From positions 372,001 through 436,000 of the forward strand of contig NZ_WXUB01000002.1 of the NCBI RefSeq assembly GCF_011799805.1: DNA of 64,000 nt. The letters run 5' to 3'. Positions 1 to 64,000 of this stretch are shown one piece after another. The first letter of the stretch is position 1. Each line of letters starts with the position of its first letter. Below the pieces are notes generated by a model. It saw nothing but the letters and a program-made list of their open reading frames with translations, was not told where the DNA came from and did not search any database. The position numbers and the translations under genes were made by a program. Source of the DNA: Maribellus sediminis (GTDB lineage Bacteria > Bacteroidota > Bacteroidia > Bacteroidales > Prolixibacteraceae).

Positions 1-15
1 ACCAATTTTAAAGAA

Positions 16-2883
16 ATGAAACACCTGATATCGGTTCCCACCAACGTAGTGCCCCACTTTCACAAAATAGCTGAATTAAATCCTGACGATTGGTTTGTAG
101 CGTCTGATCCGGCAACCACCAAAGTTGGCTCCGGGGGTGGAACTGCTCACATATTATCGGAAATGTTCCGCAACGAAGATGCCATGGATTTTTCGGCCTG
201 GTTGCCGAAAGAGAAAAGAGCAATCATTCACGCCGGAGGCCAAAGCCGCAGACTTCCTGCCTATGCTCCAATGGGGAAAAGCCTGATTCCCATGCCTGTC
301 TTTCGCTGGTCGCGTGGACAGCAATTAAACCAGCGACTGGTGCATTTACAGGCTCCGCTCTTTGATCAGCTGCTGGAACATGCACCGGAAAAACTAAACA
401 CGTTGATTGCCAGTGGCGATACACTGATATTTGGTGGTAAACAGCTTCCTGAAATACCTGAGGCCGATGTGGTATGTTTCGGACTTTGGCTCGAACCTGA
501 AAAAGCAACCAATCACGGGGTGTTTTTTGCGAAACATGAGACGCCGGAGCAACTGGAATTTATGTTGCAAAAACCCTCCATCCCAAAAATTCAGGAATTG
601 GTGCATGATCATTACTTCTTAATGGACATTGGAATCTGGCTGATGAGTCCAAAGGCCATTGCTATATTAATGAAAAACTGTGGCTGGGACCGGGATAAAT
701 TCACAAACGGAATTCCTGATTTTTATGACTTGTACAGCACCTTTGGTACCGCCCTCGGTAATGCTCCGGGTGCTGATAATGCCGAAATAAATGAACTAAA
801 AGTGACACTGCTTAACCTCGAAGGCGGAGAATTTTATCACCTTGGAAACACCTCTGAACTGGTAAGCAGCAACCTGGCTATTCAAAACCGGATTAACGAC
901 CAACGTGAAATATGGCACAAACAAATAAAACTACATCCTTCGGTTTTTGTGCTCAATTCTGCCATTAAAAACAATTTCACACCGGCAAACCAGAACATCT
1001 GGGTAGAAAATTCAGTAGTACCCGATTCGTGGTCCTTTACACACGCGAACGTACTTACAGGTATTCCGGCTAATAACTGGAGTATACGACTTGATCCGGG
1101 TTCCTGTCTCGACATTGTTCCATTTGGAAAAAATGAAGTTGCCTTGCGCAATTATGGTTTTAATGACAAATTCCGGGGTGAACGTAAGCGCACATCCACC
1201 CTTTTTATGAATGTGCCCTTGACCGAATGGCTGCAAAAAAGAGACCTTCAGAACGCCCTCGATGCATTTGACGAAAATGAAGATATCTTTCAGCTACCAT
1301 TGTTTCCTGTGGTGGATCAAACTCACCTCGATGGAGCTTTTATTCAATGGTTGCTGCAAACCAATCCGGCCCCGAATAAGGAATTTACAGAACGCTGGGT
1401 TAAAAGCCGGCGCCTGAGTTGTGTTGATCTGAATGATCAAAGTCAAATCGATCGCCTGGAAACTCAAAGAACGGATCTAAGAAAATCAAATTATCAGGCC
1501 CTGGCAGCCAATTATCAGAATTCGGTTTTTTACCAGCTTGACCTGAAAAAAACTGCTACTGACTATTTGAACTTCGACCTTGAACTACCTGCAGAAAAAA
1601 ACTTCTCGGGTAATGACTGGTTACCCATACACGATCTCATGTTCCGATCGCAGGTACTTCGCTTAAAAGGACAAGATGGTGTAGAGCAGGAGAAAGCGGC
1701 ATTTAAGTACCTGCAAAAGCAAATCGTTGACCTCTACAAATCGAATCGGGTAGCTCCGAAAATCAGCCTCCTACCCGACCAGATTGCCTGGGGACGAAGC
1801 CCTGTACGCCTTGACCTTGCCGGAGGCTGGTCCGACACACCTCCCAACTGTTTCCTCTATGGCGGGAAAGTTGTAAATGTTGCTGTTGAGTTAAACGGTC
1901 AGCCACCGTTGCATTGCTATATCAGAGGAAATACGGAACCAAAAATCGTTTTGCGTTCCATAGATCTTGGCGCACGCGAGGTGCTTACAAGTTTCGAGGA
2001 CATCAGATCGTACGAGAATATCCAGTCGGCTTTTTCCATACCCAAAGCTGCGCTCGCTCTTAGCGGATTTTTACCGGAATTCGCGCAAAACAAATTTGAT
2101 ACCCTGAAAGAACAGTTGGAAAGCAACGGCGGAGGTCTTGAACTCACCATTCTTTCGGCAGTGCCTAAGGGATCAGGGCTGGGAACAAGTTCTATTCTTG
2201 CTGCCACGGTTCTTGGAACGCTTTCGGAAGTTTGTTGCCTGAACTGGGATAAACAGGAGATCGGTAAACGCACTCTGGCCCTCGAGCAGTTACTCACAAC
2301 AGGTGGAGGTTGGCAGGATCAGTTTGGAGGTTTGTTTGAAGGCATAAAACTGCTGGAAACCAATGCAGGAAAACAACAGGAGCCACGTGTTAAATGGCTG
2401 CCCGAATCGCTTTTTACTGATCCCCTTACCAAAAACAGGATCTTGTTATACTACACCGGGATAACACGTGTGGCTAAAAATATATTGGGAGAGATCGTTC
2501 GTGGAATGTTCCTGAATTCAAAAGAACATCTGGCGGTACTGGAAGACTTAAAACTACACGCCATCAATACCTACGATGTGCTTTTACAAAAAGATCTGGC
2601 TTTGTTTGCAAAAATGATCGACCGAAGCTGGAAATTAAACCAGAAATTGGATGCAGGGACCAACTCAGCAGAAATACAACAAATGATCGACCGGATTCAG
2701 GACGATACACTTGGTTTAAAACTCCTTGGAGCAGGTGGTGGTGGCTTTATGCTGATCGTGGCCAAAGACGAAGCAGCTGCTGCACGAATCAAAAATAACT
2801 TAGGCAACAATCCGGTAAATGAACGTGGACGTTTTGTTGATTTTAAAATATCTCAATCCGGATTTCAGGTTACAAAAAGCTAG
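16..2883 (+). CDS. fkp: Bifunctional fucokinase / L-fucose-1-phosphate guanylyltransferase
   Basis: Cytoplasmic salvage enzyme that phosphorylates L-fucose and converts fucose-1-phosphate to GDP-fucose for surface glycans. The 955-residue length matches the Bacteroides Fkp family (about 950). The N-terminal half carries the nucleotidyltransferase glycine-rich motif KVGSGGGTAH near residue 36 and the family's beta-helix-like middle. The C-terminal third is a GHMP kinase: substrate motif PVRLDLAGGWSDTPP near residue 596, ATP loop PKGSGLGTSS near 717, and the final LLGAGGGGF motif near 905. The ATG at 16 is the first start in frame, and the gene appears complete. It points away from the large PUL, with unrelated genes between them. 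Released fucose from the three GH29 enzymes could feed it, but that link is inference. Family call is firm. Confidence 0.95.
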   Translation: MKHLISVPTNVVPHFHKIAELNPDDWFVASDPATTKVGSGGGTAHILSEMFRNEDAMDFSAWLPKEKRAIIHAGGQSRRLPAYAPMGKSLIPMPVFRWSRGQQLNQRLVHLQAPLFDQLLEHAPEKLNTLIASGDTLIFGGKQLPEIPEADVVCFGLWLEPEKATNHGVFFAKHETPEQLEFMLQKPSIPKIQELVHDHYFLMDIGIWLMSPKAIAILMKNCGWDRDKFTNGIPDFYDLYSTFGTALGNAPGADNAEINELKVTLLNLEGGEFYHLGNTSELVSSNLAIQNRINDQREIWHKQIKLHPSVFVLNSAIKNNFTPANQNIWVENSVVPDSWSFTHANVLTGIPANNWSIRLDPGSCLDIVPFGKNEVALRNYGFNDKFRGERKRTSTLFMNVPLTEWLQKRDLQNALDAFDENEDIFQLPLFPVVDQTHLDGAFIQWLLQTNPAPNKEFTERWVKSRRLSCVDLNDQSQIDRLETQRTDLRKSNYQALAANYQNSVFYQLDLKKTATDYLNFDLELPAEKNFSGNDWLPIHDLMFRSQVLRLKGQDGVEQEKAAFKYLQKQIVDLYKSNRVAPKISLLPDQIAWGRSPVRLDLAGGWSDTPPNCFLYGGKVVNVAVELNGQPPLHCYIRGNTEPKIVLRSIDLGAREVLTSFEDIRSYENIQSAFSIPKAALALSGFLPEFAQNKFDTLKEQLESNGGGLELTILSAVPKGSGLGTSSILAATVLGTLSEVCCLNWDKQEIGKRTLALEQLLTTGGGWQDQFGGLFEGIKLLETNAGKQQEPRVKWLPESLFTDPLTKNRILLYYTGITRVAKNILGEIVRGMFLNSKEHLAVLEDLKLHAINTYDVLLQKDLALFAKMIDRSWKLNQKLDAGTNSAEIQQMIDRIQDDTLGLKLLGAGGGGFMLIVAKDEAAAARIKNNLGNNPVNERGRFVDFKISQSGFQVTKS

Positions 2884-3044
2884 TTGGCTTTCTGCATTCT
2901 ATAGCAAAAAGTATGAAGGGGTGTGTATTGAGAAAGATCCCTTCCTTACCATCAATTGACGATTTGGGATGACGGAAGAGAGACCTGCCACGAGCAAAGG
3001 ACATGGAGCCTGGAGTAGAGAGCAAATGAATGTCGATTCCTCTG

Positions 3045-3090
3045 CCCCTCGTTTGTAACGAGGGGTTGGTAACAGGTCGTTTGTAACGAC
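3045..3090. repeat. Two adjacent hairpins sharing a CGTTTGTAACG core (REP-like)
   Basis: The first hairpin has a perfect 9-bp stem, CCCCTCGTT at 3045-3053 pairing with AACGAGGGG at 3057-3065, with loop TGT. The second has a 6-bp stem, GTCGTT at 3076-3081 with AACGAC at 3085-3090, and the same TGT loop. Paired small palindromes of this kind resemble REP-type elements mobilised by REP-associated tyrosine transposases. No transposase is present here, so the class is an inference. Confidence 0.55.
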
Positions 3091-3281
3091 AAAAACAGCA
3101 ACAATAAAAAACCAATAACTTTGCGGCGCAAACAACCAGGCATCATTGATATTGGCCATAGGGTGCGCCTGTTTAATTCGCTAACGCTAATTTACCCCGG
3201 CATGAATGCCTGGGCTACCATAATATAACCCCTACGGGGTTTTGTAAACCAGTTCTAAGATACGGGCATTCGGTAAAGCGA

Positions 3282-3296
3282 CCTGCCGCAGGCAGG
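3282..3296. repeat. Short CCTGCC/GGCAGG hairpin
   Basis: CCTGCC at 3282-3287 pairs with GGCAGG at 3291-3296 around a GCA loop. Nearby phrases (ACCCCTACGGGGT around 3229-3241 and CCCATAGGGATGG around 3337) are also near-palindromic. They look like parts of dispersed intergenic repeats rather than terminators, because no T-run follows. Confidence 0.4.
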
Positions 3297-3500
3297 AAAT
3301 ATCGATAAAACACAAAATGCATAATCTGCTAAAGTCCCATAGGGATGGAATGAAGAGAGAAAGAATCCAGGATGTTCCCGCCATCGCTGACGCGGATCCC
3401 TGCGTCCGGCTGACGGAAGAGGGATCTTTAGCAAGCAAATGGCATGGAGCCTGGAGCAGAGAGCAAAAGAATGTCCATTGCAGATTTGTTCTTAGAAGTT

Positions 3501-3571
3501 TGAACGCTGAACTCTGAACTTTGAACTCTGAACTCAAACAATCCTTCAATCCTTCAATCCATCAGTCCTTC
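3501..3571 (+). repeat. Adjacent 7-bp and 8-bp tandem arrays
   Basis: Five units of TGAACTC (with variants) run from 3501 to 3535 and are followed, after a 4-nt spacer, by four units of AATCCTTC (with variants) at 3540-3571. The same composite recurs at about 3995-4050, followed in both places by CAAGTAAAAGATTCCTT. The block has therefore been copied as a unit within this gap. Confidence 0.7.
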
Positions 3572-4088
3572 GGCCTTGAGCTACAAGTAAAAGATTCCTT
3601 CGGACTCCGTCCGTCAACTGACGGATCCCTCGGAATGACAACAATACTATACAATCCGGCAGCGCACCGTTAAACTATTTCAAAAAGAACAGTTCCTGCG
3701 CCGCCCTGACATACTACGCCATTGTCATCCCGATTCGTCGGCTGACGGAGAGGGATCTGCTTCGAGCAAAGAGCATAGGAATATCGAATGATTCCGCCCG
3801 GATGACTCCAGTCGGACGGGGATTAACGATTTATGATTGCAGATTTTGAGGAACAGCCACAAGTCACAAGCTGCAAGTATCAAGGAACAGGTTCCGTCGG
3901 TCTTCGTCGGCTGACGGAAGAGGGATTTGTTGCAAGCGAAGAGCATAGGAATGTCGAATGACGATTAACGATTTATGATTGCAGATCTATTCTTTGAACT
4001 CTGAACTCTGAACTCAAACAATCCTTCAATCCTTCAATCCTTCAGCCGCAAGTAAAAGATTCCTTTTTCTTACTTCGTGCTTCAAGCA

Positions 4089-4469
4089 TCAGGATCTCAC
4101 CGCCACAGTCTCAATCTCCACCAATACACCCAGCGGAAGCTCTTTAACGGCGAATGCTGCCCGGGCAGGTGGATTTTCGGTATAACGCGAACCGTATACC
4201 TCATTCATGGCTTTAAAGTTGGCCATATCGCTTAAAAGGCAGGTCGACTTCACTACATCAGCAAACGAATAACCGGCAGCATCAAGGATGGCGCCAATAT
4301 TCTTCATAACCTGTTCCGTTTGTTCCTTAATTCCGCCTTCAACCACTTTCATGGTAACCGGGTCGAGTGGCACCTGACCAGAAATATAAAGTGTTCCGTT
4401 TACTTCAACAGCCTGACTGTAAGGTCCGATTGCCTGAGGCGCATTTTCTGTAGAGATTATCCGTTTCAT
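4089..4469 (-). CDS. ridA: RidA family reactive-intermediate deaminase
   Basis: Small cytoplasmic enzyme (126 residues, the usual family length) that hydrolyses reactive enamine/imine products of PLP-dependent dehydratases such as 2-aminoacrylate. The family pattern is clear: an N-terminal APQAIGPYSQA segment, the YISGQVPLDP strand, and the C-terminal PARAAFAVKELPLG...VEIETVAV block containing the conserved arginine and glutamate of the active-site cleft. ATG start at 4469. It stands alone: the repeat-filled gap lies downstream and the convergent fkp beyond it; lptD lies further downstream on the same strand only after a 114-nt gap in the opposite direction of numbering. No regulatory signal was recognised. 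Confidence 0.92.
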   Translation of the reverse strand: MKRIISTENAPQAIGPYSQAVEVNGTLYISGQVPLDPVTMKVVEGGIKEQTEQVMKNIGAILDAAGYSFADVVKSTCLLSDMANFKAMNEVYGSRYTENPPARAAFAVKELPLGVLVEIETVAVRS

Positions 4470-4583
4470 TTCATTAAGATTGTTTATTTCATTTGTATTC
4501 GATGTAACTATCGATGAATTTAAATTATCCTTGATCTTGAATTTGAATAATAAAAATTCATGTTCGTTTCATTTCAATCTGTT

Positions 4584-7277
4584 TTAGAAATTATCGTAGT
4601 GACTTTGTTGTTTCTGTAATTTCAGGTCGGCCAGCATCGACGATTTGGCACTAATGGTAAAACTGTAACTTTTGCGGTATCCAAACGGCACAAAGTTAAA
4701 CGACATTCCCCAACAGTGCAGGTCGCGTGTTAAATTAAAGGTGGTAAATGAAAACTCGCCTGCCTGAATATCAAAGTTAGTGTTCATACTGGCGTTCCAT
4801 TTCTCGGTAATCTTTACATTACCCCGCACTCCGATGGTTTGCGAAACCCTTCCGTTAGGATAAGATCTGGATGGCCCCGTGTAATTCAAACTATAATCGA
4901 AGCCAAAATCCCAGGGCATGCTAAAATCAAGGTAACTGTCGTAAACCGATGGTAATATGCGTTCCTCAGGCTGATCTTCTCCCGGAGTGTCGGATGCTCC
5001 TTCGGCACCTGTCTTCGCTCCCTGTTTATTATCCTTTTTATCTTTCTTCGAGTTAAAACTCATCCCAAACGACAGGTTGGCACGTGTTACCCTACCCAGT
5101 TTTCCAATTCCGCTTCTTTCGTTCCATACATATTGATGGATTCTTTGGTAATTTTCGTTGACCATGTACGGGTCGAGTGTTGTGCCCATGTTGATGCTAA
5201 CACCCGCTACCGTAGTGCGCGCCCGAATATTAAAGGGTGAAAGGTTCATTGAGTCGGCAATCAGATCGTACGATGAAGAAATACTGAGGTTATCGATCAG
5301 TTTTACCTTTTTATATTTTTGTTCGCCTTCTGTTTTAACAGAATCAGCTTTCTCAAGCATTTTCATTTCCAGGTTATTGTTCAAACTGAACGAAATAGCG
5401 CCTGACTCTCCCCTTCCCGGCGATCCACCATAAACACCATCACGGTTAATATCGAAATACTGCGTCTTTCCTTTATCGTCTACCTGTACTTCCTGCCAGT
5501 AACCAAACTTATCTCTTCCAAAATCGGGGCGGTAACTAAAACCAATCGAGGGTGTCATTTTGTGGCGAATGCCTTTTATCCTCGAATTTGGATTTCGAGG
5601 CATGAACATCCCGTAAATATTGGTCGATGAACTCAGGCTGTAGGCATAGTCGTATACCCTGTTTAATCCGGTAATGGTATCAACACGCACCGTACTCGGC
5701 ACACCAGAAGGGTTGTTTGTAAAATTACCGTCGGCCACGTATTCGTAATCGTATTTCTTAAAATACCATTTCTCGTTGTAACTGATTCCCGGGCTAAAAT
5801 TGATGTATTTAAACAGGTTGAAGCTCGGGAAGGATAAAGGCAGTGTATGTTTGATTCCGTTTTTCCAGTCTTTGGTAAACGAACTACCCAGAATTTCGTA
5901 CTCTTTTGCCGAAATAGTATTTTTCAGGTTACCCGTATAATTAAAGCCGAGTTTCTCGTAAAATTTTAACTTCCCGCTTCTTGTCTTTTTACGAAATGGA
6001 TACACCTTCGCCATACTGAACGTCATTTCGGGCAACGACAGCGACATGGTACTGTCGCGGGTATTTTGCGAATGCCTCAGGTTCATCGAAAGGTTGAAAG
6101 GTGTATTCTCAAACCGGCGGGAATAAGAAATACTCGATGATTTTGTTGTGGTTAAATAGTCGTTGGTATTGTAGGCATTCTGTTTATCGTATCCGCTGGA
6201 TGAAAGGTTTACACTGGCCGAAAACGTACGGTTCGGATTGGCTTTGGCATCCTGCGAGTGCGACCAGGTAAGTTTGTATTGTTTCGATTTTGAATAGGTA
6301 TCCTGCCCTTTTTCACCATATTTGTTTATGGCATAATCAAAACCAAAATTTCCACTGAATTTATAGCGTTTCCTGTAGCTGGTTTTCATGCGTGTCCCCC
6401 ACGATCCCCGGGAGTATATATCGCCTTGTACAGCAAGGTCGAAGTACTCACTTGCGGCCCAGTAATACCCCCCGTCGCGAAGAAAAAACCCACGGTTGTT
6501 CTCTTCCCCGTATTTCGGTATAAGAATACCCGAAGAGTAGGTAGGAGAATTGGGAAAATACCCAAATGGAAGTATCGGGAAATAGATCGGAAAATCTTCG
6601 ACTACCATATATGCCGGACCTGTAATGATCTTTTCGTTTGCAATAACTTTAGCTTTTGTCAGCTGCAGGTAAAAGTGCGGATGATCAGCATCGCAGGTGG
6701 TGTATTTGGCTTTTTCGGTAATAAACACTTCTTCACCTATTTTCTTGGTCCGGTCGCTGTGGATAAAGCCCTCGCCCTGTTGCGAAACCACTTTTGTAAT
6801 AAAAGCTTTTTCGGTCTCGAAATTGTAGCGCATCGTTTCCGATTCATACTCTTCAGCGCCTTGCTTAAATATCGGCTTTTGTGTCATTTCGCCCGTTGAG
6901 TCGGGAATACCTTCGGCATAAATTTCCTTTGTATCCAAATCGAGCTGAATGTAATAGGCTGTCAGTTCAATATTTTGGTAAGTAACGTGGGCATTGTTGT
7001 AGAGGTAGACCTTTTGTCCGTCGAGCGAAACCACCATCGAATCTACTGCTTCATACTGTATCGGATCGTTGATAAACGCCGCTTTCTCTTTAAGGGTGGT
7101 ATCGGCCGAGATCACATGTAAGGTATCCACAATTGTTGTATCACTCAAGGTTCGGGCCCCAACCACGGTATCCATTTTGAATCCGGGTTCAGTTTCCTGA
7201 CCAAAAAGTGAAATGATGGGAAGAAAAAGGAATAAGTATGTAAATATTAATTTATTCAAAATGTTCTCTGAATTCAA
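4584..7277 (-). CDS. lptD: LptD/OstA-like outer-membrane LPS assembly protein
   Basis: Large outer-membrane beta-barrel protein expected to insert lipopolysaccharide into the outer leaflet. A hydrophobic signal sequence ending ...LFGQ occupies the first 27 residues. An OstA-like periplasmic part follows, rich in strands and including the TTCDADHPHFYLQ segment, then a long barrel with alternating aromatic strands to the end. The PTYSSGILIPKYGE segment near residue 245 is typical of the Bacteroidota LptD group. No ATG is available upstream of the signal sequence. The frame opens with TTG at 7277, and a second TTG at 7259 would give a more standard signal peptide (MNKLIF...). A CAAAAATA on the plus strand at 7293-7300 reads as a TAnnTTTG box for this gene, weakly supported. 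Role is by family; confidence is lower for exact partners. Confidence 0.85.
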   Translation of the reverse strand: MNSENILNKLIFTYLFLFLPIISLFGQETEPGFKMDTVVGARTLSDTTIVDTLHVISADTTLKEKAAFINDPIQYEAVDSMVVSLDGQKVYLYNNAHVTYQNIELTAYYIQLDLDTKEIYAEGIPDSTGEMTQKPIFKQGAEEYESETMRYNFETEKAFITKVVSQQGEGFIHSDRTKKIGEEVFITEKAKYTTCDADHPHFYLQLTKAKVIANEKIITGPAYMVVEDFPIYFPILPFGYFPNSPTYSSGILIPKYGEENNRGFFLRDGGYYWAASEYFDLAVQGDIYSRGSWGTRMKTSYRKRYKFSGNFGFDYAINKYGEKGQDTYSKSKQYKLTWSHSQDAKANPNRTFSASVNLSSSGYDKQNAYNTNDYLTTTKSSSISYSRRFENTPFNLSMNLRHSQNTRDSTMSLSLPEMTFSMAKVYPFRKKTRSGKLKFYEKLGFNYTGNLKNTISAKEYEILGSSFTKDWKNGIKHTLPLSFPSFNLFKYINFSPGISYNEKWYFKKYDYEYVADGNFTNNPSGVPSTVRVDTITGLNRVYDYAYSLSSSTNIYGMFMPRNPNSRIKGIRHKMTPSIGFSYRPDFGRDKFGYWQEVQVDDKGKTQYFDINRDGVYGGSPGRGESGAISFSLNNNLEMKMLEKADSVKTEGEQKYKKVKLIDNLSISSSYDLIADSMNLSPFNIRARTTVAGVSINMGTTLDPYMVNENYQRIHQYVWNERSGIGKLGRVTRANLSFGMSFNSKKDKKDNKQGAKTGAEGASDTPGEDQPEERILPSVYDSYLDFSMPWDFGFDYSLNYTGPSRSYPNGRVSQTIGVRGNVKITEKWNASMNTNFDIQAGEFSFTTFNLTRDLHCWGMSFNFVPFGYRKSYSFTISAKSSMLADLKLQKQQSHYDNF

Positions 7278-7292
7278 CGATTATAGGCTGGA

Positions 7293-7300
7293 CAAAAATA
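7293..7300 (-). promoter_or_regulatory. Possible -7 box for the lptD gene
   Basis: On the minus strand this reads TATTTTTG, matching the Bacteroidota TAnnTTTG box, 16 bp from the TTG start at 7277. No matching TTTG -33 element is seen upstream, and the region is AT-rich, so a chance match is quite possible. Confidence 0.25.
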
Positions 7301-7467
7301 TAAATATGACCTATACGATTAAGTTAAAAATGCGAAAATATTTCTAATTTTCTATTTTTATCAGATAATGCAGAATAAAAGCCGTTCCCCGAAAAATTGG
7401 GGGAAGCAATACAATAAGAGTTGCTGTGTTTCGGTTTTTAATTCAAAACTGCTGCAAGAAGATCATT

Positions 7468-8643
7468 ATGAATAAGATCCGCATTAAATACATTTACCTG
7501 CTGCTTACATTTTTTATGTTTGAGGTAGTTTGTGCGGATAATTCCGGACAAGTCCAAAAAGATGAATCGCTGGTGACTGTTGTAGTGATCGACCCGGGAC
7601 ATGGCGGAAAAGATCCCGGAACCACCGGCGGAAATGTGGAAGAAAAGAATGTGGTGCTCGATATTGCGCTGAAACTGGGCCGTTACATCGAAACCAATTT
7701 TCCCGAAATCGAAGTGATCTACACCCGCAAAACCGATGTTTTCATACCGGTATACCGACGTGCAGCCATTGCGAACAAAGCCGATGCCGACCTTTTTATT
7801 TCCATTCATGCCAATGCCGTTGATTATAAATATGTGCAGGGAACCGAAACATTTGTTTTGGGGCAACACCGTAGCGAAGATAACCTGGAAGTGGCCAAAA
7901 AGGAAAATTCGGTAATCCTCCTCGAAGATGACTATACGACTACCTACGAAGGTTTCGATCCGCATTCACCGGAATCGTACATCATGTTCGAACTGGTGCA
8001 GGACGAATACAAGGAACAAAGTATCGCACTGGCTAATGCCATTCAAAACGAATTCAGGCTGCAGGCACAACGTAAGGACCGCAGTGTGAAGGAAGCAGGA
8101 TTTGTTGTCCTTCGCCGCATAAGTATGCCGGGAGTTCTGGTGGAAACCGGCTTTTTAAGCAATACTTCGGAACGAAACTACCTCAACAGTGATAAAGGCC
8201 GCGATGAAATTGCAGCCTCCATCTTCAGGGCGTTCAAAGCTTACAAAACCGATATCGAGCAAAAAAGCAGCTTTCATTTGGTTACCGGCGACGAATCAGA
8301 ACAAGCCGCTACGCAAAAGACTTCAGTTTTAACAGCTAATTCCGAAGTTCAGGAAGAATCAAATACTGAAAAGCAGCCTGAAGAAAATGTCTACTACTCA
8401 GTTCAAATCATGGCTCTTCAGAAAAAAATAGAAACGAAACCGGAAAACTTCAATGGACTGGACAACGTTTTTCGCGTGGATTCTCCCACTGTAAGCCGTT
8501 ACTTTGTTGGCAAGTTCAACAAACTGGAAGATGCCGAGTTAAACAAGGAATTGTTGCTTTCGAGGTATGAAGAAGCCTTTGTGGTTGCGTTTAGGAACAA
8601 CGAGTTAATTTCTGTAAAAATGCTTTTGGGAAACGAGAATTGA
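7468..8643 (+). CDS. N-acetylmuramoyl-L-alanine amidase (Amidase_3) with SPOR-like C-terminus
   Basis: Exported zinc amidase that cleaves the lactyl-peptide bond of peptidoglycan, probably in cell division or daughter separation. The ATG at 7468 is chosen because it gives a clean signal peptide (MNKIRIKYIYLLLTFF... ending CA) and is preceded by AAGAAG. A GTG at 7426 in the same frame would add 14 poor residues. Zinc ligands are visible: His in DPGHGG near residue 44, Glu in EEKN near 58 and His in SIHAN near 113. The catalytic Glu is in VETGFLSN near 224. An acidic linker follows, then a C-terminal YYSVQIMAL...YFVGKF region that looks like a peptidoglycan-binding SPOR fold. It is divergent from lptD and lies 45 nt before the MCE gene. 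Confidence 0.92.
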   Translation: MNKIRIKYIYLLLTFFMFEVVCADNSGQVQKDESLVTVVVIDPGHGGKDPGTTGGNVEEKNVVLDIALKLGRYIETNFPEIEVIYTRKTDVFIPVYRRAAIANKADADLFISIHANAVDYKYVQGTETFVLGQHRSEDNLEVAKKENSVILLEDDYTTTYEGFDPHSPESYIMFELVQDEYKEQSIALANAIQNEFRLQAQRKDRSVKEAGFVVLRRISMPGVLVETGFLSNTSERNYLNSDKGRDEIAASIFRAFKAYKTDIEQKSSFHLVTGDESEQAATQKTSVLTANSEVQEESNTEKQPEENVYYSVQIMALQKKIETKPENFNGLDNVFRVDSPTVSRYFVGKFNKLEDAELNKELLLSRYEEAFVVAFRNNELISVKMLLGNEN

Positions 8644-8661
8644 CACTTGGATTACCTAAGT

Positions 8662-8679
8662 TTACAATAAATATTGTAA
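8662..8679. promoter_or_regulatory. Perfect 7-bp inverted repeat before the MCE gene
   Basis: TTACAAT at 8662-8668 mirrors ATTGTAA at 8673-8679 with a 4-nt spacer, ending 9 nt before the ATG of the MCE gene. It is followed by TAATTTTC, one base off the TAnnTTTG promoter box. It may be an operator or simply an AT-rich palindrome. Confidence 0.3.
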
Positions 8680-8688
8680 TTTTCGCCC

Positions 8689-9942
8689 ATGAGAATTTCA
8701 AAATATGCAAAACTTGGAGTACTGATCGTTTTGTCGATAACGATCCTTATCTGGGGATTGGCTTATCTGAAAGGCAACGATTTTTTTACCAGTAACGATA
8801 AATACTATGTTTATTATAGTCGGGTTGATGGATTGGCCAGTTCGGCCAACATCGCACTGAACGGTTATCCTGTTGGAAAAGTAAGGGATATTACTTTTGC
8901 GCCCGATAACAGCGGTCGCCTGTTAGTGACACTCTCGGTAGATGCCAATTTTAAAATTCCGCTAAATTCTGTTGCACAGATTGTCAGCAGCGACATCATG
9001 GGAACGCGCTCAATAAAGCTGTTGTTAAGCAATGATAAAGAACTTCACCAGCCAAACGATACCATACTTGGTGCCATTGAAAGCGACCTGAAAGAACAAG
9101 TGAGTTTGCAGGTACTTCCGCTGAAGAATAAAGCCGAAGAACTGCTGAGTACTGTTGATTCGGCAATCACTGTGCTTACAATGATCCTGAACGAAGACGC
9201 GCAGAAAAACCTTTCGGCCAGTTTTGCCAACATTAACCAAACCATCAAAAATATTGAAGCGACAACTGCCGATCTTGAAGAGATTGTAGCAGCCGAAAAA
9301 GAGAGCATGAAGCGCATTGTTTCGAATGTAGATGAAATAACCACCAGCTTTAAAAATAACACTGCTCTGTTTGAATCAACGCTTCAAAACCTGAATGCTT
9401 TTAGCGATACACTTTCGCAATTATCGGTTACGCCGATGTTAAACAATATCGAAACAGTATCGGAACAATTGGTGCTTACACTTGAAAAACTGAACAGCGA
9501 CGAAAGTTCGGCCGGACGCTTACTCAACGACGACGAACTTTACAACTCGATTAATATGTTGTCGGAAAATCTGGCTTTCCTGGTAAAAGACATTCAAAAC
9601 AATCCGAAACGCTACCTGCAGTTCTCTGCTTTCGATTTTGGGAAGGAAGTGTATGTGAATACCCGCGAAGATGTTTCATCCAAGGATATCATATTTAAAG
9701 TCCACCTCGTATCGAGCAAGATAAAATTAGATATGAACAGTGAAATGTTCAAAGGTCTCGACGATGTAGAAGAATATTATTCGGGAGGCGTTTATTCGTA
9801 TTTAATTGGCAATACCGGTGTTTATTCCGAAATAGAAGAAATCCATCGAAAAGCGAGAAGAAATTTCCCCGAATCCAGCATTGTCGCCTTTAAGAAAGGC
9901 AAACTTATCAAACTTGATAAAGCACTCAAAGCATTGAATTAA
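8689..9942 (+). CDS. MCE/MlaD-family lipid transport protein
   Basis: Inner-membrane-anchored, periplasmic substrate-binding part of an MCE-type phospholipid transporter. One transmembrane helix spans about residues 8-26 (YAKLGVLIVLSITILIWGLAYL). The MCE domain follows at about 36-118, with YYSRVDGLASSANIALNGYPVGKV and a DIMGTRSIKLLL end. A long helical, coiled-coil-rich stretch (about 140-290) is typical of MlaD-like proteins that form a tunnel. At 417 residues it is longer than E. coli MlaD (183) but normal for Bacteroidota versions. No MlaE/MlaF genes are adjacent, so the ATPase and permease must lie elsewhere. It may be cotranscribed with the amidase. Confidence 0.88.
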   Translation: MRISKYAKLGVLIVLSITILIWGLAYLKGNDFFTSNDKYYVYYSRVDGLASSANIALNGYPVGKVRDITFAPDNSGRLLVTLSVDANFKIPLNSVAQIVSSDIMGTRSIKLLLSNDKELHQPNDTILGAIESDLKEQVSLQVLPLKNKAEELLSTVDSAITVLTMILNEDAQKNLSASFANINQTIKNIEATTADLEEIVAAEKESMKRIVSNVDEITTSFKNNTALFESTLQNLNAFSDTLSQLSVTPMLNNIETVSEQLVLTLEKLNSDESSAGRLLNDDELYNSINMLSENLAFLVKDIQNNPKRYLQFSAFDFGKEVYVNTREDVSSKDIIFKVHLVSSKIKLDMNSEMFKGLDDVEEYYSGGVYSYLIGNTGVYSEIEEIHRKARRNFPESSIVAFKKGKLIKLDKALKALN

Positions 9943-10230
9943 ATTGCCTCTTTTTATCTGCTATTTTCTTCGTTTTGCAAATACCCTACTACTACCAACC
10001 AGTTATTCCTTTAGCTATCAAGGCATTAATTCTTGTCGCTTGATTTTCAGTCGTTTAGCAATATGGGAAAAAATATTTTTTTTAACAGCCTGATAGATAA
10101 CTTAATATAAAGTTAAATTGGAAAACAATAGAAATGTGATTTTTTTTTTCATTTTTTTTTAGCAATTTTTGTCCTCAGGAATACCACTAAGGAAAAATTT
10201 TGTAGAACCTCAATTAGCCTGCAATTGTAA

Positions 10231-11658
10231 ATGAACAATGAACATCAATCTGCATGGGAAAAGTGCCTTAACGTTATAAAAGATAACGTTCCTAGCAGCA
10301 GCTTCAAAACCTGGTTCGAGCCGATCGAACCCGTTAAACTCGAGAACAAAGTATTAACCATCCAGGTGCCAAGTGCTTTCTTCTACGAGTACCTCGAAGA
10401 ACAGTTTATCGACATTCTTCGGAAAACGCTACGCATGGTTATTGGAAACGGTGCAAAACTGGAGTATAATGTTGTAATGGGCAACAAAAACAGTAGCCAG
10501 CCTTACACGGTAAGCTACCCAACCAACAACAATACCAAAATCCAGAACAAGCCGCTGACCATTCCTCTTAAAGCTGACGAAAAACCAACGATCAGAAATC
10601 CGTTTATCATCCCCGGAATCCAGAAGCTACAAATTGATCCGCAGTTAAAACCGGACAATACCTTCGAGAATTTCGTGGAAGGCGATTGCAACCGACTTGC
10701 TAGAAGTGCCGGTTATGCTGTTGCCCAGAATCCAGGAGGAACAGCTTTTAATCCGCTGATGATCTATGGAAATTCAGGCCTCGGTAAAACGCATTTAGCC
10801 CAGGCTATCGGAATCGAAGTTAAAGAGCGTTTTCCGGATAAAGTTGTGTTGTATGTAAATGCGAACAAATTTCAAACGCAGTTCACCGAAGCAACCCGTA
10901 ACAACAACCGGAACGATTTCCTGCATTTCTATCAAATGGTAGATGTGCTGATTCTGGATGATGTGCATGAATTTGCGGGAAAAGAAAAAACACAGGAGAC
11001 TTTCTTCCATATATTCAACCACTTGCACCAAATGGGTAAACAGTTGATCCTGACTTCGGATAAACCACCCATTGAGCTAAAGGGAATGGAACAAAGACTG
11101 CTGTCGCGTTTCAAATGGGGTTTGACTGCCGACTTGCAGATGCCTGATTTTGAAACCCGCATGGAGATATTGCGTCGCAAGATCTATAAAGATGGTATAA
11201 CGCTTTCAGAAGAGGTATTGGAATACATTGCTTCGCATGTAACGAATAATGTGCGTGAGCTGGAAGGTGCACTGGTTTCATTGCTGGCACAATCGATGCT
11301 CAACAAACGCGAAATTACACTCGAACTCGCAGCCAAATTGATCAACAAACTGGTGAAAAACTCGAAACGCGAATTGTCGATCGAGTACATTTCGAAAGTG
11401 GTTTGCGATTACTTTAATATGCCGGTTGAGGCACTTCAGGCAAAAACACGTAAACGTGAAATTGTTCAGGCCCGGCAGATTGCCATGTATTTCTCAAAAA
11501 GTCTTACCAAGTACTCGCTGGCGAGTATCGGGGCACAAATCGGAAGTAAGGACCACGCAACTGTTCTGCATGCCTGCAAAACGGTGAATAACCTAAAAGA
11601 CACCGACAAAAATTTCAGAATATTCGTAGAAGAAATAGAAAAGAAATTAAAAATGTAA
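10231..11658 (+). CDS. dnaA: Chromosomal replication initiator DnaA
   Basis: AAA+ ATPase that binds oriC and opens the duplex. The 475-residue length is normal. Domain I starts WEKCLNVIKDNV. The conserved NTFENFVEGDCNRLA linker leads into the ATPase. Walker A is GNSGLGKTHL near residue 180 and Walker B is LILDDVHEF near 240. The sensor region is LLSRFKWGL near 290. The C-terminal DNA-binding domain ends with GSKDHATVLHACKTV near 436-450, the DnaA signature. The preceding 288 bp is very AT-rich with long T-runs, but I see no TTATNCACA boxes, so I do not call an origin here. A hairpin terminator follows directly. Confidence 0.97.
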   Translation: MNNEHQSAWEKCLNVIKDNVPSSSFKTWFEPIEPVKLENKVLTIQVPSAFFYEYLEEQFIDILRKTLRMVIGNGAKLEYNVVMGNKNSSQPYTVSYPTNNNTKIQNKPLTIPLKADEKPTIRNPFIIPGIQKLQIDPQLKPDNTFENFVEGDCNRLARSAGYAVAQNPGGTAFNPLMIYGNSGLGKTHLAQAIGIEVKERFPDKVVLYVNANKFQTQFTEATRNNNRNDFLHFYQMVDVLILDDVHEFAGKEKTQETFFHIFNHLHQMGKQLILTSDKPPIELKGMEQRLLSRFKWGLTADLQMPDFETRMEILRRKIYKDGITLSEEVLEYIASHVTNNVRELEGALVSLLAQSMLNKREITLELAAKLINKLVKNSKRELSIEYISKVVCDYFNMPVEALQAKTRKREIVQARQIAMYFSKSLTKYSLASIGAQIGSKDHATVLHACKTVNNLKDTDKNFRIFVEEIEKKLKM

Positions 11659-11664
11659 AAACTT

Positions 11665-11692
11665 AGGCAGGCTTTTTAGTCTGCCTTTTTTA
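11665..11692 (+). terminator. Intrinsic terminator after dnaA
   Basis: AGGCAG at 11665-11670 pairs with CTGCCT at 11681-11686 over a 10-nt loop, and a T-rich tail follows. It begins 7 nt after the dnaA stop codon. The next gene starts only 8 nt further on, so the permease needs readthrough or its own start site. Confidence 0.8.
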
Positions 11693-11699
11693 TTTCACA

Positions 11700-12554
11700 A
11701 TGATCTATCTTGCAGCCAGCGTCCTCTCCTCTTCCATGATTTACGTGGTATTCCGGATCGCTAAAAACTACGATTGCCGGCTCACACCACTCATTACCTA
11801 TAATTACCTGGCAGCTACATTACTTGGTCTGCTGCTTTTTCAACCGTTTCGGGAATCAGCCATTGAGGATACAATCAACTGGATGCCTTTCGGGATCTTT
11901 CTTGGTGTTCTTTTTATTGCCATGTTTTTCCTGATCGGCACTTCATCGCAAAAAGCCGGGATTACCATCACCACGCTGGCCAATAAACTTTCACTGGTTT
12001 TCCCGGTGCTGTTTTCGTTGTTCTATTACAACGAAAGTATTACAACGCTAAAATACATTGGATTGGCCGGTGCTTTTGTCGCCATTGCTTTAACCGTTTA
12101 CAAAAAAGATCTTCGAAAATCGAACTTGCTTTTAATTGCTTTGCCACTAACCATCTTTTTCGGAAGCGGCCTGGTTGATACACTTGTAAAATTTGTTCAG
12201 GCTGAAAAAATTACAACTACCGAAGCCAGTGCGTATACCACGCTGGTATTTTTTGTGGCCTTTCTTTGCGGCTTAGTAATTCAACTTATTTCGGGTAAAA
12301 ACCAAATCCGAATTCATCCTCCTACCCTGCTTTTGGGTATTTTGCTAGGTGTGGTAAATTTTGGCTCACTCTATTTTATCATTATGGCGTTAAATCATAC
12401 GGGCTTAAAAAGTTCGCTGGTATTTGCGCTTAACAACATGTTGGTTGTGGCATTCACCGCGGTTTTGGGGACTATTCTTTTTAAAGAAAAGCTGAATAAA
12501 ATTAACTTTGCAGGTATTATTCTGGCCATCATCAGCCTGTACTTTTTATTGTAA
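11700..12554 (+). CDS. DMT-superfamily (EamA-like) permease
   Basis: Inner-membrane protein of 284 residues with about ten hydrophobic helices in two repeated halves. That is the layout of the drug/metabolite transporter superfamily. The helix FNFGSLYFIIMALNHTGLKSSLVFALNNMLVVAFTAVLG region (about 220-260, quoted in part: LYFIIMALNHTGLKSS) and a C-terminal LAIISLYFLL are EamA-like. The substrate cannot be read from sequence. The stop codon TAA overlaps the ATG of the next gene by one base, indicating translational coupling with the YigZ protein. Confidence 0.75.
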   Translation: MIYLAASVLSSSMIYVVFRIAKNYDCRLTPLITYNYLAATLLGLLLFQPFRESAIEDTINWMPFGIFLGVLFIAMFFLIGTSSQKAGITITTLANKLSLVFPVLFSLFYYNESITTLKYIGLAGAFVAIALTVYKKDLRKSNLLLIALPLTIFFGSGLVDTLVKFVQAEKITTTEASAYTTLVFFVAFLCGLVIQLISGKNQIRIHPPTLLLGILLGVVNFGSLYFIIMALNHTGLKSSLVFALNNMLVVAFTAVLGTILFKEKLNKINFAGIILAIISLYFLL

Positions 12555-13156
12555 TGAACGACGAATACAAAACCATAGAAAAGGAAGCCACCGGTTATTT
12601 TAAGGATAAGGGAAGCAAGTTTTATTCGTATGCTTTCCCGGTGAAAAATGAAGATGAAGTAAAGGAATACGTTCAGCACCTGAAGAAAGAACACCACAGC
12701 GCCCGTCACCATTGCTATGCATGGCGCATCGGAACCGAAGAAATACAAACCCGTGCCAACGATGATGGCGAACCTTCATCAACAGCCGGAAAACCTATAC
12801 TTGGCCAGCTTACCAGCTACGAAGTCACCAACATTTTGGTGGTTGTTGTCAGGTACTTCGGAGGTACTTTGCTGGGAGTAAGTGGTTTGATTAACGCCTA
12901 CAAGAATGCCACGATAGAAGCTCTGAATAATGCTGAAATAATTTCGAAACTGATTGAAAACACGTTTGAACTTAAGTTTGAATACCCGCTTTTAAATGCT
13001 GTTATGCAGGTAATTAAGCAGGAAAACCTCGATAATGTTGTAACCGATTTTAAGGAGACGTGCCGCCTGACCTTTTCGGTTCGGAAAAGTGAAGCTGAAC
13101 GCGCCTTTAAGAGCTTCGACACAATATATGGTGTTGAAATAAAAAAGCTGGCTTAA
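12554..13156 (+). CDS. YigZ/IMPACT family protein (UPF0029)
   Basis: Cytoplasmic protein of 200 residues, the usual family length. The N-terminal domain has the characteristic FYSYAFPV, EHHSARHHCYAW, DDGEPSSTAGKPIL and VVVRYFGGTLLGVSGL motifs. A C-terminal ferredoxin-like domain follows (DUF1949-like). The eukaryotic relative IMPACT modulates Gcn2; the bacterial role is not settled and I do not assign one. It starts inside the stop codon of the permease gene, so the two are coupled. Confidence 0.9.
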   Translation: MNDEYKTIEKEATGYFKDKGSKFYSYAFPVKNEDEVKEYVQHLKKEHHSARHHCYAWRIGTEEIQTRANDDGEPSSTAGKPILGQLTSYEVTNILVVVVRYFGGTLLGVSGLINAYKNATIEALNNAEIISKLIENTFELKFEYPLLNAVMQVIKQENLDNVVTDFKETCRLTFSVRKSEAERAFKSFDTIYGVEIKKLA

Positions 13157-13206
13157 AATAAGCCTATGTTAATAAAATGCTGATAAGTACAAGTACAAAC
13201 TTTTAG

Positions 13207-13233
13207 TTGAAAATCGAATTCTGACTAATTTTG
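13207..13233 (+). promoter_or_regulatory. Predicted promoter of the pyr operon
   Basis: TAATTTTG at 13226-13233 is a full match to the Bacteroidota TAnnTTTG box. TTG at 13207-13209 (a partial TTTG) lies 16 bp upstream. The start point should fall near 13238-13242, essentially on the ATGATG of the leader ORF, so the leader mRNA may be leaderless. Motif-based only. Confidence 0.45.
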
Positions 13234-13237
13234 AACC

Positions 13238-13465
13238 ATGATGCAACGTCCGTTATTCCTGACTACTTTTCTTAAACGGGGCATTAACAGCCTCACTAAG
13301 TGGGTTCTATTTCCTTACCGTTGCATCAGACGATTTTTAAAAGCAATCGTGTTTCTCAATAAAAAAGTAAAAACTTTTTTTCTGATCACTGAAAACCAAC
13401 ATTTTGTTTCCAAAAATGTTGGTTTTTTTCTGTCATTACAAACAACCAATAAAATCAATATTTAA
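13238..13465 (+). CDS. Possible pyr leader peptide (pyrL-like)
   Basis: A 75-codon frame runs from ATG (doubled, 13238 and 13241) straight through the terminator hairpin and stops 4 nt before the pyrB ATG. In E. coli, pyrL likewise overlaps the pyrBI attenuator and ends shortly before pyrB, and translation close behind RNA polymerase prevents termination when UTP is low. The peptide is basic and rich in Phe and Lys, with no recognised domain. Between its start and the hairpin, 13361-13380 is A/T-only apart from one G and one C and can pair as AAAAAAGT/ACTTTTTT, a possible pause site. It may instead be an accidental frame; expression is not shown. Confidence 0.4.
13392..13429 (+). terminator. 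Perfect terminator hairpin (attenuator) upstream of pyrB
   Basis: A 14-bp uninterrupted stem, 13392-13405 with 13413-13426, encloses a 7-nt loop GTTTCCA and ends in a T-run to 13429. It stands 40 nt before the pyrB ATG and after the predicted operon promoter. It therefore sits where it could abort transcription of pyrBI. The previous gene ends 235 bp upstream, so this is a poor position for that gene's own terminator. Confidence 0.8.
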
Positions 13466-13469
13466 GGCA

Positions 13470-14378
13470 ATGAAGAAGGATTTAATTTCGATTACCGATT
13501 TCTCGAAGGACGAATACCTGAGGATCATGGAGCTGGCGGCAGATTTTGAAGCCAATCCTAACCAGGACCTTTTAAAAGGTAAAGTTGTAGCATCGTTGTT
13601 TTTTGAACCTTCTACACGTACACGTTTGAGTTTCGAAACTGCCATCAGTCGTTTGGGGGGACGTATTGTTGGCTTTGCCGATCCCGACAGCTCAAGTGCT
13701 ACGAAAGGAGAAACCTTGCACGATACTATTAAGATGGTATGTAACTACGCCGACCTGATCGTTATGCGACATCCGCTCGAAGGCGCCTCGCGTTATGCAG
13801 CAGAAGTGTCTTCGGTTCCGGTTATCAATGCAGGCGACGGTGCGAACCAGCACCCAACGCAAACGCTGCTCGACATGTATTCAATACTAAAAACGCAGGG
13901 CACGCTCGATAACCTGAACCTGTTTATGGTGGGCGATCTGAAATACGGGCGCACTGTTCATTCGCTGTTACAGGCCATGTCAGAATTCGAAAATCCGATC
14001 TTCAATTTTATTGCACCAGAAAATCTACAAATGCCACCCGGCTATAAACATCACCTCGATGTTAGGGGTATCCGTTATTTTGAGCACGAAGAATTCACGG
14101 ATATTATTTCGGAAGCCGATATCATTTATATGACCAGGGTTCAGAAAGAGCGCTTTTCCGATCCGATTGAATACGAAAAGGTAAAAGACGTTTACATTCT
14201 TAACAAGGCCATGCTCGAGAAAACCAAGCCTAACGTTCGTATCCTTCATCCGCTGCCGAGGGTAAACGAGATCAGCACTGATGTTGATTCAAGCGAAAAA
14301 GCCTACTATTTCGAACAGGCACGAAACGGCGTTTTTGCACGCGAGGCCATTATTTCACACGTCATGAACCTTAAATAA
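13470..14378 (+). CDS. pyrB: Aspartate carbamoyltransferase catalytic subunit
   Basis: Cytoplasmic enzyme joining carbamoyl phosphate and L-aspartate, the committed step of pyrimidine synthesis. It has 302 residues, close to the usual 305-310. Visible motifs are the carbamoyl-phosphate site [13 protein letters not shown] near residue 42, [13 protein letters not shown] near 126, the YGRTVHSL segment and the aspartate-side [12 protein letters not shown] near 263. The ATG at 13470 ([12 protein letters not shown]) is chosen; an upstream TTG at 13404 would begin inside the hairpin loop region. pyrI follows after 7 nt. The leader suggests attenuation, and pairing with PyrI suggests an allosteric holoenzyme. 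Confidence 0.96.
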
Positions 14379-14385
14379 ACGAACA

Positions 14386-14862
14386 ATGGAAGCCAACGAT
14401 AATTCAAAAAAGAAACTAAAATTAAAAGTCAGTGCCATTAAAGAAGGTACTGTAATCGATCACATTCCGGCTAAAAACCTGTTTAAGGTTATAAGCATTC
14501 TTGGGCTTGATAAAATTGAGAACCAGATCACTTTTGGCACGAACCTCGACAGTGGTAAGCTGGGAGCTAAAGCCATTATTAAAGTATCGGACGTGTTTTT
14601 CGAAGACCGCGAGATTAATAAGATTGCATTGATCGCTCCACATGCCAAACTGAATATCATACGCGATTATGAGGTTGTGGAGAAGAAAATTGTTGAAACA
14701 CCCGAGAAAATAACCGGGATCGTAAAATGTTTCAATCCGAAATGTATCACTAACCACGAGAAAATTACTACCTGTTTCACCGTAATCAAGAAATCGCCAA
14801 TTGCCTTAAAATGCAAGTATTGCGAAAAGATTACAAACCTCGACCAAATCAAAATGGTATAA
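14386..14862 (+). CDS. pyrI: Aspartate carbamoyltransferase regulatory subunit
   Basis: Regulatory chain of the PyrB-PyrI holoenzyme, which binds CTP/ATP in its N-terminal domain and docks to PyrB through a zinc domain. It has 158 residues, about 5 more than in E. coli. The N-terminal part reads VSAIKEGTVIDHIPA and IGL-type strands typical of the allosteric domain. The zinc site is seen as CFNPKC (C-x4-C) near residue 109 and CKYC (C-x2-C) near 144. It is 7 nt behind pyrB, so both are on one transcript. A strong terminator follows at 14882. Confidence 0.95.
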   Translation: MEANDNSKKKLKLKVSAIKEGTVIDHIPAKNLFKVISILGLDKIENQITFGTNLDSGKLGAKAIIKVSDVFFEDREINKIALIAPHAKLNIIRDYEVVEKKIVETPEKITGIVKCFNPKCITNHEKITTCFTVIKKSPIALKCKYCEKITNLDQIKMV

Positions 14863-14881
14863 TTTTTTCTCGTCAACAGAT

Positions 14882-14918
14882 AAATCCGCTTTTTGTATTT
14901 GCAGAGAGCGGATTTTTT
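14882..14918 (+). terminator. Intrinsic terminator of the pyrBI operon
   Basis: A perfect 9-bp stem, AAATCCGCT (14882-14890) with AGCGGATTT (14907-14915), is followed by further T residues. The loop is 16 nt. It starts 19 nt after the pyrI stop codon, and the tRNA-Leu promoter overlaps it. Confidence 0.85.
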
Positions 14919-14927
14919 ATATATTTG
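14898..14927 (+). promoter_or_regulatory. Promoter of tRNA-Leu
   Basis: TTTG at 14898-14901 and TATATTTG at 14920-14927 are separated by 18 bp, an excellent match to the Bacteroidota TTTG/TAnnTTTG promoter. Transcription should start near 14934, leaving a precursor 5' leader of about 120 nt that contains GGGG/CCCC and CCGATA/TATCGG hairpins. Confidence 0.65.
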
Positions 14928-15054
14928 CACGTCCAAAATCGAAGGGGAAACACCCCGAAAGATTGGGAAAGTTCAAAAACAAAATGTCCTGTTGACGGCC
15001 CCGATATCCCGAGAGTTATCGGAAGGAAGTAGACGAGGAATTTGAAACATAAAT

Positions 15055-15141
15055 GCCCAGTTGGCGGAATTGGTAGACGCGCTAGTTTCAGGGACTAGTA
15101 TCCGTATGGATGTGAAGGTTCGAGTCCTTTACTGGGCACCA
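15055..15141 (+). tRNA. tRNA-Leu (anticodon CAG)
   Basis: Complete cloverleaf. Acceptor GCCCAGT (15055-15061) pairs with ACTGGGC (15131-15137). The anticodon arm CTAGT-TTCAGGG-ACTAG carries CAG. A long variable arm (TATCCGTATGGATG region) is typical of class II tRNA-Leu. The T-arm GGTTCGAGTCC is present, and the gene encodes its own CCA end (15139-15141). It reads CUG codons. Confidence 0.97.
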
Positions 15142-15143
15142 AT

Positions 15144-15184
15144 AAAAAAAGCAACGATCTTATTTTCAGATTGTTGCTTTTTTA
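15144..15184 (+). terminator. Intrinsic terminator after tRNA-Leu
   Basis: GCAACGATCT (15151-15160) pairs with AGATTGTTGC (15168-15177) with one G-U pair and a 7-nt loop. The stem is extended by an A-run before and a T-run after, so it would work in either direction. Confidence 0.85.
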
Positions 15185-15243
15185 TTTTCCATTTAAATAT
15201 AAATATAATATAAATATTTTAATTCAATATTCAACTTTATTGC

Positions 15244-15291
15244 CTCTGATTCATAATCATGAGGTCGGCGGTTCAAGCCCGCCTCTCGCTA
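15244..15291 (+). pseudogene. 3' half of a CAT-anticodon tRNA (possible att scar)
   Basis: The stretch contains an anticodon loop TTCATAA (anticodon CAT at 15252-15254), a complete T-arm GGCGG-TTCAAGC-CCGCC and an acceptor 3' strand TCTCGCT plus A. No D-arm or matching 5' acceptor strand lies upstream, the anticodon stem has a mismatch, and CCA is absent. A 3' tRNA half of this kind is what tyrosine-recombinase integration leaves at one end of an element. It is followed by a hairpin GGTTGCAAA/TTTGCAACC (15305-15329), as expected of a copied tRNA terminator. Confidence 0.6.
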
Positions 15292-15363
15292 CTGAAAGTC
15301 AAGGGGTTGCAAAAGTAAGATTTGCAACCTCTTTCTATTTGCACACAATTTGCACACATTCTT

Positions 15364-15519
15364 ATGACAAATAAACAAATTTATAAAGTTTCATTCTCAA
15401 AATATTTAAAAATTGTGGTTTCAGGGCTTCCTGAATATCATCGTCATAGCCTTCTAAAATACTTTTGTCGCAAAAAAAATCCCGGGAGTTCTCACCCCCG
15501 GGAAATTTCCCTATTTTAA
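15364..15519 (+). pseudogene. Possible relic of an integrase start
   Basis: After the tRNA fragment come two copies of TTTGCACACA (about 15338 and 15350), then ATG at 15364 and 51 codons beginning MTNKQIYKVSFS. Many Bacteroidota tRNA-targeting tyrosine integrases begin with a short basic N-terminus and a SFS-type strand directly downstream of the att site. The rest of the protein is absent, so this is at most a stub. Recognition is by resemblance and context only. Confidence 0.25.
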
Positions 15520-15525
15520 ATAGGG
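15481..15525. terminator. Two consecutive hairpins (CCCGGG and CCCTATTT stems)
   Basis: CCCGGG at 15481-15486 pairs with CCCGGG at 15497-15502, and CCCTATTT/AAATAGGG forms a second palindrome at 15509-15525. They lie between the tRNA scar and the 3' end of the PUL. They could close either transcript, but no clear T-run follows on the plus strand. The remaining bases to 15643 show nothing recognisable. Confidence 0.35.
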
Positions 15526-15643
15526 ACGACTAATAAAAAAACTAAACTATGGTACTCAACGTGGCGTAATATTTTAAATGACCTACCTTCTTCACCAGTT
15601 GATATCCCCAAAAAAGAAGGATATTTTCCCATATTTTTCTAAA

Positions 15644-18508
15644 TTATAGATTGATTTTTAGCTTATGACCATCGTAATCGACATACTGACCTGTTGCATC
15701 AACTTTGAAGCCTTGAGCCTTGTCTTTACTTACTTGTACGACCACAAACGATCTCTTTTTAAGCATCCCGTCAAATTCTCCTTCCCTGTCTCCAATTGTC
15801 AGTGTCCCTTCAGCTTCGTTATAGGTGAATGGAATATTAGAGTAAGCTCCTTTCTCATAGTTGTAATTTGTTCCTTCATCTTCATAAAGAGTGAAAGCGC
15901 CATCCTGCCCGCGATAAACATATAACATGATTTTTGCGGCCGGCTTCTCGTCGGTGTATTGAATTTCAGGTCCAACCGGAATGATGGAGCCTGCTTTTAC
16001 AAACAACGGTATCCTTTCATAAGGCGCTTCAACAGTCATTTTTTGACCACCGGCAATGTACTCTCCCGAATAAAAATCATACCAGCCGCTCTTATCGGGG
16101 AAATAAACATTCCGTTGTCTGGCTTTATAATGATATACCGGACAAACCATCAAAGCCGGCCCAAACATAAATTGGTCGTCAATGTTTTGCACCTCTGTGT
16201 CGGACGAAAAATCCATGACCAATGGACGCATGATGGTATAATCGTTGAACCAGGTCATACCGGCCATTGTATAGATATATGGCATTAACCGGTAGCGCAG
16301 ATTGGTATAATACAAAATTGAATTATAAGCTGGCTCACCTTTCGGCGCAATATTCCACATTTCGCGGAACGGGTACTGCCCGTGCGAGCGGTATAAGGGA
16401 GCAAATGATCCGAATTGGTACCAACGGGTATTCAACTCACGCCATTCGTTATAATCAGCATTTACTTTTTCGGTTTTATTGTACTCCATCTGTCCGGCAA
16501 CATAACGGTCTTCGACACAGAAGCCGCCAATGTCCATTGTCCAATAAGGGACGCCGCTTATCGAGAAATTTAAGCCTGCAGAAATTTGCGCTTTCATATC
16601 CTCCCAGCGAGTGCCAATGTCGCCGCTCCAGGTTGCAGTTGAATACCGTTGTAAACCGGCAAAACCGGAACGGGTAAGCAGGAAAACTCGTTTATTGGCG
16701 TCGACGCTGCGTTGTCCGTCGTAAATAGCTTCGGCATTCATCAAAGCGTATGTATTGAAATATTCTGCTGAAGGACCCAAAGCAGTCGGCCCGCATAAGG
16801 CTTTCCGGTATTTCATATCAGTGCAGTCGAGTACGTTCGGTTCGCTGGCATCCATCCACCAGGCGTCAATCCCTAAAGGATATAACTTATCATAGATTTG
16901 TTTCCAAAATAGCTTCCTGGCTCCGGCTGAATAGGCATCGTAAAACGAACCAACATAGCCCGGGCCGACCCAGTCGCGGATGCTGTCTTTTACTGCTTGC
17001 CGGTACATCCATCCTTTTTCATCAAATTCCTTGAAATGTTCGGTCGTAGCATAAAACTTTGGCCACACCGAAATCATCATCCGCCCGTTCATGCTATGAA
17101 TGGAATCGACCATTGCTTTGGGGTCGGGGAAACGTTTCTCGTCAAACTCATGGCTGCCCCATTCGCTTTCTCGCCAGTAATTCCAATCCAAAACAATGTT
17201 GTCGATAGGAATTTTCCGCTCTCTGAATTCTTTTAGTGTTGAAAGTATTTCATCCTGTGTTTTATACCGTTCCCGGCTTTGCCAAAAGCCCATAGCCCAT
17301 TTAGGCATGATTTGCGATTTTCCGGTGAGTTTCCGGTACCCTTTGATGATTTCATCCATCGAACTGCCGTACACAAAATAGTAATTCAGTTCTTTATTCA
17401 TTTCGCTCCACCAGACCTGACTGCTCTGTTCCTCCTCAGGAAGAGGCGTTTGAACACGCAGGCCGAAGTACGATCTTCCGCCGTCAGGCTTCCACTCAAC
17501 ACGCAGCGGCACACGTTTCCCGGCCTCAAGCTCAAACTCAAATTTGTAACTATTAGGGTTCCAGGCAGTCCTCCAACGTTCCGGCACTACCAATTCATTA
17601 TTCACGTACACTTTCACATATCCGGCGTAATACAGGATAAAACGGTAGGTTCCGCTTTGTGGCGCTTCAATCTCTCCTTCATAAGTTACATTGGCCCCTT
17701 TCAACGGAAAATTTTCAGGAAGATTCTTAATGGTTTTTACATCTTCAAAATACAGCGAATCTTCTTTGCGTTCCAATCGCTGTAATTCATTATTAAAAGG
17801 CAGATAAGTTCCGGTCAAGCTGCCTGGCTGACTATTTTTATCATACAATTTAAAAACCCTGTTTAGCTGCTGGTAGTCACGACTGTCGCCAAAGCGGCTT
17901 AATGAATAGCTGTCCCACAAAAGCCCATAGTTTTTGTTGGAAACAATAAAGGGCACCGAAACTTTAGTATTGTATTGAAATAATTCTTCGCTTTTTCCTT
18001 TATAGTTGAACTCGTCCGACTGATGTTGTCCCAATCCGTAGAATGCCTCATCGACAGGCGAATCGAACAATTGCCGAACCGAATAGGCGTTTGTACCTTC
18101 TACTTCAATAGGAGTGAACGTTTTGCCTCCTCCTGACTTCTCAGCCAGGATTACCACTCCATTTTTGTTTTTAAATTTCACACCTCCGTCCGATTTCGAA
18201 ACGGCAACAATCAATCGGGAAGTGCTCAACACAATTGAGTCTTTCCCATCTTCAACCTGATAAGGTACCGTTTGAATACAAGGAATGATAATAAGGCTTG
18301 AATCCGTCGGGAATTCGTCATCGGGGGTTGCTGACACGTGAATCAATTCATCGCTCAGCACCTGTATGCGTAACTTGTTCGCTTTAGTTTTTCTGGTTTG
18401 TTCCAGATTTAAAATTATACCGTCATCTGTTATTATATATTGTGGCTGAGAGCACGCTGCAAATAACCATACGGAAAAGACATATACAAGTATTCTTTTG
18501 TTTTTCAT
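15644..18508 (-). CDS. GH31 alpha-xylosidase with PA14 insert, lipoprotein
   Basis: Predicted to remove non-reducing alpha-1,6-xylose from xyloglucan oligosaccharides. The ATG at 18508 is chosen because it gives a lipoprotein signal (MKNKRILVYVF... FAAC); the open frame extends 18 codons further without improving it. The N-terminal beta domain is interrupted by a PA14-like module (about residues 200-355, including APQSGTYRFILYYAGYVKVYVNNE). This arrangement is known in xyloglucan GH31 alpha-xylosidases of Cellvibrio and Bacteroides. The nucleophile is Asp in WWMDASEPN near residue 552, and the acid/base is Asp in WSGDIGTRW near 629. It is the last gene of the PUL, 355 nt behind the esterase. 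The 954-residue length is normal for PA14-containing members. Confidence 0.88.
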   Translation of the reverse strand: MKNKRILVYVFSVWLFAACSQPQYIITDDGIILNLEQTRKTKANKLRIQVLSDELIHVSATPDDEFPTDSSLIIIPCIQTVPYQVEDGKDSIVLSTSRLIVAVSKSDGGVKFKNKNGVVILAEKSGGGKTFTPIEVEGTNAYSVRQLFDSPVDEAFYGLGQHQSDEFNYKGKSEELFQYNTKVSVPFIVSNKNYGLLWDSYSLSRFGDSRDYQQLNRVFKLYDKNSQPGSLTGTYLPFNNELQRLERKEDSLYFEDVKTIKNLPENFPLKGANVTYEGEIEAPQSGTYRFILYYAGYVKVYVNNELVVPERWRTAWNPNSYKFEFELEAGKRVPLRVEWKPDGGRSYFGLRVQTPLPEEEQSSQVWWSEMNKELNYYFVYGSSMDEIIKGYRKLTGKSQIMPKWAMGFWQSRERYKTQDEILSTLKEFRERKIPIDNIVLDWNYWRESEWGSHEFDEKRFPDPKAMVDSIHSMNGRMMISVWPKFYATTEHFKEFDEKGWMYRQAVKDSIRDWVGPGYVGSFYDAYSAGARKLFWKQIYDKLYPLGIDAWWMDASEPNVLDCTDMKYRKALCGPTALGPSAEYFNTYALMNAEAIYDGQRSVDANKRVFLLTRSGFAGLQRYSTATWSGDIGTRWEDMKAQISAGLNFSISGVPYWTMDIGGFCVEDRYVAGQMEYNKTEKVNADYNEWRELNTRWYQFGSFAPLYRSHGQYPFREMWNIAPKGEPAYNSILYYTNLRYRLMPYIYTMAGMTWFNDYTIMRPLVMDFSSDTEVQNIDDQFMFGPALMVCPVYHYKARQRNVYFPDKSGWYDFYSGEYIAGGQKMTVEAPYERIPLFVKAGSIIPVGPEIQYTDEKPAAKIMLYVYRGQDGAFTLYEDEGTNYNYEKGAYSNIPFTYNEAEGTLTIGDREGEFDGMLKKRSFVVVQVSKDKAQGFKVDATGQYVDYDGHKLKINL

Positions 18509-18863
18509 TAGAAGTTCTATTGGTTTAAATTTAACAGCTCTAATTTCAGCAAAAGACAGCAAGCGAAGGGGTCTTTATGTGTCGAAGAGTGTATTACAAT
18601 GTAGTTATTACTGAACAGAAATGGTTTTAAATAATTATCATCCGATTAATAGTCTGTAATATTTCTGGAGGAATACGGCCATAATCAAGGACATTGGCAT
18701 TAATATCCGCATTTTGCAGGCAACAAAAACCATAGCCCGGAGAGGGGTATGAGAAACGAACTAAAATATTGAACGTTATCATATCCCTCTCCTGTGAAAG
18801 CCAATAAAATCCTAAATTCTGACAATCAACGCGAAATAATTAGCAAAACAAGCCCGAATGCCA
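18509..18863. other. 355-bp spacer with a long inverted repeat
   Basis: No gene is seen. GGAGAGGGGTATGA (18739-18752) and TCATATCCCTCTCC (18779-18792) form a 14-bp stem with one G-U pair and a 26-nt loop. No T-run follows on either strand, so it is not a typical terminator. An RNA processing or stability element between the esterase and GH31 genes is possible. Confidence 0.6.
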
Positions 18864-19790
18864 TCAAAAACCATTTGCTTCAAGCCATTTACGACAGGCT
18901 TCAGTCCATGTGCCTTCTGTATTTGCCGGATGGCTCATGCCATATCCATGTCCGCCCGATTCATAAATATGAAGTTCGCAGGGTACATCATGTTTTTTCA
19001 GCGCTAATGCATAATCGATACTGTTCTGCACCGGAACGACATCATCGTCGAATGAATGCACCAAAAATGCCGGTGGAGTTTGCTCATTTACCTGGTACTC
19101 ATTGGAAAAATGCTTCACCTGTTCCGGCGTAGAATTGTTGCCAAGCAAATTCAGGCGTGAGCCCCAATGGGTAATTGTCGAATCCATCGAGATTACCGGA
19201 TAAATAAGCAAGGAGAAGTCGGGCCGGGCGCTGATCGAATCTTCGGGTTCATACACTTTCTCATTATAATGGGTTGAAATTGTGGATGCTACGTGTCCCC
19301 CCGCAGAAAATCCCATGATGCCGATCTTATCAGGATTAATTCCCCATTCTTTGGCATGGCGCCTGACGAACCGAATCGCTCTCTGCCCGTCTTGCAGGGG
19401 GCCAATCGATTTGTTTTCCATGATGACATCGTCAGGCTGACGGTAAGTCAACACGAAAGCGGTTATACCCAAGCTGTTGAACCATTGGGCCATCTGCAGC
19501 CCTTCATGCCGGATGGCAAGTCCTGAATACCCGCCTCCCGGACAAATAACAACTGCCGTACCCGTTGCCTTTTCCTCCGAAGCAGGGTAAAAATAGAGGT
19601 CGGGACTGACAATGGAATGTTTATCGACCCAGCCTGCCGTTGTATCGACATTCTGTTTGAATTCTTCACTCTTGATTGCTCCGGGAACTTTCCCATTCCA
19701 AAGGTCAATAACTTTGTTTTGGGCTGAAAGACTCCCGATTGTGGCTACCAGGCCAACAAATGCCACAACTAATTTTTTAAAATCTAACAT
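18864..19790 (-). CDS. Secreted alpha/beta-hydrolase esterase (acetyl-xylan-esterase-like)
   Basis: Likely periplasmic deacetylase acting on acetylated oligosaccharides. A signal peptide ends ...GSLSAQ at about residue 23. The oxyanion segment ICPGGGYSGL precedes the catalytic machinery: Ser in GFSAGGH near residue 162, Asp in HSFDDDVVP near 248 and His in GGHGYG near 279. That is the full Ser-Asp-His triad of the BD-FAE/Axe-type alpha/beta hydrolases. The 308-residue length fits. Only 2 nt separate it from the GH2 gene upstream, so the two are cotranscribed. Substrate is inferred from context and could be acetyl or another acyl group. Confidence 0.8.
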   Translation of the reverse strand: MLDFKKLVVAFVGLVATIGSLSAQNKVIDLWNGKVPGAIKSEEFKQNVDTTAGWVDKHSIVSPDLYFYPASEEKATGTAVVICPGGGYSGLAIRHEGLQMAQWFNSLGITAFVLTYRQPDDVIMENKSIGPLQDGQRAIRFVRRHAKEWGINPDKIGIMGFSAGGHVASTISTHYNEKVYEPEDSISARPDFSLLIYPVISMDSTITHWGSRLNLLGNNSTPEQVKHFSNEYQVNEQTPPAFLVHSFDDDVVPVQNSIDYALALKKHDVPCELHIYESGGHGYGMSHPANTEGTWTEACRKWLEANGF

Positions 19791-19792
19791 TC

Positions 19793-21580
19793 TTATTTTC
19801 TTTTATAGTATTCGTTCATAATATACCACGCTTTCTTTTTCTCTCCATTTTCGGATATCAAGCCTTTCCGGTTGTAGCCATTTTGGTAAACCTGGTTCAT
19901 CCGGCTTAACGACCGGTAGTCGAACAACAGCCACGGGCACACCCCGCACAGATTGGGAACAATGCCGAACATTTCAGTCTGATCCTTGTAGATTTTCTCC
20001 TGATAGGCTTCTGTCCAGTACGCTGCCTCATCGATTGGGCCACCAGTGCTACCAAACAAAGCTTCGCCGCCAAACTCGGAAATAAATACAGGTTTGTCGG
20101 GGAAAGCTACATTCCATTTTGTTTCCGATGGTTTGCCTTGCCAAGGTTTGTACCAACCAACATACTCATTAATGGCTATCAGTTCGGAATAGTTGTAAAG
20201 TGGATCCCACACCTTAAAGGTATTGTTGTTGTATCCGTGAGTATTTATCACGTGTACAATCAACCGGGTTGAATCCAAAGCCCTGCACTTTTGAGTTAGC
20301 TCAATAAGCGCCTCGTTGCGGTTTGGTGTTCCGGGATAGGTTTCGTTCGAAAGACACCAAATGGCAACTCCACAGTGATTTTTGTCGCGACGAATCATCT
20401 CGTTTAACATGGTCTCCAGTTTTTGAGGAACAAGGCTATCGGAAAACTGAATATGCTGATACACCGGCAACTCATCCCAGACCATGATTCCCATTCGCTC
20501 TGCTTGTTTAACCATGTTTTCACTGTGAGGATAATGGACTAATCTCACCAGGTTACACCCTAATTCTTTTGCAGCGTTCAATAATTTCCCGGCATCCTCA
20601 GCAGTATAAGCCCTCGCAGCTTTTGATGGGTTTTCTTCGTGAATATTTACTGCTTTCAGAAAAATTTCTTTGTTATTCAACAGTACTTTGTTTCCCAGTA
20701 CTTCAACGCTCCTGAAACCAATATCGTCGGCAAGGGTATCGGTTTCACTTTCAACCATTACCTTGTAAAGCTTCGGGTTTTCGGGCGACCAAAGTTTAAA
20801 AGCCGAGTTAAACTCAAGCTTTGCCCAACCTTCTTTATCGGTTTTTGTACGATATTCCAGATTCTGTTCAGGAATTTTAACCACAATATCCTGTTTAAGC
20901 TTGTTCCCGTTCAGTTTTACCCAGCCAGAAACGGTGTTTAAGCTCCCCTTCTTGAGCTGAATGAAGTAATCTTCAACAAAAGTTTCGTTGGTTTCGATTA
21001 AATCCACATCGCGGGTAATTCCACCATAATTGAACCAGTCGTAACCGGTACCGGGCAAACCGTTGCCCAAACGCTTGTTGTCAACCTTTACAACAATGGT
21101 GTTGCTACCATCCTTTACTTTACCTGTAATTTCAAACTGAAAAGGGGTAAAACCGCCTTCGTGGCTTCCCAGCTTTTCGCCGTTAAGGTACACATCGGCC
21201 AAATAATATACCGCCCCGAAATGCAAAAACAATCGCTTGTCTGCCTTCACGGAATAGTTAAATTGTTTTTTGTACCAAACCGTTCCTTCAAAATAAGTCA
21301 GCTCGCATAATTGCGAGTTAAAATCGCCCGGCACCTGCAACTCTGGGCCCCCTTCAAATGAATATTCCACAAAATCTGTCTTCTTTTGTGGCTTCTTTTC
21401 CTGCCATACCTGTTTCCCTTCGCCAACCCCTATTGGGTCGATAATGACTGTCCATTTGCCATTTAAACTTGTCGTTTTTCTTGCCTGAACATTAATCATG
21501 GCCGTTTGGGCATTTGCACTGCCTGCGAAAAAAATAAAAATCAAAAAGACTAACATCCATTCTTTTACTTCTGTCTTCAT
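19793..21580 (-). CDS. GH2 glycosidase with NxK motif (beta-glucuronidase-like)
   Basis: Compact 595-residue GH2 of the beta-glucuronidase size class, with signal peptide ending ANAQ. The order is jelly-roll sugar-binding domain (about 35-200), Ig-like domain (200-300) and TIM barrel. The acid/base is Glu in CLSNETYPG near residue 412, and the nucleophile is Glu in FISEFGGEALF near 502. Near residues 570-572 it has N-R-K followed by GL, aligned with the NxK motif that E. coli GusA uses to grip the uronic acid carboxylate. This suggests a beta-glucuronidase or beta-galacturonidase rather than a beta-galactosidase. In a xyloglucan locus that would fit rare acidic side chains. Family is firm, specificity inferred. 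Confidence 0.8.
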   Translation of the reverse strand: MKTEVKEWMLVFLIFIFFAGSANAQTAMINVQARKTTSLNGKWTVIIDPIGVGEGKQVWQEKKPQKKTDFVEYSFEGGPELQVPGDFNSQLCELTYFEGTVWYKKQFNYSVKADKRLFLHFGAVYYLADVYLNGEKLGSHEGGFTPFQFEITGKVKDGSNTIVVKVDNKRLGNGLPGTGYDWFNYGGITRDVDLIETNETFVEDYFIQLKKGSLNTVSGWVKLNGNKLKQDIVVKIPEQNLEYRTKTDKEGWAKLEFNSAFKLWSPENPKLYKVMVESETDTLADDIGFRSVEVLGNKVLLNNKEIFLKAVNIHEENPSKAARAYTAEDAGKLLNAAKELGCNLVRLVHYPHSENMVKQAERMGIMVWDELPVYQHIQFSDSLVPQKLETMLNEMIRRDKNHCGVAIWCLSNETYPGTPNRNEALIELTQKCRALDSTRLIVHVINTHGYNNNTFKVWDPLYNYSELIAINEYVGWYKPWQGKPSETKWNVAFPDKPVFISEFGGEALFGSTGGPIDEAAYWTEAYQEKIYKDQTEMFGIVPNLCGVCPWLLFDYRSLSRMNQVYQNGYNRKGLISENGEKKKAWYIMNEYYKRK

Positions 21581-21651
21581 GTATTCCTTTATTTTAAAAT
21601 ATTGTTTCCCTTATAATTTGCCAGGTAGTTCAGGGAAGTAACTGTTTAATC

Positions 21652-23199
21652 CTATATAAACTCAACTTTAAAAACGGTCGCAATTTCATCCATAGCTTCA
21701 GCACTGGGTGTTGTAAGCGTCAATTTATTTTCGCTGGCCGACCATTTTAACTCTTCGCCACTTCCAACCACGCTAACTCGTTTGATATTCTGCCCCGGAT
21801 TTGTCTCGAATACATGCTCCAACCCGATTTCTTTGCCAGAGTCGGGCAAACCCAATAAATAAACATACAGGGTATTTCCATCTTTCGATTTGGCAAAACG
21901 AACATCGTCTTTTGTGTATTTCATGGTAGCTGATTGTCCGCCAAAATGACCTTTCTCAAATTCAGCAATTCCGTAGCCAAAAACAGAATGTACACGCGTA
22001 TTGTACACCGCTTCCTTGTGTTTCTTAATCCATTCACCAATTGTAAGTAAAACGTCTTGCTGTTCTTGCGGGATGATGCCATTGGCCATTGGAGATACAT
22101 TTAACAGTACCACGCCTTTTTTACTCCACACGTCAATCATATTACGTATTATTAAATCGGCTTTTTTGTATTTCAGGCCATTGGTGTAGCACCAACTACC
22201 ATCACTAATGGTTATATCGGTTAGCCAGTATTTTTCCGAAATTTCTGTTTTCCCGCCCTGCTCAATGTCAAGAAGAGCCACACTATCAGGTAAGTCTTCC
22301 TGTTTATAAAAAGTTATCGGTTCCTGGCCGCGTTTTAAGGCTGTATTGTAATGATGGGCCACCATTTTTTGCCGGTATTCTTCAGGAACCATATCCAGCC
22401 ACGAATCAAACCAAATCATATCCGGGGCATATTTATCAACTACTTCATTTACCTGTCCCAACCAACGGTCGTGAAACTCATTAACGGGAATGTTGCCGTA
22501 CAGGTATTTAAGCTTTTCATCTTTGGTACTTGTAATTCCATTGGGGTCGTAGGCGAAATGACTATCAAAACCAACCTGACCGCTATTGGCCCAATGGACA
22601 CTGTCGTTGGCATAACGTTGCAGGTTTCGCGCATGATGGAAGGTTGCTATGGTTTTCATATCGCGCTTTTTAAGCTCCGATAACAGCTCTCCGGCAATGT
22701 CCTTTTCAGGCCCCATATCTGCAGCATTCCACGGATTTATTTCACTATCCCACATGGCAAAACCATCGTGATGTTGCGCAGCCAGGCCGGCAAATTTGGC
22801 TCCGGCATTTTGAAACAGGTCGGCCCACTCCGCGGCATTAAAATGTTCGGCCTTAAACAAAGGGATAAAATCATGATAATCAAAATCAGCTCCGTAGTTT
22901 TTCACATGGTAATCGCGAATTTCCGCTCCCCAATGTTCTTTTTCAAGCTTGGTATAGTACATCCATGCAGGATACCATTCGGAACTGAAAGCAGGTACGG
23001 AATAAATTCCCCAGTGGAAATAAATCCCGAGTTTGGCATCTTTAAACCATTCGGGTTGACTGTTGTGTTGGGCTAACGATTCCCAGGTTGGCTCGTAAAC
23101 ATTCACCTCCTGTTTGGTTTGTTTCGAACTGCAATTAATTAAGGTGCAAGCTGTAGCCAACAGGCTAACTGCTCTTAAAGTTCTTTTAAGTTTATTCAT
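21652..23199 (-). CDS. GH29 alpha-L-fucosidase A, lipoprotein
   Basis: Retaining alpha-L-fucosidase, 515 residues. The N-terminus MNKLKRTLRAVSLLATACTLINC has a lipobox-like cysteine, so the enzyme is probably membrane-anchored. The family start FKDAKLGIYFHWGIYSVPAFSSEWY and AAQHHDGFAMWDS are classic GH29. The nucleophile is Asp in DMIWFDSW near residue 266. A C-terminal beta-sandwich (about 400-515) follows. It lies between the two GH2 genes with 71 and 103 nt gaps. It could remove terminal fucose from xyloglucan. It differs clearly from the other two GH29 proteins here, so it is not a recent duplicate. Linkage preference cannot be read. Confidence 0.88.
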   Translation of the reverse strand: MNKLKRTLRAVSLLATACTLINCSSKQTKQEVNVYEPTWESLAQHNSQPEWFKDAKLGIYFHWGIYSVPAFSSEWYPAWMYYTKLEKEHWGAEIRDYHVKNYGADFDYHDFIPLFKAEHFNAAEWADLFQNAGAKFAGLAAQHHDGFAMWDSEINPWNAADMGPEKDIAGELLSELKKRDMKTIATFHHARNLQRYANDSVHWANSGQVGFDSHFAYDPNGITSTKDEKLKYLYGNIPVNEFHDRWLGQVNEVVDKYAPDMIWFDSWLDMVPEEYRQKMVAHHYNTALKRGQEPITFYKQEDLPDSVALLDIEQGGKTEISEKYWLTDITISDGSWCYTNGLKYKKADLIIRNMIDVWSKKGVVLLNVSPMANGIIPQEQQDVLLTIGEWIKKHKEAVYNTRVHSVFGYGIAEFEKGHFGGQSATMKYTKDDVRFAKSKDGNTLYVYLLGLPDSGKEIGLEHVFETNPGQNIKRVSVVGSGEELKWSASENKLTLTTPSAEAMDEIATVFKVEFI

Positions 23200-23302
23200 T
23201 TATTCAGTTTTTATTGGATGATAACTGCTCTGTTTCTTAAGTATTAAACGAAATGGTACTAATTTATCAAACGCAAACCTATAATAAGCCTGCTTGCCCG
23301 AA

Positions 23303-25726
23303 TTATTTTGCTGTCAGAATAGCTGATGTCACCGGAAGCGAACCACTTTGGGCTGTTATTTTTATTTCTCCTTTCCCAGAGGTTGATTGTATTACAGCCA
23401 GGCATTTTCCCTGATAAGCTTCCATTTCTCTGCCTTTAAACGGGGTATGACTTTTCTGGCTGCCATTGCCTACGGCCAGAAGTTTTCCGGCACCGCTCAC
23501 TTCAAATTCAATCAGGTTGTCGGCAAACGGAACAGGCACGTTATTGGCATCAAGCAATTGAACCGTTACATAGCTTAAGTCCTGCCTGTTTGCTTTTATG
23601 ATCTGACGGTCGGGAGTGAGCACTATCTTCGCAGGTTCGCCGGCTGTTTGTGCGACACAGGTAACGGTTTTGCCGTCTTCTGTTTTTCCTACAGCCTCTA
23701 ATATCCCCGGTTCGTATGGCACTTCAAAAAACAAAAAAGCTTCGTTATTTAGATCCCATTTACGGGAGCCCAACGATTTTCCGTTTAATTTTAATTCCAC
23801 ATCAGGCACGTTGGTATAAACGTGAATGGCCAGCGTGTCGCCAATGGTTTCGTGGTTCCAATGCGCTTCAACCTTAGGCCAGTTCCAAAACGAAGACCTA
23901 TTTCTGTTACGTGCCGATTTATCGGTTTGAACAGCAATGTAAACCATGGGCTCATCGTTCCATAACGACTTGCGGAACCAATAGCCGGGTTTTGGATTGC
24001 CACACATGTCTATCACACCACAATCGGCACCACGCCAAGGCCAGTTGGGCCATGTTTTCCAAAATTCAAAGCCGGTACCAACATGCCCGATGCCTGCTTC
24101 GCCAAGATAGTCAAAACCGGTCCACAAGAACTCGCCTGCCACATAATCTTCTAACTGGCCATCGAGCCATTGCTGGTATGAGCGCATTTGCCACGCTTTG
24201 TGATCGTGATACGGGTACATCACCGTTTCGGAACCATAAATCACCCGGTTAGGATATTTTTCGTGGTCTTCCTTATAAAAAGCTTCCTGGTAGTTGTATC
24301 CTACAATATCGAGCAAATTAAGCACGCCAAAAGAGTTGAAGTTTACAATTTCGTTACAGGCCAGGGTAAAAGGCCGCGTATTGTCGTGTTTTTTGGCTGC
24401 ATCCAGCAGCATGGGGATAATTTTCTGCGCACTGTCCTTGTTGTATTGTTCGCGCAATTCGTTGCCTATGCTCCACGCAATTACCGAAGGATGGTTTCGG
24501 TCGCGCCGGATCCAGTTTTCCACGTCGCGCTGGTACCATTCTTCAAAATGAGGGGCGTAACCATGGAAAGTTTTTCCATCCATCCATTCGTCGAAAATCT
24601 CGTCAATAACCACAAATCCCAGGCTGTCGGCATAAGCAAGCAGTTCCGGCGATGGCGGATTATGACTCATTCTTAACGCATTGCATCCCATTTCTTTCAA
24701 AATTGAAAGTTGTCGCTTGTGGGTTTGATTGAACACTGCGGCCCCAAGCGGTCCGCCATCGTGATGGTTGTTCACCCCTTTGAGTTTTACATGCTTACCA
24801 TTGAGCGAAAATCCTTTATTGGGATCGAACTGGAAAGTACGGACACCAAAAGCCGTTGTATAACTATCCACCACCTCATCGCCGCTCCATACTTCAACTT
24901 GCAGGCGGTACAAGTTGGGTGCTTCGATGGACCACAATTCAGGGCTGTCGATACGAATGTTTTGTGCTAACTTCTGCTGCTGACCCGCTTTAACATCAAC
25001 ACCGGTTTCCGATTTGGCAACTTCTTTATCTTCCGAATCAATGAACCGGGTCAACACGGTGCAAGGCTGATCGGTATCGTTGTCGTTATTTACTTCCACC
25101 GAAACATCTATACTGGCAGCGCTTTTGTTTACTTCCACAGTGTTAGCAAACACACCCCATTGGTTGATGTGTAGCTTATTTTTTGCAATGAGCCAAACAT
25201 GGCGGAAAATGCCCGAGCCCGTGTACCAACGCGAATTTGGCTGTTCCGAAGTATTTACTTTAACCGCAATCAGGTTGTTTTCGCCAACCGGGTTTAAATA
25301 AGGTGTCAATTCGTAATAAAACGACGAATAGCCATAAGGACGAATTCCAAGATAATGGCCGTTAATCCATACCTCGCTGTTGCGGTAAACACCGTCGAAC
25401 AAAATCCATAATTTCTTGTCAGCATACACCTTTTCCGTTACAAACTGTTTCCGGTACCAGCCAATTCCGCTATATGCGTAACCGCCACCGGCACCGGAGG
25501 TGTATGCCGAGTCGAAGGGATATTCGATGCTAAAATCATGTGGCACATCAAGTACGTGCCAGCCCGAATCGTCGAAACCGGGCTGTTCAGCCCCCGGCTG
25601 TTCGTTCAGTGCAAATTTCCAATCAAAATCGAAGGGAATTCTGGCATCATCTACCGTTTGATTGTTTTTGCAGGATGTGATTGCCAAAAGGCAAATCAAA
25701 ATATAAGTTATTTCTATCTTATTCAT
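23303..25726 (-). CDS. GH2 beta-galactosidase, lipoprotein
   Basis: Predicted exo-beta-galactosidase, 807 residues, with lipobox ITSC near residue 19. The sugar-binding jelly roll opens with PFDFDWKFALNE and WYRKQFV. An Ig-like domain and the TIM barrel follow. Acid/base Glu sits in SIGNELREQ near residue 422 and nucleophile Glu in IYGSETVMYP near 499. The barrel is followed by a DUF4982-like and an Ig-like domain (about 620-807), common in Bacteroidota PUL galactosidases. It lacks the NxK motif of the smaller GH2, so galactose removal from xyloglucan L side chains is the simplest role. Gaps to neighbours are 103 and 126 nt. Confidence 0.87.
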   Translation of the reverse strand: MNKIEITYILICLLAITSCKNNQTVDDARIPFDFDWKFALNEQPGAEQPGFDDSGWHVLDVPHDFSIEYPFDSAYTSGAGGGYAYSGIGWYRKQFVTEKVYADKKLWILFDGVYRNSEVWINGHYLGIRPYGYSSFYYELTPYLNPVGENNLIAVKVNTSEQPNSRWYTGSGIFRHVWLIAKNKLHINQWGVFANTVEVNKSAASIDVSVEVNNDNDTDQPCTVLTRFIDSEDKEVAKSETGVDVKAGQQQKLAQNIRIDSPELWSIEAPNLYRLQVEVWSGDEVVDSYTTAFGVRTFQFDPNKGFSLNGKHVKLKGVNNHHDGGPLGAAVFNQTHKRQLSILKEMGCNALRMSHNPPSPELLAYADSLGFVVIDEIFDEWMDGKTFHGYAPHFEEWYQRDVENWIRRDRNHPSVIAWSIGNELREQYNKDSAQKIIPMLLDAAKKHDNTRPFTLACNEIVNFNSFGVLNLLDIVGYNYQEAFYKEDHEKYPNRVIYGSETVMYPYHDHKAWQMRSYQQWLDGQLEDYVAGEFLWTGFDYLGEAGIGHVGTGFEFWKTWPNWPWRGADCGVIDMCGNPKPGYWFRKSLWNDEPMVYIAVQTDKSARNRNRSSFWNWPKVEAHWNHETIGDTLAIHVYTNVPDVELKLNGKSLGSRKWDLNNEAFLFFEVPYEPGILEAVGKTEDGKTVTCVAQTAGEPAKIVLTPDRQIIKANRQDLSYVTVQLLDANNVPVPFADNLIEFEVSGAGKLLAVGNGSQKSHTPFKGREMEAYQGKCLAVIQSTSGKGEIKITAQSGSLPVTSAILTAK

Positions 25727-25852
25727 TGTGTTGATTTAATATTGATTTATTCAGTAATCACAGCCACTTCTGCATAACAGCTACTCATTTTTACCCATTC
25801 AAATATTTATTTTATTGCCTTAGGATAAAGATTTTGAATGAGATTAAAATTC

Positions 25853-27379
25853 CTACTGCAACTGAAGCAACAATACAGAATGTGCAGGAATACTAATGTT
25901 TAGTTGTTTATCTCGAACTTCTGCCGTCGAAAAATCCGATAAGCTCACTTTTTCTTCTTTACCAAAATCGTTATAATCAGTATAACTATTACTTGTCAGA
26001 ATTTTTGCATCTGCAACCTTTAGATCTTTATTCAACGAACAATTAATAGTAACTGTTTTATTCGGATTGGCATTGGTAATTGTAACGCTAACCACACCGT
26101 CTTTTTCAGAAGCAGAGGCTGTTATGGCCGGTATTGATTCTCCTTCAAATGAATAGTTTTCTGTTTGTAACTCTATAGGAACAAGGTTGGCATCCTGATG
26201 CACATTATACATTTTAAATATGTAATAAGTAGGCGTTTTAACCATTTCCTTACCCTTTGTAAGAATAGGTGACTGCAATACATTTACGATTTGTGCGATA
26301 TTAGCCATGCTTATCATATCAGCATGATTATTAAATATGTTCAGGTTAATACCTGCAACCAATGCATCGCGAACCGTATTTTGCTGTTGCAAAAAACCGC
26401 CTTTTGTTCCGGGCAATTGATCATACCATGTTCCCCATTCATCAACAATTAGTTTAACTTTGCCTTCTTTGTCGTATTTACGCATTACTGCAAGATGTTG
26501 ACTAATATAATCCTCAATTTTCATGGTTCCATGCAATGTTGAGAAATACATATCTTCTTCAAAATCTATTGATGATCCCTTGCTCCCCCAGTTACCGGTA
26601 GGCAACGTATAATAATGCATAGAAACACCTTGTGTAAGATTGAGTTTTCCTTGCAGTTTAGACATAATAGTCTCGGTCCAGTGTGTATCGTCGGCCGAAG
26701 GGCCGCATATCACCTTCTGATAACCATTACCCCTGATATAGGCGGAATAATTTCTGAAAAGATCGGCGTAATAACCAGGCGACATTTCTCCGCCACAGCC
26801 CCATGTTTCGTTGCCGATCCCCCAAAACTTCACATCCCAGGGATCTTCTCGTCCATTCTCTTTGCGCAGTTCTGTCATCGGACTTTCATCACTTGAGGTA
26901 ACGTACTCTACCCACTCCATGGCTTCCTGAACAGAACCGGATCCAACATTTATACTCAAATAAGGCTCGGTACCAATCAATTCACAAAAATCTAAAAATT
27001 CATGAGTTCCGAAACTATTGTCTTCTGTTACCCCACCCCAGAAAACATTCACAATTGAGGGGCGATCTTCCTGTGGCCCTACGCCATCTTTCCAATGATA
27101 AGTATCTGCAAAACAACCTCCGGGCCACCTTAAAACAGGTACTTTCATTTCTTTTAAAGCTTCAACAACATCTTTTCTGTACCCATTAATGTTAGGTATT
27201 TCAGAATCTTTTCCAACATAAATTCCTTCATAAATACAAGTTCCTAAATGTTCAGAGAAGTGCCCATAAATTTCCTTGTTGATTTTAGGGCCTACAGAAT
27301 CCACGTTTAACACAATTGTATTCTGTGCAAATACGTTCACTACAAATAGAGAACTGATAACCAATAAACTAATTTTCAT
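25853..27379 (-). CDS. GH51 alpha-L-arabinofuranosidase
   Basis: Retaining exo-arabinofuranosidase of 508 residues, the standard single-module size. Signal peptide MKISLLVISSLFVVNVFAQ. The motif LRWPGGCFADTYHW (near 80) is typical of GH51. Acid/base Glu is in WGIGNETWG near residue 190 and nucleophile Glu in IVDEWGTWYDQ near 312. A C-terminal beta-sandwich ends in the usual hydrophobic strand. It would remove arabinofuranose, such as S-type xyloglucan side chains of Solanaceae, or work on arabinoxylan traces. It is preceded by a GH29 gene (148 nt) and followed by the GH2 (126 nt). Confidence 0.92.
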   Translation of the reverse strand: MKISLLVISSLFVVNVFAQNTIVLNVDSVGPKINKEIYGHFSEHLGTCIYEGIYVGKDSEIPNINGYRKDVVEALKEMKVPVLRWPGGCFADTYHWKDGVGPQEDRPSIVNVFWGGVTEDNSFGTHEFLDFCELIGTEPYLSINVGSGSVQEAMEWVEYVTSSDESPMTELRKENGREDPWDVKFWGIGNETWGCGGEMSPGYYADLFRNYSAYIRGNGYQKVICGPSADDTHWTETIMSKLQGKLNLTQGVSMHYYTLPTGNWGSKGSSIDFEEDMYFSTLHGTMKIEDYISQHLAVMRKYDKEGKVKLIVDEWGTWYDQLPGTKGGFLQQQNTVRDALVAGINLNIFNNHADMISMANIAQIVNVLQSPILTKGKEMVKTPTYYIFKMYNVHQDANLVPIELQTENYSFEGESIPAITASASEKDGVVSVTITNANPNKTVTINCSLNKDLKVADAKILTSNSYTDYNDFGKEEKVSLSDFSTAEVRDKQLNISIPAHSVLLLQLQ

Positions 27380-27527
27380 ATTTTGTTTTTTTTATTAACT
27401 GTATTTTTTTTAGTTCACATCCCTATCGACCACAGTTTTGCTATGCTATGCTACCCTGCACATCTGGTCGAACAATTACCGGGTGCTTTTTACAGCACTT
27501 AAATCACCGGCAACTAAACGATTTGTG

Positions 27528-29165
27528 TTATTCACTAAAAATTTTGAAGACAACAGCGATGTCATTAGGAATTGTTTTTGATTTTTCGATAACCAGCGAT
27601 TCTGAGTTTTGATTCCACTTTAGTTTTTCATTGCTTCCCAGCATTTCTATTTTTTTGATTTTCAAATCGCAATTAGCAAGCGCTAATGATTTTATAGTTA
27701 TTGTTTCTGAGGGAACTCCAAGTATCGTCGCGTAAAGAATGTCACCTTTTTGATTAAAGCGGATGTCCTTAGCAGTCATCTGAACTTTACCCTCGTTGAA
27801 TCCCTGTTCCTTCATAGGGTTAACCTCTTCAACAGACGGCCCCTCACCAAACACAATCCACGGACGGGTATCAAAAATACTCTCCTTGTTCACTTCCATC
27901 CAGGCAGCAATTCCTTCAAGAACGGCTACTTCTCTGCTGTCAATAGAACCATCGCCGCGAACCGGTATATTCAGTAACAAGTTACCGTTTTTACTAACGA
28001 TGTCCACCAGTGTGCGGACAACAGTTGCAGCCGATTTATAGGCATCGTCATCGTAGCGCCAGCGGCTGTAATGCCAATCGCCAATACAGGTGCAGGTTTG
28101 CCAGGCCAAATCCTGCCCTTTATCGGGGGCACCACGCTCAACATCCCATACCATGCACTTTTTCTGTTCGTCAGTCAAAATCTTCCCGAACAAAACGGCC
28201 TCCAGTTTGCCATTATGAGTTGCCATGTTGTGGTTGTAATAATGCGCCGCCAGCTTCAAGCCTGCATCGCTAACAGGATAAAGAGGAAGAGCGGTGTCAT
28301 CAAAATAAATCAGGTCCGGATTATACTTGTTAATCAAATCCATCGTGCGATTGTAGAAATTCTGGCAGTATTCCTTTGAAGGCGGAGTAATAACACCTTT
28401 CTGCCATTCCCAGCCCCAGCCTTTACTCATCTCGTGGTTTTGGGCATACAGTTCCTGAGGGTCGAGTCCTTCCCACCAGGTACCTTTTCCATCTGCTTTG
28501 GTTAACTTACCATCATAAGATACCCCTTTGTACTGCCCGGTCGTATCGGCTCCCTGGGCAGTTTCGTAAAAAGTCCATGCATGGGATGCATGCACACTGA
28601 TACCGAAAGGAAGTTGGTATTTCTTGGCAGCTTTGGCCCATCCCGTCATTATATCTTTTTTTGGTCCCACACGTACCGAATTCCATTCCTGGTACTTGCT
28701 GTCCCACAAATCAAGGTTATCGTGATGGTTAGCCATAGCAAAAAAGTATTGGGCACCGGTACGCTTATACAAGGCAACTAATTTCTCAGGGTTCCAGTTC
28801 TCGGCTTTCCAGTCGTGTATAACATCTTTAAAACCCACTTCCGAAGGATGTCCGTAATGTTCAACATGCCACTTGTAGTAGTCTGAGCCTTCATCATACA
28901 TACCGCGAGCATACCAATCGCCACGTTCCGGCTGACACTGAGGCCCCCAATACGCCCAAATGCCAAACGTGGCGTTGTGGAACCACTCGGAAACCTCGTA
29001 TTGACTAGGCGACTCCCAGGTAGGTTCAAACTTGCCTCGCTCAACAGGTTTTTTACTTTCATCTACAGGGGAAACATAAGTCTCCTGTGCCAATAAAGAA
29101 GAATAACAAAAGACACAAATAGCGGCAAAAAATATAGTTTTTATAGTAAGAGTTTGTGATTTCAT
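27528..29165 (-). CDS. GH29 alpha-L-fucosidase B, periplasmic
   Basis: Second GH29, 545 residues from the ATG at 29165; the open frame begins three codons earlier with TTG. Signal peptide ends SSLLAQ. It has a variant entry motif, FGIWAYWGPQCQPERGDWY, in place of the IHWGIYS form, and MANHHDNLDLWDSKY in place of QHHDGFAMW. The nucleophile is Asp in LIYFDDTALP near residue 290. A C-terminal beta-sandwich begins near 430. The active-site differences from the other two copies suggest a different linkage or sugar. It starts 13 nt after the GH42 stop codon, indicating cotranscription. Confidence 0.85.
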   Translation of the reverse strand: MKSQTLTIKTIFFAAICVFCYSSLLAQETYVSPVDESKKPVERGKFEPTWESPSQYEVSEWFHNATFGIWAYWGPQCQPERGDWYARGMYDEGSDYYKWHVEHYGHPSEVGFKDVIHDWKAENWNPEKLVALYKRTGAQYFFAMANHHDNLDLWDSKYQEWNSVRVGPKKDIMTGWAKAAKKYQLPFGISVHASHAWTFYETAQGADTTGQYKGVSYDGKLTKADGKGTWWEGLDPQELYAQNHEMSKGWGWEWQKGVITPPSKEYCQNFYNRTMDLINKYNPDLIYFDDTALPLYPVSDAGLKLAAHYYNHNMATHNGKLEAVLFGKILTDEQKKCMVWDVERGAPDKGQDLAWQTCTCIGDWHYSRWRYDDDAYKSAATVVRTLVDIVSKNGNLLLNIPVRGDGSIDSREVAVLEGIAAWMEVNKESIFDTRPWIVFGEGPSVEEVNPMKEQGFNEGKVQMTAKDIRFNQKGDILYATILGVPSETITIKSLALANCDLKIKKIEMLGSNEKLKWNQNSESLVIEKSKTIPNDIAVVFKIFSE

Positions 29166-29178
29166 TCCAACCAATCAA

Positions 29179-31221
29179 TTAGTTTATTTCAATAAATTCA
29201 GGTTCGTACGGAGCAATGGTAAAGTTACCCGTGTACTCTTTATCAAAGAGAATGCTCTTCGATTTGCCATTCATTTTAATTTCCTTGGGTTCTCCACTCA
29301 CATTCAAGTATAGGAAATGCCTATCGTCGATTTGCCTGGCCATTACACCTGAAGGCACATCAGGGCCTTTTTTGATGCCCAGTTCTTTGATCAGATCATC
29401 CACTATTCCGCCCAGCACGTTGCCGTTGGCTGGCAATCCAACATAAATTGCACGACCTTTACCGTAGTTGTTGATGGTCATTATTGGATAATCCTTGTCC
29501 AAACTGGTAAGCGTACCGATTACTTTTGCACTCTTAGGTTGAATGATATCAAACCTTGATGATTCAGTATCAATTGCTTTTCCCTTATAGCTGAATTCAA
29601 GCCTTTTGCCTTTGTAGCCTTTCCGCGAAATCTCGTTCATGGACTCAGTTTCTTCAAAGCTTGCCACTCTGATGCCAAATACATCGCTCAACATTCCGGG
29701 AAGTGTGGTTCTAAAAACCTGACCGGTGGTATCAACCATAGCTGAGTTCTCGGTCATAATCACAGTTCCCCCACCATTGACATAGTCACGTATTTTTTGG
29801 GCAGATATTGAATCCATCACCGTTACACCGGGCACAAACAAAAGCTTGTAATTGAGTTTACTTTGGCTTATTTCAAGCATTTTACAATCCATATTGCGCC
29901 AGTAAAACATACCCCAACATGCCTGTATCTGATTATCGTGTGACACCGGAAAAGTATTGCTTGCAATTTGACTTGGAAATGAATAGGCCAAGCCTACATC
30001 GGCCTTTAGTTTATACGGAAAATAATTTTCAATCTTTTTAAATTCAGTGGCAATCTGCTTGTACTCATTGTACTTGCGATTGGGTATTCCATCCCAGTCG
30101 ATCATCCCTTCGAGGTATTGCTCTTCACCTGCCCACATGCTTTGCCAGGTCCAGCCGCAAACCATTTGGTTGCCATACATCAGGGTGGCGTAAGCCGATT
30201 TTCGTATCGAATTCGGGACAGCCGTCATAGTGGTGAATTCACTGCACCAGAATGGTTTTGTGCTTTCAAACCGGATACGGGAAATCCCAAACAAGGCGTT
30301 CATAACTCCCCAATTGGTTACAAGCGAATTGCCCGGATAAAAACCGCAACCGTGGCGTGTCATTTTTCCGGAATAGGCAATCTCGGAATAATCAAAATAC
30401 TTCGAAGGGCTATAATACCAGGCATTGGTATTAGTCAGGGCATTCGGGGCGTTCGTGTTCACAACATCGAGTACTTTAAACAGGATGCCGTTTATCTCGT
30501 CTGAAATGAAACGTCTGAAATCGAGCATTTTTTCAGGAACATCGGTCAAATGAGTGGCTACCGGAAAGCCAATTTCTTCCCACTGGTTAAGCCTCCGCGA
30601 CCACCGTTGACCAGCCCAGGCTTTGTTAAGATTATCGATGGTTGAATACCTGATTTTAAGCCAGTCGATAAAACGTTTCCGCACCGTTTCGGAATACGAA
30701 ATTTTTCCGTCTCCCGATTCGTTGTCAATTCCAAAAGCCAGCAAAGCCGGATGATTGGCGTAGTGTTTCGTAAGCACATCGGTATACCGCAAGGCATATT
30801 TTTGGTAGTTTGGGTCGCCCACATCTTCCATATAACGATGATTGGGATAATGTACATCACCATTTTCATCAACTACATCAATCGATGGGAATTTTTGGTG
30901 CAACCAAATTGGCGCCGGTCGAATGGCGATATCGAGAATCACTTTTATCCCCGCCTCATCCATCATGTCCATCACCTGGTCAAACCATTCAAAATCAAAC
31001 TTGCCTTCGGAAGGTTCGTAGCTATCCCAGGCCAGGTGTCCGAGTCGCACACAAGTAAAACCGGCATCTTTCATCAGCTGGATATCAGATTTGATTTTCT
31101 CCATGTTTTTATCATCATGCGGATGATAATTAGCTCCAACATACAATTGCTGTGCACTTCCCGCCAATACAAAAAACAATAATGCAGCGATGGAAAGTAA
31201 AAGGTTTGTTCTAAATCTCAT
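29179..31221 (-). CDS. GH42 beta-galactosidase
   Basis: Predicted retaining beta-galactosidase, 680 residues from the ATG at 31221, which gives signal peptide MRFRTNLLLSIAALLFFV...AGSAQ. The open frame extends 18 codons further without benefit. GH42 features are GANYHPHDD near the start, LGHLAWDSYEPSEG, acid/base Glu in GIDNESGDG near residue 168 and nucleophile Glu in FWCSEFTTM near 327. The barrel is followed by the trimerisation domain (PGVTVMDSISAQKIRDYV region) and a short C-terminal beta domain. Family members act on galactosides and arabinogalactan oligosaccharides, and some on alpha-L-arabinopyranosides. GH42 is unusual in known xyloglucan loci. Confidence 0.85.
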   Translation of the reverse strand: MRFRTNLLLSIAALLFFVLAGSAQQLYVGANYHPHDDKNMEKIKSDIQLMKDAGFTCVRLGHLAWDSYEPSEGKFDFEWFDQVMDMMDEAGIKVILDIAIRPAPIWLHQKFPSIDVVDENGDVHYPNHRYMEDVGDPNYQKYALRYTDVLTKHYANHPALLAFGIDNESGDGKISYSETVRKRFIDWLKIRYSTIDNLNKAWAGQRWSRRLNQWEEIGFPVATHLTDVPEKMLDFRRFISDEINGILFKVLDVVNTNAPNALTNTNAWYYSPSKYFDYSEIAYSGKMTRHGCGFYPGNSLVTNWGVMNALFGISRIRFESTKPFWCSEFTTMTAVPNSIRKSAYATLMYGNQMVCGWTWQSMWAGEEQYLEGMIDWDGIPNRKYNEYKQIATEFKKIENYFPYKLKADVGLAYSFPSQIASNTFPVSHDNQIQACWGMFYWRNMDCKMLEISQSKLNYKLLFVPGVTVMDSISAQKIRDYVNGGGTVIMTENSAMVDTTGQVFRTTLPGMLSDVFGIRVASFEETESMNEISRKGYKGKRLEFSYKGKAIDTESSRFDIIQPKSAKVIGTLTSLDKDYPIMTINNYGKGRAIYVGLPANGNVLGGIVDDLIKELGIKKGPDVPSGVMARQIDDRHFLYLNVSGEPKEIKMNGKSKSILFDKEYTGNFTIAPYEPEFIEIN

Positions 31222-31359
31222 AGTCTTTTTTTTAGTAACGAGGAGGCCATTCATTAAATTTTTTCTCCCTAACAATGACCTTTCTTTGTTTGCTTACACC
31301 TAATTATCAATATAATTACTTAAAATTTGTCTTATTTTCAAGTTTGTAATTCGTAGAAA

Positions 31360-32970
31360 TTATTTCTCAAAAGCAGAGTACCTATTTTTCGGATTCGCTT
31401 CATAATCAAACCAATCAAAATCGGCAGGATTGGTGTTGGCACTTCCATTACCCGATGCATACATTCCGATAAAAACACCAATGAATCCGTGAATTTTTTC
31501 ATTCGATAATTCCTTTGTGGCAGCCGTTCCAAGTAATATCGCTTCTTTGCCTTTGGGGTGTACCCAAAATTTGTATTCCAATTCGGCTGCACTAATTTTC
31601 AGAATAACATCATCTTTTGATATTTCTTTAAATTCTTCGCTTTCAACTTTATCCTGAAGATACGTTTTGAAAAGCACCACCCGTTTCCCTTCGCGTTGGG
31701 TAATGACCAGGCAGAAATGATTGGCATCGTTGCCACGTACCACCAAACCTGCTTCTTCATTATCGGCCACAGGGACAAAACTCACTTTCGCCGAAGCCAC
31801 CATATTGAAGTTGGGCTGTCTGCGCCCAACAAAAGCAGGTGAATCTTTCTCGTTCAAGCTCACTTTTGAACCGTTTAGTCTCAAATAGCCGGGTTTCTCA
31901 GTCAACGACCAATCGGCCTCGTAAGGATTACGAAGGAAATTCCATTGCAAACCAAGCGTTGGGCTGCTGAAATCATCGCGAATCGGTTCTTTCTCCCACT
32001 TATGTTCCGGAAGATTCGGTACAGGAAATTCTTCCAGCATTACGCCGTTGTCGCCACCAATGGGCCAGCCATCGTCTGTCCATTTTACCGGTGCCAAATA
32101 AGTTTCACGACCTAAATGTTGATACCTTCCACCTTTTGGCCTGATTCCCAAACAAACCAGCCACCAGGAACCGTCTTGTAATTGCACCAAATCGGCATGG
32201 CCAATGGCCTGGAATGGACTTTCGGGATTATTCATATTAGAAATTACCGGATTGTATGGACTGGGCTCGAAAGGCCCGTAGGGTGATTTGCTTCGCTGAA
32301 TCACTTCACGGTGCTCGTAACCCGTACCACCTTCGGCCGACATCAGGTAATAATATTCACCAATTTTATACATGTGCGGCCCCTCAGGCGACGAACCACC
32401 CTGTCCTGTTGCTACGACTTGTAATGGTTTAATAAATTTTTTCTGAACAGGATCAAAAGTCCCGACCATAAAATTTCCATCATTACCAGGGCTTACCCAA
32501 TACATACTGTCGTTGGCAAACATCATTGACGGATCAACATACCAATTGCCTATCCAAACCGGATCGGACCAGGGACCTGCCGGGTTTGTAGCTGTTACGT
32601 AAAACACGCCTTGTGAACCTTTGCCACCATAATTGGTGCACGAAATGTAGAAAGTGCCATTGTGATAGCGAAGTGCGGGCGCATAATTACCGCCCGATGA
32701 ACCAGCCCCTTCCATCGGACAACTAGCCGGCCGATCTAAGGCATAGCCGATCATCTTCCAGTTAACCAGATCTTTGCTGTGATAAATGGGCAATCCGGGA
32801 TAAAACTCAAAGGTTGAGGTTACCAGATAAAAGTCATCGCCTACCCTGCAAATGCTTGGATCAGGGTTCATACCGGTAATTACCGGATTTTTATAGGTTT
32901 TCTGGCCGATAACGCTCCCTGCTGCCGTAGTGAGCAGGAACATAAATAATAGTAATCGTTTTATTTTCAT
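31360..32970 (-). CDS. GH43 beta-xylosidase/arabinofuranosidase
   Basis: Five-bladed propeller enzyme with a C-terminal concanavalin-like domain, 536 residues from the ATG at 32970. Signal peptide MKIKRLLLFMFLLTTAAGSVIGQ. The general base is Asp in GMNPDPSICR near residue 36, a pKa-modulating Asp is in WYVDPSMMF near 143, and the acid is Glu in SSPEGPHMYK near 195. The C-terminal half (about 330-530) is the beta-sandwich common in GH43 subfamilies acting on xylan and arabinan side chains. GH43 arabinofuranosidases are also found in the Bacteroides ovatus xyloglucan locus. Exact sugar is not readable. It lies 28 nt after the T9SS enzyme gene. Confidence 0.88.
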   Translation of the reverse strand: MKIKRLLLFMFLLTTAAGSVIGQKTYKNPVITGMNPDPSICRVGDDFYLVTSTFEFYPGLPIYHSKDLVNWKMIGYALDRPASCPMEGAGSSGGNYAPALRYHNGTFYISCTNYGGKGSQGVFYVTATNPAGPWSDPVWIGNWYVDPSMMFANDSMYWVSPGNDGNFMVGTFDPVQKKFIKPLQVVATGQGGSSPEGPHMYKIGEYYYLMSAEGGTGYEHREVIQRSKSPYGPFEPSPYNPVISNMNNPESPFQAIGHADLVQLQDGSWWLVCLGIRPKGGRYQHLGRETYLAPVKWTDDGWPIGGDNGVMLEEFPVPNLPEHKWEKEPIRDDFSSPTLGLQWNFLRNPYEADWSLTEKPGYLRLNGSKVSLNEKDSPAFVGRRQPNFNMVASAKVSFVPVADNEEAGLVVRGNDANHFCLVITQREGKRVVLFKTYLQDKVESEEFKEISKDDVILKISAAELEYKFWVHPKGKEAILLGTAATKELSNEKIHGFIGVFIGMYASGNGSANTNPADFDWFDYEANPKNRYSAFEK

Positions 32971-32998
32971 GATCAATTTTATACTTGTTGTTGACAAC

Positions 32999-34918
32999 TC
33001 ATTTTCTAAGAATCATTTTTTGTGTTGTTGCACTGTTTCCAACCTTTAGTTGGTAGAAGTACAGTCCGGCGGGCAATAAGCTTCCATCAAAATCAACGTG
33101 ATGGGTTCCTGAAGGCAATTTCTTGTTGATCAGATTTGAAATCTTATTTCCTGAATAATCAAAAACATCCAACACTACCAACGCATTTAATGAAGTTCGG
33201 AATTGTATGGTTGTAATATCGGTGAATGGATTGGGAAAATTCGTCAGATCCGATCCGTTTTTCAGCTCACTTGCAACCGATGTTGGGTATAGCAGATTGT
33301 CACCTGCTTCAATCATAATAAACTGAACCGAGCGCGCGGGAACCTCTAGTTTTATAGAACTACCTATTGAAAAAGCGTTTGCAGGAATAGTCTCAAGTGT
33401 CTCACGAGGTCCCCATTGTGTCCCCGTTGGTCGCTCCTCATTGACGGTTACATACATCGAAAAATCGCCATTATCAGTACCTCCGGTTAATGAGTAATTA
33501 TAATACTGATCTCCGACACCAATCTTCAGTGGATCTATTTTTACAACTTGTGCAGTTTTCCCTTTATTTACAAGTACAATCCCGGTTTCGCCAGAAGCAA
33601 ATTTAGAGGCATAGGCCAAAATTGTGGTGTTATCTGATGTGGCATTAATTACATGATCGCCGGTAAATTTTTGGGTATAATACGCATAATAGAAATCAGG
33701 CCGTGGCTGCCACCTTAAACTTACATCATCGCCCTGATAAAACATACCATCTTCGCCTGAGGCGAGTAGCCACCTGGCACCCAACCCAAAATTATTCTTA
33801 ATCAATTCATTATAGAGAATGGTAGCCTGCATTCCATTTATGTACGATTTTCCCATCGACTCATTGGCAGAATTATAATTCACATTATACTCTGTGATAG
33901 CTACAGGTTTAGGAGAAGCGTTTTTATCAGCAATATCCTGCTGAATAAAGCTGATGTTTTTCTTGGGCTCAGTAGCCGCGACTGACAACAAATTTTCCGC
34001 GTTAGCATCCGTTCCAAAATAATTGTGCATTACATAGAAATCGGCGCCATCGCCAATTTCGCTAAACACCCCTTCATTCCAGATTCTGTCCACAGAATTC
34101 CAACTCGTCGTACCATCATAATGCAATACTTGTGCCCCAATATATATTTTGGCACCCACGTCAGCAGCAGCGGCTCTCATCGAATCGGCAAAAACCCTGA
34201 AATGCTGTCCGTAAAGCTGACCTGTTATAATTTCGGGCTGCCCATCCTTATTGGTACGGGTATCGATCTTCCAACCGGCTTCCCATGGACCGGCATTTTC
34301 GTTTCCAATTTCCCAAAATTTCGTCCTTCCGTTATCGTAACGTACCCACTGAGCGGCCAGATGGGCAGCCTGCGCTACCGGATTATCGCTCAATCCGTAA
34401 CGGGCATAACCATAGTTGATAGTAATGAGCCCCTGCGAGCCGGTTTGCTCACGTAATTTATAATAGTTCCCGGTTGTGGTAGGCCAGTCATTTTTTCCTG
34501 AAATGGCGTAAAACTTTACTCTTTCTCCCGATGAATCATAAGCAGAATCCGGGACATCGGAAGGAGCACCATTCCAGAAAAAGATATTGGACCAACTTCC
34601 TCCCGGAAACCGTATTAAAGAAGGATTCAACAGTTGGGTGTTTTCCACAAACGTAGGATTATCGGTGTTATTTCCCATCCAAACAGCTATGGCATTTCCA
34701 AAAACATAGTTGGAAATTTTGCCCAGTGTATCGGCTGATAAAGTAACTGTAACAGTTGGCGAATTTACCGTTTTGCTTGCCGTCACCGAGCCTGGGATTG
34801 TAGCGTTTTTAGGCGTAAAGTCTTCTAAAAAACAATTCGTTTCCTGTGCCAAAAGCGATGTTGTACAAAAGATCACAGAACACAATGATGCTATAATTTT
34901 AAGTTTAGCGTTTTTCAT
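32999..34918 (-). CDS. Clan GH-A glycosidase with T9SS sorting domain
   Basis: A 639-residue secreted enzyme whose family I cannot settle; GH39, GH30 and GH51 relatives are candidates. Signal peptide ends SLLAQ. A TIM barrel carries acid/base Glu in FWEIGNENAGPW near residue 205 and nucleophile Glu in VAITEYNVNY near 345, the spacing of clan GH-A. LIRFPGGSWSNIFFW near 95 recalls arabinofuranosidases. A beta-sandwich follows. The last 80 residues (FPNPFTDITTIQF ... LPAGLYFYQLKVG ... KMILRK) are a type A T9SS C-terminal sorting signal. It should therefore be exported through the outer membrane by the type IX system. No other gene in this window has such a tail. Confidence 0.78.
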   Translation of the reverse strand: MKNAKLKIIASLCSVIFCTTSLLAQETNCFLEDFTPKNATIPGSVTASKTVNSPTVTVTLSADTLGKISNYVFGNAIAVWMGNNTDNPTFVENTQLLNPSLIRFPGGSWSNIFFWNGAPSDVPDSAYDSSGERVKFYAISGKNDWPTTTGNYYKLREQTGSQGLITINYGYARYGLSDNPVAQAAHLAAQWVRYDNGRTKFWEIGNENAGPWEAGWKIDTRTNKDGQPEIITGQLYGQHFRVFADSMRAAAADVGAKIYIGAQVLHYDGTTSWNSVDRIWNEGVFSEIGDGADFYVMHNYFGTDANAENLLSVAATEPKKNISFIQQDIADKNASPKPVAITEYNVNYNSANESMGKSYINGMQATILYNELIKNNFGLGARWLLASGEDGMFYQGDDVSLRWQPRPDFYYAYYTQKFTGDHVINATSDNTTILAYASKFASGETGIVLVNKGKTAQVVKIDPLKIGVGDQYYNYSLTGGTDNGDFSMYVTVNEERPTGTQWGPRETLETIPANAFSIGSSIKLEVPARSVQFIMIEAGDNLLYPTSVASELKNGSDLTNFPNPFTDITTIQFRTSLNALVVLDVFDYSGNKISNLINKKLPSGTHHVDFDGSLLPAGLYFYQLKVGNSATTQKMILRK

Positions 34919-35137
34919 GTTTTTATATTTTAAGCAGCAAGACCGACTTCAGAAGTCAGAAGACAGAAGTGATTTAATGATTCTTCCGAATACTGACGTA
35001 ATGCCGGGATTCTTATTCACTTATCGATTTAGTACTTTAAATTTTCATTCTTCTTGTTCTGAATGTACAGGTTAGTCTGTAAATTAATTCCAGACGGCAT
35101 CCAGCCAACAGAACAATAGAACCAGCTTCTATTATCT

Positions 35138-36493
35138 CTAAAATACTGTAGCTTCCGGCAATCCTGCTACCTCAAGAATAACCACGGAATCGTTGTCGTT
35201 CGGGGTATTCGCAGGTAACGAAATCCTTATACTCCCATTTTCAACGGAATAATCAAGCGCCTTTCCGGGCTCATTCATCAGGTAAATTTTTGTTATGGAG
35301 TTTTTAATTGCCGGTATCGAAAGCATTCCTTCCTGAGGCCATGAAAAAACATGGACAAATAATTTGCCTTCTTTTTTAGTATAAAAACCCCACTCGGGTT
35401 CAGCCGCAAACGGGCTGCGTGTTGTACCGTAAATACTTTCTCCGTAGGTATCCATCCATTCTCCGATTGCCTTTAAGGTATCGGCCGTTTGTTCCGGTAC
35501 TGTCCCGTCGCCCTTCGGGCCAATGTTTAGCAAGTAATTTCCATCCCGGGAAACCACTTTAACCAATTCTCTAACCAGGTATTTGGTCGATTTATAGTCA
35601 TTATCGTTTTTATTGTAGCCCCAGGTTCGGTTCATCGTTTGGCAAGTCTCCCACTGGCGGCTCCGCGGTACATCAGGTACTTCCTGTTCGGGGCATTCGT
35701 AATCCCCCAGGCCAAAACTGCGGCAAACACGTTCGTTAACTACCAGATTCGAATCAAGGCCGGTTAAGTAATTATACAAATCGATTCCGTCGGCTTTTGT
35801 CCACCATTTTTCAGGGCTTGGTTCTCCGGCATTGTAGGTCCAGTCGCCATCAAACCAAAGAGAAGCGGGATGATAACGATCAATCAACTCCCTGAGCTGC
35901 GCTTTCATATCGCGAATGTAGGCTGTTCGTGCCGAATCCGATTTCATGGTTGAAAAAGTAGAGCCATTCACGTGGTTAATCTCCTGCGAAGAATGGCCCC
36001 AGTCAAGAATTGAATAATAGAGACAAAATTTAATCCCGTTGTCATGACAGGCTCTTTTCAATTCCATTAGCACATCCCGTTCTCCGAATGATGTAAAGCT
36101 CGGCAAGCTATACATCTTATCTCCTGTAACATCTTTAAAACTTTTCACTTTGGTATCCCACATACTAAACCCTTCATGATGTTTGGCCGTGATAACAAGG
36201 TACTTCATACCGGCAGCTTTTGCCAGTTGAACAATTTCGCGGGCATCGAACTCCGACGGGTTAAAATGAGGCGAGACTTGCTGCTGATAATCGCCTTTTT
36301 CCCAGTTTTCGATACTAAATGCCCATTCGCCATGCGCCAAATACGAATAACTACCAAAATGGATAAACATACCAAAACGGTCGTTGTACCACCATTTTAA
36401 CTTCTCAGGAATTTGATACTGGGCATTTGCCCTAAACAACGGATTTAAAAACAACACTATTATCCACAACAACAAAACAGAATTTCTTTTCAT
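35138..36493 (-). CDS. GH29 alpha-L-fucosidase C, periplasmic
   Basis: Third GH29, 451 residues, essentially the catalytic barrel plus a short beta domain. Signal peptide MKRNSVLLLWIIVLFLNPLFRANAQ. Motifs are RFGMFIHFGSYSYLAHGEW, TAKHHEGFSMWDTK and nucleophile Asp in SLWFDGDWTYN near residue 216. The GNYLLNIGPKGDG block near 325 is typical. It has a GEWAF entry loop rather than the SEWY of copy A, which suggests a different binding pocket. It follows the BACON-CE6 gene by 31 nt and is separated from the T9SS enzyme by a 219-bp gap. Family firm, linkage unknown. Confidence 0.88.
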   Translation of the reverse strand: MKRNSVLLLWIIVLFLNPLFRANAQYQIPEKLKWWYNDRFGMFIHFGSYSYLAHGEWAFSIENWEKGDYQQQVSPHFNPSEFDAREIVQLAKAAGMKYLVITAKHHEGFSMWDTKVKSFKDVTGDKMYSLPSFTSFGERDVLMELKRACHDNGIKFCLYYSILDWGHSSQEINHVNGSTFSTMKSDSARTAYIRDMKAQLRELIDRYHPASLWFDGDWTYNAGEPSPEKWWTKADGIDLYNYLTGLDSNLVVNERVCRSFGLGDYECPEQEVPDVPRSRQWETCQTMNRTWGYNKNDNDYKSTKYLVRELVKVVSRDGNYLLNIGPKGDGTVPEQTADTLKAIGEWMDTYGESIYGTTRSPFAAEPEWGFYTKKEGKLFVHVFSWPQEGMLSIPAIKNSITKIYLMNEPGKALDYSVENGSIRISLPANTPNDNDSVVILEVAGLPEATVF

Positions 36494-36524
36494 AACTTCT
36501 AATTAAAACTTCAACCTCTTTTTG

Positions 36525-37697
36525 TTATTCATTTACATCAACGCCCAATATTGAAAGCATTTCAATACCGTATCGTTTACCTAATTCCCGGTATCCTTCT
36601 GAATCAAAATGTGCAACATCCTGCCCGGTACAACCATCGGAAGAAATTACATGTGCGGTTGGAATTATATCAGGCAGAGTACCTATTATCGGATTCATTG
36701 ATGAGCAGCAATTTCCCTCACCAGAGAATAATTCACCTGCTAAAAGAGGAACCGAACCGGCATCTAAGTCAAGGTCAGTTAACATGTCGGTATAAATTTT
36801 CTTTACATAAGTCGGCCACTGCTCCTGTCCGGTATTTGTTTCTCCCTGGTGCAAAAGAATACCTTTAACAACACCATCCTTTTGCGCCAGCTTTGCCTGG
36901 TTAATTAAATATTGATAGGGATTTCCATCATAGCCAATTACCTGAGACGTAAACCAGTCGTCTGTAGATGTAGAATCGTAATCCATGTACAAATCCTTGT
37001 CAAACAGCCTGATGTCGCATCCGGCAACAGAAACATTGATAATCCCCACAGTAATGCTGTCGGGCAAATTGGCAACCAATGTTCGTCCGAAATAATCGGC
37101 AGGCGAAAGGCCCGAGCCACATTGACAAGTAGGCGGCACAGCAGTGTACCATGTTGCTTTTTCCCTGTTCAGATTGCTGCAATCCAATGCCTGAAACAAC
37201 TTGAAACGGCTGTCAACGGTCAAATCCTGGCTTTCAATTGCTGCGGCACCATGCATATTCGATTGTCCGAAACAAAGGAAAATGTAAAAATTGCGATCCT
37301 GTGCAACGGGCTCAATCGGGGAATCCTGCGAATCCTGCGAAACCGTAATCCGTCTGTCCTGCCCGTTTTGCGAGGAAACTTTCAATACGCCGGAACGTGT
37401 TGAACCGGTATCATTAAGGTCGGCTGTCAACTGAATTTCAGTGTTGCCGCTACCACCACTTGTTTTATTTAACTCCAACCAGGAAAAAGCAGAATTGGCA
37501 ATACTCCATTGGTCGTTGCCGGTTACTGTTATATTCGAAGTTCCCCCCTCAGCCGGTAACGAAACCGATGTTGTGGAAACATCCAGGATAGGTTTGATAT
37601 CCTCATCATTTCCACATGATGAAAGAATGGTGCACCCCAAAAGCAGTGCTAACATTAGTTTTCCAAACAATTTGTGGCGAATCATGTTATTTTTCAT
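36525..37697 (-). CDS. BACON-linked CE6-like acetylesterase, lipoprotein
   Basis: Surface-type deacetylase of 390 residues. Lipobox LSSC near residue 28 is followed by a BACON domain (about 35-125: VSTTSVSLPAEGGTSNITV ... RRITVSQ) and then an SGNH/SASA esterase. The nucleophile is Ser in CFGQSNMHG near residue 146, and the conserved GILLHQGETN block lies near 275. His of DVAHFDSEGY near 363 completes the site. CE6 enzymes deacetylate xylan and related plant glycans. The BACON domain resembles the one on the GH5 enzyme in this locus, so both probably sit on the outer surface. I have not previously met BACON on an esterase, but I cannot confirm rarity. Confidence 0.8.
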   Translation of the reverse strand: MKNNMIRHKLFGKLMLALLLGCTILSSCGNDEDIKPILDVSTTSVSLPAEGGTSNITVTGNDQWSIANSAFSWLELNKTSGGSGNTEIQLTADLNDTGSTRSGVLKVSSQNGQDRRITVSQDSQDSPIEPVAQDRNFYIFLCFGQSNMHGAAAIESQDLTVDSRFKLFQALDCSNLNREKATWYTAVPPTCQCGSGLSPADYFGRTLVANLPDSITVGIINVSVAGCDIRLFDKDLYMDYDSTSTDDWFTSQVIGYDGNPYQYLINQAKLAQKDGVVKGILLHQGETNTGQEQWPTYVKKIYTDMLTDLDLDAGSVPLLAGELFSGEGNCCSSMNPIIGTLPDIIPTAHVISSDGCTGQDVAHFDSEGYRELGKRYGIEMLSILGVDVNE

Positions 37698-37790
37698 TTC
37701 AATATAAATTTCAATTTGTTTATTTTAACACAAACCCTAATCGTTTAAATAGCAGATTTATGCGATAACTTATCTTATTGGTCACCAATT

Positions 37791-39737
37791 CTATTTTTGG
37801 GTTATTCCTTTCCAATCGTCGGTTCTGAAAGGCACAACCGGCAATCCCTCTGAATTCACCAGGTTGCATTCTGGATTATCGGCCCAGGCATAGCGCACCG
37901 CAACCGGTTCGGCAACCTCATCGGAATACACAACGATGTCATTTCCATCAATTTCTGCTTTTGCCCAATAGAATTTCCGGTCGTTGCCGGCAATTGCAAA
38001 GCCTGTTACTTTGTTTCCATCTTTTGTTAAAAGGGCTGAACCACCATTGGTAAAATGGATGCGTATACGGCCTTCTTCTTTTTGAAAATCATGAAACATG
38101 GGGCCGTATGCTACGCAATCTTTTTTATACACCATTTTATTGGCAATTAGTGCCAGCCTGCGACCTACTTCCTGTTTGTTTCCCGGGTGAATATTATTGT
38201 CTTCACCAAGATCGATAGCACAAGCCATTCCGGTATTTGGTTGCGTTAGTGTCAGTGTTTGTGCTTCTCTCAGTTCAGCCCACTCACTTTCTGAAGGCAG
38301 TGTTTTTCGTTCCATGTAATTAGCCAGTTGAACAAATAAAAACGGGAGATTTCCCTGCTGCCAACGCTGCCTCCAGTCTTTAATTAACATGGGAAATAAT
38401 TCGCGATAATTGTAGGCTCCCGCTGCATTCGATTCGCCCTGGTACCAGATGTAGCCTTTTATGCCGTAAGGAATTAGCGGGTTTATCATGGAATTAAAAA
38501 GCACAGTAGGATAATACTGGTAGTTGAGTATTTTCGGGAAAGAAGGTTCAAGGTCTTTCTTGTATAACCAGTTTCCGGCTAAAGAAATGCTGGAATTCCC
38601 ATCAGTAATATAAAGCTCATCAGCCGGTGGGTTTAAACCACCACCGCCCCAAAGCATGGCAACTCGCACTGCAATTGTATTTTCTTCAGTTTGTTGCACC
38701 AGGCTGCCCGGAATAGTATAAGAATGAGTAGAATCGGAATACCAAACGTTTTTGCAAATCTCCTTACCGTTAAAATAAAACGAATAGTTCATTTCCGGGT
38801 GACCAAGGCTAACTGTCAGATCTTTTCCGGCAAAGGATTCAGGCAACGATATTATTTTCCGCAGCCAAACCATGCCCTCATAACTGCCAATCCCGAAATC
38901 TTTCAGCACATTGGGCATTTCAATTTCTGCCCAGTCGGCATCATCATAATCTGTTGCAGTAAAAATATTGTCGGCATTATTTTGCGGGTTATATACAATA
39001 TCCCAAATACGCACCCAACTCAGACTGTCGGCAACAAGGTCATCGCGATCTAAAGTAAGAGTATCCGTTGCCAGTGTATTTTCCCTGGTAATGGGCGATG
39101 TTAGCAGCATCTCCCTACTGGTCCAGGCTTCAATCGGTGTGCCGCCCCAGGTACTTTGAATAATTCCTACCGGAACGTTTTGATCCTGATGAATTTTGCG
39201 GGCAAAAAAGTAAGCAACTGCCGAAAACTCCTTTACACTGGAAGAATCGCAGACTTCCCACTTGCCGGATGCAATATCCGGCTGAAGCTTTATTTCTTTA
39301 CTGTGGTCGACAACAAGAAAACGTACCTGCGGAAAATTGGCGTTGGCAATTTCCTTGCCTGCATCTTTGGCCTGCTGTACCTGCCATTCCATATTCGATT
39401 GCCCGGATGCCAACCAAACATCGCCAATAAGTATTTCATCCAATACTATCGCCTCGTTTGGTTTGTCTTTTTCATAAATTTTAAGCGTATATGGGCCGCC
39501 GGCTTTGAACTTCGGCAAACGAAGCATCCATTTCCCGAAGCTATCTGCTTTTGTTGTCGCTTTGGCATTGCCGAGTTCTGCAATTATCAGTGCTCCCGGA
39601 GTTGATTTTCCCCACAACGGAATTTTAATATCTCTCTGTAGTACCATGCCGTCGCCAAATACTTTTGGCAAGGATATTTGCGCAGAAACCGCCGCAACAA
39701 ATGAACAAAGCAGAATACTTAAAACAATTTTTCTCAT
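37791..39737 (-). CDS. CE20-like sialate O-acetylesterase family protein (probable xyloglucan acetylesterase)
   Basis: A 648-residue SASA-family esterase with signal peptide ending VSAQ. The catalytic SGNH domain (nucleophile Ser in LASGQSNMEW near residue 114, block WYQGESNA near 430, IHPGNKQEVG near 515) is interrupted by a jelly-roll-like insert (about 250-400). That split layout is described for CE20 xyloglucan acetylesterases of Xanthomonas, which are encoded in a xyloglucan locus. It is likely periplasmic and would deacetylate galactose on imported oligosaccharides. It lies 12 nt after GH97, so both are cotranscribed. The generic name sialate O-acetylesterase probably misdescribes its substrate. 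Confidence 0.82.
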   Translation of the reverse strand: MRKIVLSILLCSFVAAVSAQISLPKVFGDGMVLQRDIKIPLWGKSTPGALIIAELGNAKATTKADSFGKWMLRLPKFKAGGPYTLKIYEKDKPNEAIVLDEILIGDVWLASGQSNMEWQVQQAKDAGKEIANANFPQVRFLVVDHSKEIKLQPDIASGKWEVCDSSSVKEFSAVAYFFARKIHQDQNVPVGIIQSTWGGTPIEAWTSREMLLTSPITRENTLATDTLTLDRDDLVADSLSWVRIWDIVYNPQNNADNIFTATDYDDADWAEIEMPNVLKDFGIGSYEGMVWLRKIISLPESFAGKDLTVSLGHPEMNYSFYFNGKEICKNVWYSDSTHSYTIPGSLVQQTEENTIAVRVAMLWGGGGLNPPADELYITDGNSSISLAGNWLYKKDLEPSFPKILNYQYYPTVLFNSMINPLIPYGIKGYIWYQGESNAAGAYNYRELFPMLIKDWRQRWQQGNLPFLFVQLANYMERKTLPSESEWAELREAQTLTLTQPNTGMACAIDLGEDNNIHPGNKQEVGRRLALIANKMVYKKDCVAYGPMFHDFQKEEGRIRIHFTNGGSALLTKDGNKVTGFAIAGNDRKFYWAKAEIDGNDIVVYSDEVAEPVAVRYAWADNPECNLVNSEGLPVVPFRTDDWKGITQK

Positions 39738-39749
39738 GGATGTAATATG

Positions 39750-41744
39750 TTACAATTTTTCAAATCGTGCCGCCCAGCCGCCACCGGGTGCCAGATTTAT
39801 TTCAATTTCATCGATGTTGGAAACCATTTTAATCTCACGTTTGTAGTCGGTGGCATCACGGTCAGCATTCACCCCGTCGCTAAATATTACGGCATTGTAT
39901 TTTCCTTCAGGTAAAAACGACAGATCAATAGTCAGCGACCGGCTGTTCCAATTGGTCATTGCACCAACATACCAGTTATCACCTTTACGGCGGGCAATAG
40001 CGATGTATTCAGATACTTTCGCATCACATACAACGGTTTGATCGGATACAGTTGGTGTTTTGGCAATAAACCTTGCACACTCCGACTCTTTCCGGTAGGC
40101 TGTCGGATTATCGGCCATCATTTGTAATGGTGCTTCAAACACCACGTACATAGCCAGTTGATGAACGCGGGTTCCCTGGCTCATCGGCATTGAATTGGAA
40201 GGGTAAAAATTGGCCATTGTCACATTACGCATGGCACCAGGGGTGTAATCCATCGGGCCGGTCATCATTCGCATAAACGGAAGAGTCACATCATAAGGCG
40301 GAACATTGTCGGTTGTCCATTTTACGTTTTCCATGCCTTTAACCCCCTCAAAATTCAGCACGTTTGGCCATGTACGGTGTATGCCTGAAGGTTTCATGCC
40401 GTGATAATCGAGGATCATTTTATAGCCGGCGGCCATTTCGGCCAACTCGTAGCAAGAATGCATCGCCGGTTGATCGTCGCGGTCAAAAAAATCAAGCTTA
40501 AATCCTCTAACACCCATTTCCGAATATTTGGCAAACGCCTGTTCTTTCACCTCATTAAATTCATGCCAGGCTGCCCAAAGGATAATATCCACATGCTTGT
40601 TTTTGGCATAGTCCAGAATTTCCTTCAGGTCGATCTTATCCGATGTGGTCATCACATCGTGTCCATTGTACCAACCTTCGTCAAGCACCACATATTCCAC
40701 ACCGTATTCAGAAGCGAAGTCTATGTAATATTTGTAAGTCGGGGTATTTATCCCTGCCCGAAAATCGACATGTGAGATGTTCCAGTCGTTCCACCAGTCC
40801 CATGCCACTTTGCCCGGCTTAATCCACGAGACATCGGCAATGCGGGATGGCGCTGCCAGCCGCTGCACCATATCATTGTCGGCCAATTCTTTGTCGTTAT
40901 TGCTAAGGAAAACGATCCTCCATGGAAACTGGCGGGGAGCATTTGTTTTAGCAATAAAATCCGCTCTTTGATCGACCATAAAATTAAGGTTGTTAAAACC
41001 ACCTACGCGTTCCTTTAAGGGATATTTTGGGAAAATACCATGAACGCCAAATTTTACAGGGTCGTTTATTTTGTAATACATCCCGGGATAATCTTCCAGG
41101 TCAGTTTCCATAAGCATGGCTTTTTTCTGGTTCCCTAAATCGACCAAAAGAGGCAGAATCGCCAACGAATCGGCCCTAAACTGAGACAAAGAAACAGGAT
41201 CGTACACCGCTTCGAATGCCGATTCAAATGGGTCTCCTTCCCTCAAATCGCGCACATATGGTACCCAGGCTTTATGATCTGTTTTAAAGTTAAAATTGGC
41301 TTCTTCATTGGTAATTACGATGCCTCCTTCTTTTGAAGAAAAGAAGCGATAGGCCACACCATCGTTGTAAGCTCTGAAAATGATGCCAAAGTCGCCTTTA
41401 CAGGTAATTGTGAGCTGATTATAATTATCCGAGACCATTTCTTTACGGTAGTTGATGGCTTTAAATTCGGTGTTCACAGAGCTCCGGTTGGCTGATTTTA
41501 CCTTTACATTTCGGCCCAAAACCGTACCGTCTGACAATTGAAGCGAGATCGGTGACGGTGCCAATACAGTATCGCCGGCACTTATCAATGCCCAGAATAA
41601 ACCGGCACCAGCCTGTATACTCAAAACGACCTGTTTATCAGGCGATTCCAATTGATATATTTTCGGTTTGGTTGTAGCGTTGCAATTGAAAATAGAAAAA
41701 ATTGCAAGCAAAAAAAAGGCAATGGAATAGGTTGTTGTTCTCAT
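39750..41744 (-). CDS. GH97 glycosidase, retaining type
   Basis: A 664-residue GH97 with signal peptide (MRTTTYSIAFFLLAIFSIFNC, possibly a lipoprotein cysteine). The N-terminal beta-super-sandwich, TIM barrel and C-terminal domain are all present. The barrel has Asp in GFKLDFFDRDDQ near residue 417 and Glu in LNFEGVKGME near 465. These match the nucleophile Asp and acid/base Glu of retaining GH97 alpha-galactosidases (Bacteroides BT1871 type), not the two-Glu inverting alpha-glucosidase SusB. Some relatives are beta-L-arabinopyranosidases. Its role in a xyloglucan locus is not obvious; a terminal galactose or arabinopyranose is the likely target. Confidence 0.85.
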   Translation of the reverse strand: MRTTTYSIAFFLLAIFSIFNCNATTKPKIYQLESPDKQVVLSIQAGAGLFWALISAGDTVLAPSPISLQLSDGTVLGRNVKVKSANRSSVNTEFKAINYRKEMVSDNYNQLTITCKGDFGIIFRAYNDGVAYRFFSSKEGGIVITNEEANFNFKTDHKAWVPYVRDLREGDPFESAFEAVYDPVSLSQFRADSLAILPLLVDLGNQKKAMLMETDLEDYPGMYYKINDPVKFGVHGIFPKYPLKERVGGFNNLNFMVDQRADFIAKTNAPRQFPWRIVFLSNNDKELADNDMVQRLAAPSRIADVSWIKPGKVAWDWWNDWNISHVDFRAGINTPTYKYYIDFASEYGVEYVVLDEGWYNGHDVMTTSDKIDLKEILDYAKNKHVDIILWAAWHEFNEVKEQAFAKYSEMGVRGFKLDFFDRDDQPAMHSCYELAEMAAGYKMILDYHGMKPSGIHRTWPNVLNFEGVKGMENVKWTTDNVPPYDVTLPFMRMMTGPMDYTPGAMRNVTMANFYPSNSMPMSQGTRVHQLAMYVVFEAPLQMMADNPTAYRKESECARFIAKTPTVSDQTVVCDAKVSEYIAIARRKGDNWYVGAMTNWNSRSLTIDLSFLPEGKYNAVIFSDGVNADRDATDYKREIKMVSNIDEIEINLAPGGGWAARFEKL

Positions 41745-41909
41745 TATATATTCATGTTATTTCATTTCAAAAAGCGCAATTCTTTAGAATCTTTTGCTTT
41801 GAAATTGAAGACTTAAATTCATCGGTTTAGGGCTTCATATTGAAGATTCTACTACTTCAACTCTTTTTCAATATTATGTTGATGTAAAGACTATTTTTTA
41901 TTTTGATTT

Positions 41910-43397
41910 TTATTGGTTTGCTCCAGCCATGATAGCATCAAGCGTCCGCTTGTCTTTTACGGTATAATCTGATCGATCAATTAAACCACCTGTGTCCCAC
42001 CAGAATGGAATCAGACCATTTTCCAGAGCTTTTCCTGTTACATAAGTAATCCAATGATCAACTGAATTGTTGTGTTTCTCCAGTTCTTTGGGAACATTAT
42101 CGCTATTCCCCCTCCGGTAAGTACCGTACTCTCCCAGAATTACCGGGATACCCTTATCTACAAACTTGCTTTTTGCCAAACGAAACGACTGATCTACTTC
42201 ATCCTCTTCCCCGTATGTAGCATTGCGTTCCGGCTCAATATCAGAATGATAATCTTTACCCCAGTAATAAACCATTTTACCCCAACTTACGTCTTCAGTC
42301 AATATGCAGAATTGAGAAGGACTGTAAAAATGCACCTCAGCCATTAAACGCCCCTCAATCTCATCCGAAGGCATGTTCATCAGATCATTACTTTTTTCAA
42401 TATTTGTACCTGGCCCCTGAACTACAAGCACCCTGTAGCTATTTCTTCCACCTGTAGAGCGGACTGCATTAATGAACGTTTGATGATACGTATGAAGAGC
42501 CTCCATCTCTTCTACTGTTTTAACAGCCGGTTCGTTGGCACTGGCAAACATCAGATGCTCATCAAAATCGCGCATTGCTGTAGCAATTTGCTCCCAATAA
42601 GCTTTTTGTTTGGCACTCACAGAGTCCACTTTTTCCGGTTTACAATTGTGCTCAAGCCAACCACCATCATAATGGATATTCAGAAGTACGTACATATCGT
42701 TATTAACACAATAACCAACCACCTCTTTTACCCGGTTAAGCCATTCCGATTTAATGCGGGCTGTTTTGTAATCTTCAATATGGATATTATCTCCAGCCCA
42801 AGAGTAATCCTTTCTCCAATCCCAGTCCCAGGCACATGGGATTCGGATAGCGTTAAATCCTTGTTGTTTTACAGCTTTTACATAGTCCTCGGTGATGGCA
42901 GGATTACCCCACGCTGTTACTGCGGGAGCTTCCATGGTGTTGCCGATATTCCACCCCAGTTTCATTTTTGCTGCAAGCTCTGTTGCTGAACTACTCATTC
43001 CTGTGGCATCCGGTGCCTGGGGCGATGTATTGTAAGAGGGAAATAACCGGCTTACCTGCAAAACTTTAACCCGGCGAGACTGTCCATTTGACGAGTTAAT
43101 AACCAAGGTAGTTGAACGGGTTGCGCCGGTACTGTTTACCGTTGTTGACAATTCAATGGTACTGCTTCCGCTACTCCCTGAAAGCTGACTTAACTGCAAC
43201 CACGACACGGAATTGCTTGTACTCCATGAGTCGTTCGCATCTATTATAATTGTTGCCTGCCCGCCTTCTGCTTCAAAATTTACCTCGCTTACAGAAACGG
43301 TTAGCACAGGCTCCACCGGGTCGGTACTTTCGCAAGAGAAAAAAAACAGAATTACACTAAGAAAAACTAAAATTTTCTGATTTAATCTAAACATCAT
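41910..43397 (-). CDS. BACON-GH5 endo-xyloglucanase, surface lipoprotein
   Basis: Predicted endo-acting enzyme that starts polymer breakdown at the cell surface. The ATG at 43397 gives lipoprotein signal MMFRLNQKILVFLSVILFF with Cys in FSCES; the frame extends 13 codons upstream without a signal. A BACON domain covers about residues 30-115, followed by GH5 of the subfamily 4 type: LKLGWNIGNTMEAP near 155, HYDGGW near 250, acid/base Glu in SANEPAV near 288 and nucleophile Glu in ILGEYGTYRRG near 421. The same BACON-GH5_4 layout defines Bacteroides ovatus GH5A xyloglucanase. It is 119 nt downstream of the SGBP gene. This is the strongest enzyme marker for xyloglucan here. Confidence 0.88.
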   Translation of the reverse strand: MMFRLNQKILVFLSVILFFFSCESTDPVEPVLTVSVSEVNFEAEGGQATIIIDANDSWSTSNSVSWLQLSQLSGSSGSSTIELSTTVNSTGATRSTTLVINSSNGQSRRVKVLQVSRLFPSYNTSPQAPDATGMSSSATELAAKMKLGWNIGNTMEAPAVTAWGNPAITEDYVKAVKQQGFNAIRIPCAWDWDWRKDYSWAGDNIHIEDYKTARIKSEWLNRVKEVVGYCVNNDMYVLLNIHYDGGWLEHNCKPEKVDSVSAKQKAYWEQIATAMRDFDEHLMFASANEPAVKTVEEMEALHTYHQTFINAVRSTGGRNSYRVLVVQGPGTNIEKSNDLMNMPSDEIEGRLMAEVHFYSPSQFCILTEDVSWGKMVYYWGKDYHSDIEPERNATYGEEDEVDQSFRLAKSKFVDKGIPVILGEYGTYRRGNSDNVPKELEKHNNSVDHWITYVTGKALENGLIPFWWDTGGLIDRSDYTVKDKRTLDAIMAGANQ

Positions 43398-43516
43398 TTT
43401 ACTATAAAAATTATTGAACACTTGAAGAATATACATCTGCCGGGTAGTAGTCCAACAGATTTACAAAATAAGTTGTGGACAAACAGGAGTCTCCTGCCTG
43501 CCCACAACAAAAGATA

Positions 43517-45076
43517 CTATCGTCGTACCACCCTGAAATTATCAAAAGCAGCTTCAAAATTTTCTGTAGCTGAAGTGCGATAGTTATGGAGATAAACTCT
43601 CATGTAAGTCTTTCCTGAGTCTGCATTTAACAAATCCGAGACTTTTGAGATCGAATCTCCTTCGCCGTCATTAAGACGGAACGCTGATAACGGAATACTA
43701 ATAGTTTGCCACCCGTCAGTAGTAACAGCAATAGCCTTAGTTGCTGATACTTTCCACGGTTCGTATCGTGCGATATAATTACTCGCACTTGCTGTTCTGA
43801 AACAAAGCGTACCTCCGCTCCATGGTTTCGTAACATTCATTTCAAATTTTATGACCCAATCGTCGCCGGAATCACCAAGGTTCTCTGTTGGTACCCACTG
43901 ACCACCGCCATCGTTAATAAGAATTTGATTTCCTCCCCAGCCATCAAGATAACCATCTTCTCCGGCTTCCAGAGGAGTGCTCTTATATACAAGGTACATA
44001 CCGTAACCAACGCCATAATCGGTATTATAGGAAGGCCAGCCTGAATTAGGATCTGAGCTATAAAGATTCACATCACCATTACCCCAGCCCCAGCCGAAGT
44101 AATCGCCCCACTCCATATTGGCCAAAATACCTACGCCACCAGAGTTTATTAAAGCAATCTCATTCACATTGTAAACAGTTGTAAATGAACCCGCCTGTGT
44201 TGTAATCTCAACCGGACCGCTTTGCGCCAATGCCGGAGAAACAAAGCTTAGTACAGACTCATTAGCTGACACTTCGTAGTTGGTTATTGCAGTACCAGCA
44301 AAAGTAAGACTTTGAATTGCGGTAAAGTTATACCCGTATAAATAAACCATGTCACCCTCATGAGGCACCTCTAATGAGATATATGAAATTACCGGAGGAC
44401 CAACAATTCTAATTGAGAAATTGGTAGACCCTACGTCGGTGGTATAAGTAATGGTATTTGCCAATAAAGGATTGGAGCCCGACAAATCAGCAGGCACCTG
44501 TACAATTGCGCTTGTGTCGGTATAAACAACCTCGCTTAAATCAGCCGCTATACCCTGAAATGATATTTCGGTGGCATCCTTGAGGTTATATCCAACAATA
44601 TTGATTTCATCGCCGGGGTACAACACATCCACAACTGTATCATTTGGAGCAGCTTCACTGCTTCTCACGCGAGCAATCTGTGGGTCTCCTATAATGTTGA
44701 TATTAAATGTAGCCATCCCCCCTTCACTGATTGCAGTTACGATATTAAGTTCATCAGCCGGAACTGATTCAAATGGGATATCAGGCAATTGTACTACAAG
44801 GCTTCCATCAGCAAAAAGCGCTGTGTTAATTGTAGCAGGTACAGAGCCAAAATTCACCTGAGTAACAGTGCTCAGGTTTTGTCCCAACAAAACGACCCAT
44901 TGGCCGGTTTGTATCGTTGTTACAGCCGTATCGTTGGGAGAAGCTTCATAATTTATCACACCAGTAATAACCGGTGGTTCCATTTGTTCCTTCTGGCAAG
45001 CCGATCCAAATAAGATCACCACTGCTAAAAATAGTAGCTGCCAGTAATAGGCGTAATTATTTATTCTATTTTTCAT
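43517..45076 (-). CDS. Surface glycan-binding lipoprotein (SGBP-B type, IPT/TIG repeats)
   Basis: Non-enzymatic surface protein, 519 residues, with lipobox FGSAC near residue 27. Three IPT/TIG-like Ig domains (about 35-125, 132-225 and 228-305) each open with a pattern like NDTAV...GQWVVLLGQNL or GDEINIVGYNL. A larger C-terminal aromatic-rich domain follows (about 310-519: EWGDYFGWGWGNGDV, GYLDGWGGNQILIND, ending AAFDNFRVVRR). This architecture matches SGBP-B of the Bacteroides ovatus xyloglucan locus, whose last domain binds xyloglucan. It lies directly after SusD (23 nt) and before the GH5 gene, the same order as in that locus. Confidence 0.85.
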   Translation of the reverse strand: MKNRINNYAYYWQLLFLAVVILFGSACQKEQMEPPVITGVINYEASPNDTAVTTIQTGQWVVLLGQNLSTVTQVNFGSVPATINTALFADGSLVVQLPDIPFESVPADELNIVTAISEGGMATFNINIIGDPQIARVRSSEAAPNDTVVDVLYPGDEINIVGYNLKDATEISFQGIAADLSEVVYTDTSAIVQVPADLSGSNPLLANTITYTTDVGSTNFSIRIVGPPVISYISLEVPHEGDMVYLYGYNFTAIQSLTFAGTAITNYEVSANESVLSFVSPALAQSGPVEITTQAGSFTTVYNVNEIALINSGGVGILANMEWGDYFGWGWGNGDVNLYSSDPNSGWPSYNTDYGVGYGMYLVYKSTPLEAGEDGYLDGWGGNQILINDGGGQWVPTENLGDSGDDWVIKFEMNVTKPWSGGTLCFRTASASNYIARYEPWKVSATKAIAVTTDGWQTISIPLSAFRLNDGEGDSISKVSDLLNADSGKTYMRVYLHNYRTSATENFEAAFDNFRVVRR

Positions 45077-45099
45077 TGTTGTTACTTTTTTCTTTTATA

Positions 45100-46695
45100 C
45101 TAAAAATAAGGTACGGGGGCGTCTAACAACATTGGGTTAGCCGTTATTTCAGGTGATGGGATTGGGAGCCTGAAAGAATTGGCTGTAGCCGGCGTAATAA
45201 CGCCAAAAGGATTCTCCGGTTCCGCAACTCCGTCGTTATATTTGAAGGTAACACGCTCTCCTCCATTCAGAAGGCTGATCGCTTTCTGGGGGTTGTAGTA
45301 TGAAAGGCTTACCAAATCCCCCCAATACTGGCTTTCGGCAGCCAGCTCAATCCTTCGTTCTTTAAGCAGAATATCGGCATCAATCAAGTTTAACGGCTGA
45401 AGCCCCGCCCTTTCACGAACTTTATTAAAGTACATCAGCGCATCAGCATCTCCGGTTGAGCTGTTGTTACCCAGAATTGCTTCGGCGTAAACCAAGTAAA
45501 CATCAGCAATGCGCAGCAATGCGTTATGCTCGGCAGAAGAATATAAGGTCATAATTGGGACGTTGTTATCTTTTTTCGTTCCAATGATGTGTTTCTTTAG
45601 TCCGTTTTCGCCAGTAAAAGTATATCCGCCGGCGGCCGCGTTTAACTCCGGATAAAAATCGCCCTTAAACATAAAGGTTGCTTTGCGTCGGATTGTATCA
45701 TCCTCTGAATATTGCAGAAACATATCGTAGCTGGGCCTGATTCCAAACCAACCAGCCTGTCCGTCGGCAGAAATTTCAGTACCGCCCGGAGAATAAATTT
45801 GTAACATATTCCCGTGAAACCAATCACTGGTGGTGGGATCCCAACGCAAAGCAAACAGCGCTTCATCGTTATAATTGTTCTTTGTTTTGAATAGATCCGC
45901 GTAATTTTCCATCAATTCCAGTCCACTGTTTTTACAAACATTGCCTGCATATACTTTGGCACTATCCAAAAGTGCCTGGTCACGACTTCCGATACTTTGC
46001 GGATCTAAACCTGACCATGACAAATAGACTTTAGCCAGCAACCCTTGAGCAGACCAAGAGGTAACTCTTCCGCGCTCCCAGTCTGAATCGACCGCCTCAG
46101 GAAGATTCTGCGCGGCAAATGTCAGGTCGTTTACAATAAACTGGTACACATCATTCACCAGGTTGCGGGGAACCAAAGGCGAACTAATCAGTTCGGTATT
46201 GTCTTCGATGATTGGAACGTCGCCCCATAACAGCCCCAGGTTATAGTAAGCATATGCACGAATAAACCTGGCTTCGGCAAGGGCTGCATTTTTATCGGCT
46301 TCGGGAACAGATTCCGGTGTTTTTGCATTTATCGCATTTATGGTGGTATTACAATGGGCAATTACCTTGTACATGCCTCTCCAGTTGGCAATTACAGTTC
46401 CGTTAAGGCCTGTAACCGAGAAGGTATTGAGCTGAACAGCATCGTCATTATATCCGAGGACCATGTTTCCACTCATCACATCGCCTATGGTTAAATAACT
46501 GGTATAGGTATACTCGGCCCAGGGCGCACCGGCATATAAAGCAGCGGTTGCCAGTTTCAAATCAGATGTAGTTTGATAGAAGTTTTCCGTACTGATCTCT
46601 GATATTGGTGGGCGATCGAGAAAGTCCTTACTACAGGAGGCCAATAATCCGGCAAAAAGAAGCGCCAGATAAAATATTTTTGATTTCAATTTCAT
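45100..46695 (-). CDS. susD: SusD-family glycan-binding lipoprotein (pair 1)
   Basis: Outer-surface partner of SusC that closes the transporter and binds oligosaccharides. It has 531 residues and lipobox LLASC near residue 21, followed by SKDFLDRPPISEISTENFYQT, a classic SusD start. Helical TPR-like segments include ALAEARFIRAYAYYNLGLLWGDVPII near 145. The RagB/SusD C-terminal signature is seen as RRIELAAESQYWGDLVSL near 440 and the closing LPIPSPEITANPML. It begins 12 nt after the SusC stop codon. Confidence 0.94.
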   Translation of the reverse strand: MKLKSKIFYLALLFAGLLASCSKDFLDRPPISEISTENFYQTTSDLKLATAALYAGAPWAEYTYTSYLTIGDVMSGNMVLGYNDDAVQLNTFSVTGLNGTVIANWRGMYKVIAHCNTTINAINAKTPESVPEADKNAALAEARFIRAYAYYNLGLLWGDVPIIEDNTELISSPLVPRNLVNDVYQFIVNDLTFAAQNLPEAVDSDWERGRVTSWSAQGLLAKVYLSWSGLDPQSIGSRDQALLDSAKVYAGNVCKNSGLELMENYADLFKTKNNYNDEALFALRWDPTTSDWFHGNMLQIYSPGGTEISADGQAGWFGIRPSYDMFLQYSEDDTIRRKATFMFKGDFYPELNAAAGGYTFTGENGLKKHIIGTKKDNNVPIMTLYSSAEHNALLRIADVYLVYAEAILGNNSSTGDADALMYFNKVRERAGLQPLNLIDADILLKERRIELAAESQYWGDLVSLSYYNPQKAISLLNGGERVTFKYNDGVAEPENPFGVITPATANSFRLPIPSPEITANPMLLDAPVPYF

Positions 46696-46707
46696 AGCAT
46701 TCGTTTT

Positions 46708-49700
46708 TTATTTCGACAAAGTGATGTTTAGACCCAATGTAAACCTCCGGGCCTGAGGATAGTAACCATTATCAATACCTGCATTTATTGGATCCCACGA
46801 TCCAACTTCAGGATCCATACCTGAATATTTTGTGATTGTAAAAGCATTGGTAACGTTTGCATAAACCCGTAAGGCACTGATGTGAGCTCTACTCAGCAGG
46901 TTCTCAGAGAAGGTATACCCCAATGAAATAGTTTTGCATCGAACGAAAGACCCGTCTTCAATAAATTTGTCAGAAAATCTCAGGTTATCGTTAGTATTGT
47001 CATTTCGAACTCCCGGAATATCCGTGTCGGGATTGGTAACGATAACATTATAAGGATCAGTATCTGATCCTTCCTGATCAATTAGCTCTAGTTTAGCATA
47101 ATTGCTCAATGAATTGAAATAGCCAAAACTTGAGCGTGGATTTTCAGCGGTTACACGCAATTCGTTAAATACTTTATTTCCAATACTGGCACTGAGAAAT
47201 ACATTCAAATCAAAATTTCTATAATTAAAGGTGTTGTTTAACCCCATTTGTACTTTCGGAATTGGCGAACCAAGATAGGTTTGGTCTTTTTCATCAATTA
47301 TTCCGTCGCCATTCAAATCTTTAAATTTGAGATCGCCATACCAAATACTTCCGGCAGCATTCGCAAATGGCAAGATTTCGCCATTTTTAACCGGCCTGGC
47401 GTGAGGCTTAATACCATTTTCTTCATCGCCAAAAACATCAATGGCCGATGCAAATACGCCGCCATCAACAACGTATCCGTAAAAATCACCAATTGATCTT
47501 CCAACCACCGTCTTACTGTACCGGCCCATGATAGGTGCCCCGTCTGCGTTAAGTTTTAAAACCTTATTGATGTTTCGCGACACCGTCAGGTCTGTCTTCC
47601 AGGTAAAGTTTCTTCCCTGTATATTGGTAGAACTGATTCTGAAATCAAATCCTTTGTTTTCCATGGATCCTACGTTTACCCATGGTGCGTCCAACCCTCC
47701 TGGATTCCAGCCGATAGCGGTACCCGAGTACATGGGTAGCGATGTTTGCATGGCCAGGCCTTCAGTCTTTTTCAGGTAAAAATCGACTGAAAAATTCAAA
47801 CGCCAGTTAAAAAATGTCGCGTCGAGACCAATATTGGAGCTTTCGGTTTGTTCCCATTCCAAATCAGGGTTTGCAATGTTTTGCGTAAGTTGCGATACGG
47901 TGCTTACACCGGTAGGCACAGTGGCCAGCGTTGATGTGTAAACGTAATTACGTCCGGCTTGCCTGTTGGTTAATCCATAACCCAAACGCAGTTTTAATTC
48001 GTTAACTTTATTTACACCTTTCAAAAAATTCTCGTTGTTGACTTTCCATGCCAGGGCGCCGGAGTATGACAAGATCCAGCGTTTGTCTTCGGCATACATG
48101 GAAGACCCGTCCTCGCGAATGTTCCCGGTAAACAAATATTTATCGTTAATCCCCAAATTTAAACGGCCAAAAAACGATTCCTTGGAACTATGGGTTTTCG
48201 CTCCGCCATTTGTTGCCGTTGTAGGATCGCCCCCATTTATTACCTGCACATTGTTGGACGGATAATTTTTACGTGAAGCCTCCAAAGATTGTGATTTGTC
48301 CAGTGACGCCTCGTGACCGGCCATTGCCTTTAAACTGTATTTATCGTCAAACTGGTGGGAGTATGTAAGGTAATTCTTTAAAGAGGTATAAACGCCTTCG
48401 TTAAAATAAGACGCCCCCTCGCTTATTAGTCGCTCCAGATTTCCCATCTTGTAACTTGGGTTAAAAACATCTCTGGTGGCTATGGTAAAATTCCCTGAAG
48501 CTTCGTTACGTAACACCAGGTCTTTGGTAAAGGTAATTTCGGCATAAAGGTTACCAAAAACCTGCTTCCGGTTGGCCTCATTTTTATTAATTAACGCAAT
48601 TGCGTAAGGGTTAACCCGTTGTTGTACCCATCCTACGGTACTGGTAGATCCACCCCAACTGCCGTCGTTGTTCTGTACCGCAATATCAGGAGTTTGCTCT
48701 AAAGCTGCCCTAATAACACTTGAATTTGTGCTGTTGATGTTTTCATCAATATTCACCAGTTGAAGGCTTGTACCTATTTTTAGCCAATTAGTCGTTTTAT
48801 TGTCAAGGTTTAGACGAAAAGAAACCCGCTCAAACTTCGACCCCAATGCAATGCCTTCCTCGCTTTGGTAAGCTCCCGACAGCAGATACTGGGTGCGTGT
48901 ATCACCCCCACTAACGGTAAGCGTATGAGTTGATGTAGGTGCGTTTCGGAAAAGAACCTCCTGCCAATCGGTACCTTCGCCAAGGTATTCGGGATTAGCC
49001 AGCTCTGGTCGTTCGTCGAATCCCCAGCCAATACCGGCATTACGCTCGTTTACAAAGGTGGCGAATTCTCTCAGGTTCATCACCGGCAGTTTATCTGTCA
49101 ACTGTTGGGTACCGGCAGAAAATTCGTAGGTAATTTTAGGTGGAGCTATCCGGCCCCTTTTGGTTGTAATAATGATTACACCATCGGTTCCTTTTGAACC
49201 GTAAATAGCTGTGGCAGACGCATCTTTTAAAACGTCAACCGATTCAATATCTGAAGGATTTATACCGGCGAGCGGATTGGTGCCGCCTCCAACCCCGGCT
49301 ATTCCCTGTAGTTCCACCCCATCAAGTACATACAAGGGACCAGAACTACTAAAGCCCGTAATACCACGAATTTGTACGGAGACAGCGCCTCCTGGCTGTC
49401 CGGATGTTTGTGTAACCATCATTCCCGGGATACGCCCCTGAAGCGATTGTTCTAGCGTTACCGACTGCGACTGGCTGATTTCCTCAGCGTTAACAGATGA
49501 TACCGCTCCGGTAATGTTTTTTCGTTTTTCCCAACCGTAACCAACAGAAACAACTACTTCTTCCAGTCCGATAGACTCTTTTTCCATTGTTACATCTATT
49601 TTTCTTCTTCCGGCAACCTCAATTTCGGTCTTTTTCATCCCCACGAAAGAAAAAACAAGGACTCCATCTCCGGGAACATCCTCCAATGAATATTTTCCAT

Positions 49701-49908
49701 CAGCATCAGTGATCGTTCCTCGATCTGTGCCTTTTACAACAATGCTAACACCAGGCAAAAACTCTCCTTCGTGCTGAGATTTTACCACCCCGGAAATTGC
49801 AATGTTTTGTCCGAAGGAAGGAATGCCCCATAGTACCATTAATAAAATGACATAAAGACTCCTAACTGAAGCCCTTTGCCATATTAAAAAACTTCGCGTT
49901 TTTTTCAT
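46708..49908 (-). CDS. susC: SusC-family TonB-dependent transporter (pair 1)
   Basis: Outer-membrane importer of 1066 residues from the ATG at 49908 (MKKTRSFLIWQ); the open frame runs 26 codons further upstream with no signal features. Signal peptide ends PSFGQ. A CarboxypepD_reg-like domain (about 36-110) is followed by the plug with the SusC hallmark DVLKDASATAIYGSKGTDGVIIITTK (near 215, partly quoted: SATAIYGSKGTDGV) and a 22-strand barrel ending in LNITLSK. The first about 120 residues and the leader DNA are nearly identical to the second SusC here, while the rest diverges. A gap of 528 bp with a terminator separates it from the upstream PUL genes, so it probably heads its own transcript. 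Confidence 0.95.
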   Translation of the reverse strand: MKKTRSFLIWQRASVRSLYVILLMVLWGIPSFGQNIAISGVVKSQHEGEFLPGVSIVVKGTDRGTITDADGKYSLEDVPGDGVLVFSFVGMKKTEIEVAGRRKIDVTMEKESIGLEEVVVSVGYGWEKRKNITGAVSSVNAEEISQSQSVTLEQSLQGRIPGMMVTQTSGQPGGAVSVQIRGITGFSSSGPLYVLDGVELQGIAGVGGGTNPLAGINPSDIESVDVLKDASATAIYGSKGTDGVIIITTKRGRIAPPKITYEFSAGTQQLTDKLPVMNLREFATFVNERNAGIGWGFDERPELANPEYLGEGTDWQEVLFRNAPTSTHTLTVSGGDTRTQYLLSGAYQSEEGIALGSKFERVSFRLNLDNKTTNWLKIGTSLQLVNIDENINSTNSSVIRAALEQTPDIAVQNNDGSWGGSTSTVGWVQQRVNPYAIALINKNEANRKQVFGNLYAEITFTKDLVLRNEASGNFTIATRDVFNPSYKMGNLERLISEGASYFNEGVYTSLKNYLTYSHQFDDKYSLKAMAGHEASLDKSQSLEASRKNYPSNNVQVINGGDPTTATNGGAKTHSSKESFFGRLNLGINDKYLFTGNIREDGSSMYAEDKRWILSYSGALAWKVNNENFLKGVNKVNELKLRLGYGLTNRQAGRNYVYTSTLATVPTGVSTVSQLTQNIANPDLEWEQTESSNIGLDATFFNWRLNFSVDFYLKKTEGLAMQTSLPMYSGTAIGWNPGGLDAPWVNVGSMENKGFDFRISSTNIQGRNFTWKTDLTVSRNINKVLKLNADGAPIMGRYSKTVVGRSIGDFYGYVVDGGVFASAIDVFGDEENGIKPHARPVKNGEILPFANAAGSIWYGDLKFKDLNGDGIIDEKDQTYLGSPIPKVQMGLNNTFNYRNFDLNVFLSASIGNKVFNELRVTAENPRSSFGYFNSLSNYAKLELIDQEGSDTDPYNVIVTNPDTDIPGVRNDNTNDNLRFSDKFIEDGSFVRCKTISLGYTFSENLLSRAHISALRVYANVTNAFTITKYSGMDPEVGSWDPINAGIDNGYYPQARRFTLGLNITLSK

Positions 49909-50020
49909 AGAACATAAATTTAGATTATTAAAGTCCGCTTTAATTAGCTCAATATCAGCTGCTAATTTAGACCCAATAGCATCCATAGAGGGGCTACCAT
50001 GTATTTTATGAGGGATGATT
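49909..50020 (-). promoter_or_regulatory. Leader of susC 1, homologous to that of susC 2
   Basis: The roughly 110 bp before the ATG aligns with the leader of the second susC: both contain ACATAAATTTAGATTA, AGCTCAATATCAGC and CCATGTATTT (plus-strand reading). CCATGTATTT begins 89 bp upstream of the ATG here and 90 bp upstream in the other copy. Shared control by the hybrid sensor is likely but inferred. No TAnnTTTG box was found, which fits an activator-dependent promoter. Confidence 0.5.
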
Positions 50021-50376
50021 ATGTGTTATTTGAAAGTGGCCTCAGACCATAGTTTCTAGTAAACTTTTAAACTCTAACTGTTTAATCCTATTCTTTAAAC
50101 CTGCTAAACGTTTTATGGCTGGCGACCTCTCCTAATCATAAGTAGGATAACAAAACCGGAAACATGGTAAAAGATAAAAACGGGACGGAGTCAACCGAAT
50201 TGAAAGTAAAAAGCTAAAAGATCTTTCAAGCACTTGTTCCTGATGTTTCGGGGATAATCATCGTTACCTGACATTTTTTGTATTCGAAGGAAGAATTTAA
50301 AAATAGTAAAGGCCCTTGATTGTTGGCTTGGCGGGTTTCGAAGTTTCACTTTGTGTTATTGACTTTTCAAAAAAAA
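50021..50376. other. Gene-free spacer upstream of susC 1
   Basis: About 350 bp with no coding frame I can support. It should contain the core promoter and any binding site for the regulator, but I could not identify a specific operator. Confidence 0.5.
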
Positions 50377-50411
50377 GGGGCAACTTGTTTTAATATAAAA
50401 ACAGCCGCCCC
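50371..50411 (-). terminator. Intrinsic terminator after the second SusCD unit
   Basis: Read on the minus strand, GGGGC (50411-50407) pairs with GCCCC (50381-50377), with an additional GTTTT/AAAAC inner pairing, and is followed by a run of eight T. It lies 26 nt after the stop codon of the lipoprotein at 50437 and should end the susC2-susD2-lipoprotein transcript. Confidence 0.7.
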
Positions 50412-50436
50412 GTATTCAAATCCCAAGATTTATTAA

Positions 50437-51261
50437 TCAATGTGAATCATAATAGTCTTTTGTAATATAGTTATAGATTAACCAGTTGTTTGGATCTTTT
50501 TTTGCAATCAATTGCATGTGATCCGCGTCAAGGCTTTTTATCGTCATTATTGCATTCCAGTTAGCAACCTGGCCTCCTTGTGCTTTATCATGAATAACCT
50601 CGGCACCATAAGTGATCAATTCACTGCTTTCCGGGAACAACATAAAAGTACCCGTACCTGATAAATCAGGGAACATTTTATTGTCACAGGTGAAATTCGC
50701 ATTTCCAATCAAATCAAAGGTCATGGTTCCATAATCGCCGGCGCTAACTCCAGCCCACGGAATATCTGAAAAAGCAGGATCCCATTCCCATCCGGTGCCA
50801 CCAAAATAAAATGGCCCCGCAAAGTATTTGCTCACAGCGTTGGCATCCAAATCCAGCACCCAGGTTTTCGATTGGTTAATCCCCCCGGTAAGGTATGTCC
50901 ACATCGGATCGCTTACAAAATCTTCGTCTACGGTTGTTATTGTAAACGTGTATGGATCCGCAGTTACAAGTCCGCCGGGAGTTTCAACGGTATAAGTAAT
51001 GGTGTAATCACCAGGGAACGGTATGGTTATGGTCTCATCCAATTTAATTGAAGTACCTACGGGTGTTACCCAATATGGCTGAGCCCCCGGAGTTTCACTT
51101 TTCAGATAGAATTTATTTGGATTCTGAGAATCTACCGTCACAGAGAATTTCACTGCGCTTTTGTCCAACGGCTCCTGCAATTCATATTCGTCGGGCAAAC
51201 ATGCTGTGAACATGATTGCCACCAATGACAATACCGAAAATATTCTTAATATCTTGTTCAT
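50437..51261 (-). CDS. PUL surface lipoprotein with PKD-like domain, function unknown
   Basis: A 274-residue lipoprotein, lipobox MFTAC near residue 21. The N-terminal part (about 35-110) looks like a PKD/Ig-like sandwich ending in TYTVETPGGLVTADPYTFTI. The C-terminal part (about 125-274) starts with SKTWVLDLDA and is rich in Trp, Phe and Gly (GPFYFGGTGWEWDP). Proteins of this kind often follow SusD in beta-glucan-related PULs and are taken to be glycan-binding (SGBP) proteins. I do not recognise a catalytic site. It is 23 nt after susD 2, and a terminator follows. Confidence 0.75.
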   Translation of the reverse strand: MNKILRIFSVLSLVAIMFTACLPDEYELQEPLDKSAVKFSVTVDSQNPNKFYLKSETPGAQPYWVTPVGTSIKLDETITIPFPGDYTITYTVETPGGLVTADPYTFTITTVDEDFVSDPMWTYLTGGINQSKTWVLDLDANAVSKYFAGPFYFGGTGWEWDPAFSDIPWAGVSAGDYGTMTFDLIGNANFTCDNKMFPDLSGTGTFMLFPESSELITYGAEVIHDKAQGGQVANWNAIMTIKSLDADHMQLIAKKDPNNWLIYNYITKDYYDSH

Positions 51262-51284
51262 AATAATCGTAATTTAAAGTTCAT

Positions 51285-52940
51285 TTATTCCCATCCTGGA
51301 TTTTGTGTCAACGTTCCGTTTGAGAGCGTGATCTGCGTATTAGGAATCTGCATAAATCCTTTTGTAGCCTCAAATTTAGCAGCATCATAAGTAACCTGAT
51401 CTTCAACTCCGCCACTCACAACAGTTTGCGATGCCCCGGCAATTACACTCGCTGCGTTATCCAACCCGGTACGTAACAAGTCCCAGTAACGAATCCCTTC
51501 AAAGGCAAACTCAAATTTGCGTTCGGTCATAATATCGCTTGCAGCAACTGCTGAAACGGCTTCTAAACCTGCACGGGTGTGAACTTGATTAAAGTAATCC
51601 AACGCATTGGATGACCCAAGTTCTGCAGCCATAAGCAGCACATCGGCATAACGAATAAGAATGTAGTCCTGATCCTGCGATATTTGGAAGTCTTTTGAAC
51701 CACCGGTATCCGATGTTCCGTCAGGCAAAGCGGTAGGCGTATATTTTTTCACGGTATATCCAGTGTATTCGCGCTGATCGTTAATATCAAAAGAGCCTTC
51801 AATACCTTCTCCAACTATGTCGATAACAGAAGCGGCTTTACGTACATCGCCAGCTACATAAGTGTCAATAAACTTAGGATTAACCGTACAAGCTCCCCAG
51901 CCTTTTCCATAAGGAGAGAAATTTGTACCGCGCATTCCCATCATCACCAACCAGCGATTTCCATCGCTATTACCGTTATAGTCTGATGTACTGTTGAATT
52001 TTTGAGCAAACACAACTTCCTTGTTGCCTTTGCCTGCATACGCAGATTTGTCTAATGTATTATCGTCGGAATTTGGAACATAACTAGCAGCTGGCCAGAG
52101 GGTTTCAAAATCCTCAACAAGACCAAACTCGTTGCTGGAAATAACATCTTCAAGTCCGGCCAGTACTTCCTGTTTGGTTATCCCAAGATCGTCCTTTCCA
52201 TAGTAGCCGGTGTAAAACAGATAAACACGTGCCAGCAGTGCTTCTGCGGCATACCGTGTTGCACGCCCGTCGTTTGTTGCGGCCTGTGCTTTTGGGTAAG
52301 CATCTGCCGGTATATTTTCCACTGCAAATTTAAGATCCTCAACGATCTGCTTATATGTATCTGCAGGGTCTGCCTGTGGAACGTAGTCTGTGGTAGGTTC
52401 GGTCAACAATGGAACACGTTCGAAAAGACGAACCAATTCAAAATACTCCAAAGCCCGTATAAAACGTGCTTCACCTTCAATACGGTTCTTTGCAATCGAA
52501 TCTGTAGCAGCTTCGCCGGAATCCCATTCCACAACATCAGGAAGTTTTTTCAACAAAGTGTTACAACGATAAATACCTGTATAATACAATTTCCATCCAT
52601 CGTTGAAGATATCAACATCTGCCGGTGACTGGCTCTTGTCAAACCGATCCATCAATTGTAAGCCTCTGCCGTCGTTGGCACCACCGCCACCGAGGCATTC
52701 GTCAGCTGCAACTACCGAAGTTAAATAGAACGAAAATGCAGTAACAGTAACTTGATAACCATCATAACACCCCACCAATGCCATCTCGGCATCGGCTTGC
52801 GTTTTGTAAAAGTTTGCATCCAGAAGCTGAGTTTTTGGCTCGACATTCAAAAAGCTGTCTGTACATGATGATAAAAGCCCCAGAGTTATTACCCCGGCTA
52901 TCATGATATATAATCTTAATCTCTTCATAATAATTTTCAT
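51285..52940 (-). CDS. susD: SusD-family glycan-binding lipoprotein (pair 2)
   Basis: A 551-residue SusD homolog. ATG at 52940; a second ATG four codons on (52928) also gives the lipoprotein signal with Cys in LLSSC. SusD features are TDSFLNVEPKTQLLDANFYKTQADAEMAL at the start (partly quoted: NFYKTQADAEMAL), RIEGEARFIRALEYFELVRLF near 155, and the C-terminal RKFEFAFEGIRYWDLLRTG near 475. It follows SusC 2 by 9 nt. It is only distantly similar to the first SusD, so the two pairs probably bind different parts or sizes of the glycan. Confidence 0.94.
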   Translation of the reverse strand: MKIIMKRLRLYIMIAGVITLGLLSSCTDSFLNVEPKTQLLDANFYKTQADAEMALVGCYDGYQVTVTAFSFYLTSVVAADECLGGGGANDGRGLQLMDRFDKSQSPADVDIFNDGWKLYYTGIYRCNTLLKKLPDVVEWDSGEAATDSIAKNRIEGEARFIRALEYFELVRLFERVPLLTEPTTDYVPQADPADTYKQIVEDLKFAVENIPADAYPKAQAATNDGRATRYAAEALLARVYLFYTGYYGKDDLGITKQEVLAGLEDVISSNEFGLVEDFETLWPAASYVPNSDDNTLDKSAYAGKGNKEVVFAQKFNSTSDYNGNSDGNRWLVMMGMRGTNFSPYGKGWGACTVNPKFIDTYVAGDVRKAASVIDIVGEGIEGSFDINDQREYTGYTVKKYTPTALPDGTSDTGGSKDFQISQDQDYILIRYADVLLMAAELGSSNALDYFNQVHTRAGLEAVSAVAASDIMTERKFEFAFEGIRYWDLLRTGLDNAASVIAGASQTVVSGGVEDQVTYDAAKFEATKGFMQIPNTQITLSNGTLTQNPGWE

Positions 52941-52949
52941 TTAATTGAT

Positions 52950-55900
52950 TTAAAATTTAAGATTAACTCCAACCAGTACCGTTCTCGGACGTGGATAATA
53001 TCCTAAATCAACACCGGAAACCCAGGATTCCACACCATATCCGATTTCAGGATCCATACCATTGTACTTGGTAAATGTAAAGGCATTCTGTACCGAAGTA
53101 TATAACCGGCATTGACTGATTGCTTTCAAATTAATCAGTTTTGAAAAGTCATAACCAAGGCTAACATTGCTTATCCGTAAATAATCTCCATCGTGCACAT
53201 ACAAATCAGAGAATATCCAGTTCAGATTATTTACCGTTACGCGAGGAATACGATTTGATGTACCTTCTCCGGTCCAACGTTGTAATATAGCAGTGGTGTA
53301 ATTTGATTGCTGCCCAACCTGTCCGTACGATTGAACGATTTTGCTGCCCATCGAAAAACTGGCATCAACGCCAAAATCGAAGTTTTTATATTGGAAGCCA
53401 AAGTTAAATCCTCCACTTAATTTTGGAAGACCGTTGCCTAGATCAACTTTATCGTTGTTGTCAATTACACCATCCATATTCTGATCAACAAATTTCACAT
53501 CGCCAGGCGTAGCACCACCAGGCTGCAAAATTCCTTTTCCGGCTGCCATCCATGCATCAATATCCTCCTGATTCTGGAAAAGCCCATTGGTTTCGTATCC
53601 CCAGAAATATCCAATGGCATATCCGTTTTCTGTCCGATAAAATTCTTCTGAGTTGGCATAAAGCATATTTGTCAACCCATGTACAATTCCATCTGCAGTT
53701 GGAATTAGCCCTACTGAGTTTTTATTATAAGCGCCATTCACCCCGATGTAATAGCTGAAATCATTAATATTGTCGTTCCAGTTGACAGCCAGTTCAACCC
53801 CTTTGTTTTTCACACTACCACCATTAATCCACGGTGCTTTTGCACCGGCAGTTGCTGGTACCGGCGCTTGCACCAACCAGTCTTTGGTAGTTTTTACATA
53901 GTAGTCTCCGCTTACGGTTAAACGCCCCTTCAGAAAGCGGGAATCAAAACCGATGTCAGTTTGTTCCGATGTTTCCCAACGCAGGCTTTCGTTTGACAAT
54001 TGCCCCTGGTAAGCTCCCGGAGTGTTTACTCCGGCGTTACCAAAGTTGTAAAATGCTGCCGGATTGTTGCCACTAACTGCAGTTGAAGTACTGATTAGTG
54101 AGGCGTATTTAAAATCGGGAATACTCTGGTTACCAACCTGTCCCCAGCTTGCGCGTAGTTTCAGTTGTTCGAGCCAGCCTTTTGTTGAACTCATAAAAGA
54201 CTCTTCGCTGATTGTCCAACCAGCAGAAACCGAAGGGAAATAGCCCCAATGGTTACCTGGAGCAAACTTAGAAGAACCGTCAGCTCTCAACGTTGCGTTT
54301 AAAATATATTTTTCCTTGTAGTTGTACCCAATTCTTCCAAAATACGAAAGGCGGCGATAATCAACCGAAGGAGCACCTCCAACAGATTTTGTTTTAATAA
54401 CCGTTGTTCCGTCATCGGCAAGATGAGCTACTCCTGTTGTATTATCCAAATAGGCATGTCCAAAATCATCCAATTGCGGTACCAGGTTCCAGTTGCTACC
54501 TGACATTCCTATGCCTTGATATCTTACCGACTCAGTTCCGAGCAATACGCTAAAAGCGTGATCTTCATTAATATCGAAGTTGTACCCTACCGTATTCGTC
54601 CAGGTTAGCGTAAAACCGCTGCTCATACCCTGGCTAACAGTTTCATGGTCTTCGTTGTACGAATAAATCGAAAACCGATAATAGGGAGTAAAACCCCGGG
54701 AATTGGAAGAATAGTAGTTGAGTCCAAAAACGGTTCTTACCTTCAGGTTTTTAATGGGTTCCAATTCGGCGTAAACGTCGCCTAAAAGTCTTTGGCTTCT
54801 GTTTATCCTATGGTTGGTTAACATGGCACCGTATGGGTTACCATCGGCCTTATTCCATTTTGCGTCACTGGTATCGTTAAAAGGACTGCCGTAAATATTA
54901 TTATCGCTATATACAGGTGCTAAAGGAGAAGTATTAAAAGCACTACGCAACGTATTATTGTATTGGTTCCCATCGCTGATGCCTTTAGTGTCGATAAAAT
55001 TCAGGTTTAGATGCTGCCCCACAACAAGCACATCTTTGTACACTTTGTGTTCGGTGTTTAACCTGAATCCATACCGATCGTAGTTCGATACTGCGGAACC
55101 GCCAACCACACCTTCCTGCGAAGTATAACTAAGCGACATAGCATAAATGGAAGTTTCAGAACCACCACTAATATTCAGCGAATAATTTTCGGTTTTAGCA
55201 TCTTCCTTTAGCATCTGCCCCATCCAGTCGGTATCAGCGAGATAGCCATCCTTTGCTTCCCAGTCGAAAGGATTGAGACCAGAGTTAATCTGTTGCTCAT
55301 CCATAATCATCCGGTATTCCTTTGCATTCAATAACGGAACTTTCCTTTCAACATTCTGAATGCCTCGATATGCATCGAATGAAACCTGGCCATGTCCTTT
55401 CTTACCTTGTTTTGTTGTAATAAGAATTACACCATTAGCTGCCTGCGATCCATAAATCGCGGCCGAAGCAGCATCTTTTAAAACATCAATTGACTCGATA
55501 TCTGCTGCATTCAGGGTTGTAATATCACCTTCTACTCCATCAACAATATACAATGGTTGTGAACTACCGATTGTACCTAAACCGCGAATGGTCACTTTCA
55601 TGCCAGCTCCTGGTTGCCCTGAAGTAGATGAAATGTTCACACCAGGAGTTTTTCCTTGCAAAGCTTGCAATGGGTTAGTGGTATTCATTTTTGCCAATTC
55701 CTCACCCTTCACCTGAACGGTAGCACCGGTTACCAATTTTTTCTTTTGAACGCCATAACCAACAGCAACAATTTCTTCCAGTCCGATAGCGTCTTCTTCC
55801 ATTGTAACATCTATCGTACTTCTTCCTGCTACCCCAATTTCGGTCTTTTTCATCCCCACGAAAGAAAAGACGAGAACTCCATCTCCGGGAACATCTTGCA

Positions 55901-56123
55901 ATGTATATTTTCCATCAACATCAGTAATTGTTCCCCGGCTTGTTCCTTTTACAACAATGCTAACACCCGGCAAAGACTCTCCATCGTGTTGAGATTTTAC
56001 CTTTCCGGAAATTGCAATGTTTTGTCCGAAGGAAGGAACGCCCCATATTACCATTAACAAAATGACATAAAGACTCCTAATTGTAGCCCCCCGCCATATT
56101 AAAAAACTACGCGTTTTTTTCAT
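52950..56123 (-). CDS. susC: SusC-family TonB-dependent transporter (pair 2)
   Basis: Outer-membrane importer, 1057 residues, ATG at 56123. Signal peptide ends PSFGQ. CarboxypepD_reg-like domain (about 36-110), the LEEIVAVGYGVQKKK plug start near 115, the SusC hallmark DVLKDAASAAIYGSQAANGV near 210, and a barrel ending in VLVGVNLKF. Its first 120 residues match SusC 1 closely, then similarity falls to ordinary family level. It is the first gene after the hybrid regulator, with a 118-bp gap. It forms a unit with susD 2 and the PKD-like lipoprotein. Confidence 0.95.
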   Translation of the reverse strand: MKKTRSFLIWRGATIRSLYVILLMVIWGVPSFGQNIAISGKVKSQHDGESLPGVSIVVKGTSRGTITDVDGKYTLQDVPGDGVLVFSFVGMKKTEIGVAGRSTIDVTMEEDAIGLEEIVAVGYGVQKKKLVTGATVQVKGEELAKMNTTNPLQALQGKTPGVNISSTSGQPGAGMKVTIRGLGTIGSSQPLYIVDGVEGDITTLNAADIESIDVLKDAASAAIYGSQAANGVILITTKQGKKGHGQVSFDAYRGIQNVERKVPLLNAKEYRMIMDEQQINSGLNPFDWEAKDGYLADTDWMGQMLKEDAKTENYSLNISGGSETSIYAMSLSYTSQEGVVGGSAVSNYDRYGFRLNTEHKVYKDVLVVGQHLNLNFIDTKGISDGNQYNNTLRSAFNTSPLAPVYSDNNIYGSPFNDTSDAKWNKADGNPYGAMLTNHRINRSQRLLGDVYAELEPIKNLKVRTVFGLNYYSSNSRGFTPYYRFSIYSYNEDHETVSQGMSSGFTLTWTNTVGYNFDINEDHAFSVLLGTESVRYQGIGMSGSNWNLVPQLDDFGHAYLDNTTGVAHLADDGTTVIKTKSVGGAPSVDYRRLSYFGRIGYNYKEKYILNATLRADGSSKFAPGNHWGYFPSVSAGWTISEESFMSSTKGWLEQLKLRASWGQVGNQSIPDFKYASLISTSTAVSGNNPAAFYNFGNAGVNTPGAYQGQLSNESLRWETSEQTDIGFDSRFLKGRLTVSGDYYVKTTKDWLVQAPVPATAGAKAPWINGGSVKNKGVELAVNWNDNINDFSYYIGVNGAYNKNSVGLIPTADGIVHGLTNMLYANSEEFYRTENGYAIGYFWGYETNGLFQNQEDIDAWMAAGKGILQPGGATPGDVKFVDQNMDGVIDNNDKVDLGNGLPKLSGGFNFGFQYKNFDFGVDASFSMGSKIVQSYGQVGQQSNYTTAILQRWTGEGTSNRIPRVTVNNLNWIFSDLYVHDGDYLRISNVSLGYDFSKLINLKAISQCRLYTSVQNAFTFTKYNGMDPEIGYGVESWVSGVDLGYYPRPRTVLVGVNLKF

Positions 56124-56241
56124 ACAACATAAATTTAGATTAGTAAATTAGCTTTTAATCAGCTCAATATCAGCGGCGAAATTAGGGATCGACAACACCA
56201 GTACAGGGTATGCCATGTATTTAATATAGGACAACGATGTC
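56124..56241 (-). promoter_or_regulatory. Leader of susC 2 and regulator-susC intergenic region
   Basis: A 118-bp region carrying the same leader blocks as susC 1, including CCATGTATTT beginning 90 bp before the ATG. As there is no room for much else, a promoter activated by the adjacent hybrid sensor is likely here. No standard -7 box is seen. Confidence 0.5.
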
Positions 56242-59200
56242 TTAATTGGGATTATTTAGTCTGCGTAGATAGTCGGAAGGAGAAATACCAAATTCATTTT
56301 TGAAGTTAACAGAGAATCTTTTAGGGGAGTTGAAGCCGACTGCATAAGCAATTTCGGCTATATGTAACTGACTTTTCTCCAAAAGCTGGCGACCGCGTTT
56401 TAAACGAATTGTACGGATAAACTCAGCGGGCCCTTTTCCTGTGATGCTCATTAATTTTTTATACAAGTGGCCCCTGCTAAGGCCAACCAAACTGCCAAGA
56501 TCTTCAACCGAAAATTCGGGATCATCAATGTGTTCTTCAACTGCCTTAATAGCATCCTCTATCAGTTGTTCATCCAGCGAAGTAATTGTTATCTCGGAGG
56601 GAGAAACATCCATTTTCTGGCTAAAGGAAAGATGGCACTTCTCTGTCCATTCAAGAAATTTTCGAATGCGCAGTTTTAATAAATTGAAATTAAAGGGTTT
56701 GGTGAGATAATCATCAGCTCCCAGTTTCAGTCCTTCCAACTGATATTCTTCCGTAGTACGTGCGGTCAACAAGATCACAGGAATATGTGACCACTGGATA
56801 TTGGTTTTAATTTTTTCACAAAGTTCAGTTCCGCTCATAACAGGCATCATTACGTCGCTCACCACTATAGATATATCATTCTCCTGTAATTGGTCCAGAG
56901 CTTCTTGTCCGTTATAGGCCACTAATACTGTATATTCATCTGAAAGGCTGTCGGCCATAAACTCACAAAAATCTTTGTTATCATCCACAAACAGAAGTAC
57001 CGGATTGGCAGCAATCCTTTGTTCCACTTCCTGTTCCTGTTCAAACTGCTCTTCATTCCCTGTTGTATCATCGGAGAGCTCATCCTGAATATCTTCATTC
57101 CAAACCGGAAGCCTGACTAAAAATGTACTTCCCTGAGGTTTGTTATCCTCAACGGTGATACTACCTTCGTGCAACCGAACATATTCATTCACAATATGCA
57201 ACCCAATTCCACTTCCCGTTTTTTCAGGGTGCCGGGAAGACTGGAAAAACCGGTCGAATACATGGGGCTTGTCAATGTCCAAAATTCCATCTCCCGAGTC
57301 CGACACAGACAAATAAATATCATCATCTTCCCGGGAAATACAAACTGTTACAACTCCACCATCAGGCGTAAATTTAAAAGCATTGGAAAGCAAATTCAAC
57401 ATTACCTTCCGTAATTTGTCCGGATCAAATTGTGTTGTCAGCACTTTTAGTTTGCTATCAAATGAAAACTCAATCTGGCGTTCGGCGGCAGTACCCTGAA
57501 ATGTGAAACACAACTCCCTGATAAAGCTCACCAAATCTCCTTGTTTACTCCTCAAAACCTCACCTCCCGCATCCAGTTTCCGGAAATCAAGCAAGGTGTT
57601 GATTATGTGCAATAACTGCTCGGCACTTTTGTTTATCATTTCTAGCTTTTTACGTAAGCCAGCATCCATTGATCCATTTAATAATGTTTGCAAGGGTGTG
57701 AGTATTAGTGTAAGCGGTGTACGAAGATCATGACTTATATTTGTAAAAAACCGAAGCTTCATTTCATAAAGATTAGTTTCCTGTTCTCGTACCAATTGTA
57801 ATCTTTGCGCTTCGAGCTTCATTTTTTGTTTCCTTCGGCTTCTATATATACTGTAAACAACAAAAGAAATTCCCGACAAAATGTACAGGCCCCAAGCCCA
57901 GCCCGACAAATAAAATGGAGGAGTTACTTTAATATCCAAATAGGTAACCTGATCGCTCCATTCGCCATCGCTATTGCATGCTTTTATTTCAAGTTCATAA
58001 TCGCCTGGTGCTAAAGAAGAAAACACAATCCGGTTTTCCGAAGTGTTTTGCCATTGTTCCTGTAATGCTTTCATTCGGTAGGCGTATCTCACCTTATTGG
58101 GATATAACAAATCGCCTGTTGTATATTTTATTTGAATTAACTTATCGGTGTACCGAAATGTCAACGAACGAGTCAGTTCCATAGGACGTTCCAGCAATTT
58201 ACGTCCTTTGTAAAGCGAGTCGACCGCGATTTGATCAATCCCCACACTCAAGCCTGTAAAAATTACCTTAGCGGGAGGTTGGTTTTTCTCCAGCATTTTA
58301 TTTGGATTAACAACTGAATATCCTTCGGTGCCACCAACAAGAATATCTCCGCTACGAACTTTACAAATAGCACGATTATTAAAATAGTTATCAATCAGTC
58401 CGTCTTCATCTGTAAAGTTTTCACAAGTAATCATTAGGTTGCCTTGCCTGTCTTGTTCTGCAGTAATTACAGAAAGCCCGTTACTTGTTGTTACCCAAAG
58501 GTTTTGATGATCATCTTCAACAATACCGCGAATGATGTTATCACGCAGACCATTTGTTTTATCAATGTAATAGATGGTATCTTTCTTTACATCCCATAAA
58601 CTCAATCCTTCGGCGTGCCCCAGCCAAATATTGTCCCTACTGTCTTTGTACACACTGCTAATTAACCCCTGTTTGAAATTCTGTGTACCTGATCTATTTC
58701 CCAGGTAACTGCTGCAATCGTTTGTTTTTATATCAACAATATACAGGCCGTAAACAGTTGCAATGTATAATTTATCGCCTCCATCATAAAACATATCCAT
58801 TGGGTGCTGCATTCCTTCACACTCAATCTCCATTGAGTTTAAATCCTCCTCTCCGTTGCGCAATAGCTGTATAGCTCCCCCCAAAGTACCTATCCATAGA
58901 TTGCCATACCGGTCTTCTTTCAAACTCCAGATATTATTGCCTGCTAGGTCGCTGTTTTCAGTAGAAAACCGGTCAACCTTTCCGTTATCATAACGATAAA
59001 GGCCATCTAAATATGTCCCGATCCATATTCGTCCTTTCCGGTCCTCCAAAAGCGACACTATCGGACTTTTCGGGACTGATAGCTGCCTGATACCCTTTTT
59101 CTTATCTTTTACAAATAATCCATTTCCATCGGTACCCAACCATATTCTACCACCACTATCTTCAAGAATTACGCTTACATCCTCACAATTTGCCTGCTCA

Positions 59201-60255
59201 ACATTTACGACACTCTGTAAACTGTTATGATAATACGAAATACCATTTTTATTGTGCCCTATCCATATAATCCCATTGTCATCATGGTATAAATATTCAA
59301 TATGATTAGAGGCAATTGACGAACTTATATTCTGATCTTCCTGCAAATTTATTACCTCTCCGCTGGCCACATTATAAATCAGCAGCCCGTTATGGTCGGT
59401 ACCAATCCAGATATGCCCGTTTCTGTCATCCATAAAACGCAACATACGCTTGGGTTGTCCTTCTGTTTTTAGCTGTAACCTTACCCATGCAACCGTTGGT
59501 TTTTTCCTGTAAAAAACCACATCGGTACTACTCGACCAAAGCCATAAGCCGCCCTTATAATCAGCATAAAGTTTGTTATCTAATTGAGGATTAAAATCAT
59601 CAGGCAAATCAAGCACTTGTTGTCTGCCGGTTTGTTTGTTTATTTGCCACAAAAGGCCTGGCCTCAAAAAACTATACAGGTTCTTCCCGTCATCGCTCAA
59701 CTCAACTGCTACAACATCGTCCAGCCTCAGATTCAAGCTAAATGTTTTTAACACTTCTTTTTGTGTATCATAAAAAAAGAGTTGCTGCCCATTCAAAACC
59801 CACAAGTCTTTTTCCTCATCAATGTATACCCTGTAATTGCCATCAACTACTATTTCAAATCTTTGTAAAAAACCAGGAACATCGTTTATAAAATTATCTT
59901 TGTCGCGGTTGTACACCGTGTAGGTGCCAGTACTGATCCAAATGTTACCCAATCCATCTTCCTGCATTCCCTGGATATTATTCGACAGCATGGAATTCGA
60001 AAGGTTGGCTTCTGTGGTATATGTTTTAAATCCGTACCCGTCATAACGATTCAGGCCGTATTCTGTACCAACCCACAAAAAACCATAGCTGTCTTTTAGA
60101 ATTGAGCTGACATTGCCGTTTGAAAGCCCATCCTTTGTTGTCAGGTGGAGGAAAACATAAGACGGTTGAGCTATTGACTGGACAACCACCGAAACAAAGA
60201 AAACAAGCAAGCCCAATAAGCCTCCTATCCTTTTATTATGTTTTCCGTGCTTCAT
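56242..60255 (-). CDS. Hybrid two-component system regulator (HTCS) of the PUL
   Basis: One-protein sensor and regulator, 1337 residues. Signal peptide, then two seven-bladed periplasmic propellers built from Reg_prop repeats (GFLWVGTEYGLNRYDG, NGIIWIGHNKNGISYY, GRIWIGTYLDGLYRYD and more), a Y_Y_Y domain near 700-770 and a transmembrane helix near 783-802. In the cytoplasm: HisKA with His in ISHDLRTPLT near residue 840, HATPase (LLSNAFKFTPDGG, GSGIGLHIVNEY), a receiver with Asp in VVSDVMMPVMSG near 1133 and a C-terminal AraC-type HTH (about 1240-1335, GFNSPKRFSVNFKNEFG). It senses an oligosaccharide in the periplasm and activates the locus. Known HTCS use the same order. Confidence 0.96.
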   Translation of the reverse strand: MKHGKHNKRIGGLLGLLVFFVSVVVQSIAQPSYVFLHLTTKDGLSNGNVSSILKDSYGFLWVGTEYGLNRYDGYGFKTYTTEANLSNSMLSNNIQGMQEDGLGNIWISTGTYTVYNRDKDNFINDVPGFLQRFEIVVDGNYRVYIDEEKDLWVLNGQQLFFYDTQKEVLKTFSLNLRLDDVVAVELSDDGKNLYSFLRPGLLWQINKQTGRQQVLDLPDDFNPQLDNKLYADYKGGLWLWSSSTDVVFYRKKPTVAWVRLQLKTEGQPKRMLRFMDDRNGHIWIGTDHNGLLIYNVASGEVINLQEDQNISSSIASNHIEYLYHDDNGIIWIGHNKNGISYYHNSLQSVVNVEQANCEDVSVILEDSGGRIWLGTDGNGLFVKDKKKGIRQLSVPKSPIVSLLEDRKGRIWIGTYLDGLYRYDNGKVDRFSTENSDLAGNNIWSLKEDRYGNLWIGTLGGAIQLLRNGEEDLNSMEIECEGMQHPMDMFYDGGDKLYIATVYGLYIVDIKTNDCSSYLGNRSGTQNFKQGLISSVYKDSRDNIWLGHAEGLSLWDVKKDTIYYIDKTNGLRDNIIRGIVEDDHQNLWVTTSNGLSVITAEQDRQGNLMITCENFTDEDGLIDNYFNNRAICKVRSGDILVGGTEGYSVVNPNKMLEKNQPPAKVIFTGLSVGIDQIAVDSLYKGRKLLERPMELTRSLTFRYTDKLIQIKYTTGDLLYPNKVRYAYRMKALQEQWQNTSENRIVFSSLAPGDYELEIKACNSDGEWSDQVTYLDIKVTPPFYLSGWAWGLYILSGISFVVYSIYRSRRKQKMKLEAQRLQLVREQETNLYEMKLRFFTNISHDLRTPLTLILTPLQTLLNGSMDAGLRKKLEMINKSAEQLLHIINTLLDFRKLDAGGEVLRSKQGDLVSFIRELCFTFQGTAAERQIEFSFDSKLKVLTTQFDPDKLRKVMLNLLSNAFKFTPDGGVVTVCISREDDDIYLSVSDSGDGILDIDKPHVFDRFFQSSRHPEKTGSGIGLHIVNEYVRLHEGSITVEDNKPQGSTFLVRLPVWNEDIQDELSDDTTGNEEQFEQEQEVEQRIAANPVLLFVDDNKDFCEFMADSLSDEYTVLVAYNGQEALDQLQENDISIVVSDVMMPVMSGTELCEKIKTNIQWSHIPVILLTARTTEEYQLEGLKLGADDYLTKPFNFNLLKLRIRKFLEWTEKCHLSFSQKMDVSPSEITITSLDEQLIEDAIKAVEEHIDDPEFSVEDLGSLVGLSRGHLYKKLMSITGKGPAEFIRTIRLKRGRQLLEKSQLHIAEIAYAVGFNSPKRFSVNFKNEFGISPSDYLRRLNNPN

Positions 60256-60337
60256 TGTAATTTATTGACCTACCAAGATATGGAAAAATGTAATGTACAG
60301 AAGTTTAACAACAATTTATTATGGGGTCATTTGGTAT

Positions 60338-60345
60338 CAAATATA
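60338..60345 (-). promoter_or_regulatory. Possible promoter box of the HTCS gene
   Basis: On the minus strand this reads TATATTTG, a full match to TAnnTTTG, about 83 bp before the ATG at 60255. No clear TTTG lies at the expected distance upstream, so the call is weak. Confidence 0.35.
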
Positions 60346-61110
60346 GTATCATGATGTAACATGTTAACTTTAAATATTCCATCCGATGAAAACGCAAAGT
60401 GAATCGGGCAGATTTCTCAATATCCTTCAGTGATATTGTATTTTTATAGCATACTAATTTTTATCAGAAACAAAATTGTATTAATCTTTCATCACTACCC
60501 ATTAAATAATTTTTTAAATAACTAGTCAACTGCCTGACTAAACATTTTAATGTTTATACGCTCTGCTGAGCTAATAGGTCTCATTTTTGCTTCATTAAAT
60601 ATTATCGAAAGTCTGAACTTGTAAATATGGCGCACAATACTATCGAAAGCTTCCAAAAGAAAACTGGATCAATGGAACAACCGGAAATTGTAAGTAAGAA
60701 AGGATATTATTGCGAATTTAATATTTGGCGTTTTGGGCCGGTTCCTGAAATTCTGGGCATTTAATTGAGAAAAGCAGATAACGGAGATCAGCACTACTAA
60801 AACGAAATGCAATTTGAATACTTCAGTAATTTTACCAACCAGGCAGGTGCGCAAATTAATTAGACGATGTGAATATTTAAATAGATTATGATACATAAGT
60901 TTAGCTTTGATTTTTAATATCTATATCAAGCAAACTTACTTAGTAGTTCTGCTGAGGTAAAGCATATATTGAACATAAATAGAAAAGAAATTCCCAAAAT
61001 CATAATTCAAAATATAATAGATTTCGCTTTGACAAGTTGACCTATGGATTGAAATTCTTCAGAATAGCATAAAATTTATGTTATAAGTTTGAATCAAAAT
61101 GTAAGTTTCC
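60346..61110. other. Gene-poor AT-rich stretch
   Basis: No protein-coding gene can be supported. A 75-codon minus-strand frame (60669-60896) with one hydrophobic segment and a 45-codon plus-strand frame (60627-60764, starting MAHNTIESFQ) overlap each other and have no recognisable family. Decayed genes are the likely origin. Confidence 0.5.
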
Positions 61111-61560
61111 CTACTCCACCCAAATACTGTCCATCAGTCCAGTTGAATTAGCAGTGTCCCATAAGTACCTTTTCAAGTTGGTTTTCATTGTATCAAATAT
61201 CCGATACTGGTAAATCAATGAAATGTACTCTTCAATTTTCGAAGCATTAATGTCAATATGAAGTTCCAATAGCCGTGTATCAATGCCATGTTTCATTAAT
61301 GGTAACATTACATTACATCAAATGGGATCTCACCTTGCTTTAATCCAATAAAATATCCGTAGTAATTATACTGACCCATTCCAGCCGAATGACTGTCAAT
61401 AATCTTGATAAATTTTGTAAAATTCTACAACGACTAAATAATAATAAGTTGTTCCTCTAGCGATAAGTTATCGCCTTCTAACATTTCAGTGTTTCAGCGT
61501 AAATTTAGCTTGGCTTGCATAGTTCTTCGTTCATATGCTCTTTACCTTTAATTACCGAAT
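61111..61560 (-). pseudogene. Decayed gene of unknown family with frameshift and stops
   Basis: The last intact segment is 61111-61308 (ending GLMDSIWVE). Immediately upstream, another frame reads KIIDSHSAGMGQYNYYG...GLKQGEIPFDVM and then stops. At 61306-61315 the plus strand has CATTACATTA; removing one 5-bp copy joins the two frames smoothly as ...PFDVMLPLMKHG. Further upstream, two TAG codons interrupt the same frame after MLEGDNLSLEEQLIII, and a less certain segment reaches about 61560. I do not recognise the family. The pattern shows a once-real protein in decay. Confidence 0.6.
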
Positions 61561-61603
61561 TTCTACTACATACATCGTTGACAGCTAAAAAAACGCATCT
61601 TTA

Positions 61604-61624
61604 AATGCCATTTATCATGGCATT
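61604..61624. repeat. Perfect 8-bp inverted repeat
   Basis: AATGCCAT (61604-61611) and ATGGCATT (61617-61624) form a stem with a 5-nt loop, about 170 nt downstream of the helicase stop codon. No T-run follows directly, so a terminator role is uncertain. The rest of 61625-61792 shows nothing recognisable. Confidence 0.35.
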
Positions 61625-61792
61625 GTAACTATCAGGTTTCCCTTTGTACAAATACAGGCGACATATAACAACCTGTGCTCGTCATACAACTCTTATATGT
61701 GAATATGATGCACTGATATTCATTTCATTCTGATCCTAGACATTATGACATGTAATCAGGAGGTCAGCTACTCAATAGAATCTTTAGCGACT

Positions 61793-63928
61793 TCAATTTG
61801 GAAGAAACCTCGACGGCAGGGTGAAAACTGCATCCCATGAAGAAACGAACGAAGGCATAGTGATGTAAAGATTTTCCTTAGTTCGGCTACATGCTACGTA
61901 AAATAGTCTACGCTCCTCTTCCACTTCATCAATCGAATTTAGGGACTTAACCGAAGGGATCATTCCGTCCAAAGCGAAGGGGATAAAAACGGTGTGCCAT
62001 TCAAGTCCTTTCGCAGAATGGATCGTCGATATGGTGACCGGTTTTTCGTCTGATTGATCGAATAATGGAGTTACTGAATCCTGAAATTTATTTGATGGTG
62101 GTTCCAGCGTAAAATCACTTAAAAAGCGTTCCACAGAATCATATTTCGAAGCAAGTCCAACAAGTACATCCAGATCCTTGAACCTTATTTCAGCATCGGC
62201 CTCAATTCCTTCCAGAACGGGCCGGTAATAATTCAAAATATCTTCAATGGCCTGCACCGGATTCTGTTGCAATTTGAGTAAGCCATTAATCAGGCCGGAT
62301 AACGCATTTAATGCTTCGGCATACTTTTTCCCTCTAAAGCTGGAGAAATCCACTGCCCCATTTTTGGCTCTGATTTCGCTCACAATTTCGCGAGCTGTAA
62401 CCTTTCCGATACCCCTGACCAGTTTCAATACCCGGTGCCATGAAACGGCATCCATAAGGTTGAAGCTTATCTTCAAAAAGGCCAGAACGTCCTTGACGTG
62501 CCGCCGCTCAACGAACTTGATACCACCGATCACAACAAACGGGATCGATCGTTTCATAAGCTCAGCCTGGACATAGTTCGAGTGCCACATTGCCCTGACC
62601 AAAACAACGATCTCTGTTAAAGGTACTTCGTGGTTCCGTAATTCAAGCATCTTATCTACAATAAAGGTAGCTTCCAGTTCCGGATTATAAAATTTCTTAA
62701 TGGATGGAACATTTGGCGATTCCTTTATTCCAGCCAGTTTCTTCTTAAACCCAAGAGGAGCCGATTCTACGATCTTATTTGTAAAATTCAGGATCTGCTT
62801 ACTGCTCCGATAGTTCGTTTCAATCTTTACCACTTTACAGCTTGGGTATTTGGCTGGGAAACATAGTATGTTTTCAAAATTAGCCCCACGAAATGAGTAG
62901 ATTGACTGCATGTCGTCCCCCACGACGGTTACACAACTGCGGTTTCCTGTAAGTAACTCAACGATTTCGTCCTGAGCAAGATTCGTATCCTGATATTCGT
63001 CTACCAGAATGTATTTAAACCTATTTTGCAGGGCATTTCTAAACGGCGTATTGTTTTTCAGCTCGAACCGTAGCTTGTCCAACAAATCGTCATAATCGAG
63101 TAAGTTAGACACTTGTTTGTAGCGTTTAAAATAGTCATTGATCGTGTTTATTTCCTGCTTATACACTTCAAGATTTCCATAGTAGGCTTCGATGATTTCG
63201 TCTGTTGACCGTTCAAGATTGCTTGCCTTGGATATAATATCGTAAATGGTGTCTTTTCTCGGGAATGCTCTGTTATTCTTTTGGATTCCAAGTTTCATTT
63301 CTGTTTTCACCAGATCAATAATGTCAGCGGCATCCTGAGTATCGATAATTGTAAAATTGGGAGGCATATTAATCAACTGGTGGTATTTACGCAGGATATA
63401 ATTGGCGAAAGAATGAAACGTTCCACCAAATACATTACGCGGGTAATCACCTTTCAGAAGCGCACTTACCCTGTTGAGCATTTCTTTTGATGCCTTCTTT
63501 GTAAAGGTTAGTAACAGGATCTCTTCCGGCAGATACCCATTTTCGATCAGGTAGCTTACCTTATAGGTTATCACCCGTGTTTTACCACTGCCGGCACCGG
63601 CAATAACAAGTAATGGATTATTGATCTCCAATACTGCACTTAACTGTTCGCTGTTTAGCTGACTTTTGTAGTCAATTTTAAACTGCTTCGCCGGATCCAT
63701 AGAGTGACTCACCAATTTAGTCTCGATGGAAGCTGCAATTCTTTGAAGGCTAGAGATTCGTTCCAGGGTACAATCGTCGATTTGTAGTTCCGGGTAATAC
63801 TGATCGCGTGATGACTCTTTATTGTCCTGCTTCATCGCTTTACCTGAAACGAATTGGTTTTCCCGACTTACGAGGTCGAACAGCTCTTTTAAGCTGTCAT
63901 TGGGCTTTATTTTAGGCAGGTTGTCCAT
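61793..63928 (-). CDS. UvrD/Rep/PcrA-family superfamily 1 DNA helicase
   Basis: ATP-dependent 3'-5' helicase, 711 residues from the ATG at 63928; the frame begins three codons earlier at a GTG. After a divergent N-terminal extension of about 90 residues come all SF1A motifs: Q-motif region QLNSEQLSAV, Walker A GAGSGKTRVI near 115, Ia LLTFTKKASKEM, Walker B LVDEYQDTN near 310, motif III GDDMQSIYSFRGA, motif IV ETNYRSS, motif V TIHSAKGLEW near 640 and motif VI RRLFYVACSRTK near 680. It could act in repair or belong to a defence or mobile element. Upstream context lies outside the window, and it stands beside decayed DNA. No nuclease domain is visible. Confidence 0.92.
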   Translation of the reverse strand: MDNLPKIKPNDSLKELFDLVSRENQFVSGKAMKQDNKESSRDQYYPELQIDDCTLERISSLQRIAASIETKLVSHSMDPAKQFKIDYKSQLNSEQLSAVLEINNPLLVIAGAGSGKTRVITYKVSYLIENGYLPEEILLLTFTKKASKEMLNRVSALLKGDYPRNVFGGTFHSFANYILRKYHQLINMPPNFTIIDTQDAADIIDLVKTEMKLGIQKNNRAFPRKDTIYDIISKASNLERSTDEIIEAYYGNLEVYKQEINTINDYFKRYKQVSNLLDYDDLLDKLRFELKNNTPFRNALQNRFKYILVDEYQDTNLAQDEIVELLTGNRSCVTVVGDDMQSIYSFRGANFENILCFPAKYPSCKVVKIETNYRSSKQILNFTNKIVESAPLGFKKKLAGIKESPNVPSIKKFYNPELEATFIVDKMLELRNHEVPLTEIVVLVRAMWHSNYVQAELMKRSIPFVVIGGIKFVERRHVKDVLAFLKISFNLMDAVSWHRVLKLVRGIGKVTAREIVSEIRAKNGAVDFSSFRGKKYAEALNALSGLINGLLKLQQNPVQAIEDILNYYRPVLEGIEADAEIRFKDLDVLVGLASKYDSVERFLSDFTLEPPSNKFQDSVTPLFDQSDEKPVTISTIHSAKGLEWHTVFIPFALDGMIPSVKSLNSIDEVEEERRLFYVACSRTKENLYITMPSFVSSWDAVFTLPSRFLPN

Positions 63929-64000
63929 GTGGTTCACTCGTCTATTCTTAATCGGTCCATGATTGAATTCCAGTACGCTCTACCGTCCCGTGAATTTTCT

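Follow-up and report, generated by a model that had tools for sequence, protein, structure and literature searches.

The window examined here, a stretch of 64,000 nucleotides of contig C6, in a genome of 5.6 Mb, contains a cluster of 22 open reading frames, all on the minus strand, that runs from a hybrid two-component regulator (HTCS) beginning at position 60255 to a GH31 gene ending at 15644; the twenty genes counted in a first-pass annotation of this DNA are in fact 22. Domains of the 22 proteins were called with Pfam and NCBIfam, and the analysis as a whole draws upon gene content, homology, motifs, predicted folds, and gain and loss of genes between loci, all enzyme activities named below being predictions.

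The HTCS (56242..60255), in which Pfam recognizes Reg_prop, Y_Y_Y, HisKA, HATPase_c, Response_reg and HTH_18, is followed by the TonB-dependent transporter SusC1 (52950..56123; TIGR04056, 892 bits), SusD1 (51285..52940; Pfam SusD) and LP274 (50437..51261), a 274-residue lipoprotein predicted to be the surface glycan-binding protein of this second uptake system and absent from the earlier gene list. A Bacteroides ovatus-type system comes next, consisting of the TonB-dependent transporter SusC2 (46708..49986; TIGR04056, 818 bits), SusD2 of the SGBP-A type (45100..46695) and SGBP-B (43517..45076), and thereafter lie genes for a BACON-GH5 protein (41910..43436), a GH97 enzyme of the predicted retaining α-galactosidase type (39750..41744; NF053844, 876 bits against a cut-off of 800), a CE20 esterase with an inserted ancillary domain (37791..39737), a BACON-SASA esterase (36525..37697; PF03629, 100 bits, and BACON) and GH29a (35138..36493; PF01120, 287 bits).

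The remainder of the cluster encodes a T9SS-tagged clan GH-A enzyme (32999..34918), GH43 with a GH43_C2 domain by Pfam (31360..32997), GH42 (29179..31275; PF02449, 236 bits), GH29b (27528..29174; PF01120, 272 bits), GH51 (25853..27379; PF06964, 163 bits), a GalB/GalA-like GH2 of predicted β-galactosidase type, here GH2L (23303..25726; NCBIfam GalB at 678 bits against a cut-off of 900), GH29c (21652..23199; PF01120, 309 bits), a second GH2, here GH2S (19793..21580), a BD-FAE-type esterase (18864..19790; PF20434, 81 bits, with a GFSAG motif) and PA14-GH31 (15644..18562). Pfam recovers the HTCS, the two SusCD pairs, SGBP-B, BACON-GH5 and PA14-GH31 that the first-pass annotation had named, as well as its side-chain set of three GH29, two GH2, GH42, GH97, GH51, GH43 and esterases, and finds no match to GH3 or GH9 among the 22 proteins.

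Conserved and optional genes in Draconibacterium

Four loci of the genus were compared: that of the window and those of D. sediminis (G002) and genomes G024 and G013. The D. sediminis locus (L005) resembles the window in 21 of 22 genes, which are collinear, and the gene order is therefore not a product of chance. Downstream of its BD-FAE gene, at the position held by GH31 in the window, lies a GH3 gene, which is likewise found at the locus end in G013, while its single GH31 of this type, 57% identical, is on another contig. G002, G013 and G024 each carry one such GH31 at 56-57% identity away from the locus, and the window's genome has a second, at 58%, that adjoins a GH5 gene on contig C5.

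Thirteen genes occur in all four loci, namely those for HTCS, SusC2, SusD2, SGBP-B, GH5, GH97, CE20, GH29a, GH43, GH2L, GH29c, GH2S and BD-FAE. G024 is without BACON-SASA, the T9SS-tagged GH-A gene, GH42, GH29b, GH51 and GH31, and G013 is without the same six as well as SusC1-SusD1-LP274, its SGBP-B being merely 62% identical. Five enzymes (BACON-SASA, the T9SS-tagged GH-A enzyme, GH42, GH29b and GH51) and the SusC1 block are thus optional among these four loci, which, present with and without these genes, offer a natural comparison. In both G024 and G013, approximately 33 codons of the 3' end of the T9SS gene remain between GH29a and GH43, indicating that this gene was lost there and not gained in the window.

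Integration at a tRNA-Leu gene near the cluster (15055-15141) was considered and rejected. The last 16, 18, 20 and 25 nt of the tRNA each occur once in the window and GC content is even, so that nothing marks the edge of an island; an older transfer could nonetheless have taken place.

Xyloglucan as substrate and the side-chain enzymes

The claim that this is a xyloglucan-type locus is well supported, since four independent sequence markers agree. The nearest solved relative of SusD2 is BACOVA_02651 of the B. ovatus xyloglucan locus, at 332 bits versus 96 for the next molecule. SGBP-B carries at its C-terminus, as had been proposed for checking, a domain of the xyloglucan-binding family PF18329 (81 bits; cut-off 26.4), and matches B. 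ovatus SGBP-B (5e7g) with an E value of 5e-10. BoGH31A (5jou) aligns over its full length with the window GH31 (1555 bits), a predicted α-xylosidase. Finally, the BACON-GH5 protein, a predicted endo-xyloglucanase, is closer to CjGH5D of Cellvibrio (5oyc, 430 bits) than to BoGH5A (3zmr, 226 bits), both of which, its nearest solved relatives, are xyloglucanases classed as GH5_4 (PMC11892949); it retains a GGW tryptophan, which may correspond to Trp252, a residue important for the xyloglucan activity of BoGH5A (PMC11892949). With HTCS, SusC and SusD in one cluster alongside a PF18329-bearing SGBP-B and a GH31 of the α-xylosidase type, the locus is real, well bounded and, by its sequence, a xyloglucan locus of known kind.

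Two features count against the explanation favored below: to our knowledge, the GH97 α-galactosidase type lacks an obvious target on known xyloglucans, and a GH3 β-glucosidase, usual in B. ovatus though not defining here, is absent from the locus. The esterase that had been described as CE20-like does belong to CE20, as borne out by its solved relatives (9ega, 471 bits; 9h4u, 456 bits; and 7kmm, XacXaeA, 444 bits, the latter two matching over full length) and by GQSNM at residue 112 and NIH (NxH) at 515-517, consistent with the serine block and the Asp- or Asn-anchored His described for the family (PMC12313940). Alone it is no marker of xyloglucan, as characterized CE20 members are also found in xylan and pectin loci (PMC12313940).

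This latter point, together with the knowledge that GH2 β-galacturonidase activity occurs on rhamnogalacturonan II (PMC12243196), lends something to the suggestion that a general hemicellulose and pectin side-chain locus gathered xyloglucan genes, the uronidase, GH97, GH42, GH51 and the GH29s then serving pectic side chains. Pectate lyase, GH28, GH105 and xylanase, however, have no match among the 22 proteins, and GH2S lies within the 13-gene set common to the four Draconibacterium loci, together with the SGBP-B/GH5 core, and we regard such an origin as highly improbable.

GH2S is predicted to be a β-hexuronidase and suspected, from its nearest relatives, to be a β-galacturonidase. Among solved structures it is closest to 6d8k (610 bits), 6d89, 6d1n and the β-galacturonidase AqGalA (7vqm, 499 bits), whereas classical β-glucuronidases reach at most 167 bits; the E. 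tayi β-galacturonidase 6ncw, however, is no nearer, at 127. An NRKG sequence occupies the NxK position in loop 8 of GH2S and of all four full-length relatives found, and NxK, which binds the carboxylate, is described as the mark of GH2 β-hexuronidases (PMC12243196). The first-pass mention of possibly acidic xyloglucans thereby acquires a specific candidate, its activity and fit to such a substrate being predicted. Galacturonic acid has been described on xyloglucan, with or without fucose, in Arabidopsis root hairs and in mosses (PMC9201394, PMC6508525), and a 2023 paper called gut microbial metabolism of xyloglucans beyond the fucogalacto- and arabino- types unknown (PMC10952531). Among the papers listed on galacturonidase, xyloglucan and GH2 together, none was seen to report such an enzyme in a xyloglucan locus; if the prediction is right, GH2S would be a named candidate enzyme for xyloglucan containing galacturonic acid.

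The T9SS-tagged enzyme, 94% identical to a D. sediminis protein and with residues E207 and E343 conserved, is of a clan GH-A lineage. At E≤0.001 it has no catalytic Pfam match, GH51 included, and Por_Secre_tail is recognized alone; pairwise BLAST with the window GH51 (E 7e-5 over 193 residues) suggests that it may have distant GH51 kinship. A PF22848 assignment had been precomputed for the listed homologues P0010 and P0101, but a scan of P0010 at E≤0.001 gave the tail only. The T9SS hits were rejected as family members, as 55 of 61 relatives matched P0002 nearly all over the sorting tail alone; matches reaching beyond the tail were found in 11 genomes.

Two importers and a shared SusC 5' cassette

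In the second uptake system, the best solved relative of SusD1 is 6gcz (150 bits), BACOVA_02651 scoring just 65 bits, and its nearest structures include 7kv1, 7kv2 and 7kv4, which stand beside B. fluxus SGBP-B in PDB numbering. Profile searches of LP274 against Pfam and NCBIfam gave no match. This lipoprotein is predicted to adopt the two-domain fold of B. fluxus SGBP-B (7kv5-7kv7), the closest solved fold. In the fold comparisons, folds missing from the VIA-align list are not counted as excluded. B. fluxus SGBP-B binds β-1,3-glucan (laminarin) and mixed-linkage glucan (PMC7157763). On these grounds the second system could take another β-glucan, and the locus would serve two substrates, SusC2-SusD2-SGBP-B alone handling xyloglucan and SusC1-SusD1-LP274 importing a second wall glycan such as mixed-linkage or β-1,3-glucan.

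Relatives of LP274 in other genomes bear upon this question. From 23 genomes with an LP274 match, 15 other than the window's were chosen, and a GH31 of the BoGH31A type (at least 56% identity) is present in 10 of them. The LP274 relative lies within 10 kb of such a GH31 in 7 of the 15 (G254, G203, G169, G061, G114, G217 and G230), with GH5 alongside in five (G203, G169, G061, G114 and G217); a scan of ten frames found GH3 in G169, G114, G203, G254 and G230 and GH95 in G169. No PF18329 protein was annotated by the probes in the LP274-GH31 stretches of the seven genomes. Linked GH31 is missing in the other eight, GH31 being elsewhere in three and, at this identity, nowhere in five, which argues that the SusCD-LP274 clade is not restricted to xyloglucan; likewise, the window's own genome has a more distant SusCD-LP274 set on C5, with no GH31 in the stretch retrieved. 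The dual-substrate reading, which both this and the predicted fold favor, is at odds with the repeated association of LP274-type loci with GH31 α-xylosidase, GH5, GH2 and GH3, and neither GH16 nor GH158 was seen by Pfam among the 22 window proteins. We consider it unlikely. The order HTCS-SusC1-SusD1-LP274-SusC2-SusD2-SGBPB-GH5 recurs, as in the window, in G201, a genome of another family, and this, together with the seven linked cases, supports two importers for xyloglucan. If true, SusC1-SusD1-LP274 would be a candidate for another type of importer and surface binding protein for xyloglucan, beside the one already known.

A further connection between the two systems lies at the 5' ends of their transporter genes. 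SusC1 and SusC2 are 36% identical overall, but over 499 nt at the 5' end, a stretch that takes in the leader (about 125 nt), the signal peptide and the N-terminal extension, their DNA is 83.8% identical. In SusC1 this cassette (55753..56248, with a 125-nt leader) ends at approximately codon 124, between the PF13715 domain (residues 38-119) and the plug (from 131). For SusC2, identity to SusC1 places the 5' part of the cassette at approximately 49784..50033, which comprises a leader of roughly 125 nt and 125 nt of coding sequence, the shared DNA extending further into the gene as far as about codon 124; the same homology makes 49908, codon 27 of the frame, the probable start. The stretch is found in the genome at these two places only. 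Among 41 SusC-like genes (820 pairs), SusC1 and SusC2 have the longest shared 5' DNA (84% over 482 nt), the portions that follow being 29% identical; second place goes to a further tandem pair, which lies on C9 (67% over 403 nt).

In G201, the two xyloglucan SusC genes have 654 nt in common at 83% identity, also ending near codon 124. The G201 cassette is unlike that of Draconibacterium in sequence and is confined in that genome to this SusC pair, as would be expected if the sharing arose independently in each case or if conversion has gone on for long. An adequate alternative is neutral recombination where the two genes resemble each other most. Recent homogenization was rejected: within the genus, SusC1 and SusC2 (about 83-85%) are at least as diverged from one another as orthologues are in most blocks, so that gene conversion between them is not currently frequent. 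Nor is 5' sharing a rule for tandem SusC genes, as four of nine same-strand pairs less than 9 kb apart, chosen by visual inspection from G000, G201 and G031, share a long stretch and five do not; the SusC sets covered 41 of the 43 frames with at least 1000 residues in G000, 25 SusC in G201, and 36 rows with one SusC doubled in G031. The strongest pair in G031 (L248/L255, 91% over 270 nt) is about 20 kb apart, and sharing is therefore not limited to neighbors. At the G013 junction of HTCS, leader and SusC2, the sequence turns SusC2-type at -130/-128, although two sites, at -38 and +31, are SusC1-like, which is compatible with either an ancestral single-importer state or loss of the SusC1 block and does not decide between them. 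Neither the 300 nt preceding SusC1 nor the 450 nt preceding SusC2 contains the promoter motif TAnnTTTG. The role of the SusC N-terminal extension has been described as unknown, with choice of TonB partner suggested (PMC7782687); if right, the cassette would bear upon its function, co-located transporters 36% identical having leader and extension in common in two families.

Interpretation and relation to known loci

Taken together, these data make it probable that the xyloglucan locus of this Draconibacterium-like bacterium, a close relative of D. sediminis, combines two uptake systems for xyloglucan, which a single HTCS and a single large set of enzymes serve. In such a composite, GH5, and perhaps the T9SS-tagged GH-A enzyme, would cut the polymer at the cell surface, where SGBP-B and LP274 would hold it, and SusC2-SusD2 and SusC1-SusD1 would import oligosaccharides, possibly of different decoration. 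Judging from their families, the esterases would remove acetyl groups, the GH29s fucose or L-galactose, GH2L and GH42 galactose or arabinopyranose, GH43 and GH51 arabinofuranose, GH2S a uronic acid and GH31 xylose; release of backbone glucose would require a GH3 encoded elsewhere. A bolder reading, which we advance tentatively and think doubtful as a whole, is that the locus is built for acidic xyloglucan, with GH2S a xyloglucan β-galacturonidase working with a GH29 fucosidase on galacturonic acid-containing side chains of the root-hair or moss type, the T9SS-tagged protein founding a new clan GH-A family active on xyloglucan, SusC1-SusD1-LP274 a second kind of xyloglucan importer, as yet undescribed, and the SusC extension matched within the locus independently of barrel cargo.

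The second importer and the shared SusC cassette go beyond the first-pass annotation, and the candidate uronidase sharpens it. Side-chain adaptation of xyloglucan loci was reportedly treated by Dejean et al. in 2019, whose account may already cover some of this side-chain variation. The B. fluxus β-1,3-glucan locus, source of the SGBP-B that LP274 resembles, differs in that LP274 relatives adjoin α-xylosidase loci in 7 of the 15 genomes. The Flavobacterium hybrid xyloglucan locus is similar in having CE20 and a GH5 nearer to CjGH5D than to BoGH5A, but has a single XusCD pair, and the available part of its description mentions no GH2 uronidase, GH97 or second importer (PMC11892949). With the B. 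ovatus locus BoXyGUL, as far as its description was accessible (PMC4967831), the window shares the SusC-SusD-SGBP-B order, GH5, GH2, GH31 and GH43, and BoXyGUL proteins are the nearest structural-database relatives of SusD2 and GH31. The earlier view of a larger B. ovatus variant accordingly holds for SusC2-SusD2-SGBP-B-GH5-GH31 and not for the whole, as the GH9 and two GH3 of BoXyGUL are missing and the window has in addition three GH29, GH97, GH42, GH51, CE20, BACON-SASA, the T9SS-tagged GH-A enzyme, a predicted uronidase and a second SusC-SusD-lipoprotein set.

Single-gene divergence between related loci

Comparison of the xyloglucan locus with its collinear counterpart in Draconibacterium sediminis demonstrates that, while most other genes are at least 90% identical, GH42 (window 29179-31275) shares only 78% identity with its orthologue, a discrepancy which suggests that this gene has undergone either exchange or faster change. 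The BD-FAE-type esterase gene, at 80%, is the other exception. Within a further Draconibacterium-type locus (L068, genome G013), SGBP-B, located at 17500-19032 in the joined stretch, shares 62% identity with its counterpart in the window, whereas the neighboring SusC2 and SusD2 reach 90-93% with theirs; SGBP-B alone looks to have been swapped, or to be fast-changing, in G013.

Additional SusC pairs with common 5' DNA

Outside the window, the same genome carries a tandem SusC pair (L157/L150, contig C9, 147753 and 153061) that also has a shared 5' stretch, with 67% identity over 403 nt and approximately 24% in the part thereafter. In another genome (G031), two SusC genes separated by approximately 20 kb (L255, C1:1720885; L248, C1:1740723) display 91% identity over 270 nt of N-terminal extension DNA and only 28% in the part that follows.

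Further copies and relatives of locus enzymes

Apart from the 22-gene locus, the window's genome contains another xyloglucan-type pair (L195-L197, C5:1275978-1278803), in which a GH31 58% identical to that of the window adjoins a second GH5 (43%). The T9SS-tagged GH-A enzyme is found in two nearby copies in a Paludibacter genome (L014; 4301-6166 and 9998-11887; 65% and 68% identity to the window enzyme, respectively), and its family extends, at 45-54% identity, to records labeled Calditrichaceae, candidate division KSB1, and Ignavibacteriae (L017, L018, L019, L022, L023, L025, L026, of which L019 is labeled Bacteroidetes).
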